Source: Trematomus loennbergii
Taxonomy: Eukaryota > Chordata > Actinopteri > Perciformes > Nototheniidae
Length of the DNA stretch: 64,000 nt
Direction of reading: 5' to 3'
Assembly: GCA_012861695.1 (NCBI GenBank)
Contig: JAAOOA010000002.1
Span: 19,767,803 to 19,831,802 of the forward strand
A program made the position numbers and the translations under genes. Below the pieces are notes generated by a model. The model searched no databases, had not been told where the DNA came from, and was given only the letters and a program-made list of their open reading frames with translations. Shown one piece after another: positions 1 to 64,000 of the stretch (the stretch's first letter is position 1; each line of letters starts with the position of its first letter).

Positions 1-758
1 TAAAACGTCTTCTTACCTTTAAAAGTCCATCACGAACGGTCTATTATGCTGCAACTCTACTGTGTTGCTGGTCGCAAAAGTTCCCCGGAAGTCAGCGGCA
101 AGCTAACTTCCAGGGAACTATTGACGGCTGCACGATCCGCCATTGCTGTAAAAAAACTGGTCCATTGGAGTGAACGGAGATGTCGTAACTATTCTATTAT
201 ACGGCTCTGGGACTGGTTAACTTCTGTGTCAGAGGATTTTAAAAACCTTTGTATCTCTCTGAATGTTACTCAGATTATAGACAGTCCTACTCGCCCTAAC
301 ATGAAGTCCCCAAATAAATCCTCCTTAATTGATCTCATTTTAACTAATGTTCCCCATAAATACTTATCTGTGGGAGTATTTGCAAATGATCTGAGTGATC
401 ACTGTGTTGTAGCCACAATTAGGGACACAAAAGTCCAAAAGGTTAAACCTCGCATTATCAGTAAGAGAGACAAAAAACATTTTGTGGAGCAGGGTTTTGT
501 TCATGATCTGTGTGCTGATGTAGAAACTGCATGGTCTTATTTTTATCTTGGTTTTATGGAAATTATAGATAGACATGCACCCCTGCGTAAATTTAGAGTG
601 AAGGGACGAGACAACACTTGGTTTTTTGCTGACTTATCTAGTCTCCTACATGAGAGAAACAAGGCCTGGGCAAAGGCTAGGAAATCAGGCTCAGAGGTAG
701 AATGGCTACGCTTTAGGCAGCTAAGAAATAGCTTCACATCACAAATAAAAAGTGCTAA
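1..758 (+). pseudogene. L2/Rex-like LINE, endonuclease part (5' fragment)
   Basis: The open frame from about 46 to 758 reads as the end of an apurinic-type endonuclease domain and the linker to reverse transcriptase of a non-LTR retrotransposon. The visible signature is a stretch with SLIDLILTN followed about 30 residues later by LSDHC, which is the usual SDH motif near the endonuclease C-terminus, then a linker rich in basic residues and tryptophan (NTWFF, HERNKAW). The frame continues after the MITE at 759-1407. The 5' part lies outside the window or is lost. Clade assignment (L2, Rex1 or CR1-like) is from recall of motif style and is not certain. The element is dead. Confidence 0.75.
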
Positions 759-1407
759 CCCCTAGATTCCACCGGGTCCGTCTGCGCCGCGTTGCGGTTT
801 TGGTCCGGCCTCCTCCGGCGTCATACCCTACCAGGCGCGTTTCAGAAGCATTTCAGAAGCGGAGCGTCTTGCCTGCCGGCTCGCAGTTTTTGTTGATTTG
901 GGCATATTTCCTGGACAGGCTACTTTGTACAGACAAAGTTAATAATAACTGTAATATTCCAGTTATAAACGACATGAATCAAAGATGTGTTGCTGTATTT
1001 TAGTGGTAAAAAAATGCATTCATCATCATAATTATTAATTTACACAGTGCCTGTAAACCGGAGGAGAACGCTGGCATTTCTCCTCCTACTTGAAAGACTA
1101 CGGAGGGAAAATTAGTTTGTGTGTGTGTGTATATATCTATATATATATATGCTATATATGCTCTGAAGGTTCCACTTCCTGCCTGCCCGACCTTACGTTA
1201 CGGCTGCGCCGCGACAAAAATAGGATTCGATCCTAATTTTAGGGGAGCCCTGCGCCGAGCCGCTTCTGGGACGCTTCTGAGCCGTAACGCGCCGCGTGTG
1301 GTGGAATAGCACCCATTGACTAGAGTTGCCGCGATCGCCGTGAGCACCGCGGCGCAGCCGTAACACGCCCGTAACGCGCCGCAGACAGACCCGGTGGAAT
1401 CTAGGGG
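759..1407. mobile_element. Non-autonomous DNA transposon (Harbinger-like MITE) inside the LINE
   Basis: The 649-bp insert begins CCCCTAGATTCCACCGGGTC and ends with the near-perfect inverted copy (GACCCGGTGGAATCTAGGGG). It is flanked on both sides by TAA (756-758 and 1408-1410), matching the TWA target duplication of PIF/Harbinger elements. Removing the insert and one TAA rejoins the LINE reading frame exactly, which supports the boundaries. The interior has no transposase, a TA-rich run near 1128-1165 and GC-rich stretches. The superfamily call rests on the 3-bp TAA duplication only. Confidence 0.75.
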
Positions 1408-1965
1408 TAAGTCTAAGTATTATCTGTCAGTTACCACAAAGAACCTGAATAATCCTGGAAAATGTTGGAAAGCCATAAAATCGATATCCACCGGTGATAT
1501 CCGTAATGAGCTACCTCCGTGCATTACCACAGCATCTGGCTCTATATCGGACAGGGCCACCATGTTAAATTGTTTTAATGAGCATTTTGTGTCCTGTGGC
1601 TCTCTGTTTGATTCTGTGACTAACTCTGCTTCTGTGAACACCACAGTCTGTGACTCTGAAAACGTGTTTTGGAAAACCCTTTTAGTTTTACTCCTTTTAC
1701 TGTTGATGTTGTTCGTGAAGCTTTAACCAAGTTAGATCCTAAGAAACCGGCCGGCCCGGACAACGTAGAACCTTTATTTTTAAAGATAGCTGCAGATTGT
1801 ATTGCTCCACCTCTCACTACTCTTTTTAACCTCTCCCTCAGCACAAATACAATTCCAAAATTGTGGAAGTCAGCGTATGTCCTGCCTTTGCTGAAAGGAG
1901 GGGAGGCCACTTTATTAAATAATTATAGGCCCATCTCTAAATTATCAGTTCTGGCTAAGGTTCTC
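1408..1965 (+). pseudogene. L2/Rex-like LINE, N-terminal reverse transcriptase fragment
   Basis: This continues the LINE after the MITE. The frame near 1411-1665 is the linker ahead of the polymerase (PGKCWKAIKSI, then LNCFNEHFV). After a one-base frame change near 1665 the next frame carries the RT start motif LDPKKPAGPDN, then LWKSAYVLPLLKGG and LLNNYRPIS. Homology stops at about 1965, before the catalytic palm motif, where unrelated LTR-like sequence begins. The element therefore lacks its active site, carries a frameshift and is truncated at the 3' end. Confidence 0.8.
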
Positions 1966-2175
1966 TGTGCCAAGTGCCAGATCGTTTTGATTCTTGTGTT
2001 GCCTGTCAGCCAGTTGTGTTCTGTGCTACGGTGAATTTAGGTTAGCTTTTTGAGAAGTAATTTGACTGTTTTTGTATTATCTTGTAAAATCACCACAAGT
2101 AAATCCTTTTTTGGAATCATCTTTTGTCTGGAGTCGTGCATTTGGGTCCTATCATTTTTGTGTGTGCCCCAGTCG
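1966..2175 (+). mobile_element. Possible 3' part of a gypsy-type LTR
   Basis: This short AT-rich stretch ends GTAACA near 2175 and lies immediately upstream of a gag-like coding scrap. That is the arrangement expected for the end of a 5' LTR followed by gag in a Ty3/gypsy element. The 5' part of the LTR is missing at the junction with the LINE, and no primer binding site was confirmed. Confidence 0.4.
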
Positions 2176-2183
2176 TAACATTA

Positions 2184-2398
2184 CGATCTGGCCAACAACA
2201 TCTCAGCCAACTTTCAAACCCTGAGAGCAGCGCTCTGTTCTCAGGCTCAACGCCTGCGGCAGCAGGAGGAGGACATGACGGGCATAAACCAGGGAGTGAA
2301 GGCCCTGACTGACAGCCAGAGTGAGTTTCGTGGTGCGGTTACGACGCAGATCAATCGTCTGGCTGAACAGTTCCATAATATACTCACTCGTTTGTAGT
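2184..2398 (+). pseudogene. Gag N-terminal fragment of a gypsy-like retrotransposon
   Basis: In the frame starting near 2184 there are about 70 codons ending at TAG 2396-2398. They encode a hydrophilic, probably helical peptide with regularly spaced leucines, glutamines and basic residues (QRLRQQEEDM, NRLAEQFHNI). Fish gypsy Gag proteins begin with such a coiled-coil-like segment, and the LTR-like sequence just upstream agrees. No capsid, nucleocapsid or pol follows because a hAT element begins at about 2396. The identification is by style and position, not by a diagnostic motif. Confidence 0.4.
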
Positions 2399-2950
2399 GA
2401 TGGGTACCGAGCCCCGGTATTAAACGGGCCCCGGGGCTGAATTATTAAAGACCGTGGTACCGTTAAGCTCCGACGTTATCGGTCTTTTTATCGGTACTGG
2501 AGACATCTAAAAAATATGTCATGTGTATTATTGCTACACAAACATTATATTGCAGTTTTAGTGTCGCCAACTCCGTTTCTAATACGCAAAAAGACTGCAA
2601 AATGCGTCATTTTTTGTATTTTCGATCTCTCCAATCCAGACGAGAGATCTCTCTCCCCCGTCTGTGTGCGAGGGGGCGGGGCAGTTTACACACACGCAGC
2701 TGCATGCAGCAACACACACACACACGGAGGAGATGGCGGAGAGAACGCGCTCCGAGGTGTGGTTAAACTTTACCTGTCTCGCTCGTTGCCTAAAGTGCAA
2801 TAAGAGTTTAGCATGTCAGGGCGGTAACACGAGCAATTTGTCTAAACATCTTGCAAAAGTGCACCACGTTCAGACGGAGGAATGCACCGGGTTCGACTGT
2901 CTCTCTAGTAGCTCTGTTGCCCCATCCACGAGTCACGTTTCCACGTCAGG
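2396..2950 (+). mobile_element. 5' end of a hAT transposon, truncated by the retroviral LTR
   Basis: The left end reads TAGTGATGGGTACCGAGCC, close to the CAGNGNTGGG ends of hAT elements. It leads into a leader and a BED zinc finger coding region at 2733. A short CA-rich run lies at 2711-2725. The element stops abruptly at 2950 where the LTR starts, and no right end is seen in the window. Confidence 0.65.
2733..2950 (+). pseudogene. hAT transposase, N-terminal BED zinc finger fragment
   Basis: The ATG at 2733 opens a 72-codon fragment that begins MAERTRSEVW. A tryptophan at residue 10 is followed by a CxxC pair in RCLKCNKSL and then NTSNLSKHLAKVH, which together form the aromatic, CxxC and HxxxxH pattern of a BED finger. 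BED fingers are DNA-binding modules at the start of many hAT transposases. The remainder, including the RNase H-like catalytic domain and the dimerisation domain, is absent because the retroviral LTR begins at 2951. A host ZBED-type gene is less likely because hAT-like terminal sequence lies 340 bp upstream. Confidence 0.7.
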
Positions 2951-3734
2951 TGTTATGTATTGTTGATAATTCGTGATCTTCTCGCTCCCAGGAAAGAAAC
3001 TTAAAATAACGAGACTAATGGAGTCTCTGAAAAGGTTCAAATGGGTAGTTTAATTAAGTAACGTGGTTAAAGAACAAGCATGGTGATGGAAAGACAAAGC
3101 CGGTGTTGTCTTGGAGGTAGGCTGCAGCGTAGAAAAGAGAGCGAGTTATCTTCCGTCCTGCCTTTATTCCCGTCTTGTTGTCCCCCGCTGTGAAGTAGTG
3201 GGTCCGCCCTTCTCATCTTGTGGGTTCGATATCGCGAGAGCACAGATGATTTCGACATTGGTATTCTCTGCCTATTTCCTTAAGCATTCTCTCCTCCTTA
3301 TCTCTGTCATGACTTTCTATTTAATACCTTATAAACAGCTGTAATCGTTAGTTTAGAAGTCCTAGAAACACTTTTACGACACCGTTCTCGTTTACGGTAG
3401 CTCCCTCTGACGTCATAGCTACTCACGTAATGTGTAAACACTCCATGATCAACTGTTCCTTTATCTAATATTCAGCAGTAATAATATCTTAACGTCTATC
3501 GATGTAGTGTTAAAGTCCGTTCGTTTTTGGTGTATAACACTCCAAGTCACTTTCACTTTACATTCAGAAAACGCAACATTTAGTCACATGCAAACCAGAT
3601 AAAAGATTTTCAGAATAAAAGCTTGGCATTGATTTCCTGAGAACTTCCGGGTTTTTCCACAATAAAACAGCTTTAAACTGACGATATGTTTTAGACTGAA
3701 TTATGCTGTTTAACATTGATTTTAATTTCTAACA
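2951..3734 (-). mobile_element. 3' LTR of an endogenous retrovirus
   Basis: The 784-bp block is bounded by TGTTA at 2951 and TAACA at 3734, the usual TG...CA ends with a short inverted repeat. On the minus strand it is preceded by a purine tract (3748-3735), as expected for a 3' LTR. On that strand it also contains a TATA-like TTATAAG and, further on, AATAAA followed by about 210 bp to the end, giving U3, R and U5 in the right order. It interrupts the hAT element at 2950. No matching 5' LTR was found. Confidence 0.7.
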
Positions 3735-5035
3735 ATCCCTCCTTTCACACCATTTAAGGTGTGAACACAATACTAAAATAATAAGTTCTTCATCTGACTG
3801 CTTTTAAACTGACGGTATGTTTTAGACTAAATCATGCCATAAAACATTGAATTTTAATTTCTAACAATCCCTCCTTTCACACCTTTTAAGGTGTGAACAC
3901 AATACTGAAAGTAATGAGTTCTTCATCTGAACTGTGCATAGTACATATCTCATATCAAAAAACATACAATCAGAATGTAATGGCTTAAATAACCATCATC
4001 AAAAATACAACAAATACAAAAATACTTTGGCTGGTCTTCAAACATAAAAGTTTTCCCTTGTGCATAACTTCTAGTTTTAATCATTCAATATAGCAGCAAC
4101 TTGTGGTATTGGAACATTTCTTACTCCCTCCTTTCACAGAAACCGTTCCCATACCACATTCAGTTGTTAAGGCACTTGTTATACAAAGCATAAAAAACAT
4201 ACAATTTAAAAATCGCATCACTAATAACAGTATAAAACATAAGAGAAACTATTTTAGAATAGTGTGGTAAGAAAAAGAAAAAACACAAAACTTGGTGTAG
4301 GAATGGTATAAAGTAAATAAAAATAAACTATTCTTGGAATAGTGTACAGTAAATTGAAATGGATTCACTCCATTTTAGTATTGCAACTGGTTCACTTTTT
4401 TACATGATTTCATCATTTAAAAGATCAGCTTAGCTGGACATTCGCTGGACATTCATTGAACAATCTCATCTCTGAATATCCCTATCATTTAACATCATTT
4501 AAACAAACTCATCATTTTCATCTATATCTGTGTACGGGTTGGGTCGTCTTGTTCTGCTAGCAATTGAAACTGTTCCCTTATGAGAAATGTACCCTCCCCC
4601 CTTTCATACTTTTTAAAGTATGAAAGTAATATGTTCTCTAGAAAAGGCCGTGGTGATCAATCGGTACGTTAGGGTAGGTACATGGAATGCAACTCCAACA
4701 TCTAGCACTCCCCTGGGCCCCCCTATGCTATCCTTACCATCAAACATCTACTCTGGGATACGGCATTTCAGACAGTCATTTCTGGGAGAAGATTTTGGTC
4801 AGTTACAACAATTGGAGAATTTCATCACTTATGGTTCCTACTTCATTACCTGTGGTCTGTTCTAATGCAGTGATAAAGTTCCTTAAATGGTGTGAAAACC
4901 GGTGGAATATCAATAACTCATTATACTAATTTATCTTCAATTCTAGTCTACTTAAAGAACTATGCTAACCCCTTTAACAGTGTGTGGAACCCTGGGTGTC
5001 CGAGCATGTAACAGTTACTCCCTCCTTTATCAAGG
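3735..5035 (-). repeat. Repeated purine-tract modules, two with adjacent palindromes
   Basis: The LTR-edge motif (plus strand ATCCCTCCTTTCAC) at 3735 recurs near 3870 within an approximately 135-bp tandem duplication. Related CTCCCTCCTTT or CCCTCCCCCCTTT tracts lie near 4128, 4593 and 5012. At 3735, 3870 and 4593 the tract runs into a palindrome, TTCACACC...GGTGTGAA in the first two and TTTCATACTTT...AAAGTATGAAA in the third. On the minus strand these are purine tracts of the kind used to prime retroviral plus-strand synthesis. Confidence 0.5.
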
Positions 5036-7070
5036 ATTTTAAAAACAGAAGTTACTTCATCAATGGTTTGTAGTTCAATTTAGGAATTTTCACTTATGGC
5101 GGATATGTTTCTACTTTAAATAACATCTCTAAATTTCAGGTCATCCCTGATTAAATGGATGACCATCAGGAGGTGGTGGCGCTTGTCTTTTAAACTCATA
5201 ATTTGGTGCCGTGCGCTCCCTGTGAAGCTACAAGTAAGATTTAAAACAACTGCTGGGTGGGTTGAGTGACCCCTTCTCTCTAAACGATATGGGTTGTCAA
5301 AAATATGCATCATTGCAATGAGTGATCCAAGGCCCCGCATGTATTACTCCCAATTATATTGCTTTTTCCAAAATTAAATTTGCAATCGCTCTTTGCCCAG
5401 TGTCCTTTAAAACTCTACATCTTGGACAAACAAATGTTATTTCCACCTCAACAGTTCTCCTATGGTAATAACTATGCTACAATGGCGAAAACAATACTTT
5501 AGATTGGGATACTATATTTGGCTTGGTATTAGCTCTCCCTTTAACATTTTCCAACTAACACAGATTTGTCTGTTCTTATAGAGTGGTCACTAAAACTATC
5601 CCTTTAGCTGTAGATCAATATTGTAACACATTAGATCTCTACCAAATTCACCCATGAATAAATCTCTTAGGGAATAATTCGTTTCCATGATGGAAAGATT
5701 GAAAAATATGTTCTACTCTGTACTCCTAAGTCCCACAACACTCACTGCTTAAAGTGTAAAGTGTGGTGAATATTTCCATCATGTCTACCCCTTTATCTCA
5801 CAGTACCCTCAGTGTGTTTTAGGATTATTTCCTCATTTTACTTTAACAGTTTCCTCTTTATTACTATTTTAATTTACCAATTTATTAATTCATGGCTAAT
5901 AAATCTTTTTGTCTTTACGTATTTATCAAGTCAATTCAAGTTTGTTTGTGAATAAGTGTGTTTATGTATAAACTCACTCACTCCCGTTGTCCTTTTCTCC
6001 TCCTCTTGTTGTCTCAAGCCACGACCCCCTCACATTCTGTTAGACCATGCCAACTCCTCTGGTTCTGTCTTCTCAGGTTCCGTCTTCTCCTCAGTCCATC
6101 AGCTCTTGAATCCTTCCGCTGGTACTCTTTTCAGTGGCCCAACTGCTTTGCATTTCATCTCCTTCTTTACAGTCTCTTCGCTGTTGTATGGAGGACGTAT
6201 TCTGCTCTCATGTCCCACACTCTGCTCTTGTGCCAATCTCGTGGCTCAGCTTGGAACTTCATGTCCTGTGGCGACTGATGAGAGTATGCCTCTATGTCAG
6301 CATGCTGTTCTGGTTCTGGATGCCTCAGGTGGAGAAGGTTCTGGATGGAGTCTTGTCGTTGTTGGTTCAGCTCTGGTTCTGTCTGTTCGATGGAGAGGAG
6401 GAGGAGTCTCCTATAGTGAGGTCTTTTGTCTGATAGGGGTCGTAGCAGTCTGACAGGCAGAGAGAGAGAGAGTCCAGGTCTCGGGACGCATTACCTATAG
6501 AAATTCTAACACACTGAGGTAAAGTAAATCCAACCTTCTCCACTCTATCTTCTAATCATACTATCTGTTTTAAATGTTAAATGCCATCTAAACACAATTA
6601 ATGTCTACTAATAAATGTACTATATCTCTAAACATTGTTTTTTCTCCCACTGTAACACATCTACTCCAAATAACTCTTTCAGGAAACCATTTTCTTCTAT
6701 AAATTGAAATAGTTACATGTTTCAAACACCACATGTTTCACACACTATAAAAGGACGTCCCCATATATTCTCCAATATTTTAAATCTCACTATTACTTAG
6801 AGCAATAGTAACTTTTGTGACTGGATACATCTGTGCACAGTCGCCACAATCTGTTGGGGAATTTTGTTCATAGAGTTTGTACATACAGTTGTCCTCGTGG
6901 GTTAGTACCCTGTTTCTACTGTAATAACTTTTCAATAATTGTGCTCAGGTCACCAGTCGGTTGTCCATAGTCTTAACGGGGGTGTTTCTGGTACAGACTA
7001 AAACATGAATCCAGTGTATTTGGAGATTCCCCTAAATTGTAAATTCCCATCACTTACATATTCCGATCAC
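5036..7070 (-). other. Decayed retroviral interior; no intact gene seen
   Basis: Between the purine-tract modules and the membrane-anchor fragment I find no convincing gene. On the minus strand a run of about 75 codons without stops near 6420-6195 encodes a hydrophilic peptide that I cannot assign. The plus-strand open frames at 5956-6453 are low-complexity and have no recognisable domain. Position between a retroviral 3' LTR and an Env-leader-like fragment suggests decayed env or accessory sequence, but nothing in it proves this. Confidence 0.35.
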
Positions 7071-7370
7071 TTAAACCCATCTCATCATTTGGTACAAGAA
7101 CTGCATATAGGGGGGGTGAATCATCTTGATTGTAACCTCCTCTTCTTTGGGAACGAGTATTTCTAACTCCTCCTCTTGTTGCTCAACTGATCTTTTGGCT
7201 CTGGGGATAAGTGAAAGTCTCTGAAACACAGCTGGTGTTTTGTTAGTGATGTGGGCATTTTCTACGAGTGAACTAATGGATCCATGTCTTTCATGATATT
7301 GTACTCCCCATCCAACCAGAAAGGTGCCAAGTGTAATGAGCACAATCAACAATGCTATTCTGACTCTTAT
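7071..7370 (-). pseudogene. Signal-anchor fragment, possibly retroviral Env leader
   Basis: On the minus strand an open frame enters from the mobile element at 7370 and runs to a stop at 7071. It has basic residues, then about 18 strongly hydrophobic residues (LLIVLITLGTFLVGW), then a polar acidic stretch containing a basic RAKR that resembles a furin-type site. This fits the cytoplasmic tail, signal anchor and processing site of a type II membrane leader such as a retroviral Env leader, and the retroviral LTR lies downstream on the same strand. The only upstream methionine (7394) belongs to the inserted element, so the original N-terminus is gone. A truncated host membrane protein is an alternative. 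Confidence 0.35.
7366..7370 (+). other. Left core CTTAT of copy 1 (target/element junction)
   Basis: CTTAT is the only sequence shared by the left flank of copy 1, the copy 1-copy 2 junction and the right edge of copy 2. It is the candidate crossover core. Confidence 0.6.
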
Positions 7371-7461
7371 CCCTCTTAGGTGCCTTGCAAACAATGGACG
7401 TCCGCTCTCGGGAGCGTCGGAGTGGTGCGGTCACCCTAAGTGACAGACCTAAAGTATCCGG

Positions 7462-7830
7462 GATTCAGGCATCTTCCCTGGCTTGTACATTTTTGGTGAT
7501 GCGCCCTGGAGATATCAGCCTATTTTTAACAACTTTTCCCAGCTTTTCAAACATTTATTCCGGGGTTTTAGCCAGTCATTTTGCAAGAAATCATTTAACA
7601 TTAACGGTCTCCTGAAAAAGCACATATTCTGTGCATTTTCAGGAGAGCGTCTATGTTAAATAATTTCGTGCAAAATGACTGTCTAAAACTCTCTTCCAGA
7701 CATTTAAAAATACTTTCCCCGACCATTTAAACATTATTTCTGGGTGGTAAAGTGCAGTTAAGCGGCCTGGAGGTATTATACTATTTCAAACAACTTTTCC
7801 CCGCCTTTCAAAGACTTATTCCTGGGTACA
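7462..7830 (+). repeat. 5' subterminal repeats of copy 1 (forward orientation)
   Basis: Two diverged direct repeats lie here, one around 7462-7565 and one around 7735-7830. Each contains a version of GCGCCCTGGAGRTAT, CTATTT and ACTTTTCCC. The first starts with GATTCAGGCATCTTCCCTGG, whose reverse complement occurs at the 3' end near 19660. They are versions of the 80-bp unit that forms the array behind the gene, in opposite orientation. Confidence 0.65.
7566..7688. repeat. Long imperfect hairpin near the 5' end of copy 1
   Basis: Two arms of about 58 bases, starting TTTTAGCCAGTCATTTTGCA and ending with the near inverse TGCAAAATGACTGTCTAAAA, are separated by a few bases around TATTC. Mismatches are scattered. 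The structure is conserved in copies 2 (20085-20207) and 3 (41871-41992). Confidence 0.75.
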
Positions 7831-9440
7831 AGTGTTATCTTTCCCCCCCTGGGTGTGTGTGAGACAAGTGAAGTGAGTCAGCCTGCCAACAAGCAGCAGT
7901 GTGCTGTCATTTGAAACATGTTCCCCACACTGTGACTATGCTGTACCTGTTTCGAGCACTCTTTCCTGGGTCAATGTGTCCTCTTTCTCCCCCCTGGGTG
8001 TGTGTGAGACAAGTGAAGTGAGTCAGCCTGCCAACAAGCAGCAGTGTGCTGTCATTTGAAACATGTTCCCCACACTGTGACTATGCTTAGCCAGCTTTCG
8101 AGCACTCTTTCCTGGGTCAATGTGTCCTCTTTCTCCCCCCCCTGGGTGTGTGTGAGACAAGTGAAGTGAGTCAGCCTGCCAACAAGCAGCAGTGTGCTGT
8201 CATTTGAAACATGTTCCCCCACAGTTTAACACACTTTTACCTGTGTTTTGAGGCTTCTTTCCTGGGTCAATGTGTCCTCTTTCTCCCCCCTGGGTGTGTG
8301 TGAGACAAGTGAAGTGAGTCAGCCTGCCAACAAGCAGCAGTGTGCTGTCATTTGAAACATGTTCCTCCACACTGTGACTATGCTGTAGCCAGCTTTCGAG
8401 CACTCTTTCCTGGGTCAATGTGTCCTCTTTCTCCCCCCCTGGGTGTGTGTGAGACCAGTGAAGTGAGTCAGCCTGCCAACAAGCAGCAGTGTGCTGTCAT
8501 TTGAAACATGTTCCCCACTGTGACTATGCTTACCAGTTTCGAGCTCTTTCCTGGGTCAATGTGTCCTCTTTCTCCCCCCTGGGTGTGTGTGAGACCAGTG
8601 AAGTGAGTCAGCCTGCCAACAAGCAGCAGTGTGCTGTCATTTGAAACATGTTCCCCCACTTTACACAGTTTTACCTGTGTTTTGAGCTTTTTCCTGGGTC
8701 AATGTGTCCTCTTTCTCCCCCCTGGGTGTGTGTGTGAGACCAGTGAAGTGAGTCAGCCTGCCAACAAGCAGCAGTGTGCTGTCATTTGAAACATGTTCCC
8801 CACACTGTGACTATGCTGTAGCCAGCTTTCGAGCACTCTTTCCTGGGTCAATGTGTCCTCTTTCTCCCCCCCTGGGTGTGTGTGAGACCAGTGAAGTGAG
8901 TCAGCCTGCCAACAAGCAGCAGTGTGCTGTCATTTGAAACATGTTCCCCACAGTTTAACACAGTTTTACCTGTGTTTTGAGGCTTCTTTCCTGGGTCAAT
9001 GTGTCCTCTTTCTCCCCCCTGGGTGTGTGTGTGAGACATGAAGTGAGTCAGCCTGCCAACAAGCAGCAGTGTGCTGTCATTTGAAACATGTTCCTCCACA
9101 CTGTGACTATGCTGTAGCCAGCTTTCGAGCACTCTTTCCTGGGTAATGTGTCCTCTTTCTCCCCCCCCTGGGTGTGTGTGAGACCAGTGAAGTGAGTCAG
9201 CCTGCCAACAAGCAGCAGTGTGCTGTCATTTGAAACATGTTCCCCCACACTTTAACACAGTTTTACCTGTGTTTTGAGGCTTCTTTCCTGGGTCAATGTG
9301 TCCTCTTTCTCCCCCCTGGGTGTGTGTGAGACCAGTGAAGTGAGTCAGCCTGCCAACAAGCAGCAGTGTGCTGTCATTTGAAACATATTCCTCCACACTG
9401 TGACTATGCTGTCCAGCTTTCGAGCACTCTTTCCTGGGTC
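7830..9440 (+). repeat. Tandem array A, about 148-bp units with TGAGTCAGC sites (copy 1)
   Basis: About 11 units are marked by GTGAGTCAGCCTGCCAACAA near 7874, 8016, 8166, 8317, 8462, 8604, 8748, 8895, 9044, 9189 and 9338. Unit length varies slightly through small indels in the C-run and near the ACTGTGACTATGCTG segment. The short minus-strand frames across the array are repeat artefacts. Confidence 0.9.
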
Positions 9441-10470
9441 GAAAAGACATGTGCTGTAACCTGGTTCTCTCCCAGTACTGGGTACTAGTCAATGCCACTA
9501 TCACCACCACATTTAAACCAGATGAAGTGGTAGTTATCCGGGGTGCTGCAGAGTCTTTTTCAGGCTCCTCTCCACAATTGTCCCCCTAAAATGATTTTAA
9601 AATCATTATTTTTGCATTTAAATGCATGTATTCTATCATTTATATGGTTCCCCAACACAATGCACATAGTCTGGAGCTCACTGGGGTCCTGCATATCATT
9701 TAATCAGGCGTTTTAACACTTTTTCCCATGAAAATGATTTTTAATCACTATCATGGGGCTATGAAAATAAAATTCCCGGTAATGCAGAGCACAAGTGCAC
9801 CTTTTACTATTTAAATGTATTTGTATTATATATATTTGGGCTAGAAAGGGGACCTCTCTGGGATTTAGTCAGTTTATGGAGCTTTGCCCACAAATCCTGG
9901 ATGATCCAGGCCGAATTTGGGTGCTCTTAGGCGGCCTGCCAGGCGTCCCCACCCGTGGAAAGCAAAAAAAAGTGAAGAAAACGCTTAATTATATCTTAAA
10001 ACAGAGTCATTTTCAGGCTCCTCTCCACAATTGTCCCCCTAAAATGATTTTAAATCATTATTTTTGCATTTGAATGCATTTATTCTATCATTTATATGGT
10101 TCCCCAACACAATGCACATAGTCTGGAGCTCACTGGGGTCCTGCATATAATTTAATCAGGCGTTTTAACACTTTTTCCCATGAAAATGATTTTTAATCAC
10201 TATCATGGGGCTATGAAAATAAAATTCCGGGTAATGCAGAGCACAAGTGCACCTTTTACTATTTAAATGTATTTGTATTATATATATTTGGGCTAGGTAG
10301 GGGACCTCTCTGGGTGATTTAGTCAGTTTATGGATTTTTTCCCACAAATCCTGGATGATCCAGGCCGAATTTGGGTGCTCATAGGCGGCCTGCCAGGCGC
10401 CCCCACCCGTGGAGCAAAAAAAAAAGTGAAGAAAACGCTTAATTATATCTTAAAATAATCAAAAATGAAG
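9441..10470 (+). repeat. Two-unit direct repeat of about 453 bp (copy 1)
   Basis: The block beginning GGCTCCTCTCCACAATTGTC at about 9562 recurs at about 10015. Both units contain the ATCATTTATATGG and AATTTGGGTGCTC segments and end in an A-run. Copy 3 has only one unit, so the duplication is variable within the family. No gene is seen. Confidence 0.85.
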
Positions 10471-10541
10471 TTTTGAAAAATTGTGAAATTTTTTCTAAGT
10501 GCCAACGGGAGTAGTGGCCAGGTGTTTGGCGCTTCGGGCCG

Positions 10542-10587
10542 ATTTTTCCCCTTCTCCGATGGTTGGTACAACGGAGAAGGGGAAAAA
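10542..10587. repeat. Perfect 16-bp inverted repeat (copy 1)
   Basis: TTTTTCCCCTTCTCCG and its exact reverse complement are separated by 13 bases. The same structure is present in copy 2 near 22179-22224 and in copy 3 near 40010-40055. Confidence 0.85.
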
Positions 10588-10899
10588 GTCCCTGGGCTTC
10601 ATTTCCACTTCTCTGTAAAAAGATTCATCCATGTTTTTCAGACTACCTTCCGCACGAAATCAGAAACCCAGTTTTTGGGTGGACTCAGAAAAAATACGGC
10701 TGTTGGAAATCATGGAAGAATGTATCCGCTCACCAAGCACTCTGAGTGGGCCTCATTTTGTGCCTCAAGACCCCCCAGCCTGGTTCTCCCAACACTTGGA
10801 GGAATGCGAGGGCACTTTTGCAGGTGACTCTACCCGATTATGAGGCTCTATTTTGGGGCTTATTTTTTACATTTTCCCGGTTCTCCAAATAGTTTAAGT

Positions 10900-12490
10900 G
10901 TGACATTTTGAGCCCTGGAGGAATGCGAGGGCACTTTCCCGGTGACTCTACCCGATTTTGAGGCACTATTTGGGGGTATAATTTTTACATTTTGACCCCT
11001 TTCCACGGTTTTCACCAAAGTTGAGTTGGATGATTTCCTCCATGGAGGAATGTCAGGGGAGTCCGCGGGGGACTCTTGCGGGGTCATGAGGCACTATTCT
11101 GGGGTACAATTTTTCCATTTTGACCCCTTTCCCCGGTTCTCACCAAAGTTGAGTTGGATGATTTCCTCCATGGAGGAATGTCAGGGGAGTCCGCGGGGGA
11201 CTCTTGCTGGGTCATGAGGCACTATTCTGGGGTACAATTTTTCCATTTTGACCCCTTTCCCCGGTTCTCACCAAAGTTGAGTTGGATGATTTCCTCCATG
11301 GAGGAATGTCAGGGGAGTCCGCGGGGGACTCTTGCTGGGTCATGAGGCACTATTCTGGGGTACAATTTTTCCATTTTGACCCCTTTCCCCGGTTCTCACC
11401 AAAGTTGAGTTGGATGATTTCCTCCATGGAGGAATGTCAGGGGAGTCCGCGGGGGACTCTTGCTGGGTCATGAGGCACTATTCTGGGGTACAATTTTTCC
11501 ATTTTGACCCCTTTCCCCGGTTCTCACCAAAGTTGAGTTGGATGATTTCCTCCATGGAGGAATGTCAGGGGAGTCCGCGGGGGACTCTTGCTGGGTCATG
11601 AGGCACTATTCTGGGGTACAATTTTTCCATTTTGACCCCTTTCCCCGGTTCTCACCAAAGTTGAGTTGGATGATTTCCTCCATGGAGGAATGTCAGGGGA
11701 GTCCGCGGGGGACTCTTGCTGGGTCATGAGGCACTATTCTGGGGTACAATTTTTCCATTTTGACCCCTTTCCCCGGTTCTCACCAAAGTTGAGTTGGATG
11801 ATTTCCTCCATGGAGGAATGTCAGGGGAGTCCGCGGGGGACTCTTGCTGGGTCATGAGGCACTATTCTGGGGTACAATTTTTCCATTTTGACCCCTTTCC
11901 CCGGTTCTCACCAAAGTTGAGTTGGATGATTTCCTCCATGGAGGAATGTCAGGGGAGTCCGCGGGGGACTCTTGCTGGGTCATGAGGCACTATTCTGGGG
12001 TACAATTTTTCCATTTTGACCCCTTTCCCCGGTTCTCACCAAAGTTGAGTTGGATGATTTCCTCCATGGAGAATGTCAGGGGAGTCCGCGGGGGACTCTT
12101 GCTGGGTCATGAGGCACTATTCTGGGGTACAATTTTTCCATTTTGACCCCTTTCCCCGGTTCTCACCAAAGTTGAGTTGGATGATTTCCTCCATGGAGGA
12201 ATGTCAGGGGAGTCCGCGGGGGACTCTTGCGGGTCATGAGGCACTATTCTGGGGTACAATTTTTCCATTTTGACCCCTTTCCCCGGTTCTCACCAAAGTT
12301 GAGTTGGATGATTTCCTCCATGGAGGAATGTCAGGGGAGTCCGCGGGGGACTCTTGCGGGTCATGAGGCACTATTCTGGGGTACAATTTTTCCATTTTGA
12401 CCCCTTTCCCCGGTTCTCACCAAAGTTGAGTTGGATGATTTCCTCCATGGAGGAATGTCAGGGGAGTCCGCGGGGGACTCTTGCGGGGTC
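10900..12490 (+). repeat. Tandem array B, 128-bp units (copy 1)
   Basis: There are about 12 units of 128 bp, with starts 11026, 11154, 11282 and so on to about 12432, preceded by two diverged units. Each holds the 16-bp palindrome TTCCTCCATGGAGGAA, the imperfect palindrome GAGTCCGCGGGGGACTC and the spacer ATTTTGACCCCTTTCCCCGG. Because 128 is not a multiple of three, the recurring 63-codon frames are not a protein repeat. Confidence 0.95.
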
Positions 12491-13140
12491 ATGAGGCACT
12501 ATTTTCGGACACTTTTTTCACATTTTCCCCCCTTTTGCCCGGTTCTTTTTATTTTTCTTTTTTTCCTGTTTTGGCCCGTTTGACCCGGTTCCTTCTCCCG
12601 GGGGCACTGCCCGGTCCCGGGTGCCCCCCCAGGGCTCTAGTACAGCCGTTTCACCCCGTACGTTGACGGATTTTGACCATTTTTGCTGCGTTCTCCTCCT
12701 CCTCTCCTCTCCTCTCCTCTCTCCTCTCACTGATCGAATGGCAAACGTGACCCGCCATCGGAGGGCCTCCGCCGGCTGTTGGAAATCATGGAAGAATGTA
12801 TCCGCTCACCAAGCACTCTGAGTGGGCCTCATTTTGTGCCTCAAGACCCCCCAGCCTGGTTCTCCCAACACTTGGAGGAATGCGAGGGCACTTTTGCAGG
12901 TGACTCTACCCGATTATGAGGCACTATTTGGGGGTATAATTTTTACATTTTGACCCCTTTCCCCGGTTTTCACCAAAGTTGAGTTGGATGATTTCCACCA
13001 TGGAGGAATGTCAGGGGAGTCCGCGGGGGACTCCTGCGGGGTCATGAGGCACTGTTTTGGGGTATATTTTTTACATTTTGACCCCTTTCCCCGGTTCTCA
13101 CCAAAGTTGAGTGTGATGATTGCTGAGTCATGATGCACTT
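12491..13140 (+). other. Inter-array region of copy 1
   Basis: This holds a GC-rich stretch with CCCGGGGGCACTGCCCGG near 12598, a CTCCT-type simple repeat near 12692-12726, then a copy of the 10697-10850 segment (TTGGAAATCATGGAAGAATG onward) and two diverged array-B units. I see no gene. Confidence 0.6.
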
Positions 13141-13142
13141 TT

Positions 13143-13710
13143 TTGGGGGTACCTCATTATCAACACGGACTAGAGATGTCTCGGAGATGGCTCGGACCCC
13201 ACACCCTGGTTCTATGTAACCCTGGAGGAATGTCACATGAGTCGACAGGGGACTGCTGCTGGCTAATGAAGGACTATTTTGGGGTACATTTCCCCCATTA
13301 TCAACACGGACTAGAGATGTCTCGGAGATGGCTCGGACCCCACACCCTGGTTCTATGTAACCCTGGAGGAATGTCACATGAGTCGACAGGGGACTGCTGC
13401 TGGCTAATGAAGGACTATTTTGGGGTACATTTCCCCCATTATCAACACGGACTAGAGATGTCTCGGAGATGGCTCGGACCCCACACCCTGGTTCTATGTA
13501 ACCCTGGAGGAATGTCACATGAGTCGACAGGGGACTGCTGCTGGCTAATGAAGGACTATTTTGGGGTACATTTCCCCCATTATCAACATGGACTAGAGAT
13601 GTCTCGGAGATGGCTCGGACCCCACACCCTGGTTCTATGTAACCCTGGAGGAATGTCACATGAGTCGACAGGGGACTGCTGCTGGCTAATGAAGCACTAT
13701 TTCTGGGTAC
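13143..13710 (+). repeat. Tandem array C, 141-bp units (copy 1)
   Basis: There are four units of 141 bp containing CCCTGGAGGAATGTCACATG, GAGTCGACAGGGGACTG and ATTATCAACACGGACTAG. The length is a multiple of three and the unit lacks stops in one frame on each strand, so long frames are open in both directions. Copy 2 has six units and copy 3 four. The GGAGGAATG core and the GGGGTA segment relate it to array B. Confidence 0.9.
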
Positions 13711-13745
13711 TTTTTTTTCATTTTCACCCAAATTTCCCTGGATGA

Positions 13746-14137
13746 AATATTTTTTAGTTTTTTTTTGTTTTTAGCCCAGTTTTGGCCACAGCGTTGCCTG
13801 GAGGATAGGACCGAGATATGACAGACTCTCTGGCCGCCTCACAAGTCACTATTGTCGGACACTTTCTTTGCTTTACCCCGGTTCTATCACTCTTTCCTCC
13901 TTTGACCATACAACCCGTTTCCTGCTGGGGTGGTGCCTGGTTCCGGGGTACCCCAAACCCTCTCATGGTCGGGGCACCATGTATGGATGCATCGGACCCA
14001 ATGTTGCCATCACCAGCCCCGCGTTGGTGCGGAAGTGGGACCATCTGACCCGGTGGTAACCCAATACTTCCCTTCGTCCATGCACCATGAATTGATGCAT
14101 CGGACCCAGTGTCGCAACCACCGCTCACGCTAACGCA
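13746..14137 (+). other. Region upstream of the recombinase gene, copy 1
   Basis: A T-rich run is followed by GC-rich sequence with two diverged repeats around GGATGCATCGGACCCAATG (about 13983) and TTGATGCATCGGACCCAGTG (about 14091). This region directly precedes the TATA box and may be the promoter-proximal part. Overlapping short frames on both strands look fortuitous. Confidence 0.4.
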
Positions 14138-14143
14138 TATAAA
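14138..14143 (+). promoter_or_regulatory. TATA box of the recombinase gene, copy 1
   Basis: TATAAA occurs 36 bases before the first in-frame ATG (14179) and 54 bases before the second (14197). With a start site 25-30 bases downstream, transcription would begin about 14165-14173, leaving a 5' leader of only about 6-30 bases. Confidence 0.5.
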
Positions 14144-14178
14144 CGGAGAACTATAACATCATTTTGATCAAATTCATT

Positions 14179-16938
14179 ATGTGTGTTTCAGTAAGGATGT
14201 CATCTGAATGCCCGGTGTGCAGACTCTTCTATCTGGCATTGAACAAACACCTTAAGCACAAGCATGCAGTGCGGAACTTGGAGGAGAGGGGAATCCTCCT
14301 GAAAATAGCCAGTGGAAGGATAAATGTTCGGACCAAACCCTGTCCCATCGCTGGGTGTTCGTACGCTGGGAAGAGACTGGACCGTCATGTAAAACATGAC
14401 CACCCTGAGTTGTCCCGACATGAGGCACAGCAGGTCATGGCAAGGCTGAAGCATAGTGTGGCACTGCAGTTGCTCCATGACCTCCGTGAGACTAACCCCA
14501 TCATTGGAATGGCTACATCATTGGATATAGACAATGAGGGGGAATACCCCGGGCACCCTCCACCCTTCTCCCCACATACCGAGTGTGACAACGAGGACTG
14601 CAGGCAGGTGATGCTGGAAAATGTGGCATTGAGGGCTCAGAAGGATGCCCTCAATGATGAGGTGAAGACCCTGCGCTCCAGGCTGAAAAAGGAGCTAAAA
14701 CCCAGGAAGCAGAGTGCTGCTGTTCTTGAGGAAGAGGACGAATGTATACGATTTAAGGGCCTGGCAATCCCAAGTACCTCCGGCATAAACACAGTAGCCT
14801 CAGGCAGCAATACCCCTGTGAAGACCCCGGTGAAGACTGTCATGCAGTCCCCAGTAACCTCCGGTAGCGGGACCCCTGTGAAGACCCCGGTGAAGACTGT
14901 CATGCATTCCCCAGTAACCTCCGGTAGCGGGACCCCTGTGAAGACCCCGGTGAAGACTGTCATGCATTCCCCAGTAACCTCCGGTAGCGGGACCCCTGTG
15001 AAGACCCCGGTGAAGACTGTCATGCATTCCCCAGTAACCTCCGGTAGCGGGACCCCTGTGAGGAGCCCGGTGAAGACTGTCATGCTTGCAGTAGCCTCCG
15101 GTGGGAAGACACCGGTAAAGAACCCTGTGAAGAGCCAAGTGAAGACTGTAATGCTTGCAGTAGCCTCCGGTGGAAAGAGACCGGTCAAGAACCCTGTGAA
15201 GAGCCCAGTGAAGACTGTCATATTACCAGTTTCCTCCGGTAGCGAGACGCCTGTGAAGACCCCGGTGGAAACTGTCATGTTTGCAGTAGCCTCCGGTAGC
15301 GAGACCCCTGTGAAGACCCCGGTGGAAACTGTCATGTTTGCAGTAGCCTCCGGTAGCGAGACCCCTGTGAAGACCCCGGTGGAAACTGTCATGTTTGCAG
15401 TAGCCTCCGGTAGCGAGACCCCTGTGAAGACCCCGGTGGAAACTGTCATGTTTGCAGTAGCCTCCGGTAGCGAGACCCCTGTATGCCGGAAGACCCGTGC
15501 CTCTAAGCTGGCTAATGACTTGCCCTCTCCCTCAAATTACTGGTCCACTGGGTGTGGACGGGGGAATACCATGCGTGAAATCACGTTGCCTAGAAGCATG
15601 GAGGCGTACCTTCAGACATACTTGGATCATTGTTTGGGTGTCGCTCCGACAGTAAAACAGAAAGACAATGTTGTGTCGAAGATCAGCCGGATAAAGAACT
15701 TCATAGTATACATGGCCCATGGTGTTAACCGCCTGTCAGACTGGCTGTTCCTAAGAAACATGAAGATGATCCGTGGCTGGAGCGAGTATATTGTAAAGCC
15801 GGGCCGGGCAGTCACAACATCAGAGTTCTTCCTGAAGAATGTGCACCAGTTCATGGGGTACATGTCTGAGTCAAAGCCCCGGGGGTGCAAGCTCACCCAG
15901 TCTGATATGACCCACATAATGAGAGAGGTGAAAGCCAACATGAAACACTTGAATAAGGCAGTCACTCTACATCAGTTTAAGGTGAAGAGGAACAAACTGG
16001 ATCGTCTGCCGAGCCAGGCGGAGCTTCTCGCCGCCATGGCGGCCGCTGAGAAGCGCATCCCGGAGCTCCTCGACCTGATGGCCGGCACGCCGACCTCAAC
16101 CACCCAGAAGCTTCTCTATGGCTATCTCACCCTCCATTGGAGCCTCCTGTATGGCCACCGTACGGGCGTGTACGCAAACATGAAAAACAGTGAGGTCTTA
16201 GAGGCAGCCATAAGGGGAACTGCTGAGGGCTACATCATCCATGTGCAGGATCACAAGACGGCCAAGACATATGGCGAAGCACAGCTGGCGCTTACAGTAG
16301 AGGAGTTTAGCTGGGTCATGCGGTGGATGGGGATTAAAAAGGTATTGCTGGGTCCTCAGAATGAATTCTTCCTTTTCACAAGGGGGAATCGGGCCTCCAA
16401 GAACCTGAACGCTCACTTGAAGAGGGCATGGGCTGATGCTGGGCTAGAAACAGCCGTCACCTTCACAATCCTGCGCACTGCCCTGGCTGACAATATCAAG
16501 CATCACCAAGATCCAGAAAGCCGGTCGATTCTCGCCAGGTTTATGTGTCACGACGTAACCACGGCGGACCGGTTCTACGCGAATGCGCCGGGAATAAAGG
16601 AGGCATTGAGAATCCGCTCCATGTTCAGGGCGTCATCAGATGCGGCAGCAGCTGCATCATCATCAGAAGGATGTCTACCGCTGTCAGATGGGGAGACCTC
16701 CGAAGAGGGCTGCTATAACAGCACTGCTCCATCATCTCCATCATCTCCATCATCTTCACCTGATGGGTCATTGGAGCGGCAGCAGCAGCGGAAGCGGAAG
16801 CGGGAGGGAAAGAGGCCAATGAAGTCGGGACCGGGGCTGGTTGACACTCCTGATGATGGGGCAGGGGCCGTGGACTCAACCTGTTTGCCCTGGTGCACCG
16901 TAAGAATTAGACGCCTTTGGTCCCCTGAATCCCGCTAA
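14179..16938 (+). CDS. Zinc-finger tyrosine recombinase, copy 1
   Basis: The ATG at 14179 gives 919 residues; a second in-frame ATG at 14197 (also purine at -3) is as likely given the TATA position. Residues 12-29 and 55-75 are C2H2-like fingers (CPVC..H....H; CPIAGC..H....H). About 143-175 looks like a coiled coil. About 205-435 is a run of 19-20 residue repeats with TPVKTPVK. From about 465 to 815 lies a domain with R661 (GHRTG), K693 (DHKTA), TILR ending at R766, H791 (MCHD) and Y800 (DRFY), the catalytic set of tyrosine recombinases. A basic RKRKR cluster near 871 is a likely nuclear signal. The protein is inferred to cut and join element ends. It is intronless and the sole gene of the element. 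Family recall suggests Crypton-like, unproved. Confidence 0.85.
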   Translation: MCVSVRMSSECPVCRLFYLALNKHLKHKHAVRNLEERGILLKIASGRINVRTKPCPIAGCSYAGKRLDRHVKHDHPELSRHEAQQVMARLKHSVALQLLHDLRETNPIIGMATSLDIDNEGEYPGHPPPFSPHTECDNEDCRQVMLENVALRAQKDALNDEVKTLRSRLKKELKPRKQSAAVLEEEDECIRFKGLAIPSTSGINTVASGSNTPVKTPVKTVMQSPVTSGSGTPVKTPVKTVMHSPVTSGSGTPVKTPVKTVMHSPVTSGSGTPVKTPVKTVMHSPVTSGSGTPVRSPVKTVMLAVASGGKTPVKNPVKSQVKTVMLAVASGGKRPVKNPVKSPVKTVILPVSSGSETPVKTPVETVMFAVASGSETPVKTPVETVMFAVASGSETPVKTPVETVMFAVASGSETPVKTPVETVMFAVASGSETPVCRKTRASKLANDLPSPSNYWSTGCGRGNTMREITLPRSMEAYLQTYLDHCLGVAPTVKQKDNVVSKISRIKNFIVYMAHGVNRLSDWLFLRNMKMIRGWSEYIVKPGRAVTTSEFFLKNVHQFMGYMSESKPRGCKLTQSDMTHIMREVKANMKHLNKAVTLHQFKVKRNKLDRLPSQAELLAAMAAAEKRIPELLDLMAGTPTSTTQKLLYGYLTLHWSLLYGHRTGVYANMKNSEVLEAAIRGTAEGYIIHVQDHKTAKTYGEAQLALTVEEFSWVMRWMGIKKVLLGPQNEFFLFTRGNRASKNLNAHLKRAWADAGLETAVTFTILRTALADNIKHHQDPESRSILARFMCHDVTTADRFYANAPGIKEALRIRSMFRASSDAAAAASSSEGCLPLSDGETSEEGCYNSTAPSSPSSPSSSPDGSLERQQQRKRKREGKRPMKSGPGLVDTPDDGAGAVDSTCLPWCTVRIRRLWSPESR

Positions 16939-16944
16939 ACATAT

Positions 16945-17395
16945 GGGCATACATTTTGTTAATAGTGCAACACCTCCAGGGCGCATAACTGCAGTTTACA
17001 AGCCAGGGAAGGTGCCAGAATCCTGGGCATACATTTTGTTAATAGTGCAACACCTCCAGGGCGCATAACTGCAGTTTACAAGCCAGGGAAGGTGCCAGAA
17101 TCCTGGGCATACATTTTGTTAATAGTGCAACACCTCCAGGGCGCATAACTGCAGTTTACAAGCCAGGGAAGGTGCCAGAATCCTGGGCATACATTTTGTT
17201 AATAGTGCAACACCTCCAGGGCGCATAACTGCAGTTTACAAGCCAGGGAAGGTGCCAGAATCCTGGGCATACATTTTGTTAATAGTGCAACACCTCCAGG
17301 GCGCATAACTGCAGTTTACAAGCCAGGGAAGGTGCCAGAATCCTGGGCATACATTTTGTTAATAGTGCAACACCTCCAGGGCGCATAACTGCACT
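16945..17395 (+). repeat. Tandem array D, 80-bp units behind the gene (copy 1)
   Basis: Exactly 80-bp units start at 16945, 17025, 17105, 17185, 17265 and 17345 with GGGCATACATTTTGTTAATA, the last one partial. Each contains TACAAGCCAGGGAAGGTGCC and CCTCCAGGGCGCATAACTGC. The array starts 6 bases after the stop codon, so it would form the 3' untranslated region. Copy 2 has 3-4 units and copy 3 about four. Confidence 0.95.
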
Positions 17396-17548
17396 TTAAA
17401 ACGTAGGTTAAGAAATTTAGTAGTACTGTTATAGCAGCAGTAGTACGTGTAAATAGTTGATGTTTTAGTCTGTGTGTACTGTCATGTTTGTTACTGTAAA
17501 TAGTTGATGTTTTAGGGTGTGTGGTTGATGTTTTAGGGTGTGTGTTCA

Positions 17549-17554
17549 AATAAA
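17549..17554 (+). promoter_or_regulatory. Candidate polyadenylation signal, copy 1
   Basis: AATAAA lies about 610 bp after the stop codon, after array D and a TGATGTTTTAG repeat, and is followed by an A-rich stretch. The same signal is kept in copy 2 (28799-28804) and copy 3 (34435-34440, minus). Confidence 0.5.
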
Positions 17555-17699
17555 ATTAAAAATTAAAAAAAAACAATAACCTTGATGGTTACCAGGGGCA
17601 GATAAAGTGCCACTTTCCATCAGCACCGGGGTGCTGAACCCTGTGATGAGCGCTCAAGTGTTGGCGGAGGAGGTGTAAGCCAGAGGAGGGTGAACAAAA

Positions 17700-18060
17700 G
17701 TTAAAGTGTTTGAACCTCCAGCCCAGAAGGGGGGTGGTGGTGCCGTGAAGAAGGCCGACTATGGATGCTGATGGGCGGACATAGAAGCACCACAAAATCC
17801 ACCCCCTTTAGGGTCACCAGGGGCACGAGAATACCCTCAACAGAAGGGGTGGTGGTGCCGTGAAGAAGGCCGACTATGGATGCTGATGGGCGGACATAGA
17901 AGCACCACAAAATCCACCCCCTTTAGGGTCACCAGGGGCACGAGAATACCCTCAACAGAAGGGGTGGTGGTGACGTGAAGAAGGCCGACTATGGATGCTG
18001 ATGGGCGGACATAGAAGCACCACAAAATCCACCCCCTTTAGGGTCACCAGGGGCACGAGG
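17700..18060 (+). repeat. Tandem array E, about 115-bp units (copy 1)
   Basis: There are three units around GGGGTGGTGGTGCCGTGAAG, GACATAGAAGCACCACAAAA and TTTAGGGTCACCAGGGGCAC. Three units are also present in copies 2 and 3. Confidence 0.9.
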
Positions 18061-18139
18061 TTCTGGTGGGTGTGAATACCTGTGTTTAGTCCGTGGGGGA
18101 GTGCTTAAGTCTGGGGGCCCGGGGACTCAGGGTGTGCAA

Positions 18140-18760
18140 GGTTATGGAGGTCCCACTGTTATGGGGACATGCTGGAGGTCATGAGTCCGTCCTTCGGGGC
18201 TCTGTGAGCGGGCAAAAAGAGGTGATTTTCCCCTGGTCTCTGCTGGAGCTGTGAAATGCACAGAGTCCCACTGTTAGGGAGTCATCCTGGAGGTCTCTAG
18301 CCCGTCTTTCGGTGCTCTGTGAGCGGGCAGAGAGAGGTGATTTTCCCCTGGTCTCTGCTGGAGCTGTGAAATGCACAGAGTCCCACTGTTAGGGAGTCAT
18401 CCTGGAGGTCTCTAGCCCGTCTTTCGGTGCTCTGTGAGCGGGCAGAGAGAGGTGATTTTCCCCTGGTCTCTGCTGGAGCTGTGAAATGCACAGAGTCCCA
18501 CTGTTAGGGAGTCATCCTGGAGGTCTTTAGTCCGTCTTTCGGTGCTCTGTGAGCGGGCAGAGAGAGGTGATTTTCCCCTGGTCTCTGCTGGAGCTGTGAA
18601 ATGCACAGAGTCCCACTGTTAGGGATCCATCCTGGAGGTCATGAGTCCGTACTTTGGGGGTCTGTGAGCGGGCACAGACAGGTGATTTTCCCCTGGTCTC
18701 TCCTGGAGCTGTGAAATAACCAGAGTCCCACTGTTAGGGACTTCTGCTGGAGGTCTCCTG
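18140..18760 (+). repeat. Tandem array F, about 115-bp units (copy 1)
   Basis: About five units contain CACTGTTAGGGAGTCATCCT, TGTGAGCGGGCAGAGAGAGG and CTGGTCTCTGCTGGAGCTGT. Diverged units recur at about 19140-19385. Confidence 0.9.
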
Positions 18761-19560
18761 CATTTAAACAGATTCACCAGTTTCTAACAAGACTTTAGCC
18801 CCGATCAGAGCCCTGTTTTCTGGGTAAGACAGCGAGGTGCTGTACCCTGGGTGTCTGGCTCTCTGAGACCCTGCTAAAAGCAGTGTCTCTGCTGCCTGCA
18901 TTTAAACAGATTCACCAGTTTCTAACAAGACTTTAGCCCCGATCAGAGCCCTGTTTTCTCAAATCGTATTTTCAGAATCTGACCCTCTGCCGTAACTCCG
19001 CTCCCCGAGGTCCTAGAGATTCGCCGATGGTACCGTTGGATGCGGGGTACGTGTAAATGGGGGGGTAGAGAAAAAGCCTGAACCGAACAGAGCTTGTTAT
19101 CAAAAGTTATGGATTAGTAGCAATATTTCACAATGGAGCTCTCCAGGGTGCTGGAGGTAATTAGTCCGTCTTTCGGTGCTCTTTGAGCGGGCAGAGAGAG
19201 GTGATTTTCACGGTCTCCGCCCTGGAGGTCTGAAATACAGTCCCACTGTTAGGAGGCCATGCTGGAGGTCATGAGTCCGTACTTTGGGGGTCTGTGAGCG
19301 GGCACAGACAGGTGATTTTCCCCTGGTCTCTCCTGGAGCTGTGAAATAACCAGAGACCCACTGTTAGGGACTTCTGCTGGAGGTCTCCTGCATTTAAACA
19401 GATTCACCAGTTTCTAACATTACTTTAGCCCTGATCAGTGCCCTGTTTTCTGGGTAAGACAGCGAGGTGCTGTACCCTGGGTGTCTGGCTCTCTGAGACC
19501 CCGCTAAAAGCAGTGTCTCTGCTGCCTGCATTTAAACAGATTCACCAGTTTCTAACAAGA
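18761..19560 (+). repeat. Array G (about 138-bp units) with intervening single-copy block (copy 1)
   Basis: Units around CATTTAAACAGATTCACCAG and GGGTAAGACAGCGAGGTGCT occur at about 18760-18960 and again at 19388-19560. Between them is a block (about 18960-19140) with GATTCGCCGATGGTACCGTT that occurs once per intact copy, then array-F-like units. Copy 2 has more units before the block. Confidence 0.85.
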
Positions 19561-19884
19561 CTTTACAACTGCAGTTTACAAGCCAGGGAAGGGGCCAGAA
19601 TCCTGGGTATACATTTTGTAAATAGTGCAATACCTCCAAGGCGCATAACTGCAGTTTACAAGCCAGGGAAGATGCCTGAATCCTGGGGTAAACATTGTTT
19701 AATTGTTTAAGTGTTTTTAAATGTATGGAACAGTGTTTTGTCTCTTTCAAAACTCTCCCGTCATTGGCCGGATACATGGGGACGATTTTATATTGACTAT
19801 GACCGTTACTATTCCAGTGAGACGAAGTACGTCCAGTGACGGGAGTGATCCCATGTTAATTTTGTCCGAAAACCAGAGCATTCC
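19561..19884 (+). repeat. 3' subterminal region of copy 1
   Basis: This holds two more 80-bp-type units (about 19565-19690), the second reading TACAAGCCAGGGAAGATGCC then TGAATCC, the reverse complement of the 5' subterminal sequence at 7462. A 200-bp unique tail follows and ends GAGCATTCC just before the core. ACGTCCAGTGACGGGAG at 19829-19845 matches ACGTCC-N5-CGGGAG at 7398-7414. Confidence 0.75.
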
Positions 19885-19889
19885 CTTAT
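19885..19889 (+). other. Shared core CTTAT between copies 1 and 2
   Basis: A single CTTAT separates the 3' end of copy 1 (GAGCATTCC) from the 5' start of copy 2 (CCCTCTTAGG). Around it, ACCAGAG (19872-19878) and CTCTTAGGT (19892-19900) form an imperfect inverted repeat, as expected of a joined-end recombination site. Confidence 0.65.
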
Positions 19890-20084
19890 CCCTCTTAGGT
19901 GCCTTGCAAACAATGGACGTCCGCTCTCGGGAGCGTCGGAGTGGTGCGGTCACCCTAAGTGACAGACCTAAAGTATCCGGGATTCAGGCATCTTCCCTGG
20001 CTTGTACATTTTTGGTGATGCGCCCTGGAGATATCAGCCTATTTTTAACAACTTTTCCCAGCTTTTCAAACATTTATTCCGGGG

Positions 20085-20207
20085 TTTTAGCCAGTCATTT
20101 TGCAAGAAATCATTTAACATTAACGGTCTCCTGAAAAAGCACATATTCTGTGCATTTTCAGGAGAGCGTCTATGTTAAATAATTTCGTGCAAAATGACTG
20201 TCTAAAA
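20085..20207. repeat. Long imperfect hairpin near the 5' end of copy 2
   Basis: Same structure as at 7566-7688, offset by exactly 12519 bases and apparently identical. Confidence 0.75.
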
Positions 20208-20348
20208 CTCTCTTCCAGACATTTAAAAATACTTTCCCCGACCATTTAAACATTATTTCTGGGTGGTAAAGTGCAGTTAAGCGGCCTGGAGGTATTATAC
20301 TATTTCAAACAACTTTTCCCCGCCTTTCAAAGACTTATTCCTGGGTAC

Positions 20349-21075
20349 AAGTGTTATCTTTCCCCCCCTGGGTGTGTGTGAGACAAGTGAAGTGAGTCAG
20401 CCTGCCAACAAGCAGCAGTGTGCTGTCATTTGAAACATGTTCCCCACACTTAACACTTTTACCTGTGTTTGAGGCTTCTTTCCTGGGTCAATGTGTCCTC
20501 TTTCTCCCCCCTGGGTGTGTGTGAGACCAGTGAAGTGAGTCAGCCTGCCAACAAGCAGCAGTGTGCTGTCATTTGAAACATGTTCCCCACACTGTGACTG
20601 CTGTAGCCAGCTTTGAGCTCTTTCCTGGGTCAATGTGTCCTCTTTCTCCCCCCTGGGTGTGTGTGAGACCAGTGAAGTGAGTCAGCCTGCCAACAAGCAG
20701 CAGTGTGCTGTCATTTGAAACATGTTCCTCCACACTGTGACTATGCTGTAGCCAGCTTTCGAGCACTCTTTCCTGGGTAAATGTGTCCTCTTTCTCCCCC
20801 CCTGGGTGTGTGTGAGACAAGTGAAGTGAGTCAGCCTGCCAACAAGCAGCAGTGTGCTGTCATTTGAAACATGTTCCCCCACACTTTAACACAGTTTTAC
20901 CTGTGTTTTGAGGCTTCTTTCCTGGGTCAATGTGTCCTCTTTCTCCCCCTGGTGTGTGTGTGAGACCAGTGAAGTGAGTCAGCCTGCCAACAAGCAGCAG
21001 TGTGCTGTCATTTGAAACATGTTCCTCCACACTGTGACTATGCTGTAGCCAGCTTTCGAGCACTCTTTCCTGGGT
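20349..21075 (+). repeat. Array A of copy 2
   Basis: Five units carry GTGAGTCAGCCTGCCAACAA at about 20391, 20536, 20678, 20826 and 20976. Confidence 0.9.
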
Positions 21076-21079
21076 CGAA

Positions 21080-22100
21080 AAGACATGTGCTGTAACCTGG
21101 TTCTCTCCCAGTACTGGGTACTAGTTAATGCCACTATCACCACCACATTTAAACCAGATGAAGTGGTAGTTATCCGGGGTGCTGCAGAGTCTTTTTCAGG
21201 CTCCTCTCCACAATTGTCCCCCTAAAATGATTTAAAATCATTATTTTTGCATTTAAATGCATGTATTCTATCATTTATATGGTTCCCCAACACAATGCAC
21301 ATAGTCTGGAGCTCACTGGGGTCCTGCATATCATTTAATCAGGCGTTTTAACACTTTTTCCCATGAAAATGATTTTTAATCACTATCATGGGGCTATGAA
21401 AATAAAATTCCCGGTAATGCAGAGCACAAGTGCACCTTTTACTATTTAAATGTATTTGTATATATATATTTGGGCTAGAAAGGGGACCTCTCTGGGTGAT
21501 TTAGTCAGTTTATGGAGCTTTGCCCACAAATCCTGGATGATCCAGGCCGAATTTGGGTGCTCTTAGGCGGCCTGCCAGGCGTCCCCACCCGTGGAAAGCA
21601 AAAAAAAGTGAAGAAAACGCTTAATTATATCTTAAAACAGAGTCATTTTCAGGCTCCTCTCCACAATTGTCCCCCTAAAATGATTTTAAATCATTATTTT
21701 TGCATTTGAATGCATTTATTCTATCATTTATATGGTTCCCCAACACAATGCACATAGTCTGGAGCTCACTGGGGTCCTGCATATAATTTAATCAGGCGTT
21801 TTAACACTTTTTCCCATGAAAATGATTTTTAATCACTATCATGGGGCTATGAAAATAAAATTCCGGGTAATGCAGAGCACAAGTGCACCTTTTACTATTT
21901 AAATGTATTTGTATTATATATATTTGGGCTAGGTAGGGGACCTCTCTGGGTGATTTAGTCAGTTTATGGATTTTTTCCCACAAATCCTGGATGATCCAGG
22001 CCGAATTTGGGTGCTCATAGGCGGCCTGCCAGGCGCCCCCACCCGTGGAGCAAAAAAAAAGTGAAGAAAACGCTTAATTATATCTTAAAATAATCAAAAA
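21080..22100 (+). repeat. Two-unit 453-bp direct repeat of copy 2
   Basis: Units begin GGCTCCTCTCCACAATTGTC near 21199 and 21651. The layout matches copy 1 with small indels in A-runs and TA-runs. Confidence 0.85.
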
Positions 22101-22539
22101 TGAAGTTTTGAAAAATTGTGAAATTTTTTCTAAGTGCCAACGGGAGTAGTGGCCAGGTGTTTGGCGCTTCGGGCCGATTTTTCCCCTTCTCCGATGGTTG
22201 GTACAACGGAGAAGGGGAAAAAGTCCCTGGGCTTCATTTCCACTTCTCTGTCAAAAAGATTCATCCATGTTTTTCAGACTACCTTCCGCACGAAATCAGA
22301 AACCCAGTTTTTGGGTGGACTCAGAAAAAATACGGCTGTTGGAAATCATGGAAGAATGTATCCGCTCACCAAGCACTCTGAGTGGGCCTCATTTTGTGCC
22401 TCAAGACCCCCCAGCCTGGTTCTCCCAACACTTGGAGGAATGCGAGGGCACTTTTGCAGGTGACTCTACCCGATTATGAGGCTCTATTTTGGGGCTTATT
22501 TTTTACATTTTCCCGGTTCTCCAAATAGTTTAAGTGTGA

Positions 22540-23500
22540 CATTTTGAGCCCTGGAGGAATGCGAGGGCACTTTCCCGGTGACTCTACCCGATTTTGAGGC
22601 ACTATTTGGGGGTATAATTTTTACATTTTGACCCCTTTCCACGGTTTTCACCAAAGTTGAGTTGGATGATTTCCTCCATGGAGGAATGTCAGGGGAGTCC
22701 GCGGGGGACTCTTGCGGGGTCATGAGGCACTATTCTGGGGTACAATTTTTCCATTTTGACCCCTTTCCCCGGTTCTCACCAAAGTTGAGTTGGATGATTT
22801 CCTCCATGGAGGAATGTCAGGGGAGTCCGCGGGGGACTCTTGCTGGGTCATGAGGCACTATTCTGGGGTACAATTTTTCCATTTTGACCCCTTTCCCCGG
22901 TTCTCACCAAAGTTGAGTTGGATGATTTCCTCCATGGAGGAATGTCAGGGGAGTCCGCGGGGGACTCTTGCTGGGTCATGAGGCACTATTCTGGGGTACA
23001 ATTTTTCCATTTTGACCCCTTTCCCCGGTTCTCACCAAAGTTGAGTTGGATGATTTCCTCCATGGAGGAATGTCAGGGGAGTCCGCGGGGGACTCTTGCT
23101 GGGTCATGAGGCACTATTCTGGGGTACAATTTTTCCATTTTGACCCCTTTCCCCGGTTCTCACCAAAGTTGAGTTGGATGATTTCCTCCATGGAGGAATG
23201 TCAGGGGAGTCCGCGGGGGACTCTTGCTGGGTCATGAGGCACTATTCTGGGGTACAATTTTTCCATTTTGACCCCTTTCCCCGGTTCTCACCAAAGTTGA
23301 GTTGGATGATTTCCTCCATGGAGGAATGTCAGGGGAGTCCGCGGGGGACTCTTGCTGGGTCATGAGGCACTATTCTGGGGTACAATTTTTCCATTTTGAC
23401 CCCTTTCCCCGGTTCTCACCAAAGTTGAGTTGGATGATTTCCTCCATGGAGGAATGTCAGGGGAGTCCGCGGGGGACTCTTGCGGGGTCATGAGGCACTA
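22540..23500 (+). repeat. Array B of copy 2
   Basis: Seven 128-bp units start at 22662, 22790, 22918, 23046, 23174, 23302 and 23430, preceded by diverged units. Further diverged units follow at about 23990-24240. Confidence 0.95.
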
Positions 23501-24270
23501 TTTTCGGACACTTTTTTCACATTTTCCCCCCTTTTGCCCGGTTCTTTTTATTTTTCTTTTTTTTCCTGTTTTGGCCCGTTTGACCCGGTTCCTTCTCCCG
23601 GGGGCACTGCCCGGTCCCGGGTGCCCCCCCAGGGCTCTAGTACAGCCGTTTCACCCCGTACGTTGACGGATTTTGACCATTTTTGCTGCGTTCTCCTCCT
23701 CCTCTCCTCTCCTCTCCTCTCTCCTCTCACTGATCGAATGGCAAACGTGACCCGCCATCGGAGGGCCTCCGCCGGCTGTTGGAAATCATGGAAGAATGTA
23801 TCCGCTCACCAAGCACTCTGAGTGGGCCTCATTTTGTGCCTCAAGACCCCCCAGCCTGGTTCTCCCAACACTTGGAGGAATGCGAGGGCACTTTTGCAGG
23901 TGACTCTACCCGATTATGAGGCACTATTTGGGGGTATAATTTTTACATTTTGACCCCTTTCCCCGGTTTTCACCAAAGTTGAGTTGGATGATTTCCACCA
24001 TGGAGGAATGTCAGGGGAGTCCGCGGGGGACTCTTGCGGGGTCATGAGGCACTATTTTGGGGTACAATTTTTCCATTTTGACCCCTTTCCCCGGTTCTCA
24101 CCAAAGTTGAGTTGGATGATTTCCACCATGGAGGAATGTCAGGGGAGTCCGCGGGGGACTCCTGCGGGGTCATGAGGCACTGTTTTGGGGTATATTTTTT
24201 ACATTTTGACCCCTTTCCCCGGTTCTCACCAAAGTTGAGTGTGATGATTGCTGAGTCATGATGCACTTTT
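23501..24270 (+). other. Inter-array region of copy 2
   Basis: Same content as 12491-13140, with one additional array-B-like unit at about 24060-24190. No gene is seen. Confidence 0.6.
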
Positions 24271-25120
24271 TTGGGGGTACCTCATTATCAACACGGACTA
24301 GAGATGTCTCGGAGATGGCTCGGACCCCACACCCTGGTTCTATGTAACCCTGGAGGAATGTCACATGAGTCGACAGGGGACTGCTGCTGGCTAATGAAGG
24401 ACTATTTTGGGGTACATTTCCCCCATTATCAACACGGACTAGAGATGTCTCGGAGATGGCTCGGACCCCACACCCTGGTTCTATGTAACCCTGGAGGAAT
24501 GTCACATGAGTCGACAGGGGACTGCTGCTGGCTAATGAAGGACTATTTTGGGGTACATTTCCCCCATTATCAACACGGACTAGAGATGTCTCGGAGATGG
24601 CTCGGACCCCACACCCTGGTTCTATGTAACCCTGGAGGAATGTCACATGAGTCGACAGGGGACTGCTGCTGGCTAATGAAGGACTATTTTGGGGTACATT
24701 TCCCCCATTATCAACACGGACTAGAGATGTCTCGGAGATGGCTCGGACCCCACACCCTGGTTCTATGTAACCCTGGAGGAATGTCACATGAGTCGACAGG
24801 GGACTGCTGCTGGCTAATGAAGGACTATTTTGGGGTACATTTCCCCCATTATCAACATGGACTAGAGATGTCTCGGAGATGGCTCGGACCCCACACCCTG
24901 GTTCTATGTAACCCTGGAGGAATGTCACATGAGTCGACAGGGGACTGCTGCTGGCTAATGAAGGACTATTTTGGGGTACATTTCCCCCATTATCAACATG
25001 GACTAGAGATGTCTCGGAGATGGCTCGGACCCCACACCCTGGTTCTATGTAACCCTGGAGGAATGTCACATGAGTCGACAGGGGACTGCTGCTGGCTAAT
25101 GAAGCACTATTTCTGGGTAC
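24271..25120 (+). repeat. Array C of copy 2
   Basis: Six 141-bp units. One frame on each strand stays open across all of them (294 codons plus, 323 codons minus), which is a property of the stop-free 141-bp unit. Confidence 0.9.
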
Positions 25121-25547
25121 TTTTTTTTCATTTTCACCCAAATTTCCCTGGATGAAATATTTTTTAGTTTTTTTTTGTTTTTAGCCCAGTTTTGGCCACA
25201 GCGTTGCCTGGAGGATAGGACCGAGATATGACAGACTCTCTGGCCGCCTCACAAGTCACTATTGTCGGACACTTTCTTTGCTTTACCCCGGTTCTATCAC
25301 TCTTTCCTCCTTTGACCATACAACCCGTTTCCTGCTGGGGTGGTGCCTGGTTCCGGGGTACCCCAAACCCTCTCATGGTCGGGGCACCATGTATGGATGC
25401 ATCGGACCCAATGTTGCCATCACCAGCCCCGCGTTGGTGCGGAAGTGGGACCATCTGACCCGGTGGTAACCCAATACTTCCCTTCGTCCATGCACCATGA
25501 ATTGATGCATCGGACCCAGTGTCGCAACCACCGCTCACGCTAACGCA

Positions 25548-25553
25548 TATAAA
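25548..25553 (+). promoter_or_regulatory. TATA box of the recombinase gene, copy 2
   Basis: TATAAA 36 bases before the ATG at 25589, in the same context as in copy 1. Confidence 0.5.
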
Positions 25554-25588
25554 CGGAGAACTATAACATCATTTTGATCAAATTCATT

Positions 25589-28348
25589 ATGTGTGTTTCA
25601 GTAAGGATGTCATCTGAATGCCCGGTGTGCAGACTCTTCTATCTGGCATTGAACAAACACCTTAAGCACAAGCATGCAGTGCGGAACTTGGAGGAGAGGG
25701 GAATCCTCCTGAAAATAGCCAGTGGAAGGATAAATGTTCGGACCAAACCCTGTCCCATCGCTGGGTGTTCGTACGCTGGGAAGAGACTGGACCGTCATGT
25801 AAAACATGACCACCCTGAGTTGTCCCGACATGAGGCACAGCAGGTCATGGCAAGGCTGAAGCATAGTGTGGCACTGCAGTTGCTCCATGACCTCCGTGAG
25901 ACTAACCCCATCATTGGAATGGCTACATCATTGGATATAGACAATGAGGGGGAATACCCCGGGCACCCTCCACCCTTCTCCCCACATACCGAGTGTGACA
26001 ACGAGGACTGCAGGCAGGTGATGCTGGAAAATGTGGCATTGAGGGCTCAGAAGGATGCCCTCAATGATGAGGTGAAGACCCTGCGCTCCAGGCTGAAAAA
26101 GGAGCTAAAACCCAGGAAGCAGAGTGCTGCTGTTCTTGAGGAAGAGGACGAATGTATACGATTTAAGGGCCTGGCAATCCCAAGTACCTCCGGCATAAAC
26201 ACAGTAGCCTCAGGCAGCAATACCCCTGTGAAGACCCCGGTGAAGACTGTCATGCAGTCCCCAGTAACCTCCGGTAGCGGGACCCCTGTGAAGACCCCGG
26301 TGAAGACTGTCATGCATTCCCCAGTAACCTCCGGTAGCGGGACCCCTGTGAAGACCCCGGTGAAGACTGTCATGCATTCCCCAGTAACCTCCGGTAGCGG
26401 GACCCCTGTGAAGACCCCGGTGAAGACTGTCATGCATTCCCCAGTAACCTCCGGTAGCGGGACCCCTGTGAGGAGCCCGGTGAAGACTGTCATGCTTGCA
26501 GTAGCCTCCGGTGGGAAGACACCGGTAAAGAACCCTGTGAAGAGCCAAGTGAAGACTGTAATGCTTGCAGTAGCCTCCGGTGGAAAGAGACCGGTCAAGA
26601 ACCCTGTGAAGAGCCCAGTGAAGACTGTCATATTACCAGTTTCCTCCGGTAGCGAGACGCCTGTGAAGACCCCGGTGGAAACTGTCATGTTTGCAGTAGC
26701 CTCCGGTAGCGAGACCCCTGTGAAGACCCCGGTGGAAACTGTCATGTTTGCAGTAGCCTCCGGTAGCGAGACCCCTGTGAAGACCCCGGTGGAAACTGTC
26801 ATGTTTGCAGTAGCCTCCGGTAGCGAGACCCCTGTGAAGACCCCGGTGGAAACTGTCATGTTTGCAGTAGCCTCCGGTAGCGAGACCCCTGTATGCCGGA
26901 AGACCCGTGCCTCTAAGCTGGCTAATGACTTGCCCTCTCCCTCAAATTACTGGTCCACTGGGTGTGGACGGGGGAATACCATGCGTGAAATCACGTTGCC
27001 TAGAAGCATGGAGGCGTACCTTCAGACATACTTGGATCATTGTTTGGGTGTCGCTCCGACAGTAAAACAGAAAGACAATGTTGTGTCGAAGATCAGCCGG
27101 ATAAAGAACTTCATAGTATACATGGCCCATGGTGTTAACCGCCTGTCAGACTGGCTGTTCCTAAGAAACATGAAGATGATCCGTGGCTGGAGCGAGTATA
27201 TTGTAAAGCCGGGCCGGGCAGTCACAACATCAGAGTTCTTCCTGAAGAATGTGCACCAGTTCATGGGGTACATGTCTGAGTCAAAGCCCCGGGGGTGCAA
27301 GCTCACCCAGTCTGATATGACCCACATAATGAGAGAGGTGAAAGCCAACATGAAACACTTGAATAAGGCAGTCACTCTACATCAGTTTAAGGTGAAGAGG
27401 AACAAACTGGATCGTCTGCCGAGCCAGGCGGAGCTTCTCGCCGCCATGGCGGCCGCTGAGAAGCGCATCCCGGAGCTCCTCGACCTGATGGCCGGCACGC
27501 CGACCTCAACCACCCAGAAGCTTCTCTATGGCTATCTCACCCTCCATTGGAGCCTCCTGTATGGCCACCGTACGGGCGTGTACGCAAACATGAAAAACAG
27601 TGAGGTCTTAGAGGCAGCCATAAGGGGAACTGCTGAGGGCTACATCATCCATGTGCAGGATCACAAGACGGCCAAGACATATGGCGAAGCACAGCTGGCG
27701 CTTACAGTAGAGGAGTTTAGCTGGGTCATGCGGTGGATGGGGATTAAAAAGGTATTGCTGGGTCCTCAGAATGAATTCTTCCTTTTCACAAGGGGGAATC
27801 GGGCCTCCAAGAACCTGAACGCTCACTTGAAGAGGGCATGGGCTGATGCTGGGCTAGAAACAGCCGTCACCTTCACAATCCTGCGCACTGCCCTGGCTGA
27901 CAATATCAAGCATCACCAAGATCCAGAAAGCCGGTCGATTCTCGCCAGGTTTATGTGTCACGACGTAACCACGGCGGACCGGTTCTACGCGAATGCGCCG
28001 GGAATAAAGGAGGCATTGAGAATCCGCTCCATGTTCAGGGCGTCATCAGATGCGGCAGCAGCTGCATCATCATCAGAAGGATGTCTACCGCTGTCAGATG
28101 GGGAGACCTCCGAAGAGGGCTGCTATAACAGCACTGCTCCATCATCTCCATCATCTCCATCATCTTCACCTGATGGGTCATTGGAGCGGCAGCAGCAGCG
28201 GAAGCGGAAGCGGGAGGGAAAGAGGCCAATGAAGTCGGGACCGGGGCTGGTTGACACTCCTGATGATGGGGCAGGGGCCGTGGACTCAACCTGTTTGCCC
28301 TGGTGCACCGTAAGAATTAGACGCCTTTGGTCCCCTGAATCCCGCTAA
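25589..28348 (+). CDS. Zinc-finger tyrosine recombinase, copy 2
   Basis: This 919-codon frame from the ATG at 25589 (alternative ATG 25607) encodes the same protein as copy 1, with no difference seen over the whole length. It has two C2H2-like fingers, the coiled coil, the TPVK repeats in the same number, and the recombinase residues R661, K693, R766, H791 and Y800. An 80-bp array and an AATAAA at 28799 follow. Identity over 2.76 kb, including an internally repetitive segment, contrasts with the variable noncoding arrays. It means either a very recent copy, conversion between neighbours, or selection. Both genes appear able to encode a full protein; expression cannot be judged from sequence. 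Confidence 0.85.
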   Translation: MCVSVRMSSECPVCRLFYLALNKHLKHKHAVRNLEERGILLKIASGRINVRTKPCPIAGCSYAGKRLDRHVKHDHPELSRHEAQQVMARLKHSVALQLLHDLRETNPIIGMATSLDIDNEGEYPGHPPPFSPHTECDNEDCRQVMLENVALRAQKDALNDEVKTLRSRLKKELKPRKQSAAVLEEEDECIRFKGLAIPSTSGINTVASGSNTPVKTPVKTVMQSPVTSGSGTPVKTPVKTVMHSPVTSGSGTPVKTPVKTVMHSPVTSGSGTPVKTPVKTVMHSPVTSGSGTPVRSPVKTVMLAVASGGKTPVKNPVKSQVKTVMLAVASGGKRPVKNPVKSPVKTVILPVSSGSETPVKTPVETVMFAVASGSETPVKTPVETVMFAVASGSETPVKTPVETVMFAVASGSETPVKTPVETVMFAVASGSETPVCRKTRASKLANDLPSPSNYWSTGCGRGNTMREITLPRSMEAYLQTYLDHCLGVAPTVKQKDNVVSKISRIKNFIVYMAHGVNRLSDWLFLRNMKMIRGWSEYIVKPGRAVTTSEFFLKNVHQFMGYMSESKPRGCKLTQSDMTHIMREVKANMKHLNKAVTLHQFKVKRNKLDRLPSQAELLAAMAAAEKRIPELLDLMAGTPTSTTQKLLYGYLTLHWSLLYGHRTGVYANMKNSEVLEAAIRGTAEGYIIHVQDHKTAKTYGEAQLALTVEEFSWVMRWMGIKKVLLGPQNEFFLFTRGNRASKNLNAHLKRAWADAGLETAVTFTILRTALADNIKHHQDPESRSILARFMCHDVTTADRFYANAPGIKEALRIRSMFRASSDAAAAASSSEGCLPLSDGETSEEGCYNSTAPSSPSSPSSSPDGSLERQQQRKRKREGKRPMKSGPGLVDTPDDGAGAVDSTCLPWCTVRIRRLWSPESR

Positions 28349-28354
28349 ACATAT

Positions 28355-28645
28355 GGGCATACATTTTGTTAATAGTGCAACACCTCCAGGGCGCATAACT
28401 GCAGTTTACAAGCCAGGGAAGGTGCCAGAATCCTGGGCATACATTTTGTTAATAGTGCAACACCTCCAGGGCGCATAACTGCAGTTTACAAGCCAGGGAA
28501 GGTGCCAGAATCCTGGGCATACATTTTGTTAATAGTGCAACACCTCCAGGGCGCATAACTGCAGTTTACAAGCCAGGGAAGGTGCCAGAATCCTGGGCAT
28601 ACATTTTGTTAATAGTGCAACACCTCCAGGGCGCATAACTGCACT
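28355..28645 (+). repeat. Array D of copy 2
   Basis: 80-bp units start at 28355, 28435, 28515 and 28595, the last one partial; two fewer than in copy 1. Confidence 0.95.
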
Positions 28646-28798
28646 TTAAAACGTAGGTTAAGAAATTTAGTAGTACTGTTATAGCAGCAGTAGTACGTGT
28701 AAATAGTTGATGTTTTAGTCTGTGTGTACTGTCATGTTTGTTACTGTAAATAGTTGATGTTTTAGGGTGTGTGGTTGATGTTTTAGGGTGTGTGTTCA

Positions 28799-28804
28799 AA
28801 TAAA
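28799..28804 (+). promoter_or_regulatory. Candidate polyadenylation signal, copy 2
   Basis: AATAAA in the same context as at 17549 in copy 1, about 450 bp after the stop codon because array D is shorter here. Confidence 0.5.
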
Positions 28805-28949
28805 ATTAAAAATTAAAAAAAAACAATAACCTTGATGGTTACCAGGGGCAGATAAAGTGCCACTTTCCATCAGCACCGGGGTGCTGAACCCTGTGATGAG
28901 CGCTCAAGTGTTGGCGGAGGAGGTGTAAGCCAGAGGAGGGTGAACAAAA

Positions 28950-29310
28950 GTTAAAGTGTTTGAACCTCCAGCCCAGAAGGGGGGTGGTGGTGCCGTGAAG
29001 AAGGCCGACTATGGATGCTGATGGGCGGACATAGAAGCACCACAAAATCCACCCCCTTTAGGGTCACCAGGGGCACGAGAATACCCTCAACAGAAGGGGT
29101 GGTGGTGCCGTGAAGAAGGCCAACTATGGATGCTGATGGGCGGACATAGAAGCACCACAAAATCCACCCCCTTTAGGGTCACCAGGGGCACGAGAATACC
29201 CTCAACAGAAGGGGTGGTGGTGACGTGAAGAAGGCCGACTATGGATGCTGATGGGCGGACATAGAAGCACCACAAAATCCACCCCCTTTAGGGTCACCAG
29301 GGGCACGAGG
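28950..29310 (+). repeat. Array E of copy 2
   Basis: Three units of about 115 bp, almost identical to copy 1. Confidence 0.9.
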
Positions 29311-29389
29311 TTCTGGTGGGTGTGAATACCTGTGTTTAGTCCGTGGGGGAGTGCTTAAGTGGGGGCCCGGGGACTCAGGGTGTGCAAGG

Positions 29390-29870
29390 TTATGGAGGTC
29401 CCACTGTTATGGGGACATGCTGGAGGTCATGAGTCCGTCCTTCGGGGCTCTGTGAGCGGGCAAAAAGAGGTGATTTTCCCCTGGTCTCTGCTGGAGCTGT
29501 GAAATGCACAGAGTCCCACTGTTAGGGAGTCATCCTGGAGGTCTCTAGCCCGTCTTTCGGTGCTCTGTGAGCGGGCAGAGAGAGGTGATTTTCCCCTGGT
29601 CTCTGCTGGAGCTGTGAAATGCACAGAGTCCCACTGTTAGGGAGTCATCCTGGAGGTCTTAGTCCGTCTTTCGGTGCTCTGTGAGCGGGCAGAGAGAGGT
29701 GATTTTCCCCTGGTCTCTGCTGGAGCTGTGAAATGCACAGAGTCCCACTGTTAGGGAGTCATCCTGGAGGTCTTTAGTCCGTCTTTCGGTGCTCTGTGAG
29801 CGGGCAGAGAGAGGTGATTTTCCCCTGGTCTCTGCTGGAGCTGTGAAATGCACAGAGTCCCACTGTTAGG
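29390..29870 (+). repeat. Array F of copy 2
   Basis: About four 115-bp units, then diverged units near 30545-30780. Confidence 0.9.
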
Positions 29871-29879
29871 GACTTCTGC

Positions 29880-30960
29880 TGGAGGTCCTGCATTTAAACA
29901 GAGTCACCAGTTTCTAACAAGACTTTAGCCCCGATCAGAGCCCTGTTTTCTGGGTAAGACAGCGAGGTGCTGTAACCTGGGTGTCTGGCTCTCTGAGACC
30001 CTGCTAAAAGCAGTGTCTCTGCTGCCTGCATTTAAACAGATTCACCAGTTTCTAACAAGACTTTAGCCCCGATCAGAGCCCTGTTTTCTGGGTAAGACAG
30101 CGAGGTGCTGTACCCTGGGTGTCTGGCTCTCTGAGACCCTGCTAAAAGCAGTGTTCTGCTGCTGCATTTAAACAGATTCACCAGTTTCTAACAAGACTTT
30201 AGCCCCGATCAGAGCCCTGTTTTCTGGGTAAGACAGCGAGGTGCTGTACCCTGGGTGTCTGGCTCTCTGAGACCCTGCTAAAAGCGTGTCTCTGCTGCCT
30301 GCATTTAAACAGATTCACCAGTTTCTAACAAGACTTTAGCCCCGATCAGAGCCCTGTTTTCTCAAATCGTATTTTCAGAATCTGACCCTCTGCCGTAACT
30401 CCGCTCCCCGAGGTCCTAGAGATTCGCCGATGGTACCGTTGGATGCGGGGTACGTGTAAATGGGGGGGTAGAGAAAAAGCCTGAACCGAACAGAGCTTGT
30501 TATCAAAAGTTATGGATTAGTAGCAATATTTCACAATGGAGCTCTCCAGGTGCTGAGGTAATTAGTCCGTCTTTCGGTGCTCTTTGAGCGGGCAGAGAGA
30601 GTGATTTTCACGGTCTCCGCCCTGGAGGTCTGAATACAGTCCCACTGTTAGGAGGCCATGCTGGAGGTCATGAGTCCGTACTTTGGGGGTCTGTGAGCGT
30701 GCACAGACAGGTGATTTTCCCCTGGTCTCTCCTGGAGCTGTGAAATAACCAGAGACCCACTGTTAGGGACTTCTGCTGGAGTCTCCTGCATTTAAACAGA
30801 TTCACCAGTTTATAACATTACTTTAGCCCTGATCAGTGCCCTGTTTTCTGGGTAAGACAGCGAGGTGCTGTACCCTGGGTTGTCTGGCTCTCTGAGACCC
30901 CGCTAAAAGCAGTGTCTCTGCTGCCTGCATTTAAACAGATTCACCAGTTTCTAACAAGAC
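29880..30960 (+). repeat. Array G and single-copy block of copy 2
   Basis: About four 138-bp units with CATTTAAACAGATTCACCAG precede the GATTCGCCGATGGTACCGTT block (about 30420), followed by F-like units and one more G unit. Copy 1 has roughly two G units in the same place. Confidence 0.85.
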
Positions 30961-31279
30961 TTTACAACTGCAGTTTACAGCCAGGGAAGGGGCCAGAATC
31001 TGGGTATCATTTTGTAAATAGTGCAAACCTCCAAGGCGCATAACTGCAGTTTACAAGCCAGGGAAGATGCCTGAATCCTGGGGTAAACATTGTTTAATTG
31101 TTTAAGTGTTTTAAATGTATGGAACAGTGTTTTGTCTCTTTCAAAACTCTCCCCGTCATTGGCCGGATACATGGGGACGATTTTATATTGACTATGACCG
31201 TTACTATTCCAGTGAGACGAAGGTACGTCCAGTGACGGGAGTGATCCCATGTTAATTTTGTCCGAAAACCAGAGCATTC
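30961..31279 (+). repeat. 3' subterminal region of copy 2
   Basis: It matches 19561-19884 with several single-base gaps, including one C fewer directly before the core. The minus-strand frames here are fortuitous. Confidence 0.75.
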
Positions 31280-31284
31280 CTTAT
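31280..31284 (+). other. Right core CTTAT of copy 2
   Basis: CTTAT marks the right edge of the tandem pair. Beyond it the sequence (CTAAGCACTTCCCC) is unlike the element. Joined to the left flank it would give an uninterrupted ...GACTCTTATCTAAGC... site. Confidence 0.6.
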
Positions 31285-32203
31285 CTAAGCACTTCCCCAA
31301 TATCCCCAACTTGTAATATGTATTGTATTTCCCACCGTGACTAAGAACACTGAGAACGCTGCTGACAACTCTAAATTTTTTAGTATATCAATCACAGATT
31401 TTGATAATCAAAACAGGTGTCTGCTCACCTTTTGTATATTGCCATGGTCTTAGTTGTCACCAGTATCTCTGTGTCCCCCCCTGGACTGGATTCTGTCCCC
31501 TGGCTATCGGTGTTCCTTTCTAGAGATCAGCTCACAAACGTCGGGAAAGTCACTACTTGTTGGGATAGAACACCTCTGCTACGCGCCGTTCGTTGGATGA
31601 GGCTGAAATCTCTATTAAAATAAGAAAGGAATTGAAAACACTGGAATCAAAGTTATAACAAATTATCTGAGTTTACTTCTAGTAGGAAACCAAACACATA
31701 TACAAGTTATACAGAGTACTCGAGTACCCCGGACTTTTAGGTCTGTGATGCGATGCCGATAAATGCGTCCGGACCAACCAACTCATCAAACCAAAAAGAA
31801 ATTGGACTTCAGGTCTGTGATGCGATGCGGATACAGATATCAGGACCAACCAACTCACCAAACCCAAAAGCATTTTTACACACACAAACATCAGTATTTG
31901 TATCTACTTTTGGGGCGGAGATTGGTCATCTCTTCCTTCCCATTTTTCTCCAAGTGAATCAGAGAACCCCTGGGGAGGAGCTGTTTAAACTGACCACCTC
32001 CCCCAAGTGCCCTGATTGGCTGGATTCGCTTCTGGCCGGGTTCAATCAGAGGTCTGCCCAGAGAGTGAGATCCCAAGCCACACTAGGTCAAAAGTCAACG
32101 TTTATCTTCACCCTATCTCCACCACATTCTCTTCCCATGCTCTTCTTCACCTATTTTACGATGTCTTAAACGACTTAGTGACCGCATCTGGCTCTTAGTG
32201 GTG
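31285..32203. other. Spacer between copies 2 and 3, origin unknown
   Basis: The 0.9 kb is unrelated to the element. On the minus strand it has promoter-like features: AGCCAATCAG (CCAAT type) near 32025, a TACAAATAC segment near 31900, and a tandem duplication of about 66 bp at 31740-31870 (GATGCGATGC repeats). An ATG near 31445 opens a short frame that runs into AAAAGGTGAGC, which fits a splice donor consensus. I could not connect these into a gene, and the block does not resemble the LTR at 2951. It could be the far part of the retroviral remnant or unrelated DNA. Confidence 0.3.
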
Positions 32204-32208
32204 ATAAG
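32204..32208 (-). other. 3' core of copy 3 (CTTAT, minus strand)
   Basis: Read on the minus strand, the 3' end of copy 3 (GAGCATTCC) is followed by CTTAT and then CACCAC, the same core as in the other copies. Confidence 0.6.
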
Positions 32209-32540
32209 GGAATGCTCTGGTTTTCGGACAAAATTAACATGTGACATCCCGTCACTGGACGTACTTCGTCTCACTGGAATAGTAACGGTCATAGTCAATA
32301 TAAAATCGTCCCCATGTATCCGGCCAATGACGGGAGAGTTTGAAAGAGACAAACACTGTTCCATACATTTAAAAACACTTAAACAATTAAACAATGTTTA
32401 CCCCAGGATTCAGGCATCTTCCCTGGCTTGTAAAGTGCAGTTTATGCGCCTTGGAGGTATTGCACTATTTACAAAATGTATACCCAGGATTCTGGCCCCT
32501 TCCCTGGCTTGTAAAGTGCAGTTGTAAAGTCTTGTTAGAA
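32209..32540 (-). repeat. 3' subterminal region of copy 3
   Basis: Reverse complement of the 3' tail of copies 1 and 2, with two 80-bp-type units at about 32405-32525. Confidence 0.7.
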
Positions 32541-33850
32541 ACTGTGAATCTGTTTAATGCAGGCAGCAGAGACACTGCTTTTAGCGGGGTCTCAGAGAGC
32601 CAGACACCCAGGGTACAGCACCTCGCTGTCTTACCCAGAAAACAGGGCTCTGATCAGGGCTAAAGTAATGTTATAAACTGGTGAATCTGTTTAAATGCAG
32701 GAGACCTCCAGCAGAAGTCCCTAACAGTGGGTCTCTGGTTATTTCAAGCTCCAGGGAGAGACCAGGGGAAAATCACCTGTCTGTGCCCGCTCAACAGACC
32801 CCCAAAGTACGGACTCATGAACCTCCAGCATGGCCTCCTAACAGTGGGACTGTATTTCAGACCTCCAGGGCGGAGACCGTGAAAATCACCTCTCTCTGCC
32901 CGCTCAAAGAGCACCGAAAGACGGATTAATTACCTCCAGCACCCGGCGAGCTCCATTGTGAAATATTGCTACTAATCCATAACTTTTGATAACAAGCTCT
33001 GTTCGGACTCATGACCTCCAGGATGGCTCCCTAACAGTGGGACTCTGTGCATTTCACAGCTCCAGGAGAGACCAGGGGAAAATCACCTCTCTCTGCCCGC
33101 TCACAGAGCACCGAAAGACGGACTAGAGACCTCCAGGATGGCTCCCTAACAGTGGGACTCTGTGCATTTCACAGCTCCAGGAGAGACCAGGGGAAAATCA
33201 CCTCTCTCTGCCCGCTACAGACCCCCAAAGTACGGACTCATGACCTCCAGGATGGCTCCCTAACAGTGGGACTCTGTGCATTTCACAGCTCCAGGAGAGA
33301 CCAGGGGAAAATCACCTCTCTCTGCCCGCTCACAGAGCACCGACAGACGGACTAGAGACCTCCAGGATGGCTCCCTAACAGTGGACTCTGTGCATTTCAC
33401 AGCTCCAGAGAGACCAGGGGAAAATCACCTCTCTCTGCCCGCTCACAGACCCCCAAAGTACGGACTCATGACCTCCAGGATGGCTCCCTAACAGTGGGAC
33501 TCTGTGCATTTCACAGCTCCAGCAGAGACCAGGGGAAATCACCTCTTTTTGCCGCTCACAGAGCACCGAAAGACGGACTAGAGACCTCCAGGATGGCTCC
33601 CTAACAGTGGGACTCTGTGCATTTCACAGCTCCAGCAGAGACCAGGGGAAAATCACCTCTTTTTGCCCGCTCACAGAGCACCGAAAGACGGACTAGAGAC
33701 CTCCAGCATGGCTCCCTAACAGTGGGACTCTGTGCATTTCACAGCTCCAGGAGAGACCAGGGGAAATCACCTGTCTGTGCCCGCTCACAGGCCCCGAAGG
33801 ACGGACTCATGACCTCCAGCATGTCCCCATAACAGTGGGACCTCCATAAC
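32541..33850 (-). repeat. Arrays G and F of copy 3
   Basis: One or two G units are followed by about seven F units of 115 bp. The GATTCGCCGATGGTACCGTT block of copies 1 and 2 is missing, although the neighbouring AATATTGCTACTAATCCATA segment (about 32965) remains, so a deletion occurred near 33004. Confidence 0.8.
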
Positions 33851-33899
33851 CTTGCACACCCTGAGTCCCCGGGCCCCCACACTTAAGCACTCCCCCACG

Positions 33900-34290
33900 G
33901 ACTAAACACAGGTATTCACACCCACCAGAACCTCGTGCCCCTGGTGACCCTAAAGGGGGTGGATTTTGTGGTGCTTCTATGTCCGCCCATCAGCATCCAT
34001 AGTCGGCCTTCTTCACGGCACCACCACCCCTTCTGTTGAGGGTATTCTCGTGCCCCTGGTGACCCTAAAGGGGGTGGATTTTGTGGTGCTTCTATGTCCG
34101 CCATCAGCATCCATAGTCGGCCTTCTTCACGGCACCACCACCCCTTCTGTGGAGGGTATTCTCGTGCCCCTGGTGACCCTAAAGGGGTGGATTTTGTGGT
34201 GCTTCTATGTCCGCCCATCAGCATCCATAGTCGGCCTTCTTCACGGCACCACCACCCCCTTCTGGCTGGAGGTTAAAACACTTTAACTTT
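33900..34290 (-). repeat. Array E of copy 3
   Basis: Three 115-bp units in reverse orientation. Confidence 0.9.
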
Positions 34291-34434
34291 GTTCACCCTC
34301 CTCTGGCTTACACCTCCTCCGCCAACACTTGAGCGCTCATCACAGGGTTCAGCACCCCGGTGCTGATGGAAAGTGGCACTTTATCTGCCCTGGTAACCAT
34401 CAAGGTTATTGTTTTTTTTATTTTTTTTTTTTAT

Positions 34435-34440
34435 TTTATT
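34435..34440 (-). promoter_or_regulatory. Candidate polyadenylation signal, copy 3
   Basis: AATAAA on the minus strand in the same position relative to the gene as in copies 1 and 2, followed by an A-rich run. Confidence 0.4.
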
Positions 34441-34599
34441 TGAACACACACCCTAAAACATCAACCACACACCCTAAAACATCAACTATTTACCGTTGCA
34501 GTAACAAAATGACAGTACACACAGACTAAAACATCAACTATTTACACGTACTACTGCTGCTATAACAGTACTACTAAATTTCTTAACCTACGTTTTAAA

Positions 34600-35015
34600 G
34601 TGCAGTTATGCGCCCTGGAGGTGTTGCACTATTAACAAAATGTATGCCCAGGATTCTGGCACCTTCCCTGGCTTGTAAAGTGCAGTTATGCGCCCTGGAG
34701 GTGTTGCACTATTAACAAAATGTATGCCCAGGATTCTGGCACCTTCCCTGGCTTGTAAAGTGCAGTTATGCGCCCTGGAGGTGTTGCACTATTAACAAAA
34801 TGTATGCCCAGGATTCTGGCACCTTCCCTGGCTTGTAAAGTGCAGTTATGCGCCCTGGAGGTGTTGCACTATTAACAAAATGTATGCCCAGGATTCTGGC
34901 ACCTTCCCTGGCTTGTAAAGTGCAGTTATGCGCCCTGGAGATATTGTACTATTTACAAAATGTATACACAGGATTATAATAATAATTATATACACGGTAT
35001 ACATATTCACAATGT
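34600..35015 (-). repeat. Array D of copy 3
   Basis: About four 80-bp units, plus one diverged unit next to the gene and a TA-rich stretch near 34970-35005 that copies 1 and 2 lack. Confidence 0.9.
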
Positions 35016-37869
35016 TTAGCGGGATTCAGGGGACCAAAGGCGTCTAATTCTTACGGTGCACCAGGGCAAACAGGTTGAGTCCACGGCCCCTGCCCCATCA
35101 TCAGGAGTGTCAACCAGCCCCGGTCCCGACTTCATTGGCCTCTTTCCCTCCCGCTTCCGCTTCCGCTGCTGCTGCCGCTCCAATGACCCATCAGGTGAAG
35201 ATGATGGAGCAGTACTGTTATAGCAGCCCTCTTCGGAGGTCTCCCCATCTGACAGCGGTAGACATCCTTCTGATGATGATGCAGCTGCTGCCGCATCTGA
35301 TGACGCCCTGAACATGGAGCGGATTCTCAATGCCTCCTTTATTCCCGGCGCATTCGCGTAGAACCGGTCCGCCGTGGTTACGTCGTGACACATAACCTGG
35401 CGAGAATCGACCGGCTTTCTGGATCTTGGTGATGCTTGATATTGTCAGCCAGGGCAGTGCGCAGGATTGTGAAGGTGACGGCTGTTTCTAGCCCAGCATC
35501 AGCCCATGCCCTCTTCAAGTGAGCGTTCAGGTTCTTGGAGGCCCGATTCCCCCTTGTGAAAAGGAAGAATTCATTCTGAGGACCCAGCAATACCTTTTTA
35601 ATCCCCATCCACCGCATGACCCAGCTAAACTCCTCTACTGTAAGCGCCAGCTGTGCTTCGCCATATGTCTTGGCCGTCTTGTGATCCTGCACATGGATGA
35701 TGTAGCCCTCAGCAGTTCCCCTTATGGCTGCCTCTAAGACCTCACTGTTTTTCATGTTTGCGTACACGCCCGTACGGTGGCCATACAGGAGGCTCCAATG
35801 GAGGGTGAGATAGCCATAGAGAAGCTTCTGGGTGGTTGAGGTCGGCGTGCCGGCCATCAGGTCGAGGAGCTCCGGGATGCGCTTCTCAGCGGCCGCCATG
35901 GCGGCGAGAAGCTCCGCCTGGCTCGGCAGACGATCCAGTTTGTTCCTCTTCACCTTAAACTGATGTAGAGTGACTGCCTTATTCAAGTGTTTCATGTTGG
36001 CTTTCACCTCTCTCATTATGTGGGTCATATCAGACTGGGTGAGCTTGCACCCCCGGGGCTTTGACTCAGACATGTACCCCATGAACTGGTGCACATTCTT
36101 CAGGAAGAACTCTGATGTTGTGACTGCCCGGCCCGGCTTTACAATATACTCGCTCCAGCCACGGATCATCTTCATGTTTCTTAGGAACAGCCAGTCTGAC
36201 AGGCGGTTAACACCATGGGCCATGTATACTATGAAGTTCTTTATCCGGCTGATCTTCGACACAACATTGTCTTTCTGTTTTACTGTCGGAGCGACACCCA
36301 AACAATGATCCAAGTATGTCTGAAGGTACGCCTCCATGCTTCTAGGCAACGTGATTTCACGCATGGTATTCCCCGTCCACACCCAGTGGACCAGTAATTT
36401 GAGGGAGAGGGCAAGTCATTAGCCAGCTTAGAGGCACGGGTCTTCCGGCATACAGGGGTCTCGCTACCGGAGGCTACTGCAAACATGACAGTTTCCACCG
36501 GGGTCTTCACAGGGGTCTCGCTACCGGAGGCTACTGCAAACATGACAGTTTCCACCGGGGTCTTCACAGGGGTCTCGCTACCGGAGGCTACTGCAAACAT
36601 GACAGTTTCCACCGGGGTCTTCACAGGGGTCTCGCTACCGGAGGCTACTGCAAACATGACAGTTTCCACCGGGGTCTTCACAGGGGTCTCGCTACCGGAG
36701 GCTACTGCAAACATGACAGTTTCCACCGGGGTCTTCACAGGGGTCTCGCTACCGGAGGCTACTGCAAACATGACAGTTTCCACCGGGGTCTTCACAGGCG
36801 TCTCGCTACCGGAGGAAACTGGTAATATGACAGTCTTCACTGGGCTCTTCACAGGGTTCTTGACCGGTCTCTTTCCACCGGAGGCTACTGCAAGCATTAC
36901 AGTCTTCACTTGGCTCTTCACAGGGTTCTTTACCGGTGTCTTCCCACCGGAGGCTACTGCAAGCATGACAGTCTTCACCGGGCTCCTCACAGGGGTCCCG
37001 CTACCGGAGGTTACTGGGGAATGCATGACAGTCTTCACCGGGGTCTTCACAGGGGTCCCGCTACCGGAGGTTACTGGGGAATGCATGACAGTCTTCACCG
37101 GGGTCTTCACAGGGGTCCCGCTACCGGAGGTTACTGGGGAATGCATGACAGTCTTCACCGGGGTCTTCACAGGGGTCCCGCTACCGGAGGTTACTGGGGA
37201 CTGCATGACAGTCTTCACCGGGGTCTTCACAGGGGTATTGCTGCCTGAGGCTACTGTGTTTATGCCGGAGGTACTTGGGATTGCCAGGCCCTTAAATCGT
37301 ATACATTCGTCCTCTTCCTCAAGAACAGCAGCACTCTGCTTCCTGGGTTTTAGCTCCTTTTTCAGCCTGGAGCGCAGGGTCTTCACCTCATCATTGAGGG
37401 CATCCTTCTGAGCCCTCAATGCCACATTTTCCAGCATCACCTGCCTGCAGTCCTCGTTGTCACACTCGGTATGTGGGGAGAAGGGTGGAGGGTGCCCGGG
37501 GTATTCCCCCTCATTGTCTATATCCAATGATGTAGCCATTCCAATGATGGGGTTAGTCTCACGGAGGTCATGGAGCAACTGCAGTGCCACACTATGCTTC
37601 AGCCTTGCCATGACCTGCTGTGCCTCATGTCGGGACAACTCAGGGTGGTCATGTTTTACATGACGGTCCAGTCTCTTCCCAGCGTACGAACACCCAGCGA
37701 TGGGACAGGGTTTGGTCCGAACATTTATCCTTCCACTGGCTATTTTCAGGAGGATTCCCCTCTCCTCCAAGTTCCGCACTGCATGCTTGTGCTTAAGGTG
37801 TTTGTTCAATGCCAGATAGAAGAGTCTGCACACCGGGCATTCAGATGACATCCTTACTGAAACACACAT
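35016..37869 (-). pseudogene. Zinc-finger tyrosine recombinase, copy 3 (two frameshifts)
   Basis: This is the mirror copy of the recombinase gene, with the start ATG at 37869-37867 and the stop at 35016. Two single-base losses break it, one in a run of five G reduced to four (about 36370) and one in a run of three T reduced to two (about 35394). The first falls just before the recombinase domain and the second between R766 and H791, so no full catalytic domain can be made. The repeat segment has two more 57-bp units than copies 1 and 2 (six VETVM repeats against four), and the serine-rich tail lost 18 bp. Both frameshifts are in homopolymers, so sequencing error should be excluded before calling it dead. 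Confidence 0.8.
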
Positions 37870-37904
37870 AATGAATTTGATCAAAATGATGTTATAGTTC
37901 TCCG

Positions 37905-37910
37905 TTTATA
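37905..37910 (-). promoter_or_regulatory. TATA box of the recombinase gene, copy 3
   Basis: TATAAA on the minus strand, same spacing to the ATG as in copies 1 and 2. Confidence 0.45.
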
Positions 37911-38338
37911 TGCGTTAGCGTGAGCGGTGGTTGCGACACTGGGTCCGATGCATCAATTCATGGTGCATGGACGAAGGGAAGTATTGGGTTACCACCGGGT
38001 CAGATGGTCCCACTTCCGCACCAACGCGGGGCTGGTGATGGCAACATTGGGTCCGATGCATCCATACATGGTGCCCCGACCATGAGAGGGTTTGGGGTAC
38101 CCCGGAACCAGGCACCACCCCAGCAGGAAACGGGTTGTATGGTCAAAGGAGGAAAGAGTGATAGAACCGGGGTAAAGCAAAGAAAGTGTCCGACAATAGT
38201 GACTTGTGAGGCGGCCAGAGAGTCTGTCATATCTCGGTCCTATCCTCCAGGCAACGCTGTGGCCAAAACTGGGCTAAAAACAAAAAAAACTAAAAAATAT
38301 TTCATCCAGGGAAATTTGGGTGAAAATGAAAAAAAAGT

Positions 38339-38905
38339 ACCCGGAAATAGTGCTTCATTAGCCAGCAGCAGTCCCCTGTCGACTCATGTGACATTCCTCC
38401 AGGGTTACATAGAACCAGGGTGTGGGGTCCGAGCCATCTCCGAGACATCTCTAGTCCATGTTGATAATGGGGGAAATGTACCCCAAAATAGTCCTTCATT
38501 AGCCAGCAGCAGTCCCCTGTCGACTCATGTGACATTCCTCCAGGGTTACATAGAACCAGGGTGTGGGGTCCGAGCCATCTCCGAGACATCTCTAGTCCGT
38601 GTTGATAATGGGGGAAATGTACCCCAAAATAGTCCTTCATTAGCCAGCAGCAGTCCCCTGTCGACTCATGTGACATTCCTCCAGGGTTACATAGAACCAG
38701 GGTGTGGGGTCCGAGCCATCTCCGAGACATCTCTAGTCCGTGTTGATAATGGGGGAAATGTACCCCAAAATAGTCCTTCATTAGCCAGCAGCAGTCCCCT
38801 GTCGACTCATGTGACATTCCTCCAGGGTTACATAGAACCAGGGTGTGGGGTCCGAGCCATCTCCGAGACATCTCTAGTCCGTGTTGATAATGAGGTACCC
38901 CAAAA
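38339..38905 (-). repeat. Array C of copy 3
   Basis: Four 141-bp units in reverse orientation. The plus-strand frame 37920-38918 that runs through it is a repeat artefact. Confidence 0.9.
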
Positions 38906-38929
38906 AAGTGCATCATGACTCAGCAATCA

Positions 38930-39800
38930 TCACACTCAACTTTGGTGAGAACCGGGGAAAGGGGTCAAAATGTAAAAATTATACCCCAAAACAGTGTCTC
39001 ATGACCCCGCAGGAGTCCCCCGCGGACTCCCCTGACATTCCTCCATGGTGAATCACCCAACTCAACTTTGGTGAGAACCGGGGAAAGGGGTCAAAATGTA
39101 AAAAATATACCCCAAAACAGTGCCTCATGACCCCGCAGGAGTCCCCCGCGGACTCCCCTGACATTCCTCCATGGTGAAATCATCCAACTCAACTTTGGTG
39201 AGAACCGGGGAAAGGGGTCAAAATGGAAAAATTGTACCCCAAAATAGTGCCTCATGACCCCGCAAGAGTCCCCCGCGGACTCCCCTGACATTCCTCCATG
39301 GTGGAAATCATCCAACTCAACTTTGGTGGAACCGGGGAAAGGGGTCAAAATGGAAAAATTGTACCCCAAAATAGTGCCTCATGACCCCGCAAGAGTCCCC
39401 CGCGGACTCCCCTGACATTCCTCCATGGTGGAAATCATCCAACTCAACTTTGGTGAAAACCGGGGAAAGGGGTCAAAATGTAAAAATTATACCCCAAAAT
39501 AGTGCCTCAAAATCGGGTAGAGTCACCGGGAAAGTGCCCTCGCATTCCTCCAGGGCTCAAAATGTCGCACTTAAACTATTTGGAGAACCGGGAAAATGTA
39601 AAAAATACATCCCAAAATAGTGCCTCATAATCGGGTAGAGTCACCTGCAAAAGTGCCCTCGCATTCCTCCAGGGCTCAAAATGTCGCACTTAAACTATTT
39701 GGAGAACCGGAAAATGTAAAAAATACATCCCAAAATAGTGCCTCATAATCAATAGAGTCACCTGCAAAAGTGCCCTCGCATTCCTCCATGTCGAACTTAA
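38930..39800 (-). repeat. Array B of copy 3
   Basis: About four 128-bp units and then diverged GGAGGAATG units. The palindrome centre is altered in several units (CCATGGTGG instead of CCATGGAGG). Confidence 0.85.
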
Positions 39801-40099
39801 AGTATTGGGAGAACCAGGCTGGGGGGTCTTGAGGCACAAAATGAGGCCCACTCAGAGTGCTTGGTGAGCGGATACATTCTTCCATGATTTCCAACAGCCG
39901 TATTTTTTCTGAGTCCACCCAAAAACTGGGTTTCTGATTTCGTGCGGAAGGTAGTCTGAAAATTATGGATGAATCTTTTTGACAGAGAAGTGGAAATGAA
40001 GCCCAGGGACTTTTTCCCCTTCTCCGTTGTACCAACCATCGGAGAAGGGGAAAAATCGGCCCGAAGCGCCAAACACCTGGCCACTCTCCCGTTGGCACT

Positions 40100-40710
40100 T
40101 AGAAAAAATTTGACAATTTTTCAAAACTTCATTTTTGATTATTTTAAGATATAATTAAGCGTTTTCTTCACTTTTTTTTGCTTTCCACGGGTGGGGGCGC
40201 CTGGCAGGCCGCCTATGAGCACCCAAATTCGGCCTGGATCATCCAGGATTTGTGGGAAAAAATCCATAAACTGACTAAATCACCCAGAGAGGTCCCCTAC
40301 CTAGCCCAAATATATATAATACAAATACATTTAAATAGTAAAAGGTGCACTTGTGCTCTGCATTACCCGGAATTTTATTTTCATAGCCCCATGATAGTGA
40401 TTAAAAATCATTTTCATGGGAAAAAGTGTTAAAACGCCTGATTAAATTATATGCAGGACCCCAGTGAGCTCCAGACTATGTGCATTGTGTTGGGGAACCA
40501 TATAAATGATAGAATAAATGCATTTAAATGCAAAAATAATGATTTAAAATCATTTTAGGGGGACATTGTGGAGAGGAGCCTGAAAATGACTCTGCAGCAC
40601 CCCGGATAACTACCACTTCATCTGGTTTAAATGTGGTGGTGATAGTGGCATTAACTAGTACCCAGTACTGGGAGAGAACCAGGTTACAGCACATGTCTTT
40701 TCGACCCAGG
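40100..40710 (-). repeat. Single 453-bp-type unit and array-A edge of copy 3
   Basis: One unit equivalent to 9562-10014 in copy 1 lies next to the block holding CCCAGTACTGGGAGAGAACC. The duplication found in copies 1 and 2 is absent here. Confidence 0.8.
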
Positions 40711-40719
40711 AAAGATGCT

Positions 40720-41720
40720 CGAAACGTGGCTACAGCATAGTCACACTGTGGGGTAACATGTTTCAAATGACAGCACACTGCTGCTTGTTGGCAGGCTGAC
40801 TCACTTCACTTGTCTCACACACACCCAGGGGGGGAGAAAGAGGACACATTGACCCAGGAAAGAGTCCTCAAAACACAGTAAAAGTGTGTTAAACTGTGGG
40901 GGAACATGTTTCAAATGACAGCACACTGCTGCTTGTTGGCAGCTGACTCACTTCACTTGTCTCACACACACCCAGGGGGGGAGAAAGAGGACACATTGAC
41001 CCAGGAAAGAGTGCTCGAAAGGTGGCTACAGCATAGTCACAGTGTGGGGTAACATGTTTCAAATGACAGCACACTGCTGCTTGTTGGCAGGCTGACTCAC
41101 TTCACTTGTCTCACACACACCCAGGGGGGGAGAAGAGGACACATTGACCCAGGAAAGAGTGCTCGAAAGGTGGCTACAGCATAGTCCAGTGTGGGGTAAC
41201 ATGTTTCAAATGACACACTGCTGCTTGTTGGCAGGCTGACTCACTCACTTGTCTCACACACACCCAGGGGGGGATAAAGAGGACACATTGACCCAGGAAA
41301 GAGTGCTCGAAAGGTGGCTACAGCATAGCACAGTGTGGGGTAACATGTTTCAATGACAGCACAACTGCTGCTTGTTGGCAGCTGACTCACTTCACTTGTC
41401 TCACACACACCCAGGGGGGGGAGAAAGAGGACACATTGACCCAGGAAAGAGTGCTCGAAAGGTGGCTACAGCATAGTCACAGTGTGGGGTAACATGTTTC
41501 AAATGACAGCACACTGCTGCTTGTTGCAGGCTGACTCACTTCACTTGTCTCACACACCCAGGGGGGGAGAAAGAGGACACATTGACCCAGGAAGAGTGCT
41601 CGAAAGGTGGCTACAGCATAGTCACAGTGTGGGGGTAACATGTTTCAAATGACAGCACACTGCTGCTTGTTGGCAGGCTGACTCACTTCACTTGTCTCAC
41701 ACACACCCAGGGGGGGAAAG
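40720..41720 (-). repeat. Array A of copy 3
   Basis: About seven units with GCTGACTCACTTCACTTG (plus strand) at about 40795, 40942, 41090, 41235, 41383, 41529 and 41680. Several units have one-base gaps. Confidence 0.9.
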
Positions 41721-41870
41721 ATAACACTTGTACCCAGGAATAAGTCTTTGAAAGGCGGGGAAAAGTTGTTTGAAATAGTATAATACCTCCAGGCCGCTTA
41801 ACTGCACTTTACCACCCAGAAATAATGTTTAAATGGTCGGGGAAAGTATTTTTAAATGTCTGGAAGAGAG

Positions 41871-41992
41871 TTTTAGACAGTCATTTTGCACGAAATTATT
41901 TAACATAGACGCTCTCCTGAAAATGCACAGAATATGTGCTTTTTCAGGAGACCGTTAATGTTAAATGATTCTTGCAAAATGACTGGCTAAAA
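41871..41992. repeat. Long imperfect hairpin near the 5' end of copy 3
   Basis: Reverse complement of the hairpin at 7566-7688, with a single-base loss in one arm. Confidence 0.75.
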
Positions 41993-42186
41993 CCCCGGAA
42001 TAAATGTTTGAAAAGCTGGGAAAAGTTGTTAAAAATAGGCTGATATCTCCAGGGCGCATCACCAAAAATGTACAAGCCAGGGAAGATGCCTGAATCCCGG
42101 ATACTTAGGTCTGTCACTTAGGGTGACCGCACCACTCCGACGCTCCCGAGAGCGGACGTCCATTGTTTGTAAGGCACCTAAGAGGG

Positions 42187-42356
42187 AAAAGGGTTATTGG
42201 CGTTACCAAACTTGCTGGTACTTGTGTGCTCTCAATGTATCTGCTAAAAAAACAACTATTATTCAATTATTTCTAAAAAGATCATATCTTGAAACTTCTC
42301 TAACCAAAATCCATGGCCTATTTCCAAGTTCCTTTTATAATTAAAGCCAGCTAGTG
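42187..42356 (+). repeat. Third copy of the V2R-gene upstream flank
   Basis: AAAAGGGTTATTGGCGTTAC through GCCAGCTAGTGCTAG matches 51017-51194 and 62784-62946. It ends where GCTAG is followed by unrelated GC-rich DNA instead of DIRS sequence. It shows that copy 3 abuts a piece of the duplicated V2R region. Confidence 0.85.
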
Positions 42357-42567
42357 CTAGTGGAGCACGCGCGTGAACTGCGAGCGCCGGAGCCTTGCAG
42401 CGCCGGAACTGTGGCGCGCTTAATTGCGCCGCTTTTGCGCATCAGATGAGGCCCCCTCCACAAGATGAGGCCCCACGCAGTCTGCGTGATCTGCGTGTAG
42501 GGAGGGGCGGGCCTGGATGGTATGTTTTAGGTTTGGCAGCTTCAACTTCAGTAAACAGTTTTGTTTG
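42357..42567. other. GC-rich stretch, no gene seen
   Basis: Rich in CG, with GATGAGGCCCC repeated twice near 42445-42475. I see no open frame or element ends. Confidence 0.4.
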
Positions 42568-42571
42568 TTAA

Positions 42572-43734
42572 CCTCTTAAGCCCTGAGTCTGTTTTTCAGG
42601 TCTCAGGCTCCAAAATGACATTCCAAGAACAAATGACCATATCTTCCCTTCTAAAGGGTTAAATTAATAATCTTTATTCTCAAGTAATGATAAACCTGTG
42701 AGTTGGATGTAGAAAAGTCAGAATCAATATACATGTTTTTTATTTTAAAGAAAATTCAGATTTTACATAGTTAAATTATAGTGTCCTCCAAAAATTATTT
42801 TTTACTTATAGTGAAAACTACCCTTGGATGATGGGTTAGTAGACTACAAGCTTTAGGAATCCAAAGTACAACATATAATAAGAACCCTGTATCAAGATTG
42901 ATGCAAAACAAGTGAAATTTGACCTTTTTAGAGAGATTTAGCCAAAAAAAACCACTTCTGGGGTCATTTGGGTGGATTTGACCTATCTCTGGCCCCCCTT
43001 GCTCGATTTTGATGAATGAATCTCTTTATAACCGCTAGAGCCAATGGAATCGAGGGAAAGTTATATACACACCAAAACGTTAACAAATAAGGAGTGAGAG
43101 TGACGCGTTACCAAACCGGAAGCTGCAATACACTCTGGTGGCTACCATAGCACTTAACTTTTCCGCTCCGATTTTTACATAAAAAATGGAATTATGGATT
43201 ATAAATAATTTCTTCAAAGCACAGGTACATTATCAACCTATGGATCAACAGTTGTAGCATTTTTTTTTTTCGTTTTAATGCCATTGAACACGTATTTTGA
43301 CCTAATTGACAGCTACGGTGAGACGATCTGCCGTAAAAGCTCCGTAAAGGTACGTGTTGTGATGTCTGTGTTTGCTTCCCTGTCGCAAGTTCGGATCGCT
43401 CAGTGATGATACTATACCTAAATAATGAGTGGAGTCTCAGCTTTAAATCGGCTATATTGTATGTGCAGCTACGATAAGTAATAAGGGTATTTTTATCGTG
43501 AATTGTGTGCCGCAGTGCGTTAGAATGTTTTCGCTCAGGGGTCATTTAGACGCTTCTTATGAGACTTGTGTTTTGTTTTGGTAAAATGGTTCATATCTTC
43601 AGTTAGCTGAGATTCTTCCCGTTAATCTGGGGCTACACATTAATAGTTTCATAAATGTTAAGAAGCCCTGAGACATTATCTCGAAAAAAAAACGGTGGGA
43701 GGGGTCCAATGGGGGGACATGGGGGCTTAAGAGG
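42572..43734. mobile_element. piggyBac-like MITE with TTAA duplication
   Basis: The 1163-bp element starts CCTCTTAAGCCC and ends GGGCTTAAGAGG, and is flanked by TTAA at 42568-42571 and 43735-43738. TTAA duplications with CC(C)T-type ends are characteristic of piggyBac elements. It contains no transposase. A diverged reverse copy lies at about 57150-57997. Confidence 0.8.
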
Positions 43735-43738
43735 TTAA

Positions 43739-44305
43739 TAAATCTACCTAAGGATTAGATATAAAATGCATAAATAAAAAAGCATAACATTGATCCAAGG
43801 AAATGTGCAGTAGAGGAAGCTGATGGCCTCGGTAGCCATTCGGATCATGCCTTCTGCCTTGCCTTCCCTGAGCCAGCTAGCCCACCTACTTTCTGACTGA
43901 TCTTGTATTTTCTGAACCCTGTGAGCCTTCAGTTGACCTGTTGACCAGTAAGCCGACGTCCTTCGGCCATGTCTCAACATGTCTCACCTTGCCAGGACGT
44001 TCTTCCTAGAAGAAAGCATTCACCATGCCATCTTTGCGGATGCACAGCCAGATCATCAGTAGGCCATCTACTCTGACAGCCAGCCAGATCAGTCTTGACA
44101 CCTAAAATCAGATGACCATCTCTTCCAAATCATCGGTCAGCCTACCTGAGAGTTCCTGCACTGCTACTCTCAGTAGTTAAACAAATAGAGCATTATTAAT
44201 GTGCTAATGCACTTACACGTCAAACATAGGAAAACATTCAAAGGTCAGAGGGTTGCACACTTTTTATTCCTCCAAATGAAATAATTTTTATATCAACATG
44301 CACCA
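43739..44305. other. No recognisable feature
   Basis: AT-rich ends enclose a middle section with short CAG/CCAG-containing imperfect repeats (44040-44110). A 78-codon minus-strand frame has no recognisable domain. Confidence 0.4.
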
Positions 44306-44307
44306 GT

Positions 44308-44400
44308 GGCGAACCGTTAGGGCCTTCAAGGTATTCAGAGAATACCCTGGAACACTCAGATAAAACAAACAAAAAATCAATTTAATTACATAAATAAAAT
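44308..44400 (+). mobile_element. hAT-like terminal fragment
   Basis: CAGTGGCGAACCGTTAGGGC followed by GAATACCCTGGAAC resembles a hAT left end. The inverse pattern (GGCCCGGTAGTTCACTG, preceded by CCAGGGTATTC) occurs at about 56738-56779. The element is cut short before the next hAT element at 44411. Confidence 0.5.
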
Positions 44401-44410
44401 GTAATAAAAT

Positions 44411-44707
44411 TAGGGCTGTCAGTCGATTAAAATATTTAATTGCGATTAATCGCACGATTGTCCATAGTTAATCGCGATTAATCGCAAATTAATCGCACAT
44501 TTTTCATCTGTTTCTAAATGTACCTTAGAGGGATATTTTCAAGTTTTGAATACTCTTATCAACATATGAGTGGACAAATATGCTTTATATGTTTGTTTAT
44601 TATCATTTGAACAATGACAAATATTCTCATGAATATTAAACACAACAACCTCTGAACATTACAAACATTCGCCTCAATTCAACCTGGAACCTCTCTCATA
44701 CAATACA

Positions 44708-44746
<39 letters not shown>

Positions 44747-44763
44747 TGTGTGTGTTGTGTGTG

Positions 44764-44816
<53 letters not shown>

Positions 44817-45380
44817 TGTGTGTGTGTGGAGACACTGTGATGGATCGTTGGAGCTATGTGCAGCTCAAGGCATATATGCTCGAACGGGAGCTGCCTGGAC
44901 GCTGCAATAATGTTGCGCGCACTATCCGTGCTGAGTGTGCTGACTTTTCGTACAATGTCCCACTGTCTGGCTACCTGCATAAAGTCAAGTGCTCGGCGCA
45001 GTTGTCGGCGAAATGTCGCTCCTCTGTTTTCATTGAAACAGCTCCTTATATCCGTTAGCGCAGCTAGCTAGCACCAGATGCTAACAAAAACAACACGTAA
45101 GGTGTGCCTCGCTCGCCCCACACATACACACACCTTCCCGGTCCTCCCGATGGCCAGTCCGGGCCTGCCGGTGAGCGTGGAAGTGTGGTCTGCCACAAGC
45201 GGGCAGCAGGAGCGGGGCTGTCAGCATCAGCTTGTAGATGGTATTTTAAACTCGATGCGCTCTGAAACTACGGCGGCCGAGGACAAAAAATACACATGCG
45301 TTAATCGCGTTAAAATAATTAGTGGCGTTAATTTTTTTTTTGCGTTAACGCGTTATTAACGCGTTAACTTGACAGCCCTA
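44411..45380. mobile_element. Non-autonomous hAT-like element (TAGGGCTGTCA ends)
   Basis: The 970-bp element has ends TAGGGCTGTCA and TGACAGCCCTA, next to ATTAATCGCGATTAATCGCA-like and GTTAACGCGTTATTAACGCG subterminal motifs. This fits a large vertebrate hAT MITE family. AATT borders both ends, which is shorter than the 8-bp duplication expected of hAT, so the target duplication is unresolved. The middle contains short frames of no recognisable domain. Confidence 0.7.
44710..44829 (+). repeat. (GT)n microsatellite
   Basis: About 120 bases of TG repeat with a few interruptions, inside the hAT-like element. Frames reading Cys-Val or Thr-His repeats across it are artefacts. Confidence 0.95.
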
Positions 45381-46221
45381 ATTTATATATATATATATAC
45401 AGTTTAGTTTATGATTCAGCTTGGGTAAGACTTGTATAGTATATGGCTATGACGCCCATAATGCTAAACAGGAGCAAATGTTAAAAGGGGACCCAATTAT
45501 CCCAGTGGTGGCCGCCAGAGCTAACGGAGCCGCAGGGGCTAGCTCCAGCCGCGTCCAGCTCCAGCCGGCGTCCAGCTCCAGCCGGCGTCCCGGAGCCCCC
45601 TGCGGCTCCGTTAGCTCCGGGCGGTGGAGTCCGGCGTTATAACTGGAGATCAAGGAATGCAGCGAAATGCGGACTTGGTTCGCCTGCAGCCCGCTGTAGT
45701 ATTAGCTAAATAAATGATGTTGAACAAGGCTTATTAAGCTGAACATCGCCACAATTGTTCTGCTATGTATCGGTACTTCTTTTATTTTATTAACGTGATG
45801 ACAAGCATTAAGAATAACAAAAAATAGCTAATTCTCTTGCAGATTGTCTCGTTTGATTATGAATGTAACGTATAGGGGAACTACACTGTTTTATCAAAAC
45901 CAAAGTGCCACGCAGTAACTTGGTATGCATGTATTTCATGTTAGCTTAGCTTCTTAGCCTGAGCTAGCTCTGTTTACTTCCAGTTCGGAGGCAGCAGGTC
46001 CCGCCTCGGCTCCGCCTCTTTGCCCTTATTTGGAGCAGGCGGGAGTTAGACTCTGACGTCACTGTCGAGCCGTTAGTGGCCGACTCCGCCTACTAAGGGC
46101 TTCTCGGCAACTCTGCAGAATCCTATGGGTGACGTCACGGACACTACGTCCATTTATATATACAGTCTATGGTGTGGAGGCAGGCTGGGGACACTGTGAA
46201 CTCCAGAGGAAGTTTGTTAGT
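45381..46221. repeat. Repeat-derived region with a strong hairpin
   Basis: GAGCTAACGGAGCCGCAGGG (45518 on) pairs with CCCTGCGGCTCCGTTAGCTC (45597-45616). Between the arms lie about three units of a 21-bp repeat (CAGCTCCAGCCGGCGTC). At 46130-46172, GTGACGTCACGGACACTACG and TTTATATATACAGTCTATGG resemble the tail of a common fish repeat family, which I recall but cannot name with certainty. No gene is seen. Confidence 0.5.
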
Positions 46222-46544
46222 TTGTTAAAGCGCTTCGAGTGGAAATAGCCTGAGGTTGATCTGCAGTAAAATAGACACCAGTGCCAGTGCAGCTCTCAGT
46301 ATGTCCATAGTTCCACAGTTATTGTAGATAGCCTACTGTAGCCAAGTTTAACATTAGGGAGCATGTCAGGATTTTTGTTGATCTCATTGATAGCAAAAAT
46401 CAATGCTTGAGAAAATTTGAATTATCTCAAATTGAAGCTAGGGTGTTGTGAAAGATAGAACAAAATAATAAATTTGTGTTGAGTCTCAAATACCGTACAA
46501 TGAACATACAACATTGAAAATATGCCTAACAATACATACTTTTT

Positions 46545-46740
46545 ACATTTCCGTACTCCTGGAATTGTCTGAAATGTGTTAATTACGTAATCCTGCCTTG
46601 TGCGGAATGAAAAAATGCCTCCAATAACAAGGTCACCATCTTGGAACAGTTCAGGCGGTTGTGCTGAGTCTTGCAGTCGGTAAAACAGAGTCCCCCTTCC
46701 CCATTAGCAGAACCAAAAGGAGCGGCCTCAGTAAGGACAT
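46545..46740 (-). pseudogene. V2R/OlfC receptor, lone exon 1 remnant
   Basis: On the minus strand an ATG at 46740-46738 begins a hydrophobic signal-like leader (MSLLRPLLLVLLMG). In another frame, the segment PELFQDGDLVIGGIFSF follows, which is the conserved start of the ligand-binding region of class C olfactory receptors and occurs in closely similar form in exon 1 of the neighbouring V2R. A frameshift separates leader and body. No further exons lie downstream on this strand before repeat DNA at 46200, so only exon 1 of a second receptor gene survives. Its exact 3' edge is a guess. The duplicate is at 58318-58513. Confidence 0.7.
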
Positions 46741-47122
46741 GGCTGTGCTCTTCAGGTCACGCCAATCTGCTTGAGAGCTCATGACACCCCTTTATACACC
46801 ATCAATAACAGAAGGGCATTTTCCTGCTTGAAAATAAGTCTCAGGAGACGAGATGAAATTTAAGTTTAGTCAAATGTTTTATGCGAGACAATGTTGATTT
46901 TATTATTTGAATAACAATTTCTGGCAATTAATCTGAAATCACATAGGAGATTGGTATTTTGGGTCTGCATATAATTGTATTCTTTTTTTATTTGCATATA
47001 TACATATTGGTTGAAACTTGTATTCTATTAAAAGGAGTCATCTCAATATGCTACGTTACACAGTAAAATAACTCACAGTTGGAGACACTAAAATAAACAA
47101 ATCTAATTATAGGGTTCCATAA

Positions 47123-50100
47123 TTATTTTAGGGCTCCCTTTCCCATTATATATTTTTTTGTATTCCTCTCTGGTTTGAGTAAGATGATATAACATTTTGG
47201 GATGAAAATACAAAAGAGCAGTCCAAAACTGGAGGACAGAATAGCAAATATCTCTACAGCAACACTAAACTTTCCAGGAGAGCTTACATACGCTGGGATG
47301 AAAGTGATCCATACAGCGCAGAATATCAGCATGCTAAAGGTTATAAACTTGGCTTCATTAAAGTTATCAGGCAGTTTCCGAGCCAGAAAAGCAAGAATGA
47401 AACATAAAATGGCCAGTAGTCCTATGTACCCAAGTACAGACCAAAAGCCCAAAGCTGAGCCCAAAGCACACTCTAAGATTATTTTGTCTTTGAAGTCTTT
47501 AAGATTCTTAAAAGGAAAAGGAGGAGAAATTGTTAACCAGAGGATACATATCATTACTTGTATTAGAGTAAAACCCAGAACAGTTAGTCTCTGCTGGGCA
47601 GGCCCAAACCACTTCATCATATTACTGCCTGGAAGTGTAGCCCTGAAGGCCATTAGCACCACTATAGTTTTCCCCAGAACACAAGAGATACAGAGGACAA
47701 AGGTGATGCCGAATGCTGTGTGTCGCAGCATGCAGGACAAATTGAGGGCCGACCGATGAAGGTCAGAGAACACAGGAAACACAGAGTCAAGGAGAAGAGC
47801 AGCAGGAAGCTCAGCTCAGAGTTGTTAGCCCTGACAATTGGAGTTTCCTGTATCTGAAGAAAATGAATGCCACAACAGCTGTGATGCATGTTCCAAATAA
47901 GGATGCTGCAGTGAGCAGCGCTCCCATAATCTCTTCATATGACAGAAACTCTGCCTCCTTCTTTACACAGGCATCTCTTCTTTCATTTGACCAGAACTCA
48001 GGGTGACACCGCACACAGGTGACAGAATCTGAAAAAAAAATTGGTAAACATTATGTATAATTATTTTTTTAATTTTGTATTTGTCCCTACGTTGCATCTT
48101 TTCTAAGCATACAAGACAGTACAGCACATAATAAGTATATAAATGTTTTGCTTATTTGTACAAGCACAAGTTCTTCCCAGGGATTTCTATGAATTTCTAT
48201 GAATAATGAAATGATTTATTTTAGGTTAGACTTGAAGTAGAAACATTTATTTTACATTGGTGCTTTAACATAATGCATTAATCCTTAGGAAGACTTTTGC
48301 ATATATTTATATAGCTGACTTCAGAATTCTGTCTCAGTATCTGTATATGTATCATTTGCAATTATTTGTTATGTAACGATATTGTGTTTTTTTCTTCTTA
48401 AAGGACTGCATGGTTTCGAAATCCCCAAAAACCCACTGCAATTTCTTAAAATGAACAATACATGTTTTGTCTTGCATTCATGTAACTACACCTGTAATGT
48501 TGCTGATGTCTCCCTCTGCACATCTTATACAGTCATAGCAGCAGACAGGCATTCCTTTTTGGAGAACCTTGCGAGTTCCTGGAAGACATTTTTCACTGCA
48601 AACTGACACAGGCACCTGTGGGATCAAATCGACTATGAGAAGAAAGAAAAAGATCGGCCTTCACTTTGATTACTGTGTTGCCTTTGCATATTTCTATTTA
48701 AAATGTTGATGCATAAAAACCATACATTATGACGAGCATGACTAACAGTGTCAATTTCATATTTATAATGAAACAAAAAGACTGTAATTAGCAACGACAG
48801 TGATCTTAGAGTATGTTACCTGTTGGGAGTTCTGTGTCCAAGTTATAGACTCATTTTGCAGATTTAGCTGTTTGTTTGCAGGTAAAGATGCATCATAAAG
48901 GCCAACTGTGACAAAGTCCACAATGTCATTTTCTCTTGGCTTCCAATTTATAATTTCATACTTTGCTGCTGGGTCTCCATTTTCATTGAAGTAAACCTCT
49001 TCTCCTTCCTTTGTTTTAAACTGAATAGTTCTTATGTGCTGTAAAATCTGAAAAACAAATATCCGTCAATGCAGAACATAATTTGAAGAATGTGTTGTGG
49101 TCCAAGTGTTTTAACAGCATGATAGACAGCAAAAGTTTAATTTACGTTATTGTAAACAAGTTCCTTGTTGATGTGAGTTAATGTAAAAACTTCAGTAACA
49201 TTGGTGTTCAACTCACCGTAAATGGATCTAGCTGCACCTTGGTGTTACATGTTTTGTTACAGCTGAGGATAAAATGAAGTGCGTGGGCCGCAGCATACAC
49301 TCCTTTATATACATTGTTAAAGATAGGCATCAGAGACATATCGGTGAAGCTGTTTTGCACTTCAGTCAAATCTTCACGTCCAGTACATTCTTTCTGATTT
49401 CTTGATGAAGACTTGACTGCTTGAACTTACAGCTAAATAATGTCTCATAAAACGTTGTAAACATTTCATTACTAGATACATTGAGCGGCCTCACATCCAA
49501 CATGAACTCCCTCATGCCACTGACATGTGCTTTGGGGATGGACAGGCCTATAGCACCGTCTAGAATGTGATGCTTATCCACGGTGCAATTTGTGAATCAA
49601 AGATCCAGCCTCAGAGCCTATCCACTGGTACCCAGTCAAGTTGTGGTGAAAAATCATGTAGTATCACATCCAAATCCATGTGGGAGAGGAAAGCAATGAT
49701 CACCTTGGAAGTGGAAGCCTTGATAATGTCAATTATCTTTTGTATTTTGTCTGGTGGATCGGTTCTAAAGAAGGACACAGAGTACTCAAGACAGATGCCA
49801 AGCTGCTGGGCCGTTTCTGTGAATGTGGCCATACCGTTGTTTCCATAATCATCATTTGTTCTAATAGCTCCAACCCAAGTCCAACCAAAATGCTTAACCA
49901 GCTGTGCCAGGGCTCTGCTCTGGTAGTAGTCACTGGGTATTGTTCTGAGGAAGGATGGGTACTTGGATTTATCACTGAGACAGGCACAAGTAGCAAAGTG
50001 GCTGATCTAAAAGAAAAAAACAAGTTATATCCCAAGGTAAAGATTCAGAATATAAAGTAGTTATACAGCCAACTACAATCCGTTTTGCTATACATAGTTG

Positions 50101-50849
50101 CAATAGTTGAATATTAATAATATCAAACAATCTTACCCACCATTGGAATATGAAAGGGTCCGATGGCAGTAGCCATAGCCATGCAAGGAGAGGAAGAAGT
50201 TCTCCCATAATGGCCTGCACTTGGGCAGGTCTTGTACATGGTACTTCAGAGGGTTGTGATACAACTTCATTACCATTTGCAAAGGCCAATGCAACCCTCA
50301 CACTTTTGGCAATTGAGCCACAGGAATCATAGATCCTATAGCCCAGAGAGATGCAGGCAATAGGTCCGTGCTGTTATTAATCTCCTCTACGGCAAATAGC
50401 ATAGCCTGGGCAAACTGGAACTCTCTGAAATTGAAGCTTGATACAAACAGTTAAAACTATTTAGTTACAACAAGTCTAAGCAGTAGAAGAGTGGCACAGT
50501 ACATGGAAGTATTTGATGGTAAAATCAAACACAACAGGAGTATATCCTCATTTAAATATTCAATGTTATACCCTTTCAGAAATCTGAAGCAAAATATTGA
50601 TATGGTATACTGTTACCTGGTGCATTGCAGTGGCAGTGGTTTGTCCATGTAGGAATCCCGTCTGTTCTTCCAGCTGCTGTGGAAAGAGAAGATTCCCCCC
50701 AACATTATGTCCCCATCCTTAAACATCTGAGGGATCTCAGGGTCACCTCTCTGTGTGCACACTGGCTCCTCAGCCTGAGAGAAAGATGCCACCAGCAACA
50801 GATGTAAGAGTGCCCATCCCTGCTCCGGCCACCTCTGTGTGGATGACAT
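47123..50849 (-). pseudogene. V2R/OlfC-type olfactory receptor (class C GPCR), copy 1
   Basis: Six exons are visible on the minus strand with GT/AG edges: 50849-50617 (signal peptide, MFKDGDIMLGGIFSF), 50436-50137, 50006-49217 (ligand-binding domain; WTWVGAI), 49047-48820, 48632-48492 (cysteine-rich, [11 protein letters not shown]) and 48028-47123 (seven-helix domain, ending in a stop at 47123). This is the usual vertebrate V2R layout, and such receptors detect amino acids in olfactory neurons. Single-base changes shift the frame twice in exon 2, several times in exon 3 and twice in exon 6, so it is broken as given. Some lesions are shared with copy 2 and others are private. Sequencing indels could explain part of this. 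Confidence 0.85.
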
Positions 50850-51016
50850 ACTGTTTGAGTGAGCCAAAACAATTCAGTGGCATCACATGAACCCCAATGT
50901 AAATTTAAATTGGGCACTTGTATTTATATATTTTGGATAAACTTGGGAAAGAATAATGGAACATTGATGTTTTATCTCTGTGGACTTGGGGGCAAAGGAA
51001 GGAGGCGCCAAACAGG

Positions 51017-51194
51017 AAAAGGGTTATTTGCGTTACCAAACTTACCAAACTTACTGGTGCTCTCGATTTATCTGCTAAAAAACAACTATTATTCAATTAT
51101 TTCTCAAAAGATCATATCTTGAAACTTCTCTAACCCAAAATCCATGGCCTATTTCCAAGTTGCCTTTTATAGTTAAAGCCAGCTAGTGCTAGAC
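51017..51194 (+). repeat. V2R upstream flank, copy without the recombinase element
   Basis: AACAGGAAAAGGGTTATTTG continues without interruption through GCTAGTGCTAG, giving an unoccupied version of the flank that abuts element copy 3 at 42187. Confidence 0.8.
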
Positions 51195-51785
51195 CGCCAG
51201 ATGAATAATCTGGTCCACGGCATGGCTACCGCAGCCGGTCGTGTGATGGCCCTGACCACCGTGGCGTCGCGTCACGTGTGGTTAGGTTTGACTGCCCTGG
51301 CTAAGAAAGACCGGGATGATCTCCTTGGGGCCCCCGTTGCCACGGAAGGGCTTTTTGGATCGATAGCCTCGGTCACTCAGCGCTTCAACTGCCTGGAAGT
51401 GGAGAAGGCTCAGCTCAGCCGCATGTTGCCGCTGGCTCACCCTCAGGCCCCCCCGCAAGGGGGAGTGCGTCCGGCGGGGTAAGACGGGTGAGAGCCCCGA
51501 GAGCGCCCTCTGCCTCCGCGGTCCGTCCCGAGGTGTTGGGTCGGGGCCGACCCCCGCAGGGACAGGCTGACCGAATCCGTCGGGCTCCTCCTCCTCCGGT
51601 CCGCACTCGGTGCCACCACAGCAGAGGGGCACCGGGTGGGGAGCTCCCTCCTCCAGGAGTTGACTGGCGGCGGGAGGAAGCGTCTCGGCAGGGAGAGGGG
51701 AATTCTCCGGTCAGGACGCAAGGGCAAATCCTGCCTCCTCCCTCTATGATCCTTTTGTGCTTAAATCGTCCTTTTCTAATAAAGT
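51195..51785 (+). pseudogene. DIRS Gag, internally deleted fragment
   Basis: The frame from about 51201 reads MNNLVHGMATAAGR, then KKDRDDLLGAPV and GLFGSIASVTQRF, and a later arginine- and proline-rich tail in a shifted frame. The DxDxLLxAPVxxxGLFG pattern is typical of fish DIRS Gag. Compared with the second copy (62947-64000) about 506 bp are missing at a CCAG microhomology (51197), and a base is lost near 51478 where the frame changes. It cannot encode a full Gag. Confidence 0.75.
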
Positions 51786-52377
51786 GATAAAAAGTGTTCC
51801 AGTTTGAGCGTCTCTGCTTTCCACACACCCACACAGCCACATAATGTTTTCAGTACAGTTTCCCACTCGCTGCCCAGGCTGTTTCTCCAGTAAAGGAGTC
51901 AGCTAGTGCGCATGCGCGGGTGAGAGTGATAAACCGCGCTATGCGGGTACAGGGGCATTGTGGCAGGCGTAACAGGGTTAGGTAACAATTAAAATCAAGT
52001 GTGAGGACTCCACATGATGTTTTTCACCGTTTTGGTGGAAACATCATGGCGGCGCGCGTCCCGAGGGATTGCACCATGCTGCGTTCAAGACCTCAGTTAA
52101 GCAGGCTCCGCTTGATGTTTTTCACTGTTCGGGTGAGAACATCTTAGCGGTGCGCACGCTCCCGAGGGAATGTGCCATGCTATGTTCAAAGACCTCAGTA
52201 GAGAGTCGGCCCTTTCCGTGTCGACCCCCCATGGGCAAATGCTCCCTTCACAGGAGTTTTTGCGGCGGGACGGGTCATCAGGGAATATCAAAGCTTTATT
52301 GCTGGGGCCACACAATTAATGGCACATCCCCTGACACAGTGTTACGGGAGGTGGAAACACAGATGCATGCTAACTGA
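51786..52377 (+). other. DIRS interval between gag and RT
   Basis: No intact gene. Two diverged tandem copies of a segment starting GATGTTTTTCACYGTT lie at about 52016 and 52111, each followed by CCCGAGGGAWTG and GTTCAAGACCTCAGT-like sequence. Confidence 0.5.
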
Positions 52378-53134
52378 GTGGATGGACAGGACGCTGAAAC
52401 AGGGTTACTCACTCCAGTTTTCCAGCACCCCTCATCCGTTTACAGGCATAAAGGAGGCAAAGCTATCATCCCAGAGGAGATAGGTTTTCTCTCAACAGAG
52501 GTTCAGACTTTAGTGCGAAAACAGGTGGTATCTGTTGTGCGCACACAAGACAGAGAGAGGGGGCATTATTCTTTGTATTTTCTGGTGCCCAAGAAAACAG
52601 GCGAATTCAGGCCCATTCTGGATCTCTGTGATCTGAACCTTTACATTGTACGCAAAACGTTCCAGATGTTGACTGTGAAACGGTTATTGGAACTGGTGCA
52701 GCCAGGCAATTGGTTTACAACCATCGACCTGAAGGACGCCTACTTTCATGTCGGAATTGCTCCGAAACACAGAAAGTTATTTACGTTTTGCCTTCCAGGG
52801 GGTGGCCTACGAGTACAACAGGCTGCCGTTCGGCTACTCCCTGTCCCCACGCACGGTCAGCAAGTGCGTGGAGGTGGCACTCCAGCCGCTGCGCAGCCGG
52901 GGCATGAGAGTATTCTTTTACCTAGACAACCTCATAGTTATGGCCAGCGCCAGGGAACGGGCAATGTTTCATACGGCTCAATTGATCCTACATCTAACCG
53001 AGTTGGGATTTGCGCTCAATTGGGAGAAGAGCGCCCCCATGCCTCAACAACAGGTATTGTATTTGGGAGTGGTGCTCGATGCAGGCAGGCTATGCGCCAC
53101 CCTGTCAGAGAGCAGACAGGCATCCTTGCTATAG
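52378..53134 (+). pseudogene. DIRS reverse transcriptase, frameshifted and catalytically altered
   Basis: One frame (52378 to about 52790) holds YFLVPKKTGEFRPILDL and WFTTIDLKDAYFHV, the RT fingers and first catalytic aspartates. After a frameshift near 52780 the next frame continues with FAFQGVAYEYNRLPFGYSLSPRT and then FFYLDNLIV. The usual catalytic box is YLDD; here the second aspartate is asparagine, so polymerase activity is unlikely even apart from the frameshift. Sequence then runs on to NWEKS and YLGVVLD before breaking down. RNase H follows after 53380. It matches the DIRS rather than the LINE type of RT. Confidence 0.85.
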
Positions 53135-53379
53135 GCAGTTTGCAGACTGTGATAGGGGGCAACGGTGACGGCTTTAACTGTTATGCAGACCTTGGGTCTC
53201 ATGGCAGCGGCTCACGTTGTGGTTCCGGGGGTTATTGCATATGCGCCGCCTGCAAAGATGGTTCTCCAGTCTGTGTTTAGATCTCATGAGACAAACGGCG
53301 GCTGGTGACCATCCCCCCCTCCGTGAGGGGCAACCTCCGGTTTTGGGGGTCCCCGGACCATCTCCGAGGGGATCCCCGC

Positions 53380-53528
53380 TGGGACGGGTGATTTCCCACA
53401 TCTCAGTGTTCACGGATGCGTCCGGACCGGGATGGGGAGGAACCTGCCTAGGGGAAGCTGTAGGAGGTTGCTGGTCTCTGACAGAGACGTGGCACATCAA
53501 CCTCCTGGAGCTGTGGGCAGTGATATTA
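53380..53528 (+). pseudogene. DIRS RNase H, first part
   Basis: FTDASGPGWGGTCLG carries the first catalytic aspartate in the usual TDAS context and is followed by INLLELWAV with the conserved glutamate. The frame is interrupted after GATATTA (53522-53528) by an antisense LINE and resumes at 54508. Confidence 0.8.
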
Positions 53529-54500
53529 AATCAAATCAAATCAAATCAGGTTTTATTTATATAGCACATTTAAAAGCGATTTTTGGTCGAGCCAAAGTGC
53601 TGTACATGTAATAAAAACACATTACTACAATCACAATAAACGACAATAAATTACAACAGATATATATAAAAAACAAAATAAAAATAAAAACACAAGGAAA
53701 AGTCAGGAGTCGTGCTCCGCTCTAACTAGAAAGCCAGAGAGAAGAAGTGTGTTTTTAGTGTAGATTTAAAAAACCCTAGGGTCTGGGCCGACCTCACATG
53801 GAGGGGCAGAGTGTTCCAGAGCCTAGGGCCAGCTGCTGCGAAGGCTCGGTGCCCTCGGGTTTTAAGCCTGGTCTTGGGCACTACCAGCAGCAGCTGGTCA
53901 GCAGACCTTAAAGCTCTGGCTGGGGTGTAGCGCTGGAGGAGTTCAGCTATATAGGCCGAGCCAGCCCATTTAGTGCTTTAAAAAAAATAAAAGGATTTTA
54001 AAATCAATTCTGAACCGAACTGGAAGCCAGTGTAGTGAGGCCAGAATAGGGGTGATGTGGTCACGCTTTTTGTGGCCAGTCAGCAAACGTGCAGCTGCGT
54101 TTTGGACTAGCTGCAGGCGTTTAATTGAGGCCTGGTCCATACCCACATACAGAGCGTTGCAATAGTCCAGTCTCGAGGTTACAAAGGCGTTAAAAACCCT
54201 TTCTAAGTCATTAAAAGATAAATACGACTTGGTTTTGGCCAATAGTCTTATTTAAAAAAGCAGGATTTGACTACGGTGCTGACCTGCTTGTCGAATTTAA
54301 AAGTGCTAGTGAAGGTCACTCCAAGGTTCATGACCGAGGGGAGGATGTTTTTTTTGAGAGAGCCCAGAATATCAACCGGAGAGGCTGGAGGTTGCGGTCC
54401 AAAAAAGATGACCTCAGTCTTGCTCTCGTTGAGGTTGAGAAAGTTTTTGCTCAGCCAGGATTTTATCTCTATATAAAATATTATATTTTATATAGAGTTA
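53529..54500 (-). mobile_element. L2/Rex-like LINE 3' fragment inserted in DIRS RNase H
   Basis: On the minus strand the fragment encodes the end of a LINE reverse transcriptase, with TSRLDYCNALYVG and LQLVQNAAARLLTG (54242-53970), preceded by KTEVIFFGPQPP and MNLGVTF in shifted frames. It ends with a GCACTTTGGCTCGACC-type 3' tail and (TGATT)n repeats. Target duplications GATATTA at 53522-53528 and 54501-54507 flank it. Excising the insert rejoins the RNase H frame exactly. It is 5' truncated, as is usual for LINE copies. Confidence 0.85.
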
Positions 54501-54507
54501 GATATTA

Positions 54508-54745
54508 GTCCTCCAACATTTCAAACCCTTAATTCAGGGGAAACATGTAATGGTCAGGAGGGACAACAGCACGACAGTGGCATATATCAACAGACAGGGC
54601 GGAGTCTGCTCCGCCGCTCTGTTGACCATGGCGGAGAAATTGTGGTTATGGGCTGCGGAGGTAATGTTATCTCTGAGAACCCTCCACATTTCGGGTCTGG
54701 AGAACAGGGGGGCCGACCTCATGTCGAGGGCGGACCCCTGCCAGA
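54508..54745 (+). pseudogene. DIRS RNase H, second part
   Basis: The frame continues with HVMVRRDNSTTVAYINRQGG, where RRDNSTTV contains the second catalytic aspartate, then GLENRGADLMSR, the conserved HxxGxxNxxAD-like end of DIRS RNase H. The following segment in another frame (54642-55073) reads WAQFGTAEVDLFASRRN and FPPLSLI, the usual region C-terminal to RNase H. A frameshift lies near 54740. Confidence 0.8.
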
Positions 54746-55045
54746 CGAATGGACGCTTCACCCAGAGGTGGTGAAGCGGATCTGGGCCCAGTTCGGGACA
54801 GCAGAGGTGGATCTGTTCGCCAGCCGGCGCAACACCCACTGCGCACTGTGGTTCTCCATGGCTCTGAGCGACGACCCTCCTTTGGGGGTGGACGCGTTTG
54901 CACACGAGCCATGGCCAAAGAAGCTGCTTTATGCCTTTCCACCGTTAAGTCTCATTCTCCCTCTCCTAGGGAGAGTGAGGCGGGAACGTCTGTCAGTCAT
55001 TCTGGTGGCACCGGATCGCGTAGGGGCGCCGTGGTACTCCCCCAA

Positions 55046-55740
55046 GTGGGGGCAATCTCCCAGGAGAGGCTGAGACGGGAGGGATTGTCTGATAGTGTGA
55101 TTCAGTCTATCCAGGCAGCTAGAGCGGGATCCACCACAGCCTGTTACAGGCCGAAGTGGCTGGGATTCCGGCGATGGTGTGAGGAGCGAAAAATAGAGCC
55201 CCTATCTTGTAAATTGGGTTTTATTTTATCGAACTTACAGTTGTTGGTAGACAGAGGGTTTGCTCATTCACAGTGAAGGTATATGCAGCAGCCATCTCGT
55301 CATGCCATGAGGGATTTGGCGACAAGTCAGTTTTTGCCCAGCCGCTGATGTCGCGGTTTTTGGGGTCAGCAGACTGTGCCCAGTGGTGCGCGTCTCTGCC
55401 CCGCAGTGGGACTTGCCGCTGGTGCTCGAGGCTCTGGTCACAGGACCATTTGAGCCTCTGGAGCTCTCTTCCCTGAAAGCACTGTCATGGAAGACAGCAT
55501 TGCCACTTGCCTTAACGTCAGCCAAAAGAGTGTCTGACCGCTTTATCGGTGCACCTGAGTTGTTTAAACATCCGGGGTGACCGAAGCGGTGCAACACTCA
55601 GACCGAACCCCTCCTTTGTGCCTAAGAGCCTAAGGAGTACGTTCAGGACGAGGGCTATTCAGTTGGGGCGTTTTAATTTCCCCCCCATAGTGGGGCGAGG
55701 GAGGCTAAATTGCACCTCCTCTGCCCGGTGCGTGCGCTGG
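55046..55740 (+). pseudogene. DIRS tyrosine recombinase fragment
   Basis: Frames read LRREGLSDSVIQSIQAARAG, TTACYRPKWLGFRRWCEER and, after an in-frame stop near 55274, KVYAAAISSCHEGFG. Another frame then gives PQWDLPLVLEALV, PFEPLEL and WKTALPLALTSAKRVSD. This is the core-binding region and start of the catalytic domain of DIRS recombinases; the last segment contains the first catalytic-region arginine context (SAKRVSD). The C-terminal boxes with the RxxR, histidine and tyrosine are not recognisable after 55740. It is unrelated in sequence to the recombinase at 14179. Confidence 0.8.
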
Positions 55741-56189
55741 CATGTTATGTAGAGCGCATGGCTGCCCTTAGCTCCTTTTCATCGTCTGTGCTTGCTGGAG
55801 CAACGCAGGACTGGTGAGGAGAGAGAGGGGGGTTGTGGGTCAGTGGGCATCTGACCCCCTCCCCGGACGTAATGTGCTTATGTTTTTCGGGGCCCTCGGC
55901 CCCAGGGGATGTAACGCGCACATGGGCCCAGAGGGCTGGATTTGTTTCCTTTTCCCTGCATTAAGGCTGGGGGAGAAAATCCTCTACGTTATGGCACACC
56001 TCCGCGGGGTAAGCGCGTCAGGGTGTGCCCGGCCCGCCGCACCCTCTTTTTTTCTTCTCTCCTGAGCGTTGGCCGAGGGAGAGGTGAGGGAGGCGCAGCG
56101 GCTGCTAGACAGGAAGCCGGTCTGAAACAGGGGGTTGGAGCAGTATACTCTCGCGGGACAGCAGAGCGGGTATACGTCGGATTCCGCAC

Positions 56190-56540
56190 CCTGTACCCAT
56201 ATAGTCCAGTAGAGGGCGGAGCCTGTGAGAGATATAACATAGGGTTACGTATGGTAACCCATGTTATATAAGCACAGCGGAGCCCTCTACTTATGGAAGC
56301 CCTGCTGCCTATACTGCTCAGCTAAAAGAGAAAGTAAAGGGATAGCAGTGAGCGGCGGGGCCGCCTTTTATGCAGTGGATGCGCGCGCATTCAGGTAGGC
56401 CCGCCCAGGGGGCCGGCTACGGGTATAAGTCTCAGTGAAAGAATGCCTGCATAGATAGGATTGAGGGGAGTACCCCATAGAGTCCAGTAGAGGGCTCCGC
56501 TGTGCTTATATAACATGGGTTACCATACGTAACCCTACGT
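56190..56540 (+). repeat. DIRS right terminal inverted sequences
   Basis: ATGGTAACCCATGTTATATA and AGCACAGCGGAGCCCTCTAC (from about 56248) recur as the reverse complement (GTAGAGGGCTCCGCTGTGCT, TATATAACATGGGTTACCAT) at 56484-56530. GGGTTACGTATGGTAACCC at 56239 is itself a palindrome. Such complementary ends are a hallmark of DIRS elements. Confidence 0.75.
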
Positions 56541-57150
56541 TTTGTGTTAGAAAAAAAAGCAACCAATCAGATATTTTTCAGGGTCTCTGGGTAGAATATT
56601 CTTCAACCAAGGTATTCTATATCCTTGATAGAATACCCTGGCCGTTGCACTGAATGAGAGCGTACCTTTGGATTGACAGTTTGATCAACCAATCATATAT
56701 TGATTTGTAGCCAATGGGCGTATTCCTTCAGAGTTTTCCTCGGTTCCAGGGTATTCTAGAAGGCCCGGTAGTTCACTGGCTCGAGACAGATAAATGCCAC
56801 GAAGCAATTCATATGCCATTTTATTGTTTTTAACGTTGAAATGGCAAGTGCAACAGGTGAAGATGATGTTGTTGCGGAATTGTTGTGAATACCCTTTTCA
56901 AGACAACAATTCAGTGAAAAGACAGACATTATAACGGCGGGGGGCGCGGCGGTGGCGGCGGAGGGTGTGTGTGTGTCTACAGAAGGTCCAGTTGTGATAG
57001 ACACGGTTCGACACTGACATGCACACATTGTGAAACATTACCAATACTACAACGTTGGTAAATGTTCTATCACTTTTATTTTTCACTTGTATCTCATTGT
57101 GAAGTTCCTGTCAAAGCCTAACAGTATGGTCTTATCTAGGAATGATTTGA
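56541..57150. other. hAT-like right end and unassigned DNA
   Basis: The stretch 56541-56779 ends GGCCCGGTAGTTCACTGG, the inverse of the hAT-like left end at 44308. Beyond it is a GC-rich GGCGGCGGAGG/GT-rich segment (56930-56985). A short frame after ATG 56839 (MASATGEDDVV) is too short to call. Confidence 0.4.
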
Positions 57151-57997
57151 CATCTAACTTAATTGCTTCCAAAGGTTTAAAAACATAAGCATAAACGAAA
57201 GCGTACATCAGAACATGTGGAGCTAGGTAGCTAGAAACGCTAACATGGCTTATCTTGGTCAAAACTGGTCTTCAATGGCATTAAAACGCTAAAAAAACGA
57301 TGCTGCAGTTAATCCATAGGTTAATCCAATGTGTCTGTGTCCTGTTTGAAATTATTTCTGATAATCCATAAGCAATAAAACTGCTTTTTCGTTTCCAAAT
57401 GTCAGAGCTAGAGATAGGTCCACTCTGATGCTAAATTACATGCGCGAAGCCCCCACCTCTTCTCTTCACAACGTGTGTGTGTGGGGGACTCCCCCTTCGA
57501 TTCTATTGGCTCTAACGGTCAGAAAGAGGTGTCAACCATCCAAATCGACCAAGGGGGGCCAGAGATATGGAAAAAAAAACATTTTCACCCAAATCACCTC
57601 AGAGGTGGAGTGGTTTTGGCTAAACCTCTCTAAAAGGTCAAATGTCACTTGTTTTGCATCAATCTTGATACAGGGTACTTATTATATGTTGTACTTTGGA
57701 TTCCTAAAGCTTTTAGTCTACTAACCCATCATCCAAGGGTAGTTTTCACTATAAGTAAAAAAGAATCTTTGGACGGACACTATAATTTACAGTTTTTTAC
57801 TATGTAAAATCTGAATTTCTTTAAAATAAAAAACATCTATATTGATTCTGATACTTCTACATCCAACTCACTGATGTAACCTTGCTTTGATAAAAGAAAT
57901 TATTCATATAAACCTTTTAGAAGTTAAGTTGTAGTAATTTGTTTTGGGCATGTCATTTTCGAGCCTGAAACATGAAAAACAGGCTTGGTGCTTAACA
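57150..57997. mobile_element. Diverged reverse copy of the piggyBac-like MITE
   Basis: The sequence is the reverse complement of parts of 42572-43734, for example GATTCCTAAAGC and CATCAATCTTGATACAGGGT. It ends GCTTAACAGG followed by TTAA (57998-58001). The other end is not recognisable, so the copy is partial or rearranged. Confidence 0.65.
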
Positions 57998-58317
57998 GGT
58001 TAAAGCGCTTCGAGTGGAAATAGCCTGAGGTTGATCTGTAGTAAAATAGACACCAGTGCCAGTGCAGCTCTCAGTATGTCCATAGTTCCACAGTTATTAT
58101 AGATACTGTAGCATTACACATTTAACATTAGGGAGCATGTCAGGATTTTTGTTGATCTCATTGATAGCAAAAATAATGCTTGAGAACATTTGAATTTTCA
58201 AAAATTGAAGCTAGGGTGTTGTGAAAGATAGAACAAAATAATAAATGTGTGTTAAGTCTCAAATACAGTACAATGAACATTCAACGTTGAAAATATGCCT
58301 AACAATACATACTTTTT

Positions 58318-58513
58318 ACATTTCCATACTCCTGGAATTGTCTGAAATGTGTTAATTGCGTAATCCTGCGCTGTGCGGAATGAAAAAATGCCTCCAATAA
58401 CAAGGTCACCATCTTGGAACAGTTCAGGCGGTTGTGCTGAGTCTTGCAGTCGGTAAAACAGAGTCCCCCTTCCCCATTAGCAGAACCAAAAGGAGCGGCC
58501 TCAGTAAGGACAT
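58318..58513 (-). pseudogene. V2R/OlfC receptor, lone exon 1 remnant, copy 2
   Basis: Duplicate of 46545-46740, with the ATG at 58513-58511. The hydrophobic leader and, in another frame, the PELFQDGDLVIGGIFSF segment are both present, again with a frameshift between them. Because both duplicates share the same break, the damage predates the segmental duplication. No later exons are found between here and the piggyBac-like copy. Confidence 0.7.
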
Positions 58514-58892
58514 GGCTGTGCTCTTCAGGTCACGCCAATCTGCTTGCGAGCTCATGACACCCCTTTATACACTATCAATAACAAGAAGGGCATTTTCCTG
58601 CTTGAAAATAAGTCTCAGGAGACGAGATAGTTTAGTCAAATGTTTTATGCGAGACAATGTTGATTTTATTATTTGAATAACAATTTCTGGCAATTAATCT
58701 GAAATCACATAGGAGATTGGTATTTTGGGTCTGCATATAATTGTATTCTTTTTTGCATATATACATATTGGTTGAAATGATGGTACATTGCATTCTATTA
58801 AAAGGAGTCATCTCAATATGCTACGTTACACAGTAAAATAACTCACAGTTGGAGACACTAAAATAAACAAATCTAATTATAGGGTTCCATAA

Positions 58893-61800
58893 TTATTTTA
58901 GGGCTCCCTTTCCCATTATATATTTTTTTGTATTCCTCTCTGGTTTGAGTAAGATGATATAACATTTTGGGATGAAAATACAAAAGAGCAGTCCAAAACT
59001 GGAGGACAGAATAGCAAATATCTCTACAGCAACACTAAACTTTCCAGGAGAGCTTACATACGCTGGGATGAAAGTGATCCATACAGCGCAGAATATCAGC
59101 ATGCTAAAGGTTATAAACTTGGCTTCATTAAAGTTATCAGGCAGTTTCCGAGCCAGAAAAGCAAGAATGAAACATAAAATGGCCAGTAGTCCTATGTACC
59201 CAAGTACAGACCAAAAGCCCAAAGCTGAGCCCAAAGCACACTCTAAGATTATTTTGTCTTTGAAGTCTTTAAATTCTTAAAAGGAAAAGGAGGAGAAATT
59301 GTTAACCAGAGGATACATATCATTACTTGTATTAGAGTGAAACCCAGAACAGTTAGTCTCTGCTGGGCAGGCCCAAACCACTTCATCATATTACTGCCTG
59401 GAAGTGTAGCCCTGAAGGCCATTAGCACCACTATAGTTTTCCCCAGAACACAAGAGATACAGAGGACAAAGGTGATGCCGAATGCTGTGTGTCGTAGCAT
59501 GCAGGACACTCAGAGGGCCGACCGATGAAGGTCAGAGAACACAGGAAACACAGAGTCAAGGAGAAGAGCAGCAGGAAGCTCAGCTCAGAGTTGTTAGCCC
59601 TGACAATTGGAGTTTTCCTGTATCTGAAGAAAATGAATGCCACAACAGCTGTGATGCATGTTCCAAATAAGGATGCTGCAGTGAGCAGCGCTCCCATAAT
59701 CTCTTCATATGACAGAAACTCTGCCTCCTTCTTTACACAGGCATCTCTTCTTTCATTTGACCAGAACTCAGGGTGACACCGCACACAGGTGACAGAATCT
59801 GAAAAAAAAAATGTGGGAAACATTATGTATAATTATTTTTTAATTTTGTATTTGTCCCTACGTTGCATCTTTTCTAAGCATACAAGACAGTACAGCACAT
59901 AATAAAGTATAAAATGTTTTGCTTATTTGTACAAGCACAAGTTCTTCCCAGGGATTTCTATGAATTTCTATGAATAATGAAATATTTATTTTAGGTAGAC
60001 TTGAAGTAGAAACATTTATTTTACATTGGTGCTTTAACATAATGCATTAATCCTTAGGAAGACTTTTGCATATATTTATATAGCTGACTTCAGAATTCTG
60101 TCTCAGTATCTGTATATGTATCATTTGCAATTATTTGTTATGTAACGATATTGTGTTTTTTTCTTCTTAAAGGACTGCATGGTTTCGAAATCCCCCAAAA
60201 CCACTGCAATTTCTTAAAATGAACAATACATGTTTTGTCTTGCATTCATGTAACTACACCTGTAATGTTGCTGATGTCTCCCTCTGCACATCTTATACAG
60301 TCATAGCAGCAGACAGGCATTCCTTTTTGGAGAACCTTGCGAGTTCCTGGAAGATTTTTCACTGCAAACTGACACAGGCACCTGTGGGATCAAATCGACT
60401 ATGAGAAGAAAGAAAAAGATCGGCCTTCACTTTGATTACTGTGTTGCCTTTGCATATTTCTATTTAAAATGTTGATGCATAAAAACCATACATTATGACG
60501 AGCATGACTAACAGTGTCAATTTCATATTTATAATGAAACAAAAAGACTGTAATTAGCAACGACAGTGATCTTAGAGTATGTTACCTGTTGGGAGTTCTG
60601 TGTCCAAGTTATAGACTCATTTTGCAGATTTAGCTGTTTGTTTGCAGGTAAAGATGCATCATAAAGGCCAACTGTGACAAAGTCCACAATGTCATTTTCT
60701 CTTGGCTTCCAATTTATAATTTCATACTTTGCTGCTGGGTCTCCATTTTCATTGAAGTAAACCTCTTCTCCTTCCTTTGTTTTAAAGTGAATAGTTCTTA
60801 TGTGCTGTAAAATCTGAAAAACAAATATCCGTCAATGCAGAACATAATTTGAAGAATGTGTTGTGGTCCAAGTGTTTTAACAGCATGATAGACAGCAAAA
60901 GTTTAATTTACGTTATTGTAAACAAGTTCCTTGTTGATGTGAGTTAATGTAAAAACTTCAGTAACATTGGTGTTCAACTCACCGTAAATGGATCTAGCTG
61001 CACCTTGGTGTTACATGTTTTGTTACAGCTGAGGATAAAATGAAGTGCGTGGGCCGCAGCATACACTCCTTTATATACATTGTTAAAGATAGGCATCAGA
61101 GACATATCGGTGAAGCTGTTTTGCACTTCAGTCAAATCTTCACGTCCAGTACATTCTTTCTGATTTCTTGATGAAGACTTTGACTGCTTGAACTTACACT
61201 AAATAACGTCTCATAAACGTTGTAAACATTTCATTACTAGATACATTGAGCGGCCTCACATCCAACATGAACTCCCTCATGCCACTGACATGTGCTTCGG
61301 GGATGGACAGGCCTATAGCACCGTCTAGAATGTGATGCTTATCCACGGTTGCAATTTGTGAATCAAAGATCCAGCCTCAGAGCCTATCCACTGGTACCCA
61401 GTCAAGTTGTGGTGAAAAATTCATGTAGTATCACATCCAAATCCATGTGGGAGAGGAAAGCAATGATCACCTTGGAAGTGGAAGCCTTGATAATGTCAAT
61501 TATCTTTTGTATTTTGTCTGGTGGATCGGTTCTAAAGAAGGACACAGAGTACTCAAGACAGATGCCAAGCTGCTGGGCCGTTTCTGTGAATGTGGCCATA
61601 CCGTTGTTTCCATAATCATCATTTGTTCTAATAGCTCCAACCCAAGTCCAACCAAAATGCTTAACCAGCTGTGCCAGGGCTCTGCTCTGGTAGTAGTCAC
61701 TGGGTATTGTTCTGAGGAAGGATGGGTACTTGGATTTATCACTGAGACAGGCACAAGTAGCAAAGTGGCTGATCTAAAAGAAAAAAACAAGTTATATCCC

Positions 61801-62616
61801 AAGGTAAAGATTCAGAATATAAAGTAGTTATACAGCCAACTACAATCCGTTTTGCTATACATAGTTGCAATAGTTGAATATTAATAATATCAAACAATCT
61901 TACCCACCATTGGAATATGAAAGGGTCCGATGGCAGTAGCCATAGCCATGCAAGGAGAGGAAGAACTTTCTCCCATAATGGCCTGCACTTGGGCAGGTCT
62001 TGTACATGGTACTTCAGAGGGTTGTGATACAACTTCATTACCATTTGCAAAGGCCAATGCAACCCTCACACTTTTGGCAATTGAGCCACAGGAATCATAG
62101 ATCCTATAGCCCAGAGAGATGCCAGGCAATAGGTCCGTGCTGTTATTAATCTCCTCTACGGCAAATAGCATAGCCTGGGCAAACTGGAACCCTCTGAAAT
62201 TCAAGCTTGATGCAAACAGTTAATAATATTAGTTACAAAAGTCCATGCAGTAGAAAGAGTGGCACAGTACATGGAAGTATTTGATGGTAAAATCAAACAC
62301 AACAGGAGTATATCCTCATTTAAATATTCAATGTTATACCCTTTCAGAAATCTGAAGCAAAATATTGATATGGTATACTGTTACCTGGTGCATTGCAGTG
62401 GCAGTGGTTTGTCCATGTAGGAATCCGTCTGTTCTTCCAGCTGCTGTGGAAAGAGAAGATTCCCCCCAACATTATGTCCCCATCCTTAAACATCTGAGGG
62501 ATCTCAGGGTCCCCTCTCTGTGTGCACACTGGCTCCTCAGCCTGAGAGAAAGATGCCACCAGCAACAGATGTAAGAGTGCCCATCCCTGCTCCGGCCACC
62601 TCTGTGTGGATGACAT
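58893..62616 (-). pseudogene. V2R/OlfC-type olfactory receptor, copy 2
   Basis: Six exons mirror copy 1: 62616-62385, 62205-61904, 61773-60983, 60813-60586, 60398-60260 and 59798-58893. Exon 2 is open ([16 protein letters not shown], then VGALA-type binding-domain sequence to FHIPMVG), unlike in copy 1. Exon 1 has lost a C near 62425 (GAATCC against GAATCCC), exon 3 carries frame breaks around the HEFF segment and further on, and exon 6 is broken twice (after FIGRPS and near NLK). The seven-helix and cysteine-rich regions are otherwise well kept. As given it cannot encode a full receptor; single-base errors in assembly are a possible explanation. Confidence 0.85.
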
Positions 62617-62783
62617 ACTGTTTGAGTGAGCCAAAACAATTCAGTGGCATCACATGAACCCCAATGTAAATTTAAATTGGGCACTTGTATTTATATATTT
62701 TGGAGAAACTTGGGAAAGAATAATGGAACATTGATGTTTTATCTCTGTGGACTTGGGGGCAAAGGAAGGAGGCGCCAAACAGG

Positions 62784-62946
62784 AAAAGGGTTATTGCGTT
62801 ACCAAACTTACTGGTGCTCTCGATTATTCTAAAAAACAACTATTATTCAATTATTTCTCAAAAGATCATATCTTGAAACTTCTCTAACCCAAAATCCATG
62901 GCCTATTTCCAAGTTGCCTTTTATAGTTAAAGCCAGCTAGTGCTAG
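62784..62946 (+). repeat. V2R upstream flank, second copy without the element
   Basis: AACAGGAAAAGGGTTATTGC through GCTAGTGCTAG, uninterrupted. Like 51017-51194 it shows the state without element copy 3. Confidence 0.8.
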
Positions 62947-64000
62947 ACCGCCAGGAAGGCCATCAGCAGAGGTCGGCTCGTCAGGACTTCGCGGCGGTGA
63001 TGGCTATGGCGGCGGAGCGTGCAGGCTTGCCGCGTCCCCCACCAATACCTCCGAGGCCGGTGAGCCGCCTGCGCCAGGGCTTCTACGGCACGGGTCGTCA
63101 TCTGGCGGTGTGTGGAAGCCACGTGGCGGCAGCCACTGAAAACGAAGGCTACGGTGGCTACTTGGGCAGGAATCCTCAAGGTGGAGGGCCACTCAGACAC
63201 GGAGTGTTTCGGTGTGCCCCCTGGCGGCGCATCTGCTTCCGCAGGCAGCTGGGTGGGCAGAGGGGAGAAGGCCCCTGCCCCAGCTGCCGGGTGACCGAGA
63301 GATGCTTGAGTATCTCGATAAAATGTTCAAGCTCGGGGTGCAGATGGCGGCGGTGGCCAATAATCTGGGTGTGTTAGGAGTGTCGCTGATTTCCCCTCAG
63401 CAGGACGCTCCCGCCCCCCCGTCTGAGGACGGGAGTGATTATTCGGACCGCTGCGTGGGCCAGATGAATAATCTGGTCCACGGCATGGCTACCGCAGCCG
63501 GTCGGGTGATGGCCCTGACCACCGTGACGTCGCGTCACGCGTGGTTAGGTTTGACCGACCTGGCTAAGAAAGACCGGGATGATCTCCTTGGGGCCCCCGT
63601 TGCCACGGAAGGGCTTTTTGGATCGATAGCCTCGGTCACTCAGCGCTTCAACCGCCTGGAAGTGGAGAAGGCTCAGCTCAGCCGCATGTTGCCGCTGGCT
63701 CACCCTCAGGCCCCCCCGCAAGGGGGAGTGCGTCCGGCGGGGGTAAGACGGAGAGAGAGGCGTCGGGTGAGAGCCCCGAGAGCGCCCTCTGCCTCTGCGG
63801 TCCGTCCCGAGGTGTTGGGTCGGGGCCGCCCCCGCAGGGACAGGCCGACCGAATCCGTCGGGCTCCTCCTCCTCCGGTCCGCACTCGGGTGCCACCGCAG
63901 CAGAGGGGCACCGGGTGGGGAGCTCCCTCCTCCAGGAGTTGACTGGCGGCGGGAGGAAGCGTCTCGGCAGGGAGAGGGGAATTCTCCGGTCAGGACGCAA
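62947..64000 (+). mobile_element. DIRS-type retrotransposon, second copy (5' part, runs off window)
   Basis: Starts directly after GCTAGTGCTAGACCGCCAG and carries leader plus gag. It lacks the 506-bp deletion of the first copy. No left terminal repeat is seen, so the truncation at the V2R flank is shared by both copies and predates the duplication. Confidence 0.8.
63302..64000 (+). CDS. DIRS Gag-like protein, open to the window end
   Basis: The ATG at 63302 (MLEYLDKMFKLGVQM) opens 233 codons without a stop to the end of the window. Segments include SEDGSDYSDRCVGQMNNLVH, KKDRDDLLGAPV, GLFGSIASVTQRFNRLEVEK and a basic, proline-rich tail with RRRERRRV. The DLLxAPV...GLFG pattern matches fish DIRS Gag, a structural protein that would package element RNA. 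Upstream of the ATG other frames are open (TECFGVPPGG, about 63200), so the true start may lie further 5' if a frameshift is allowed. Whether the rest of the element is intact is outside the window. Confidence 0.7.
   Translation, partial: MLEYLDKMFKLGVQMAAVANNLGVLGVSLISPQQDAPAPPSEDGSDYSDRCVGQMNNLVHGMATAAGRVMALTTVTSRHAWLGLTDLAKKDRDDLLGAPVATEGLFGSIASVTQRFNRLEVEKAQLSRMLPLAHPQAPPQGGVRPAGVRRRERRRVRAPRAPSASAVRPEVLGRGRPRRDRPTESVGLLLLRSALGCHRSRGAPGGELPPPGVDWRREEASRQGEGNSPVRTQ

Follow-up and report, generated by a model that had tools for sequence, protein, structure and literature searches.

The analysed stretch of DNA (hereafter the window, 64,000 nucleotides from Trematomus loennbergii) carries three near-identical elements. 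Self-comparison, TRF array detection and open reading frames show that they have common ends, a common order of tandem arrays and one gene each, as originally predicted (Table 1). The elements measure approximately 10–12.5 kb. Copies 1 and 2 lie head to tail with a single common core, and copy 3 is on the opposite strand. The common ends anticipated for the three copies exist, but each has to be moved outward by 5 bases, to a CTTATC core. This 6-bp direct repeat is found at both ends, the left one varying with the target. The predicted lack of terminal inverted repeats holds for the very tips, where none was found by repeat comparison within the copies, but not for the element as a whole, as a subterminal inverted repeat lies about 90 and about 205 bases inside the tips (for copies 1 and 3 it matches at 81% over 69 bp; for copy 2 the reported figure is 96.7% over 30 bp). 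This repeat has words in common with the 80-bp array units. An unrelated receptor block of 5 kb near the elements is likewise duplicated (98%), and elsewhere the window contains a fragment that weakly matches reverse transcriptase.

Table 1. Positions of the elements, their cores, repeats, arrays and genes in the window.
Feature	Position	Strand	Basis or remark
Copy 1, core to core	7366-19890	+	self-comparison, end reads
Copy 2, head to tail with copy 1	19885-31285	+	self-comparison, end reads
Copy 3, opposite strand	42191-32203 (32203..42191)	-	self-comparison, end reads
Left core CTTATC, copy 1	7366..7371	+	same core in empty sites of host repeat X
Single CTTATC core joining copy 1 (right end) to copy 2 (left end)	19885..19890	+	
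Right core CTTATC, copy 2	31280..31285	+	empty paralogue reads CTTCTC
Right core CTTATC, copy 3	32203..32208	-	
Left core CTTTTC, copy 3	42186..42191	-	same in its empty target
Left subterminal repeat	7458..7525	+	related to inverted unit of 80-bp array
Right subterminal repeat	19620..19686	-	opposite orientation to the left repeat
Internal inverted repeat, two 16-bp arms	10543..10587	n/a	target of other copies, both orientations
148-bp tandem array, copy 1	7819..9440	+	TRF
Two units of 453-454-bp repeat, copy 1	9549..10455	+	self-comparison
128-bp tandem array, copy 1	10959..12546	+	TRF
141-bp tandem array, copy 1	13155..13714	+	TRF
57-bp in-frame repeat, variable linker repeats (~19 residues) of the protein	14792..15482	+	TRF
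80-bp tandem array directly after the stop codon, copy 1	16944..17398	+	TRF
First 115-bp tandem array, copy 1	17731..18059	+	TRF
Second 115-bp tandem array, copy 1	18150..18757	+	TRF
919-codon zinc-finger / predicted tyrosine-recombinase gene, copy 1	14179..16938	+	ORF, alignment, fold model
919-codon gene, copy 2	25589..28348	+	ORF
Same gene, copy 3, broken by frameshifts into two overlapping open frames	35378..37869	-	

Tandem arrays and the predicted recombinase

Tandem repeats listed by TRF constitute 49.5%, 54.0% and 51.5% of copies 1, 2 and 3, respectively, and 565 of the 30,091 window bases outside them (1.9%). The arrays comprise eight unit types, fill about half of each element and vary between copies in the genome; the 454-bp repeat is represented in copy 3 by one unit, not two. 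A gene-less copy on C28, with both ends present, contains 39 matches to the unit of the second 115-bp array. The arrays make up the body of the element and travel as such, with shifts in the copy number of their units.

The encoded protein has two C2H2-like zinc fingers and a repeat linker ahead of the putative recombinase. By our own reading of the alignment, from which the catalytic motifs were assigned, R661, K693, R766, H791 and Y800 are invariant in all eight aligned sequences, and Thr763 occupies the box-II His position in 8/8, which leaves the R-H-R-Y tetrad of tyrosine recombinases incomplete. The predicted structure contains the tyrosine recombinase catalytic fold and matches XerA, Cre and topoisomerase IB, with the Tn1549 integrase also among the fold matches. 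By sequence alone, the match to the recombinase family is weak, and the named relatives of the protein are from fish, among them notothenioids, turbot and rainbowfish. Since the catalytic positions are conserved and the fold comparison agrees, the gene product is predicted to be a tyrosine recombinase.

Pfam, NCBIfam and PDB sequence searches with the protein indicated no clear family, and no Crypton-derived Pfam domain matched at E up to 1, the library content for DUF3504 being unconfirmed. A PF00589 search of the same genome returned 10 short matches; none of the eight compared was similar to the protein at E 0.001. No match was found in IMG/VR (protein profile and both end patterns) or in GTDB contigs, and scanning the window with Rfam and for tRNAs gave nothing. 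Ten of the 11 other open frames of at least 110 aa overlapping copy 1 were scanned with Pfam: seven had no match at E 0.01, and the three matching frames merely translate the 141-bp and 57-bp repeats. A 141-bp-repeat translation scored above the curated cut-off for the MLV integrase C-terminal domain (E 7e-8), with no single stretch passing it, and we attribute these matches to chance on repetitive sequence. Neither a reverse transcriptase nor a second transposase gene of at least 110 aa was recognised in copy 1, leaving the recombinase as its only recognised transposition gene. The expected lack of any other gene is thus supported for the ten frames scanned, with the repeat-translation match taken as chance.

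Genome-wide dispersal, empty sites and junctions

The original prediction of a family of three copies proved too low: the search of the 1.2 Gb source genome revealed more than 100 recombinase loci. All 103 scored loci (the best 103 of 1491 first-look candidates) have the same 401-residue recombinase core as the window, and 40/40 left ends (best 40 of 1454 first-look candidates) and 40/40 right ends (best 40 of 944) are identical to those in the window. This identity is biased upward, since scoring was confined to the best candidates and took in the copies of the window itself. The copies are dispersed over many contigs, and their different flanks start exactly at the element ends. Five loci with the flank of copy 1 differ from one another by 3–8% over approximately 1.3–1.5 kb while their element ends are identical, and therefore represent separate insertions. 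Head-to-tail copies with one common core were found at 9 of 30 left loci and 9 of 30 right loci, and other copies are nested, in both orientations, in the element's own internal inverted repeat.

Empty targets were identified for several insertions. On C108, where the ends lie 11.6 kb apart (interior not read), the joined flanks used as a query matched 12 other loci continuously over bases 1–223 of 261, and all six loci that were read were uninterrupted. Host repeat X gave 38 hits, 19 of which were read (18 empty, one filled). Three of four paralogues of the left target of copy 3 were read and are empty; for its right target, 10 of 34 loci were read, nine empty and one filled. The next exon to the right of a calcineurin-like insertion was searched for and not found, and the empty-site search gave the answer. 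The existence of empty target sites indicates that the family is mobile, and the many genome copies bear out the predicted mobile family, having the same ends, different flanks and variable arrays; empty targets are found besides.

The target consensus is CTTNTC-like: core positions 2 and 5 are T in 16/16 flank groups. The left core comes from the target and the right core, CTTATC, from the element, while the next four bases may come from either: in target X, L045 retains the four bases of the target and L056 carries those of the element. CCTC follows in 6 of 21 right flanks; one of these six, L041, says nothing about the source of the bases, as its target also reads CCTC there. When right ends were matched with the core left out, 40 were obtained; 39 of them are also in the CTTATC-matched list, and the fortieth was not read. 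Comparison of filled with empty sites shows the shared core alone, with no generated target-site duplication. These junctions fit a tyrosine-recombinase crossover.

In the window itself, every junction corresponds exactly to one half of a target that is intact elsewhere, and the outer flanks come from different target sites. As the copies join different targets, they must have been rearranged after insertion. Hence, the mobile family stands, but the view of its window copies as three simple insertions does not; it is likely that later recombination between copies made the mixed flanks.

Alternative readings and known systems

Segmental duplication of one locus containing a recombinase relic and satellites, with copies that never transposed, would agree with the tandem order of copies 1 and 2, the nearby inverted copy 3 and the duplicated receptor block. 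The spread over many contigs, flanks that differ and begin exactly at the ends, and divergence of same-target flanks around identical ends leave it with practically no likelihood; the empty sites speak against it decisively, and it was rejected on that basis. Hardly more credible is a DDE-type or rolling-circle transposon or a retroelement that moves the body with the recombinase gene as a passenger, even though the recombinase-family sequence match is weak, a repeat translation resembles an integrase domain (taken as chance) and fish have large DNA transposons of other classes. A DDE-style target-site duplication was not seen at filled versus empty sites, where target and element bases are mixed across a short overlap; no other convincing domain was found in the 10 scanned frames of copy 1, and the tips lack an inverted repeat. 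The recombinase itself could also have joined ends of different copies, deleting or inverting the DNA between them, to give the mixed flanks of the window. Copies 1 and 2 meeting at exactly one core and the exact half-targets at every junction are in line with this, but ordinary recombination between identical copies predicts mixed flanks too and one cluster was examined, so we consider direct involvement of the enzyme possible but rather unlikely.

Animal Cryptons are a few kb long. The element works like a Crypton but is larger and satellite-filled, a likeness based on features and not on a recombinase tree; it is distinguished by its 10–12.5 kb, half of which are arrays of eight unit types, its C2H2-like fingers and repeat linker, and its box-II Thr. 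The Crypton trait of having no terminal inverted or long direct repeats is found at its tips. According to PMC3212892, Cryptons likewise have a tyrosine-recombinase gene as the only gene, lack tip inverted repeats, use a short direct repeat as recombination substrate, include non-autonomous copies, were amplified in a fish and are proposed to form a circular intermediate, as is the element here. The same paper (PMC3212892) gives 4- or 6-bp direct repeats for fungal Cryptons and 5- or 6-bp for CryptonS, very low copy numbers in most hosts and more than 2,700 copies in medaka, CryptonA being described from medaka and other animals; for animal Cryptons it reports that no terminal repeats were found, whereas here the CTTATC core is present at both ends. 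A serious candidate, though somewhat short of probable, is that the family belongs to the true Cryptons, perhaps as a divergent lineage in fish, and is merely a bloated member. The sole recognised gene, the 6-bp direct repeat without terminal inverted repeats and the gene-less copy agree with the features described, as does Crypton abundance in medaka (PMC3212892); size, arrays, Thr at box II and the lack of a match to the Crypton-derived Pfam domain (library content for DUF3504 unconfirmed) argue against it.

The fungal Starships, too, are eukaryotic elements of large size that a tyrosine recombinase mobilises, and they carry cargo genes. Starships are defined by a DUF3435-type captain gene with cargo; here no DUF3435 Pfam match was obtained at E up to 1 (library content unconfirmed), copy 1 contains no recognised cargo gene, and the element has a satellite-like body. 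The bacterial Tn916/Tn1549 elements form a circle, use a degenerate target and have flank cores of mixed origin, and they encode further genes for excision and transfer. The present element resembles them in its degenerate target, mixed-origin flank cores and putative circle, and differs in that no excision or transfer genes were recognised. DIRS and Ngaro also bring tyrosine recombinases into vertebrate mobile elements, as described in PMC3212892 and PMC7599744, but no reverse transcriptase was recognised in copy 1. The literature search gave no description of the element among titles and the beginnings of abstracts, with subscription papers, Repbase and Dfam outside its scope.

Proposed mechanism of movement and its significance

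We are confident, short of certainty, that the elements form a family of approximately 10–12.5 kb DNA transposons, likely excised as a circle and inserted by recombinase crossover at CTTNTC-like sites. Repeated precise insertion, empty sites, identical ends, the junctions, one-core tandems and nested copies were observed directly. The element would leave its site as a circle, which the encoded protein would insert by crossover at CTTNTC-like targets, with a cut staggered by up to 6 bp at positions 5–10 counted from the C of CTTATC. The zinc fingers would bind the subterminal units, which lie in inverted orientation. That one copy lacks the gene and yet has both ends suggests mobilisation in trans, and later recombination between copies would probably have produced the mixed flanks in the window.

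In the literature consulted (PMC3212892, PMC5753468), vertebrate tyrosine-recombinase DNA transposons are mainly copies in medaka and salmon, fragments and domesticated genes. The family presented here is recent and dispersed; its recombinase genes are identical, its empty sites exact and its crossover junctions legible, which makes the mechanism directly testable. It provides a means for several satellite families to travel jointly through a genome, and its rearranged flanks hint at how structural change could arise in a receptor-gene region. A bolder idea, which we regard as distinctly doubtful, is that the family is a vertebrate counterpart of integrating plasmids, in which the arrays are working parts and the recombinase joins ends of different copies. 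The arrays would then serve the circle in binding, replication or segregation, and the 80-bp unit would be a recombinase arm site. If this were true, one mobile family would spread satellite DNA and recut chromosomes together.

Element copies in the window and in the genome

The three copies of the satellite-filled element carry tandem arrays in a constant order, with units of 148, 453-454, 128, 141, 57 (coding), 80, 115 and 115 bp, and the unit numbers vary between copies; the 454-bp repeat is present as a single unit in copy 3. TRF rows cover 49.5%, 54.0% and 51.5% of copies 1, 2 and 3, respectively, and the G+C content of the element is 0.50 vs. 0.41-0.44 in the examined flanks. Self-comparison of the window showed 99.93% identity between copies 1 and 2 across 4,087 bp around the gene. 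In the integrase match of the translated 141-bp repeat no single stretch passes the cut-off; the match was put down to chance.

The left terminus reads CTTATC/CCTCTTAGGTGCC, with CTTTTC replacing CTTATC in copy 3, and the right terminus AACCAGAGCATTCC(C)TTATC; one core is common to the right end of copy 1 and the left end of copy 2. The very tips of the window copies showed no inverted repeat. An inverted pair lies subterminally, some 90 bases in from the left end and 205 bases in from the right end; given the words that it shares with the 80-bp array units, this pair is an obvious candidate accessory binding site.

Features of the window and the observations on which they rest
Feature	Position	Strand	Basis
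Element copy 1	7366-19890	+	end-to-end alignment with copies 2 and 3
Element copy 2	19885-31285	+	end-to-end alignment with copies 1 and 3
Element copy 3	42191-32203	-	end-to-end alignment with copies 1 and 2
Translated 141-bp repeat	13134-13745	+	MLV integrase C-terminal domain match above cut-off (Pfam, E 7e-8)
Host repeat X	5871-7371		high-copy; one base struck repeatedly by the element
Segment between copies 2 and 3	31286-32202		917 bp; resembles flanks elsewhere, target site at both ends
Duplicated 5 kb block	46224-51200 and 57999-62954		97.8% identity
98-bp tandem repeat and open frame	52008-53280		weak match to reverse transcriptase (below cut-off, E 1.3e-4)
Open frame	4-765		by eye like a LINE endonuclease; no Pfam match at E 0.001

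The assembly of the same genome (1.21 Gb, 3,566 contigs) was searched with the left 445 bp, the right 211 bp and a 401-residue recombinase query, giving 1,454, 944 and 1,491 first-look candidates, respectively. The scored loci were the best of these, so older copies are under-represented among them: all 40 left ends, all 40 right ends and all 103 recombinase loci were identical, the last also stop-free (copies 1 and 2 are included in the left-end and recombinase sets). Gene copies number at least about 100 and, if every candidate is real, at most the first-look counts. Open-frame lengths of 912, 931 and other values recur among the recombinase loci, the 19-residue step from 912 to 931 being one linker unit. 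Two further copies were read. The one on contig C28 retains its two ends and its arrays, the second 115-bp unit being matched 39 times, but has lost most of the gene, with about 2.8 kb deleted by comparison with copy 1. The one on C6 carries an internal duplication; the stretch fetched ended before its right end.

Other features were recorded as well. An open frame in the first 5 kb block matches the class C receptor family (7tm_3, Pfam E 6e-63), perhaps part of an olfactory receptor cluster; the 98-bp repeat region is possibly a DIRS-like retroelement. Ten short phage-integrase family matches of near-equal score in the same genome are possibly other recombinase elements; the eight loci fetched of the ten (L001-L008) had no similarity to the element's protein.

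Filled and empty target sites

An element right end lies directly before the left end in 9 of 30 left-end loci, and a left end directly follows the right end in 9 of 30 right-end loci. The remaining 21 left flanks form 16 groups, which are not fully independent. Five of the loci (L013, L017, L020, L036, L038) are inside another element copy or a relative, four of them at the element's internal inverted repeat (10543-10587 in copy 1), entered from either side. The X flank is common to five loci and copy 1, with an 81% relative at L019. The five X flanks differ mutually by 3-8% (that of L035, one of the five, is 99.7% identical to the flank of copy 1), and the element ends are identical; at least four of these loci therefore represent insertions that occurred separately at the same base of X.

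Contig C108 has a left end (L033) and, 11.6 kb away in the same orientation, a right end (L041), read at the ends only. When joined, the two flanks match 12 other loci without a break (bases 1-223 of 261, 95-96%), and the six of these that were read carry uninterrupted CTACTCCCTCTGATATTC. Two more junctions at this target base, one left and one right, lie about 100 kb apart on C173. On both contigs the junctions fall at the same base of copies of an exon that we take to be calcineurin-B-like; at least a dozen paralogous copies of it were seen in the genome (C108, C943, C836, C153, C1157, C644, C174, C1304, C173). The X target was empty at 18 loci and filled at one (19 read of 38 matches), the empty sites reading CTTATC CTTA GGGG, two of the 18 with CTA. 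The left target of copy 3 (CTTTTC CTGT) was empty in all three paralogues read of four listed, and its right target (CTTATC ACCA) in nine of ten read of 34 listed, the tenth carrying an element right end. The right target of copy 2 (CTTCTC TAAG) was empty in the single paralogue read.

Copy 1 is flanked on the left by X and copy 2 on the right by a different target; copy 3 lies between another two targets, again unrelated. Among the 40 scored loci there is not one that spans a joined flank pair, whether that of copies 1 and 2 or that of copy 3, and the two missing target halves of the former pair are absent from the window. Together with the mismatched outer flanks, this indicates that the window copies were rearranged after insertion, by either homologous recombination between near-identical copies or the recombinase.

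Junction structure and the proposed exchange

Counting from the C of CTTATC as position 1, left junctions take positions 1-5 from the target; position 4 is the most variable, and T occupies positions 2 and 5 in all 16 groups. Left positions 6-10 are fixed by selection, as the left query started at position 6. Right junctions take positions 1-6 from the element, and 39 of the 40 right ends matched by a core-less query were also among the 40 matched by the core-containing query (best candidates scored). Right positions 7-10 derive from either target or element: L045 and L056 both lie in X and read CTTA and CCTC, respectively, so the same target can give either result; target bases were kept at L055, whose site is related to the internal repeat, and element bases stand at L052, whose site is that repeat itself.

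A staggered exchange with an overlap within positions 5-10, whose mismatches are resolved to either strand, would leave mixed target and element bases and would yield exactly the junction pattern observed. A DDE transposase would yield a duplicated target; the junctions fit the staggered exchange instead. We infer a circular intermediate from product structures in the assembly: such a circle would be expected to give rise to head-to-tail copies that share one core and to junctions with half a target.

Comparison with Cryptons

As described in PMC3212892, Cryptons are recombinase-encoding elements without terminal inverted repeats, for which a circle has been proposed. Short direct repeats of 4-6 bp are described there for fungal and oomycete or diatom Cryptons, and none were found in animal ones (PMC3212892). 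Crypton copy number is given as very low in most hosts; medaka has over 2,700 copies, autonomous and non-autonomous ones together (PMC3212892), so amplification alone does not separate the element from Cryptons. Repbase also lists a CryptonV group. Compared with the Cryptons described in PMC3212892, the element behaves like a Crypton but differs in its size, its satellite body and the Thr at the His position of box II.
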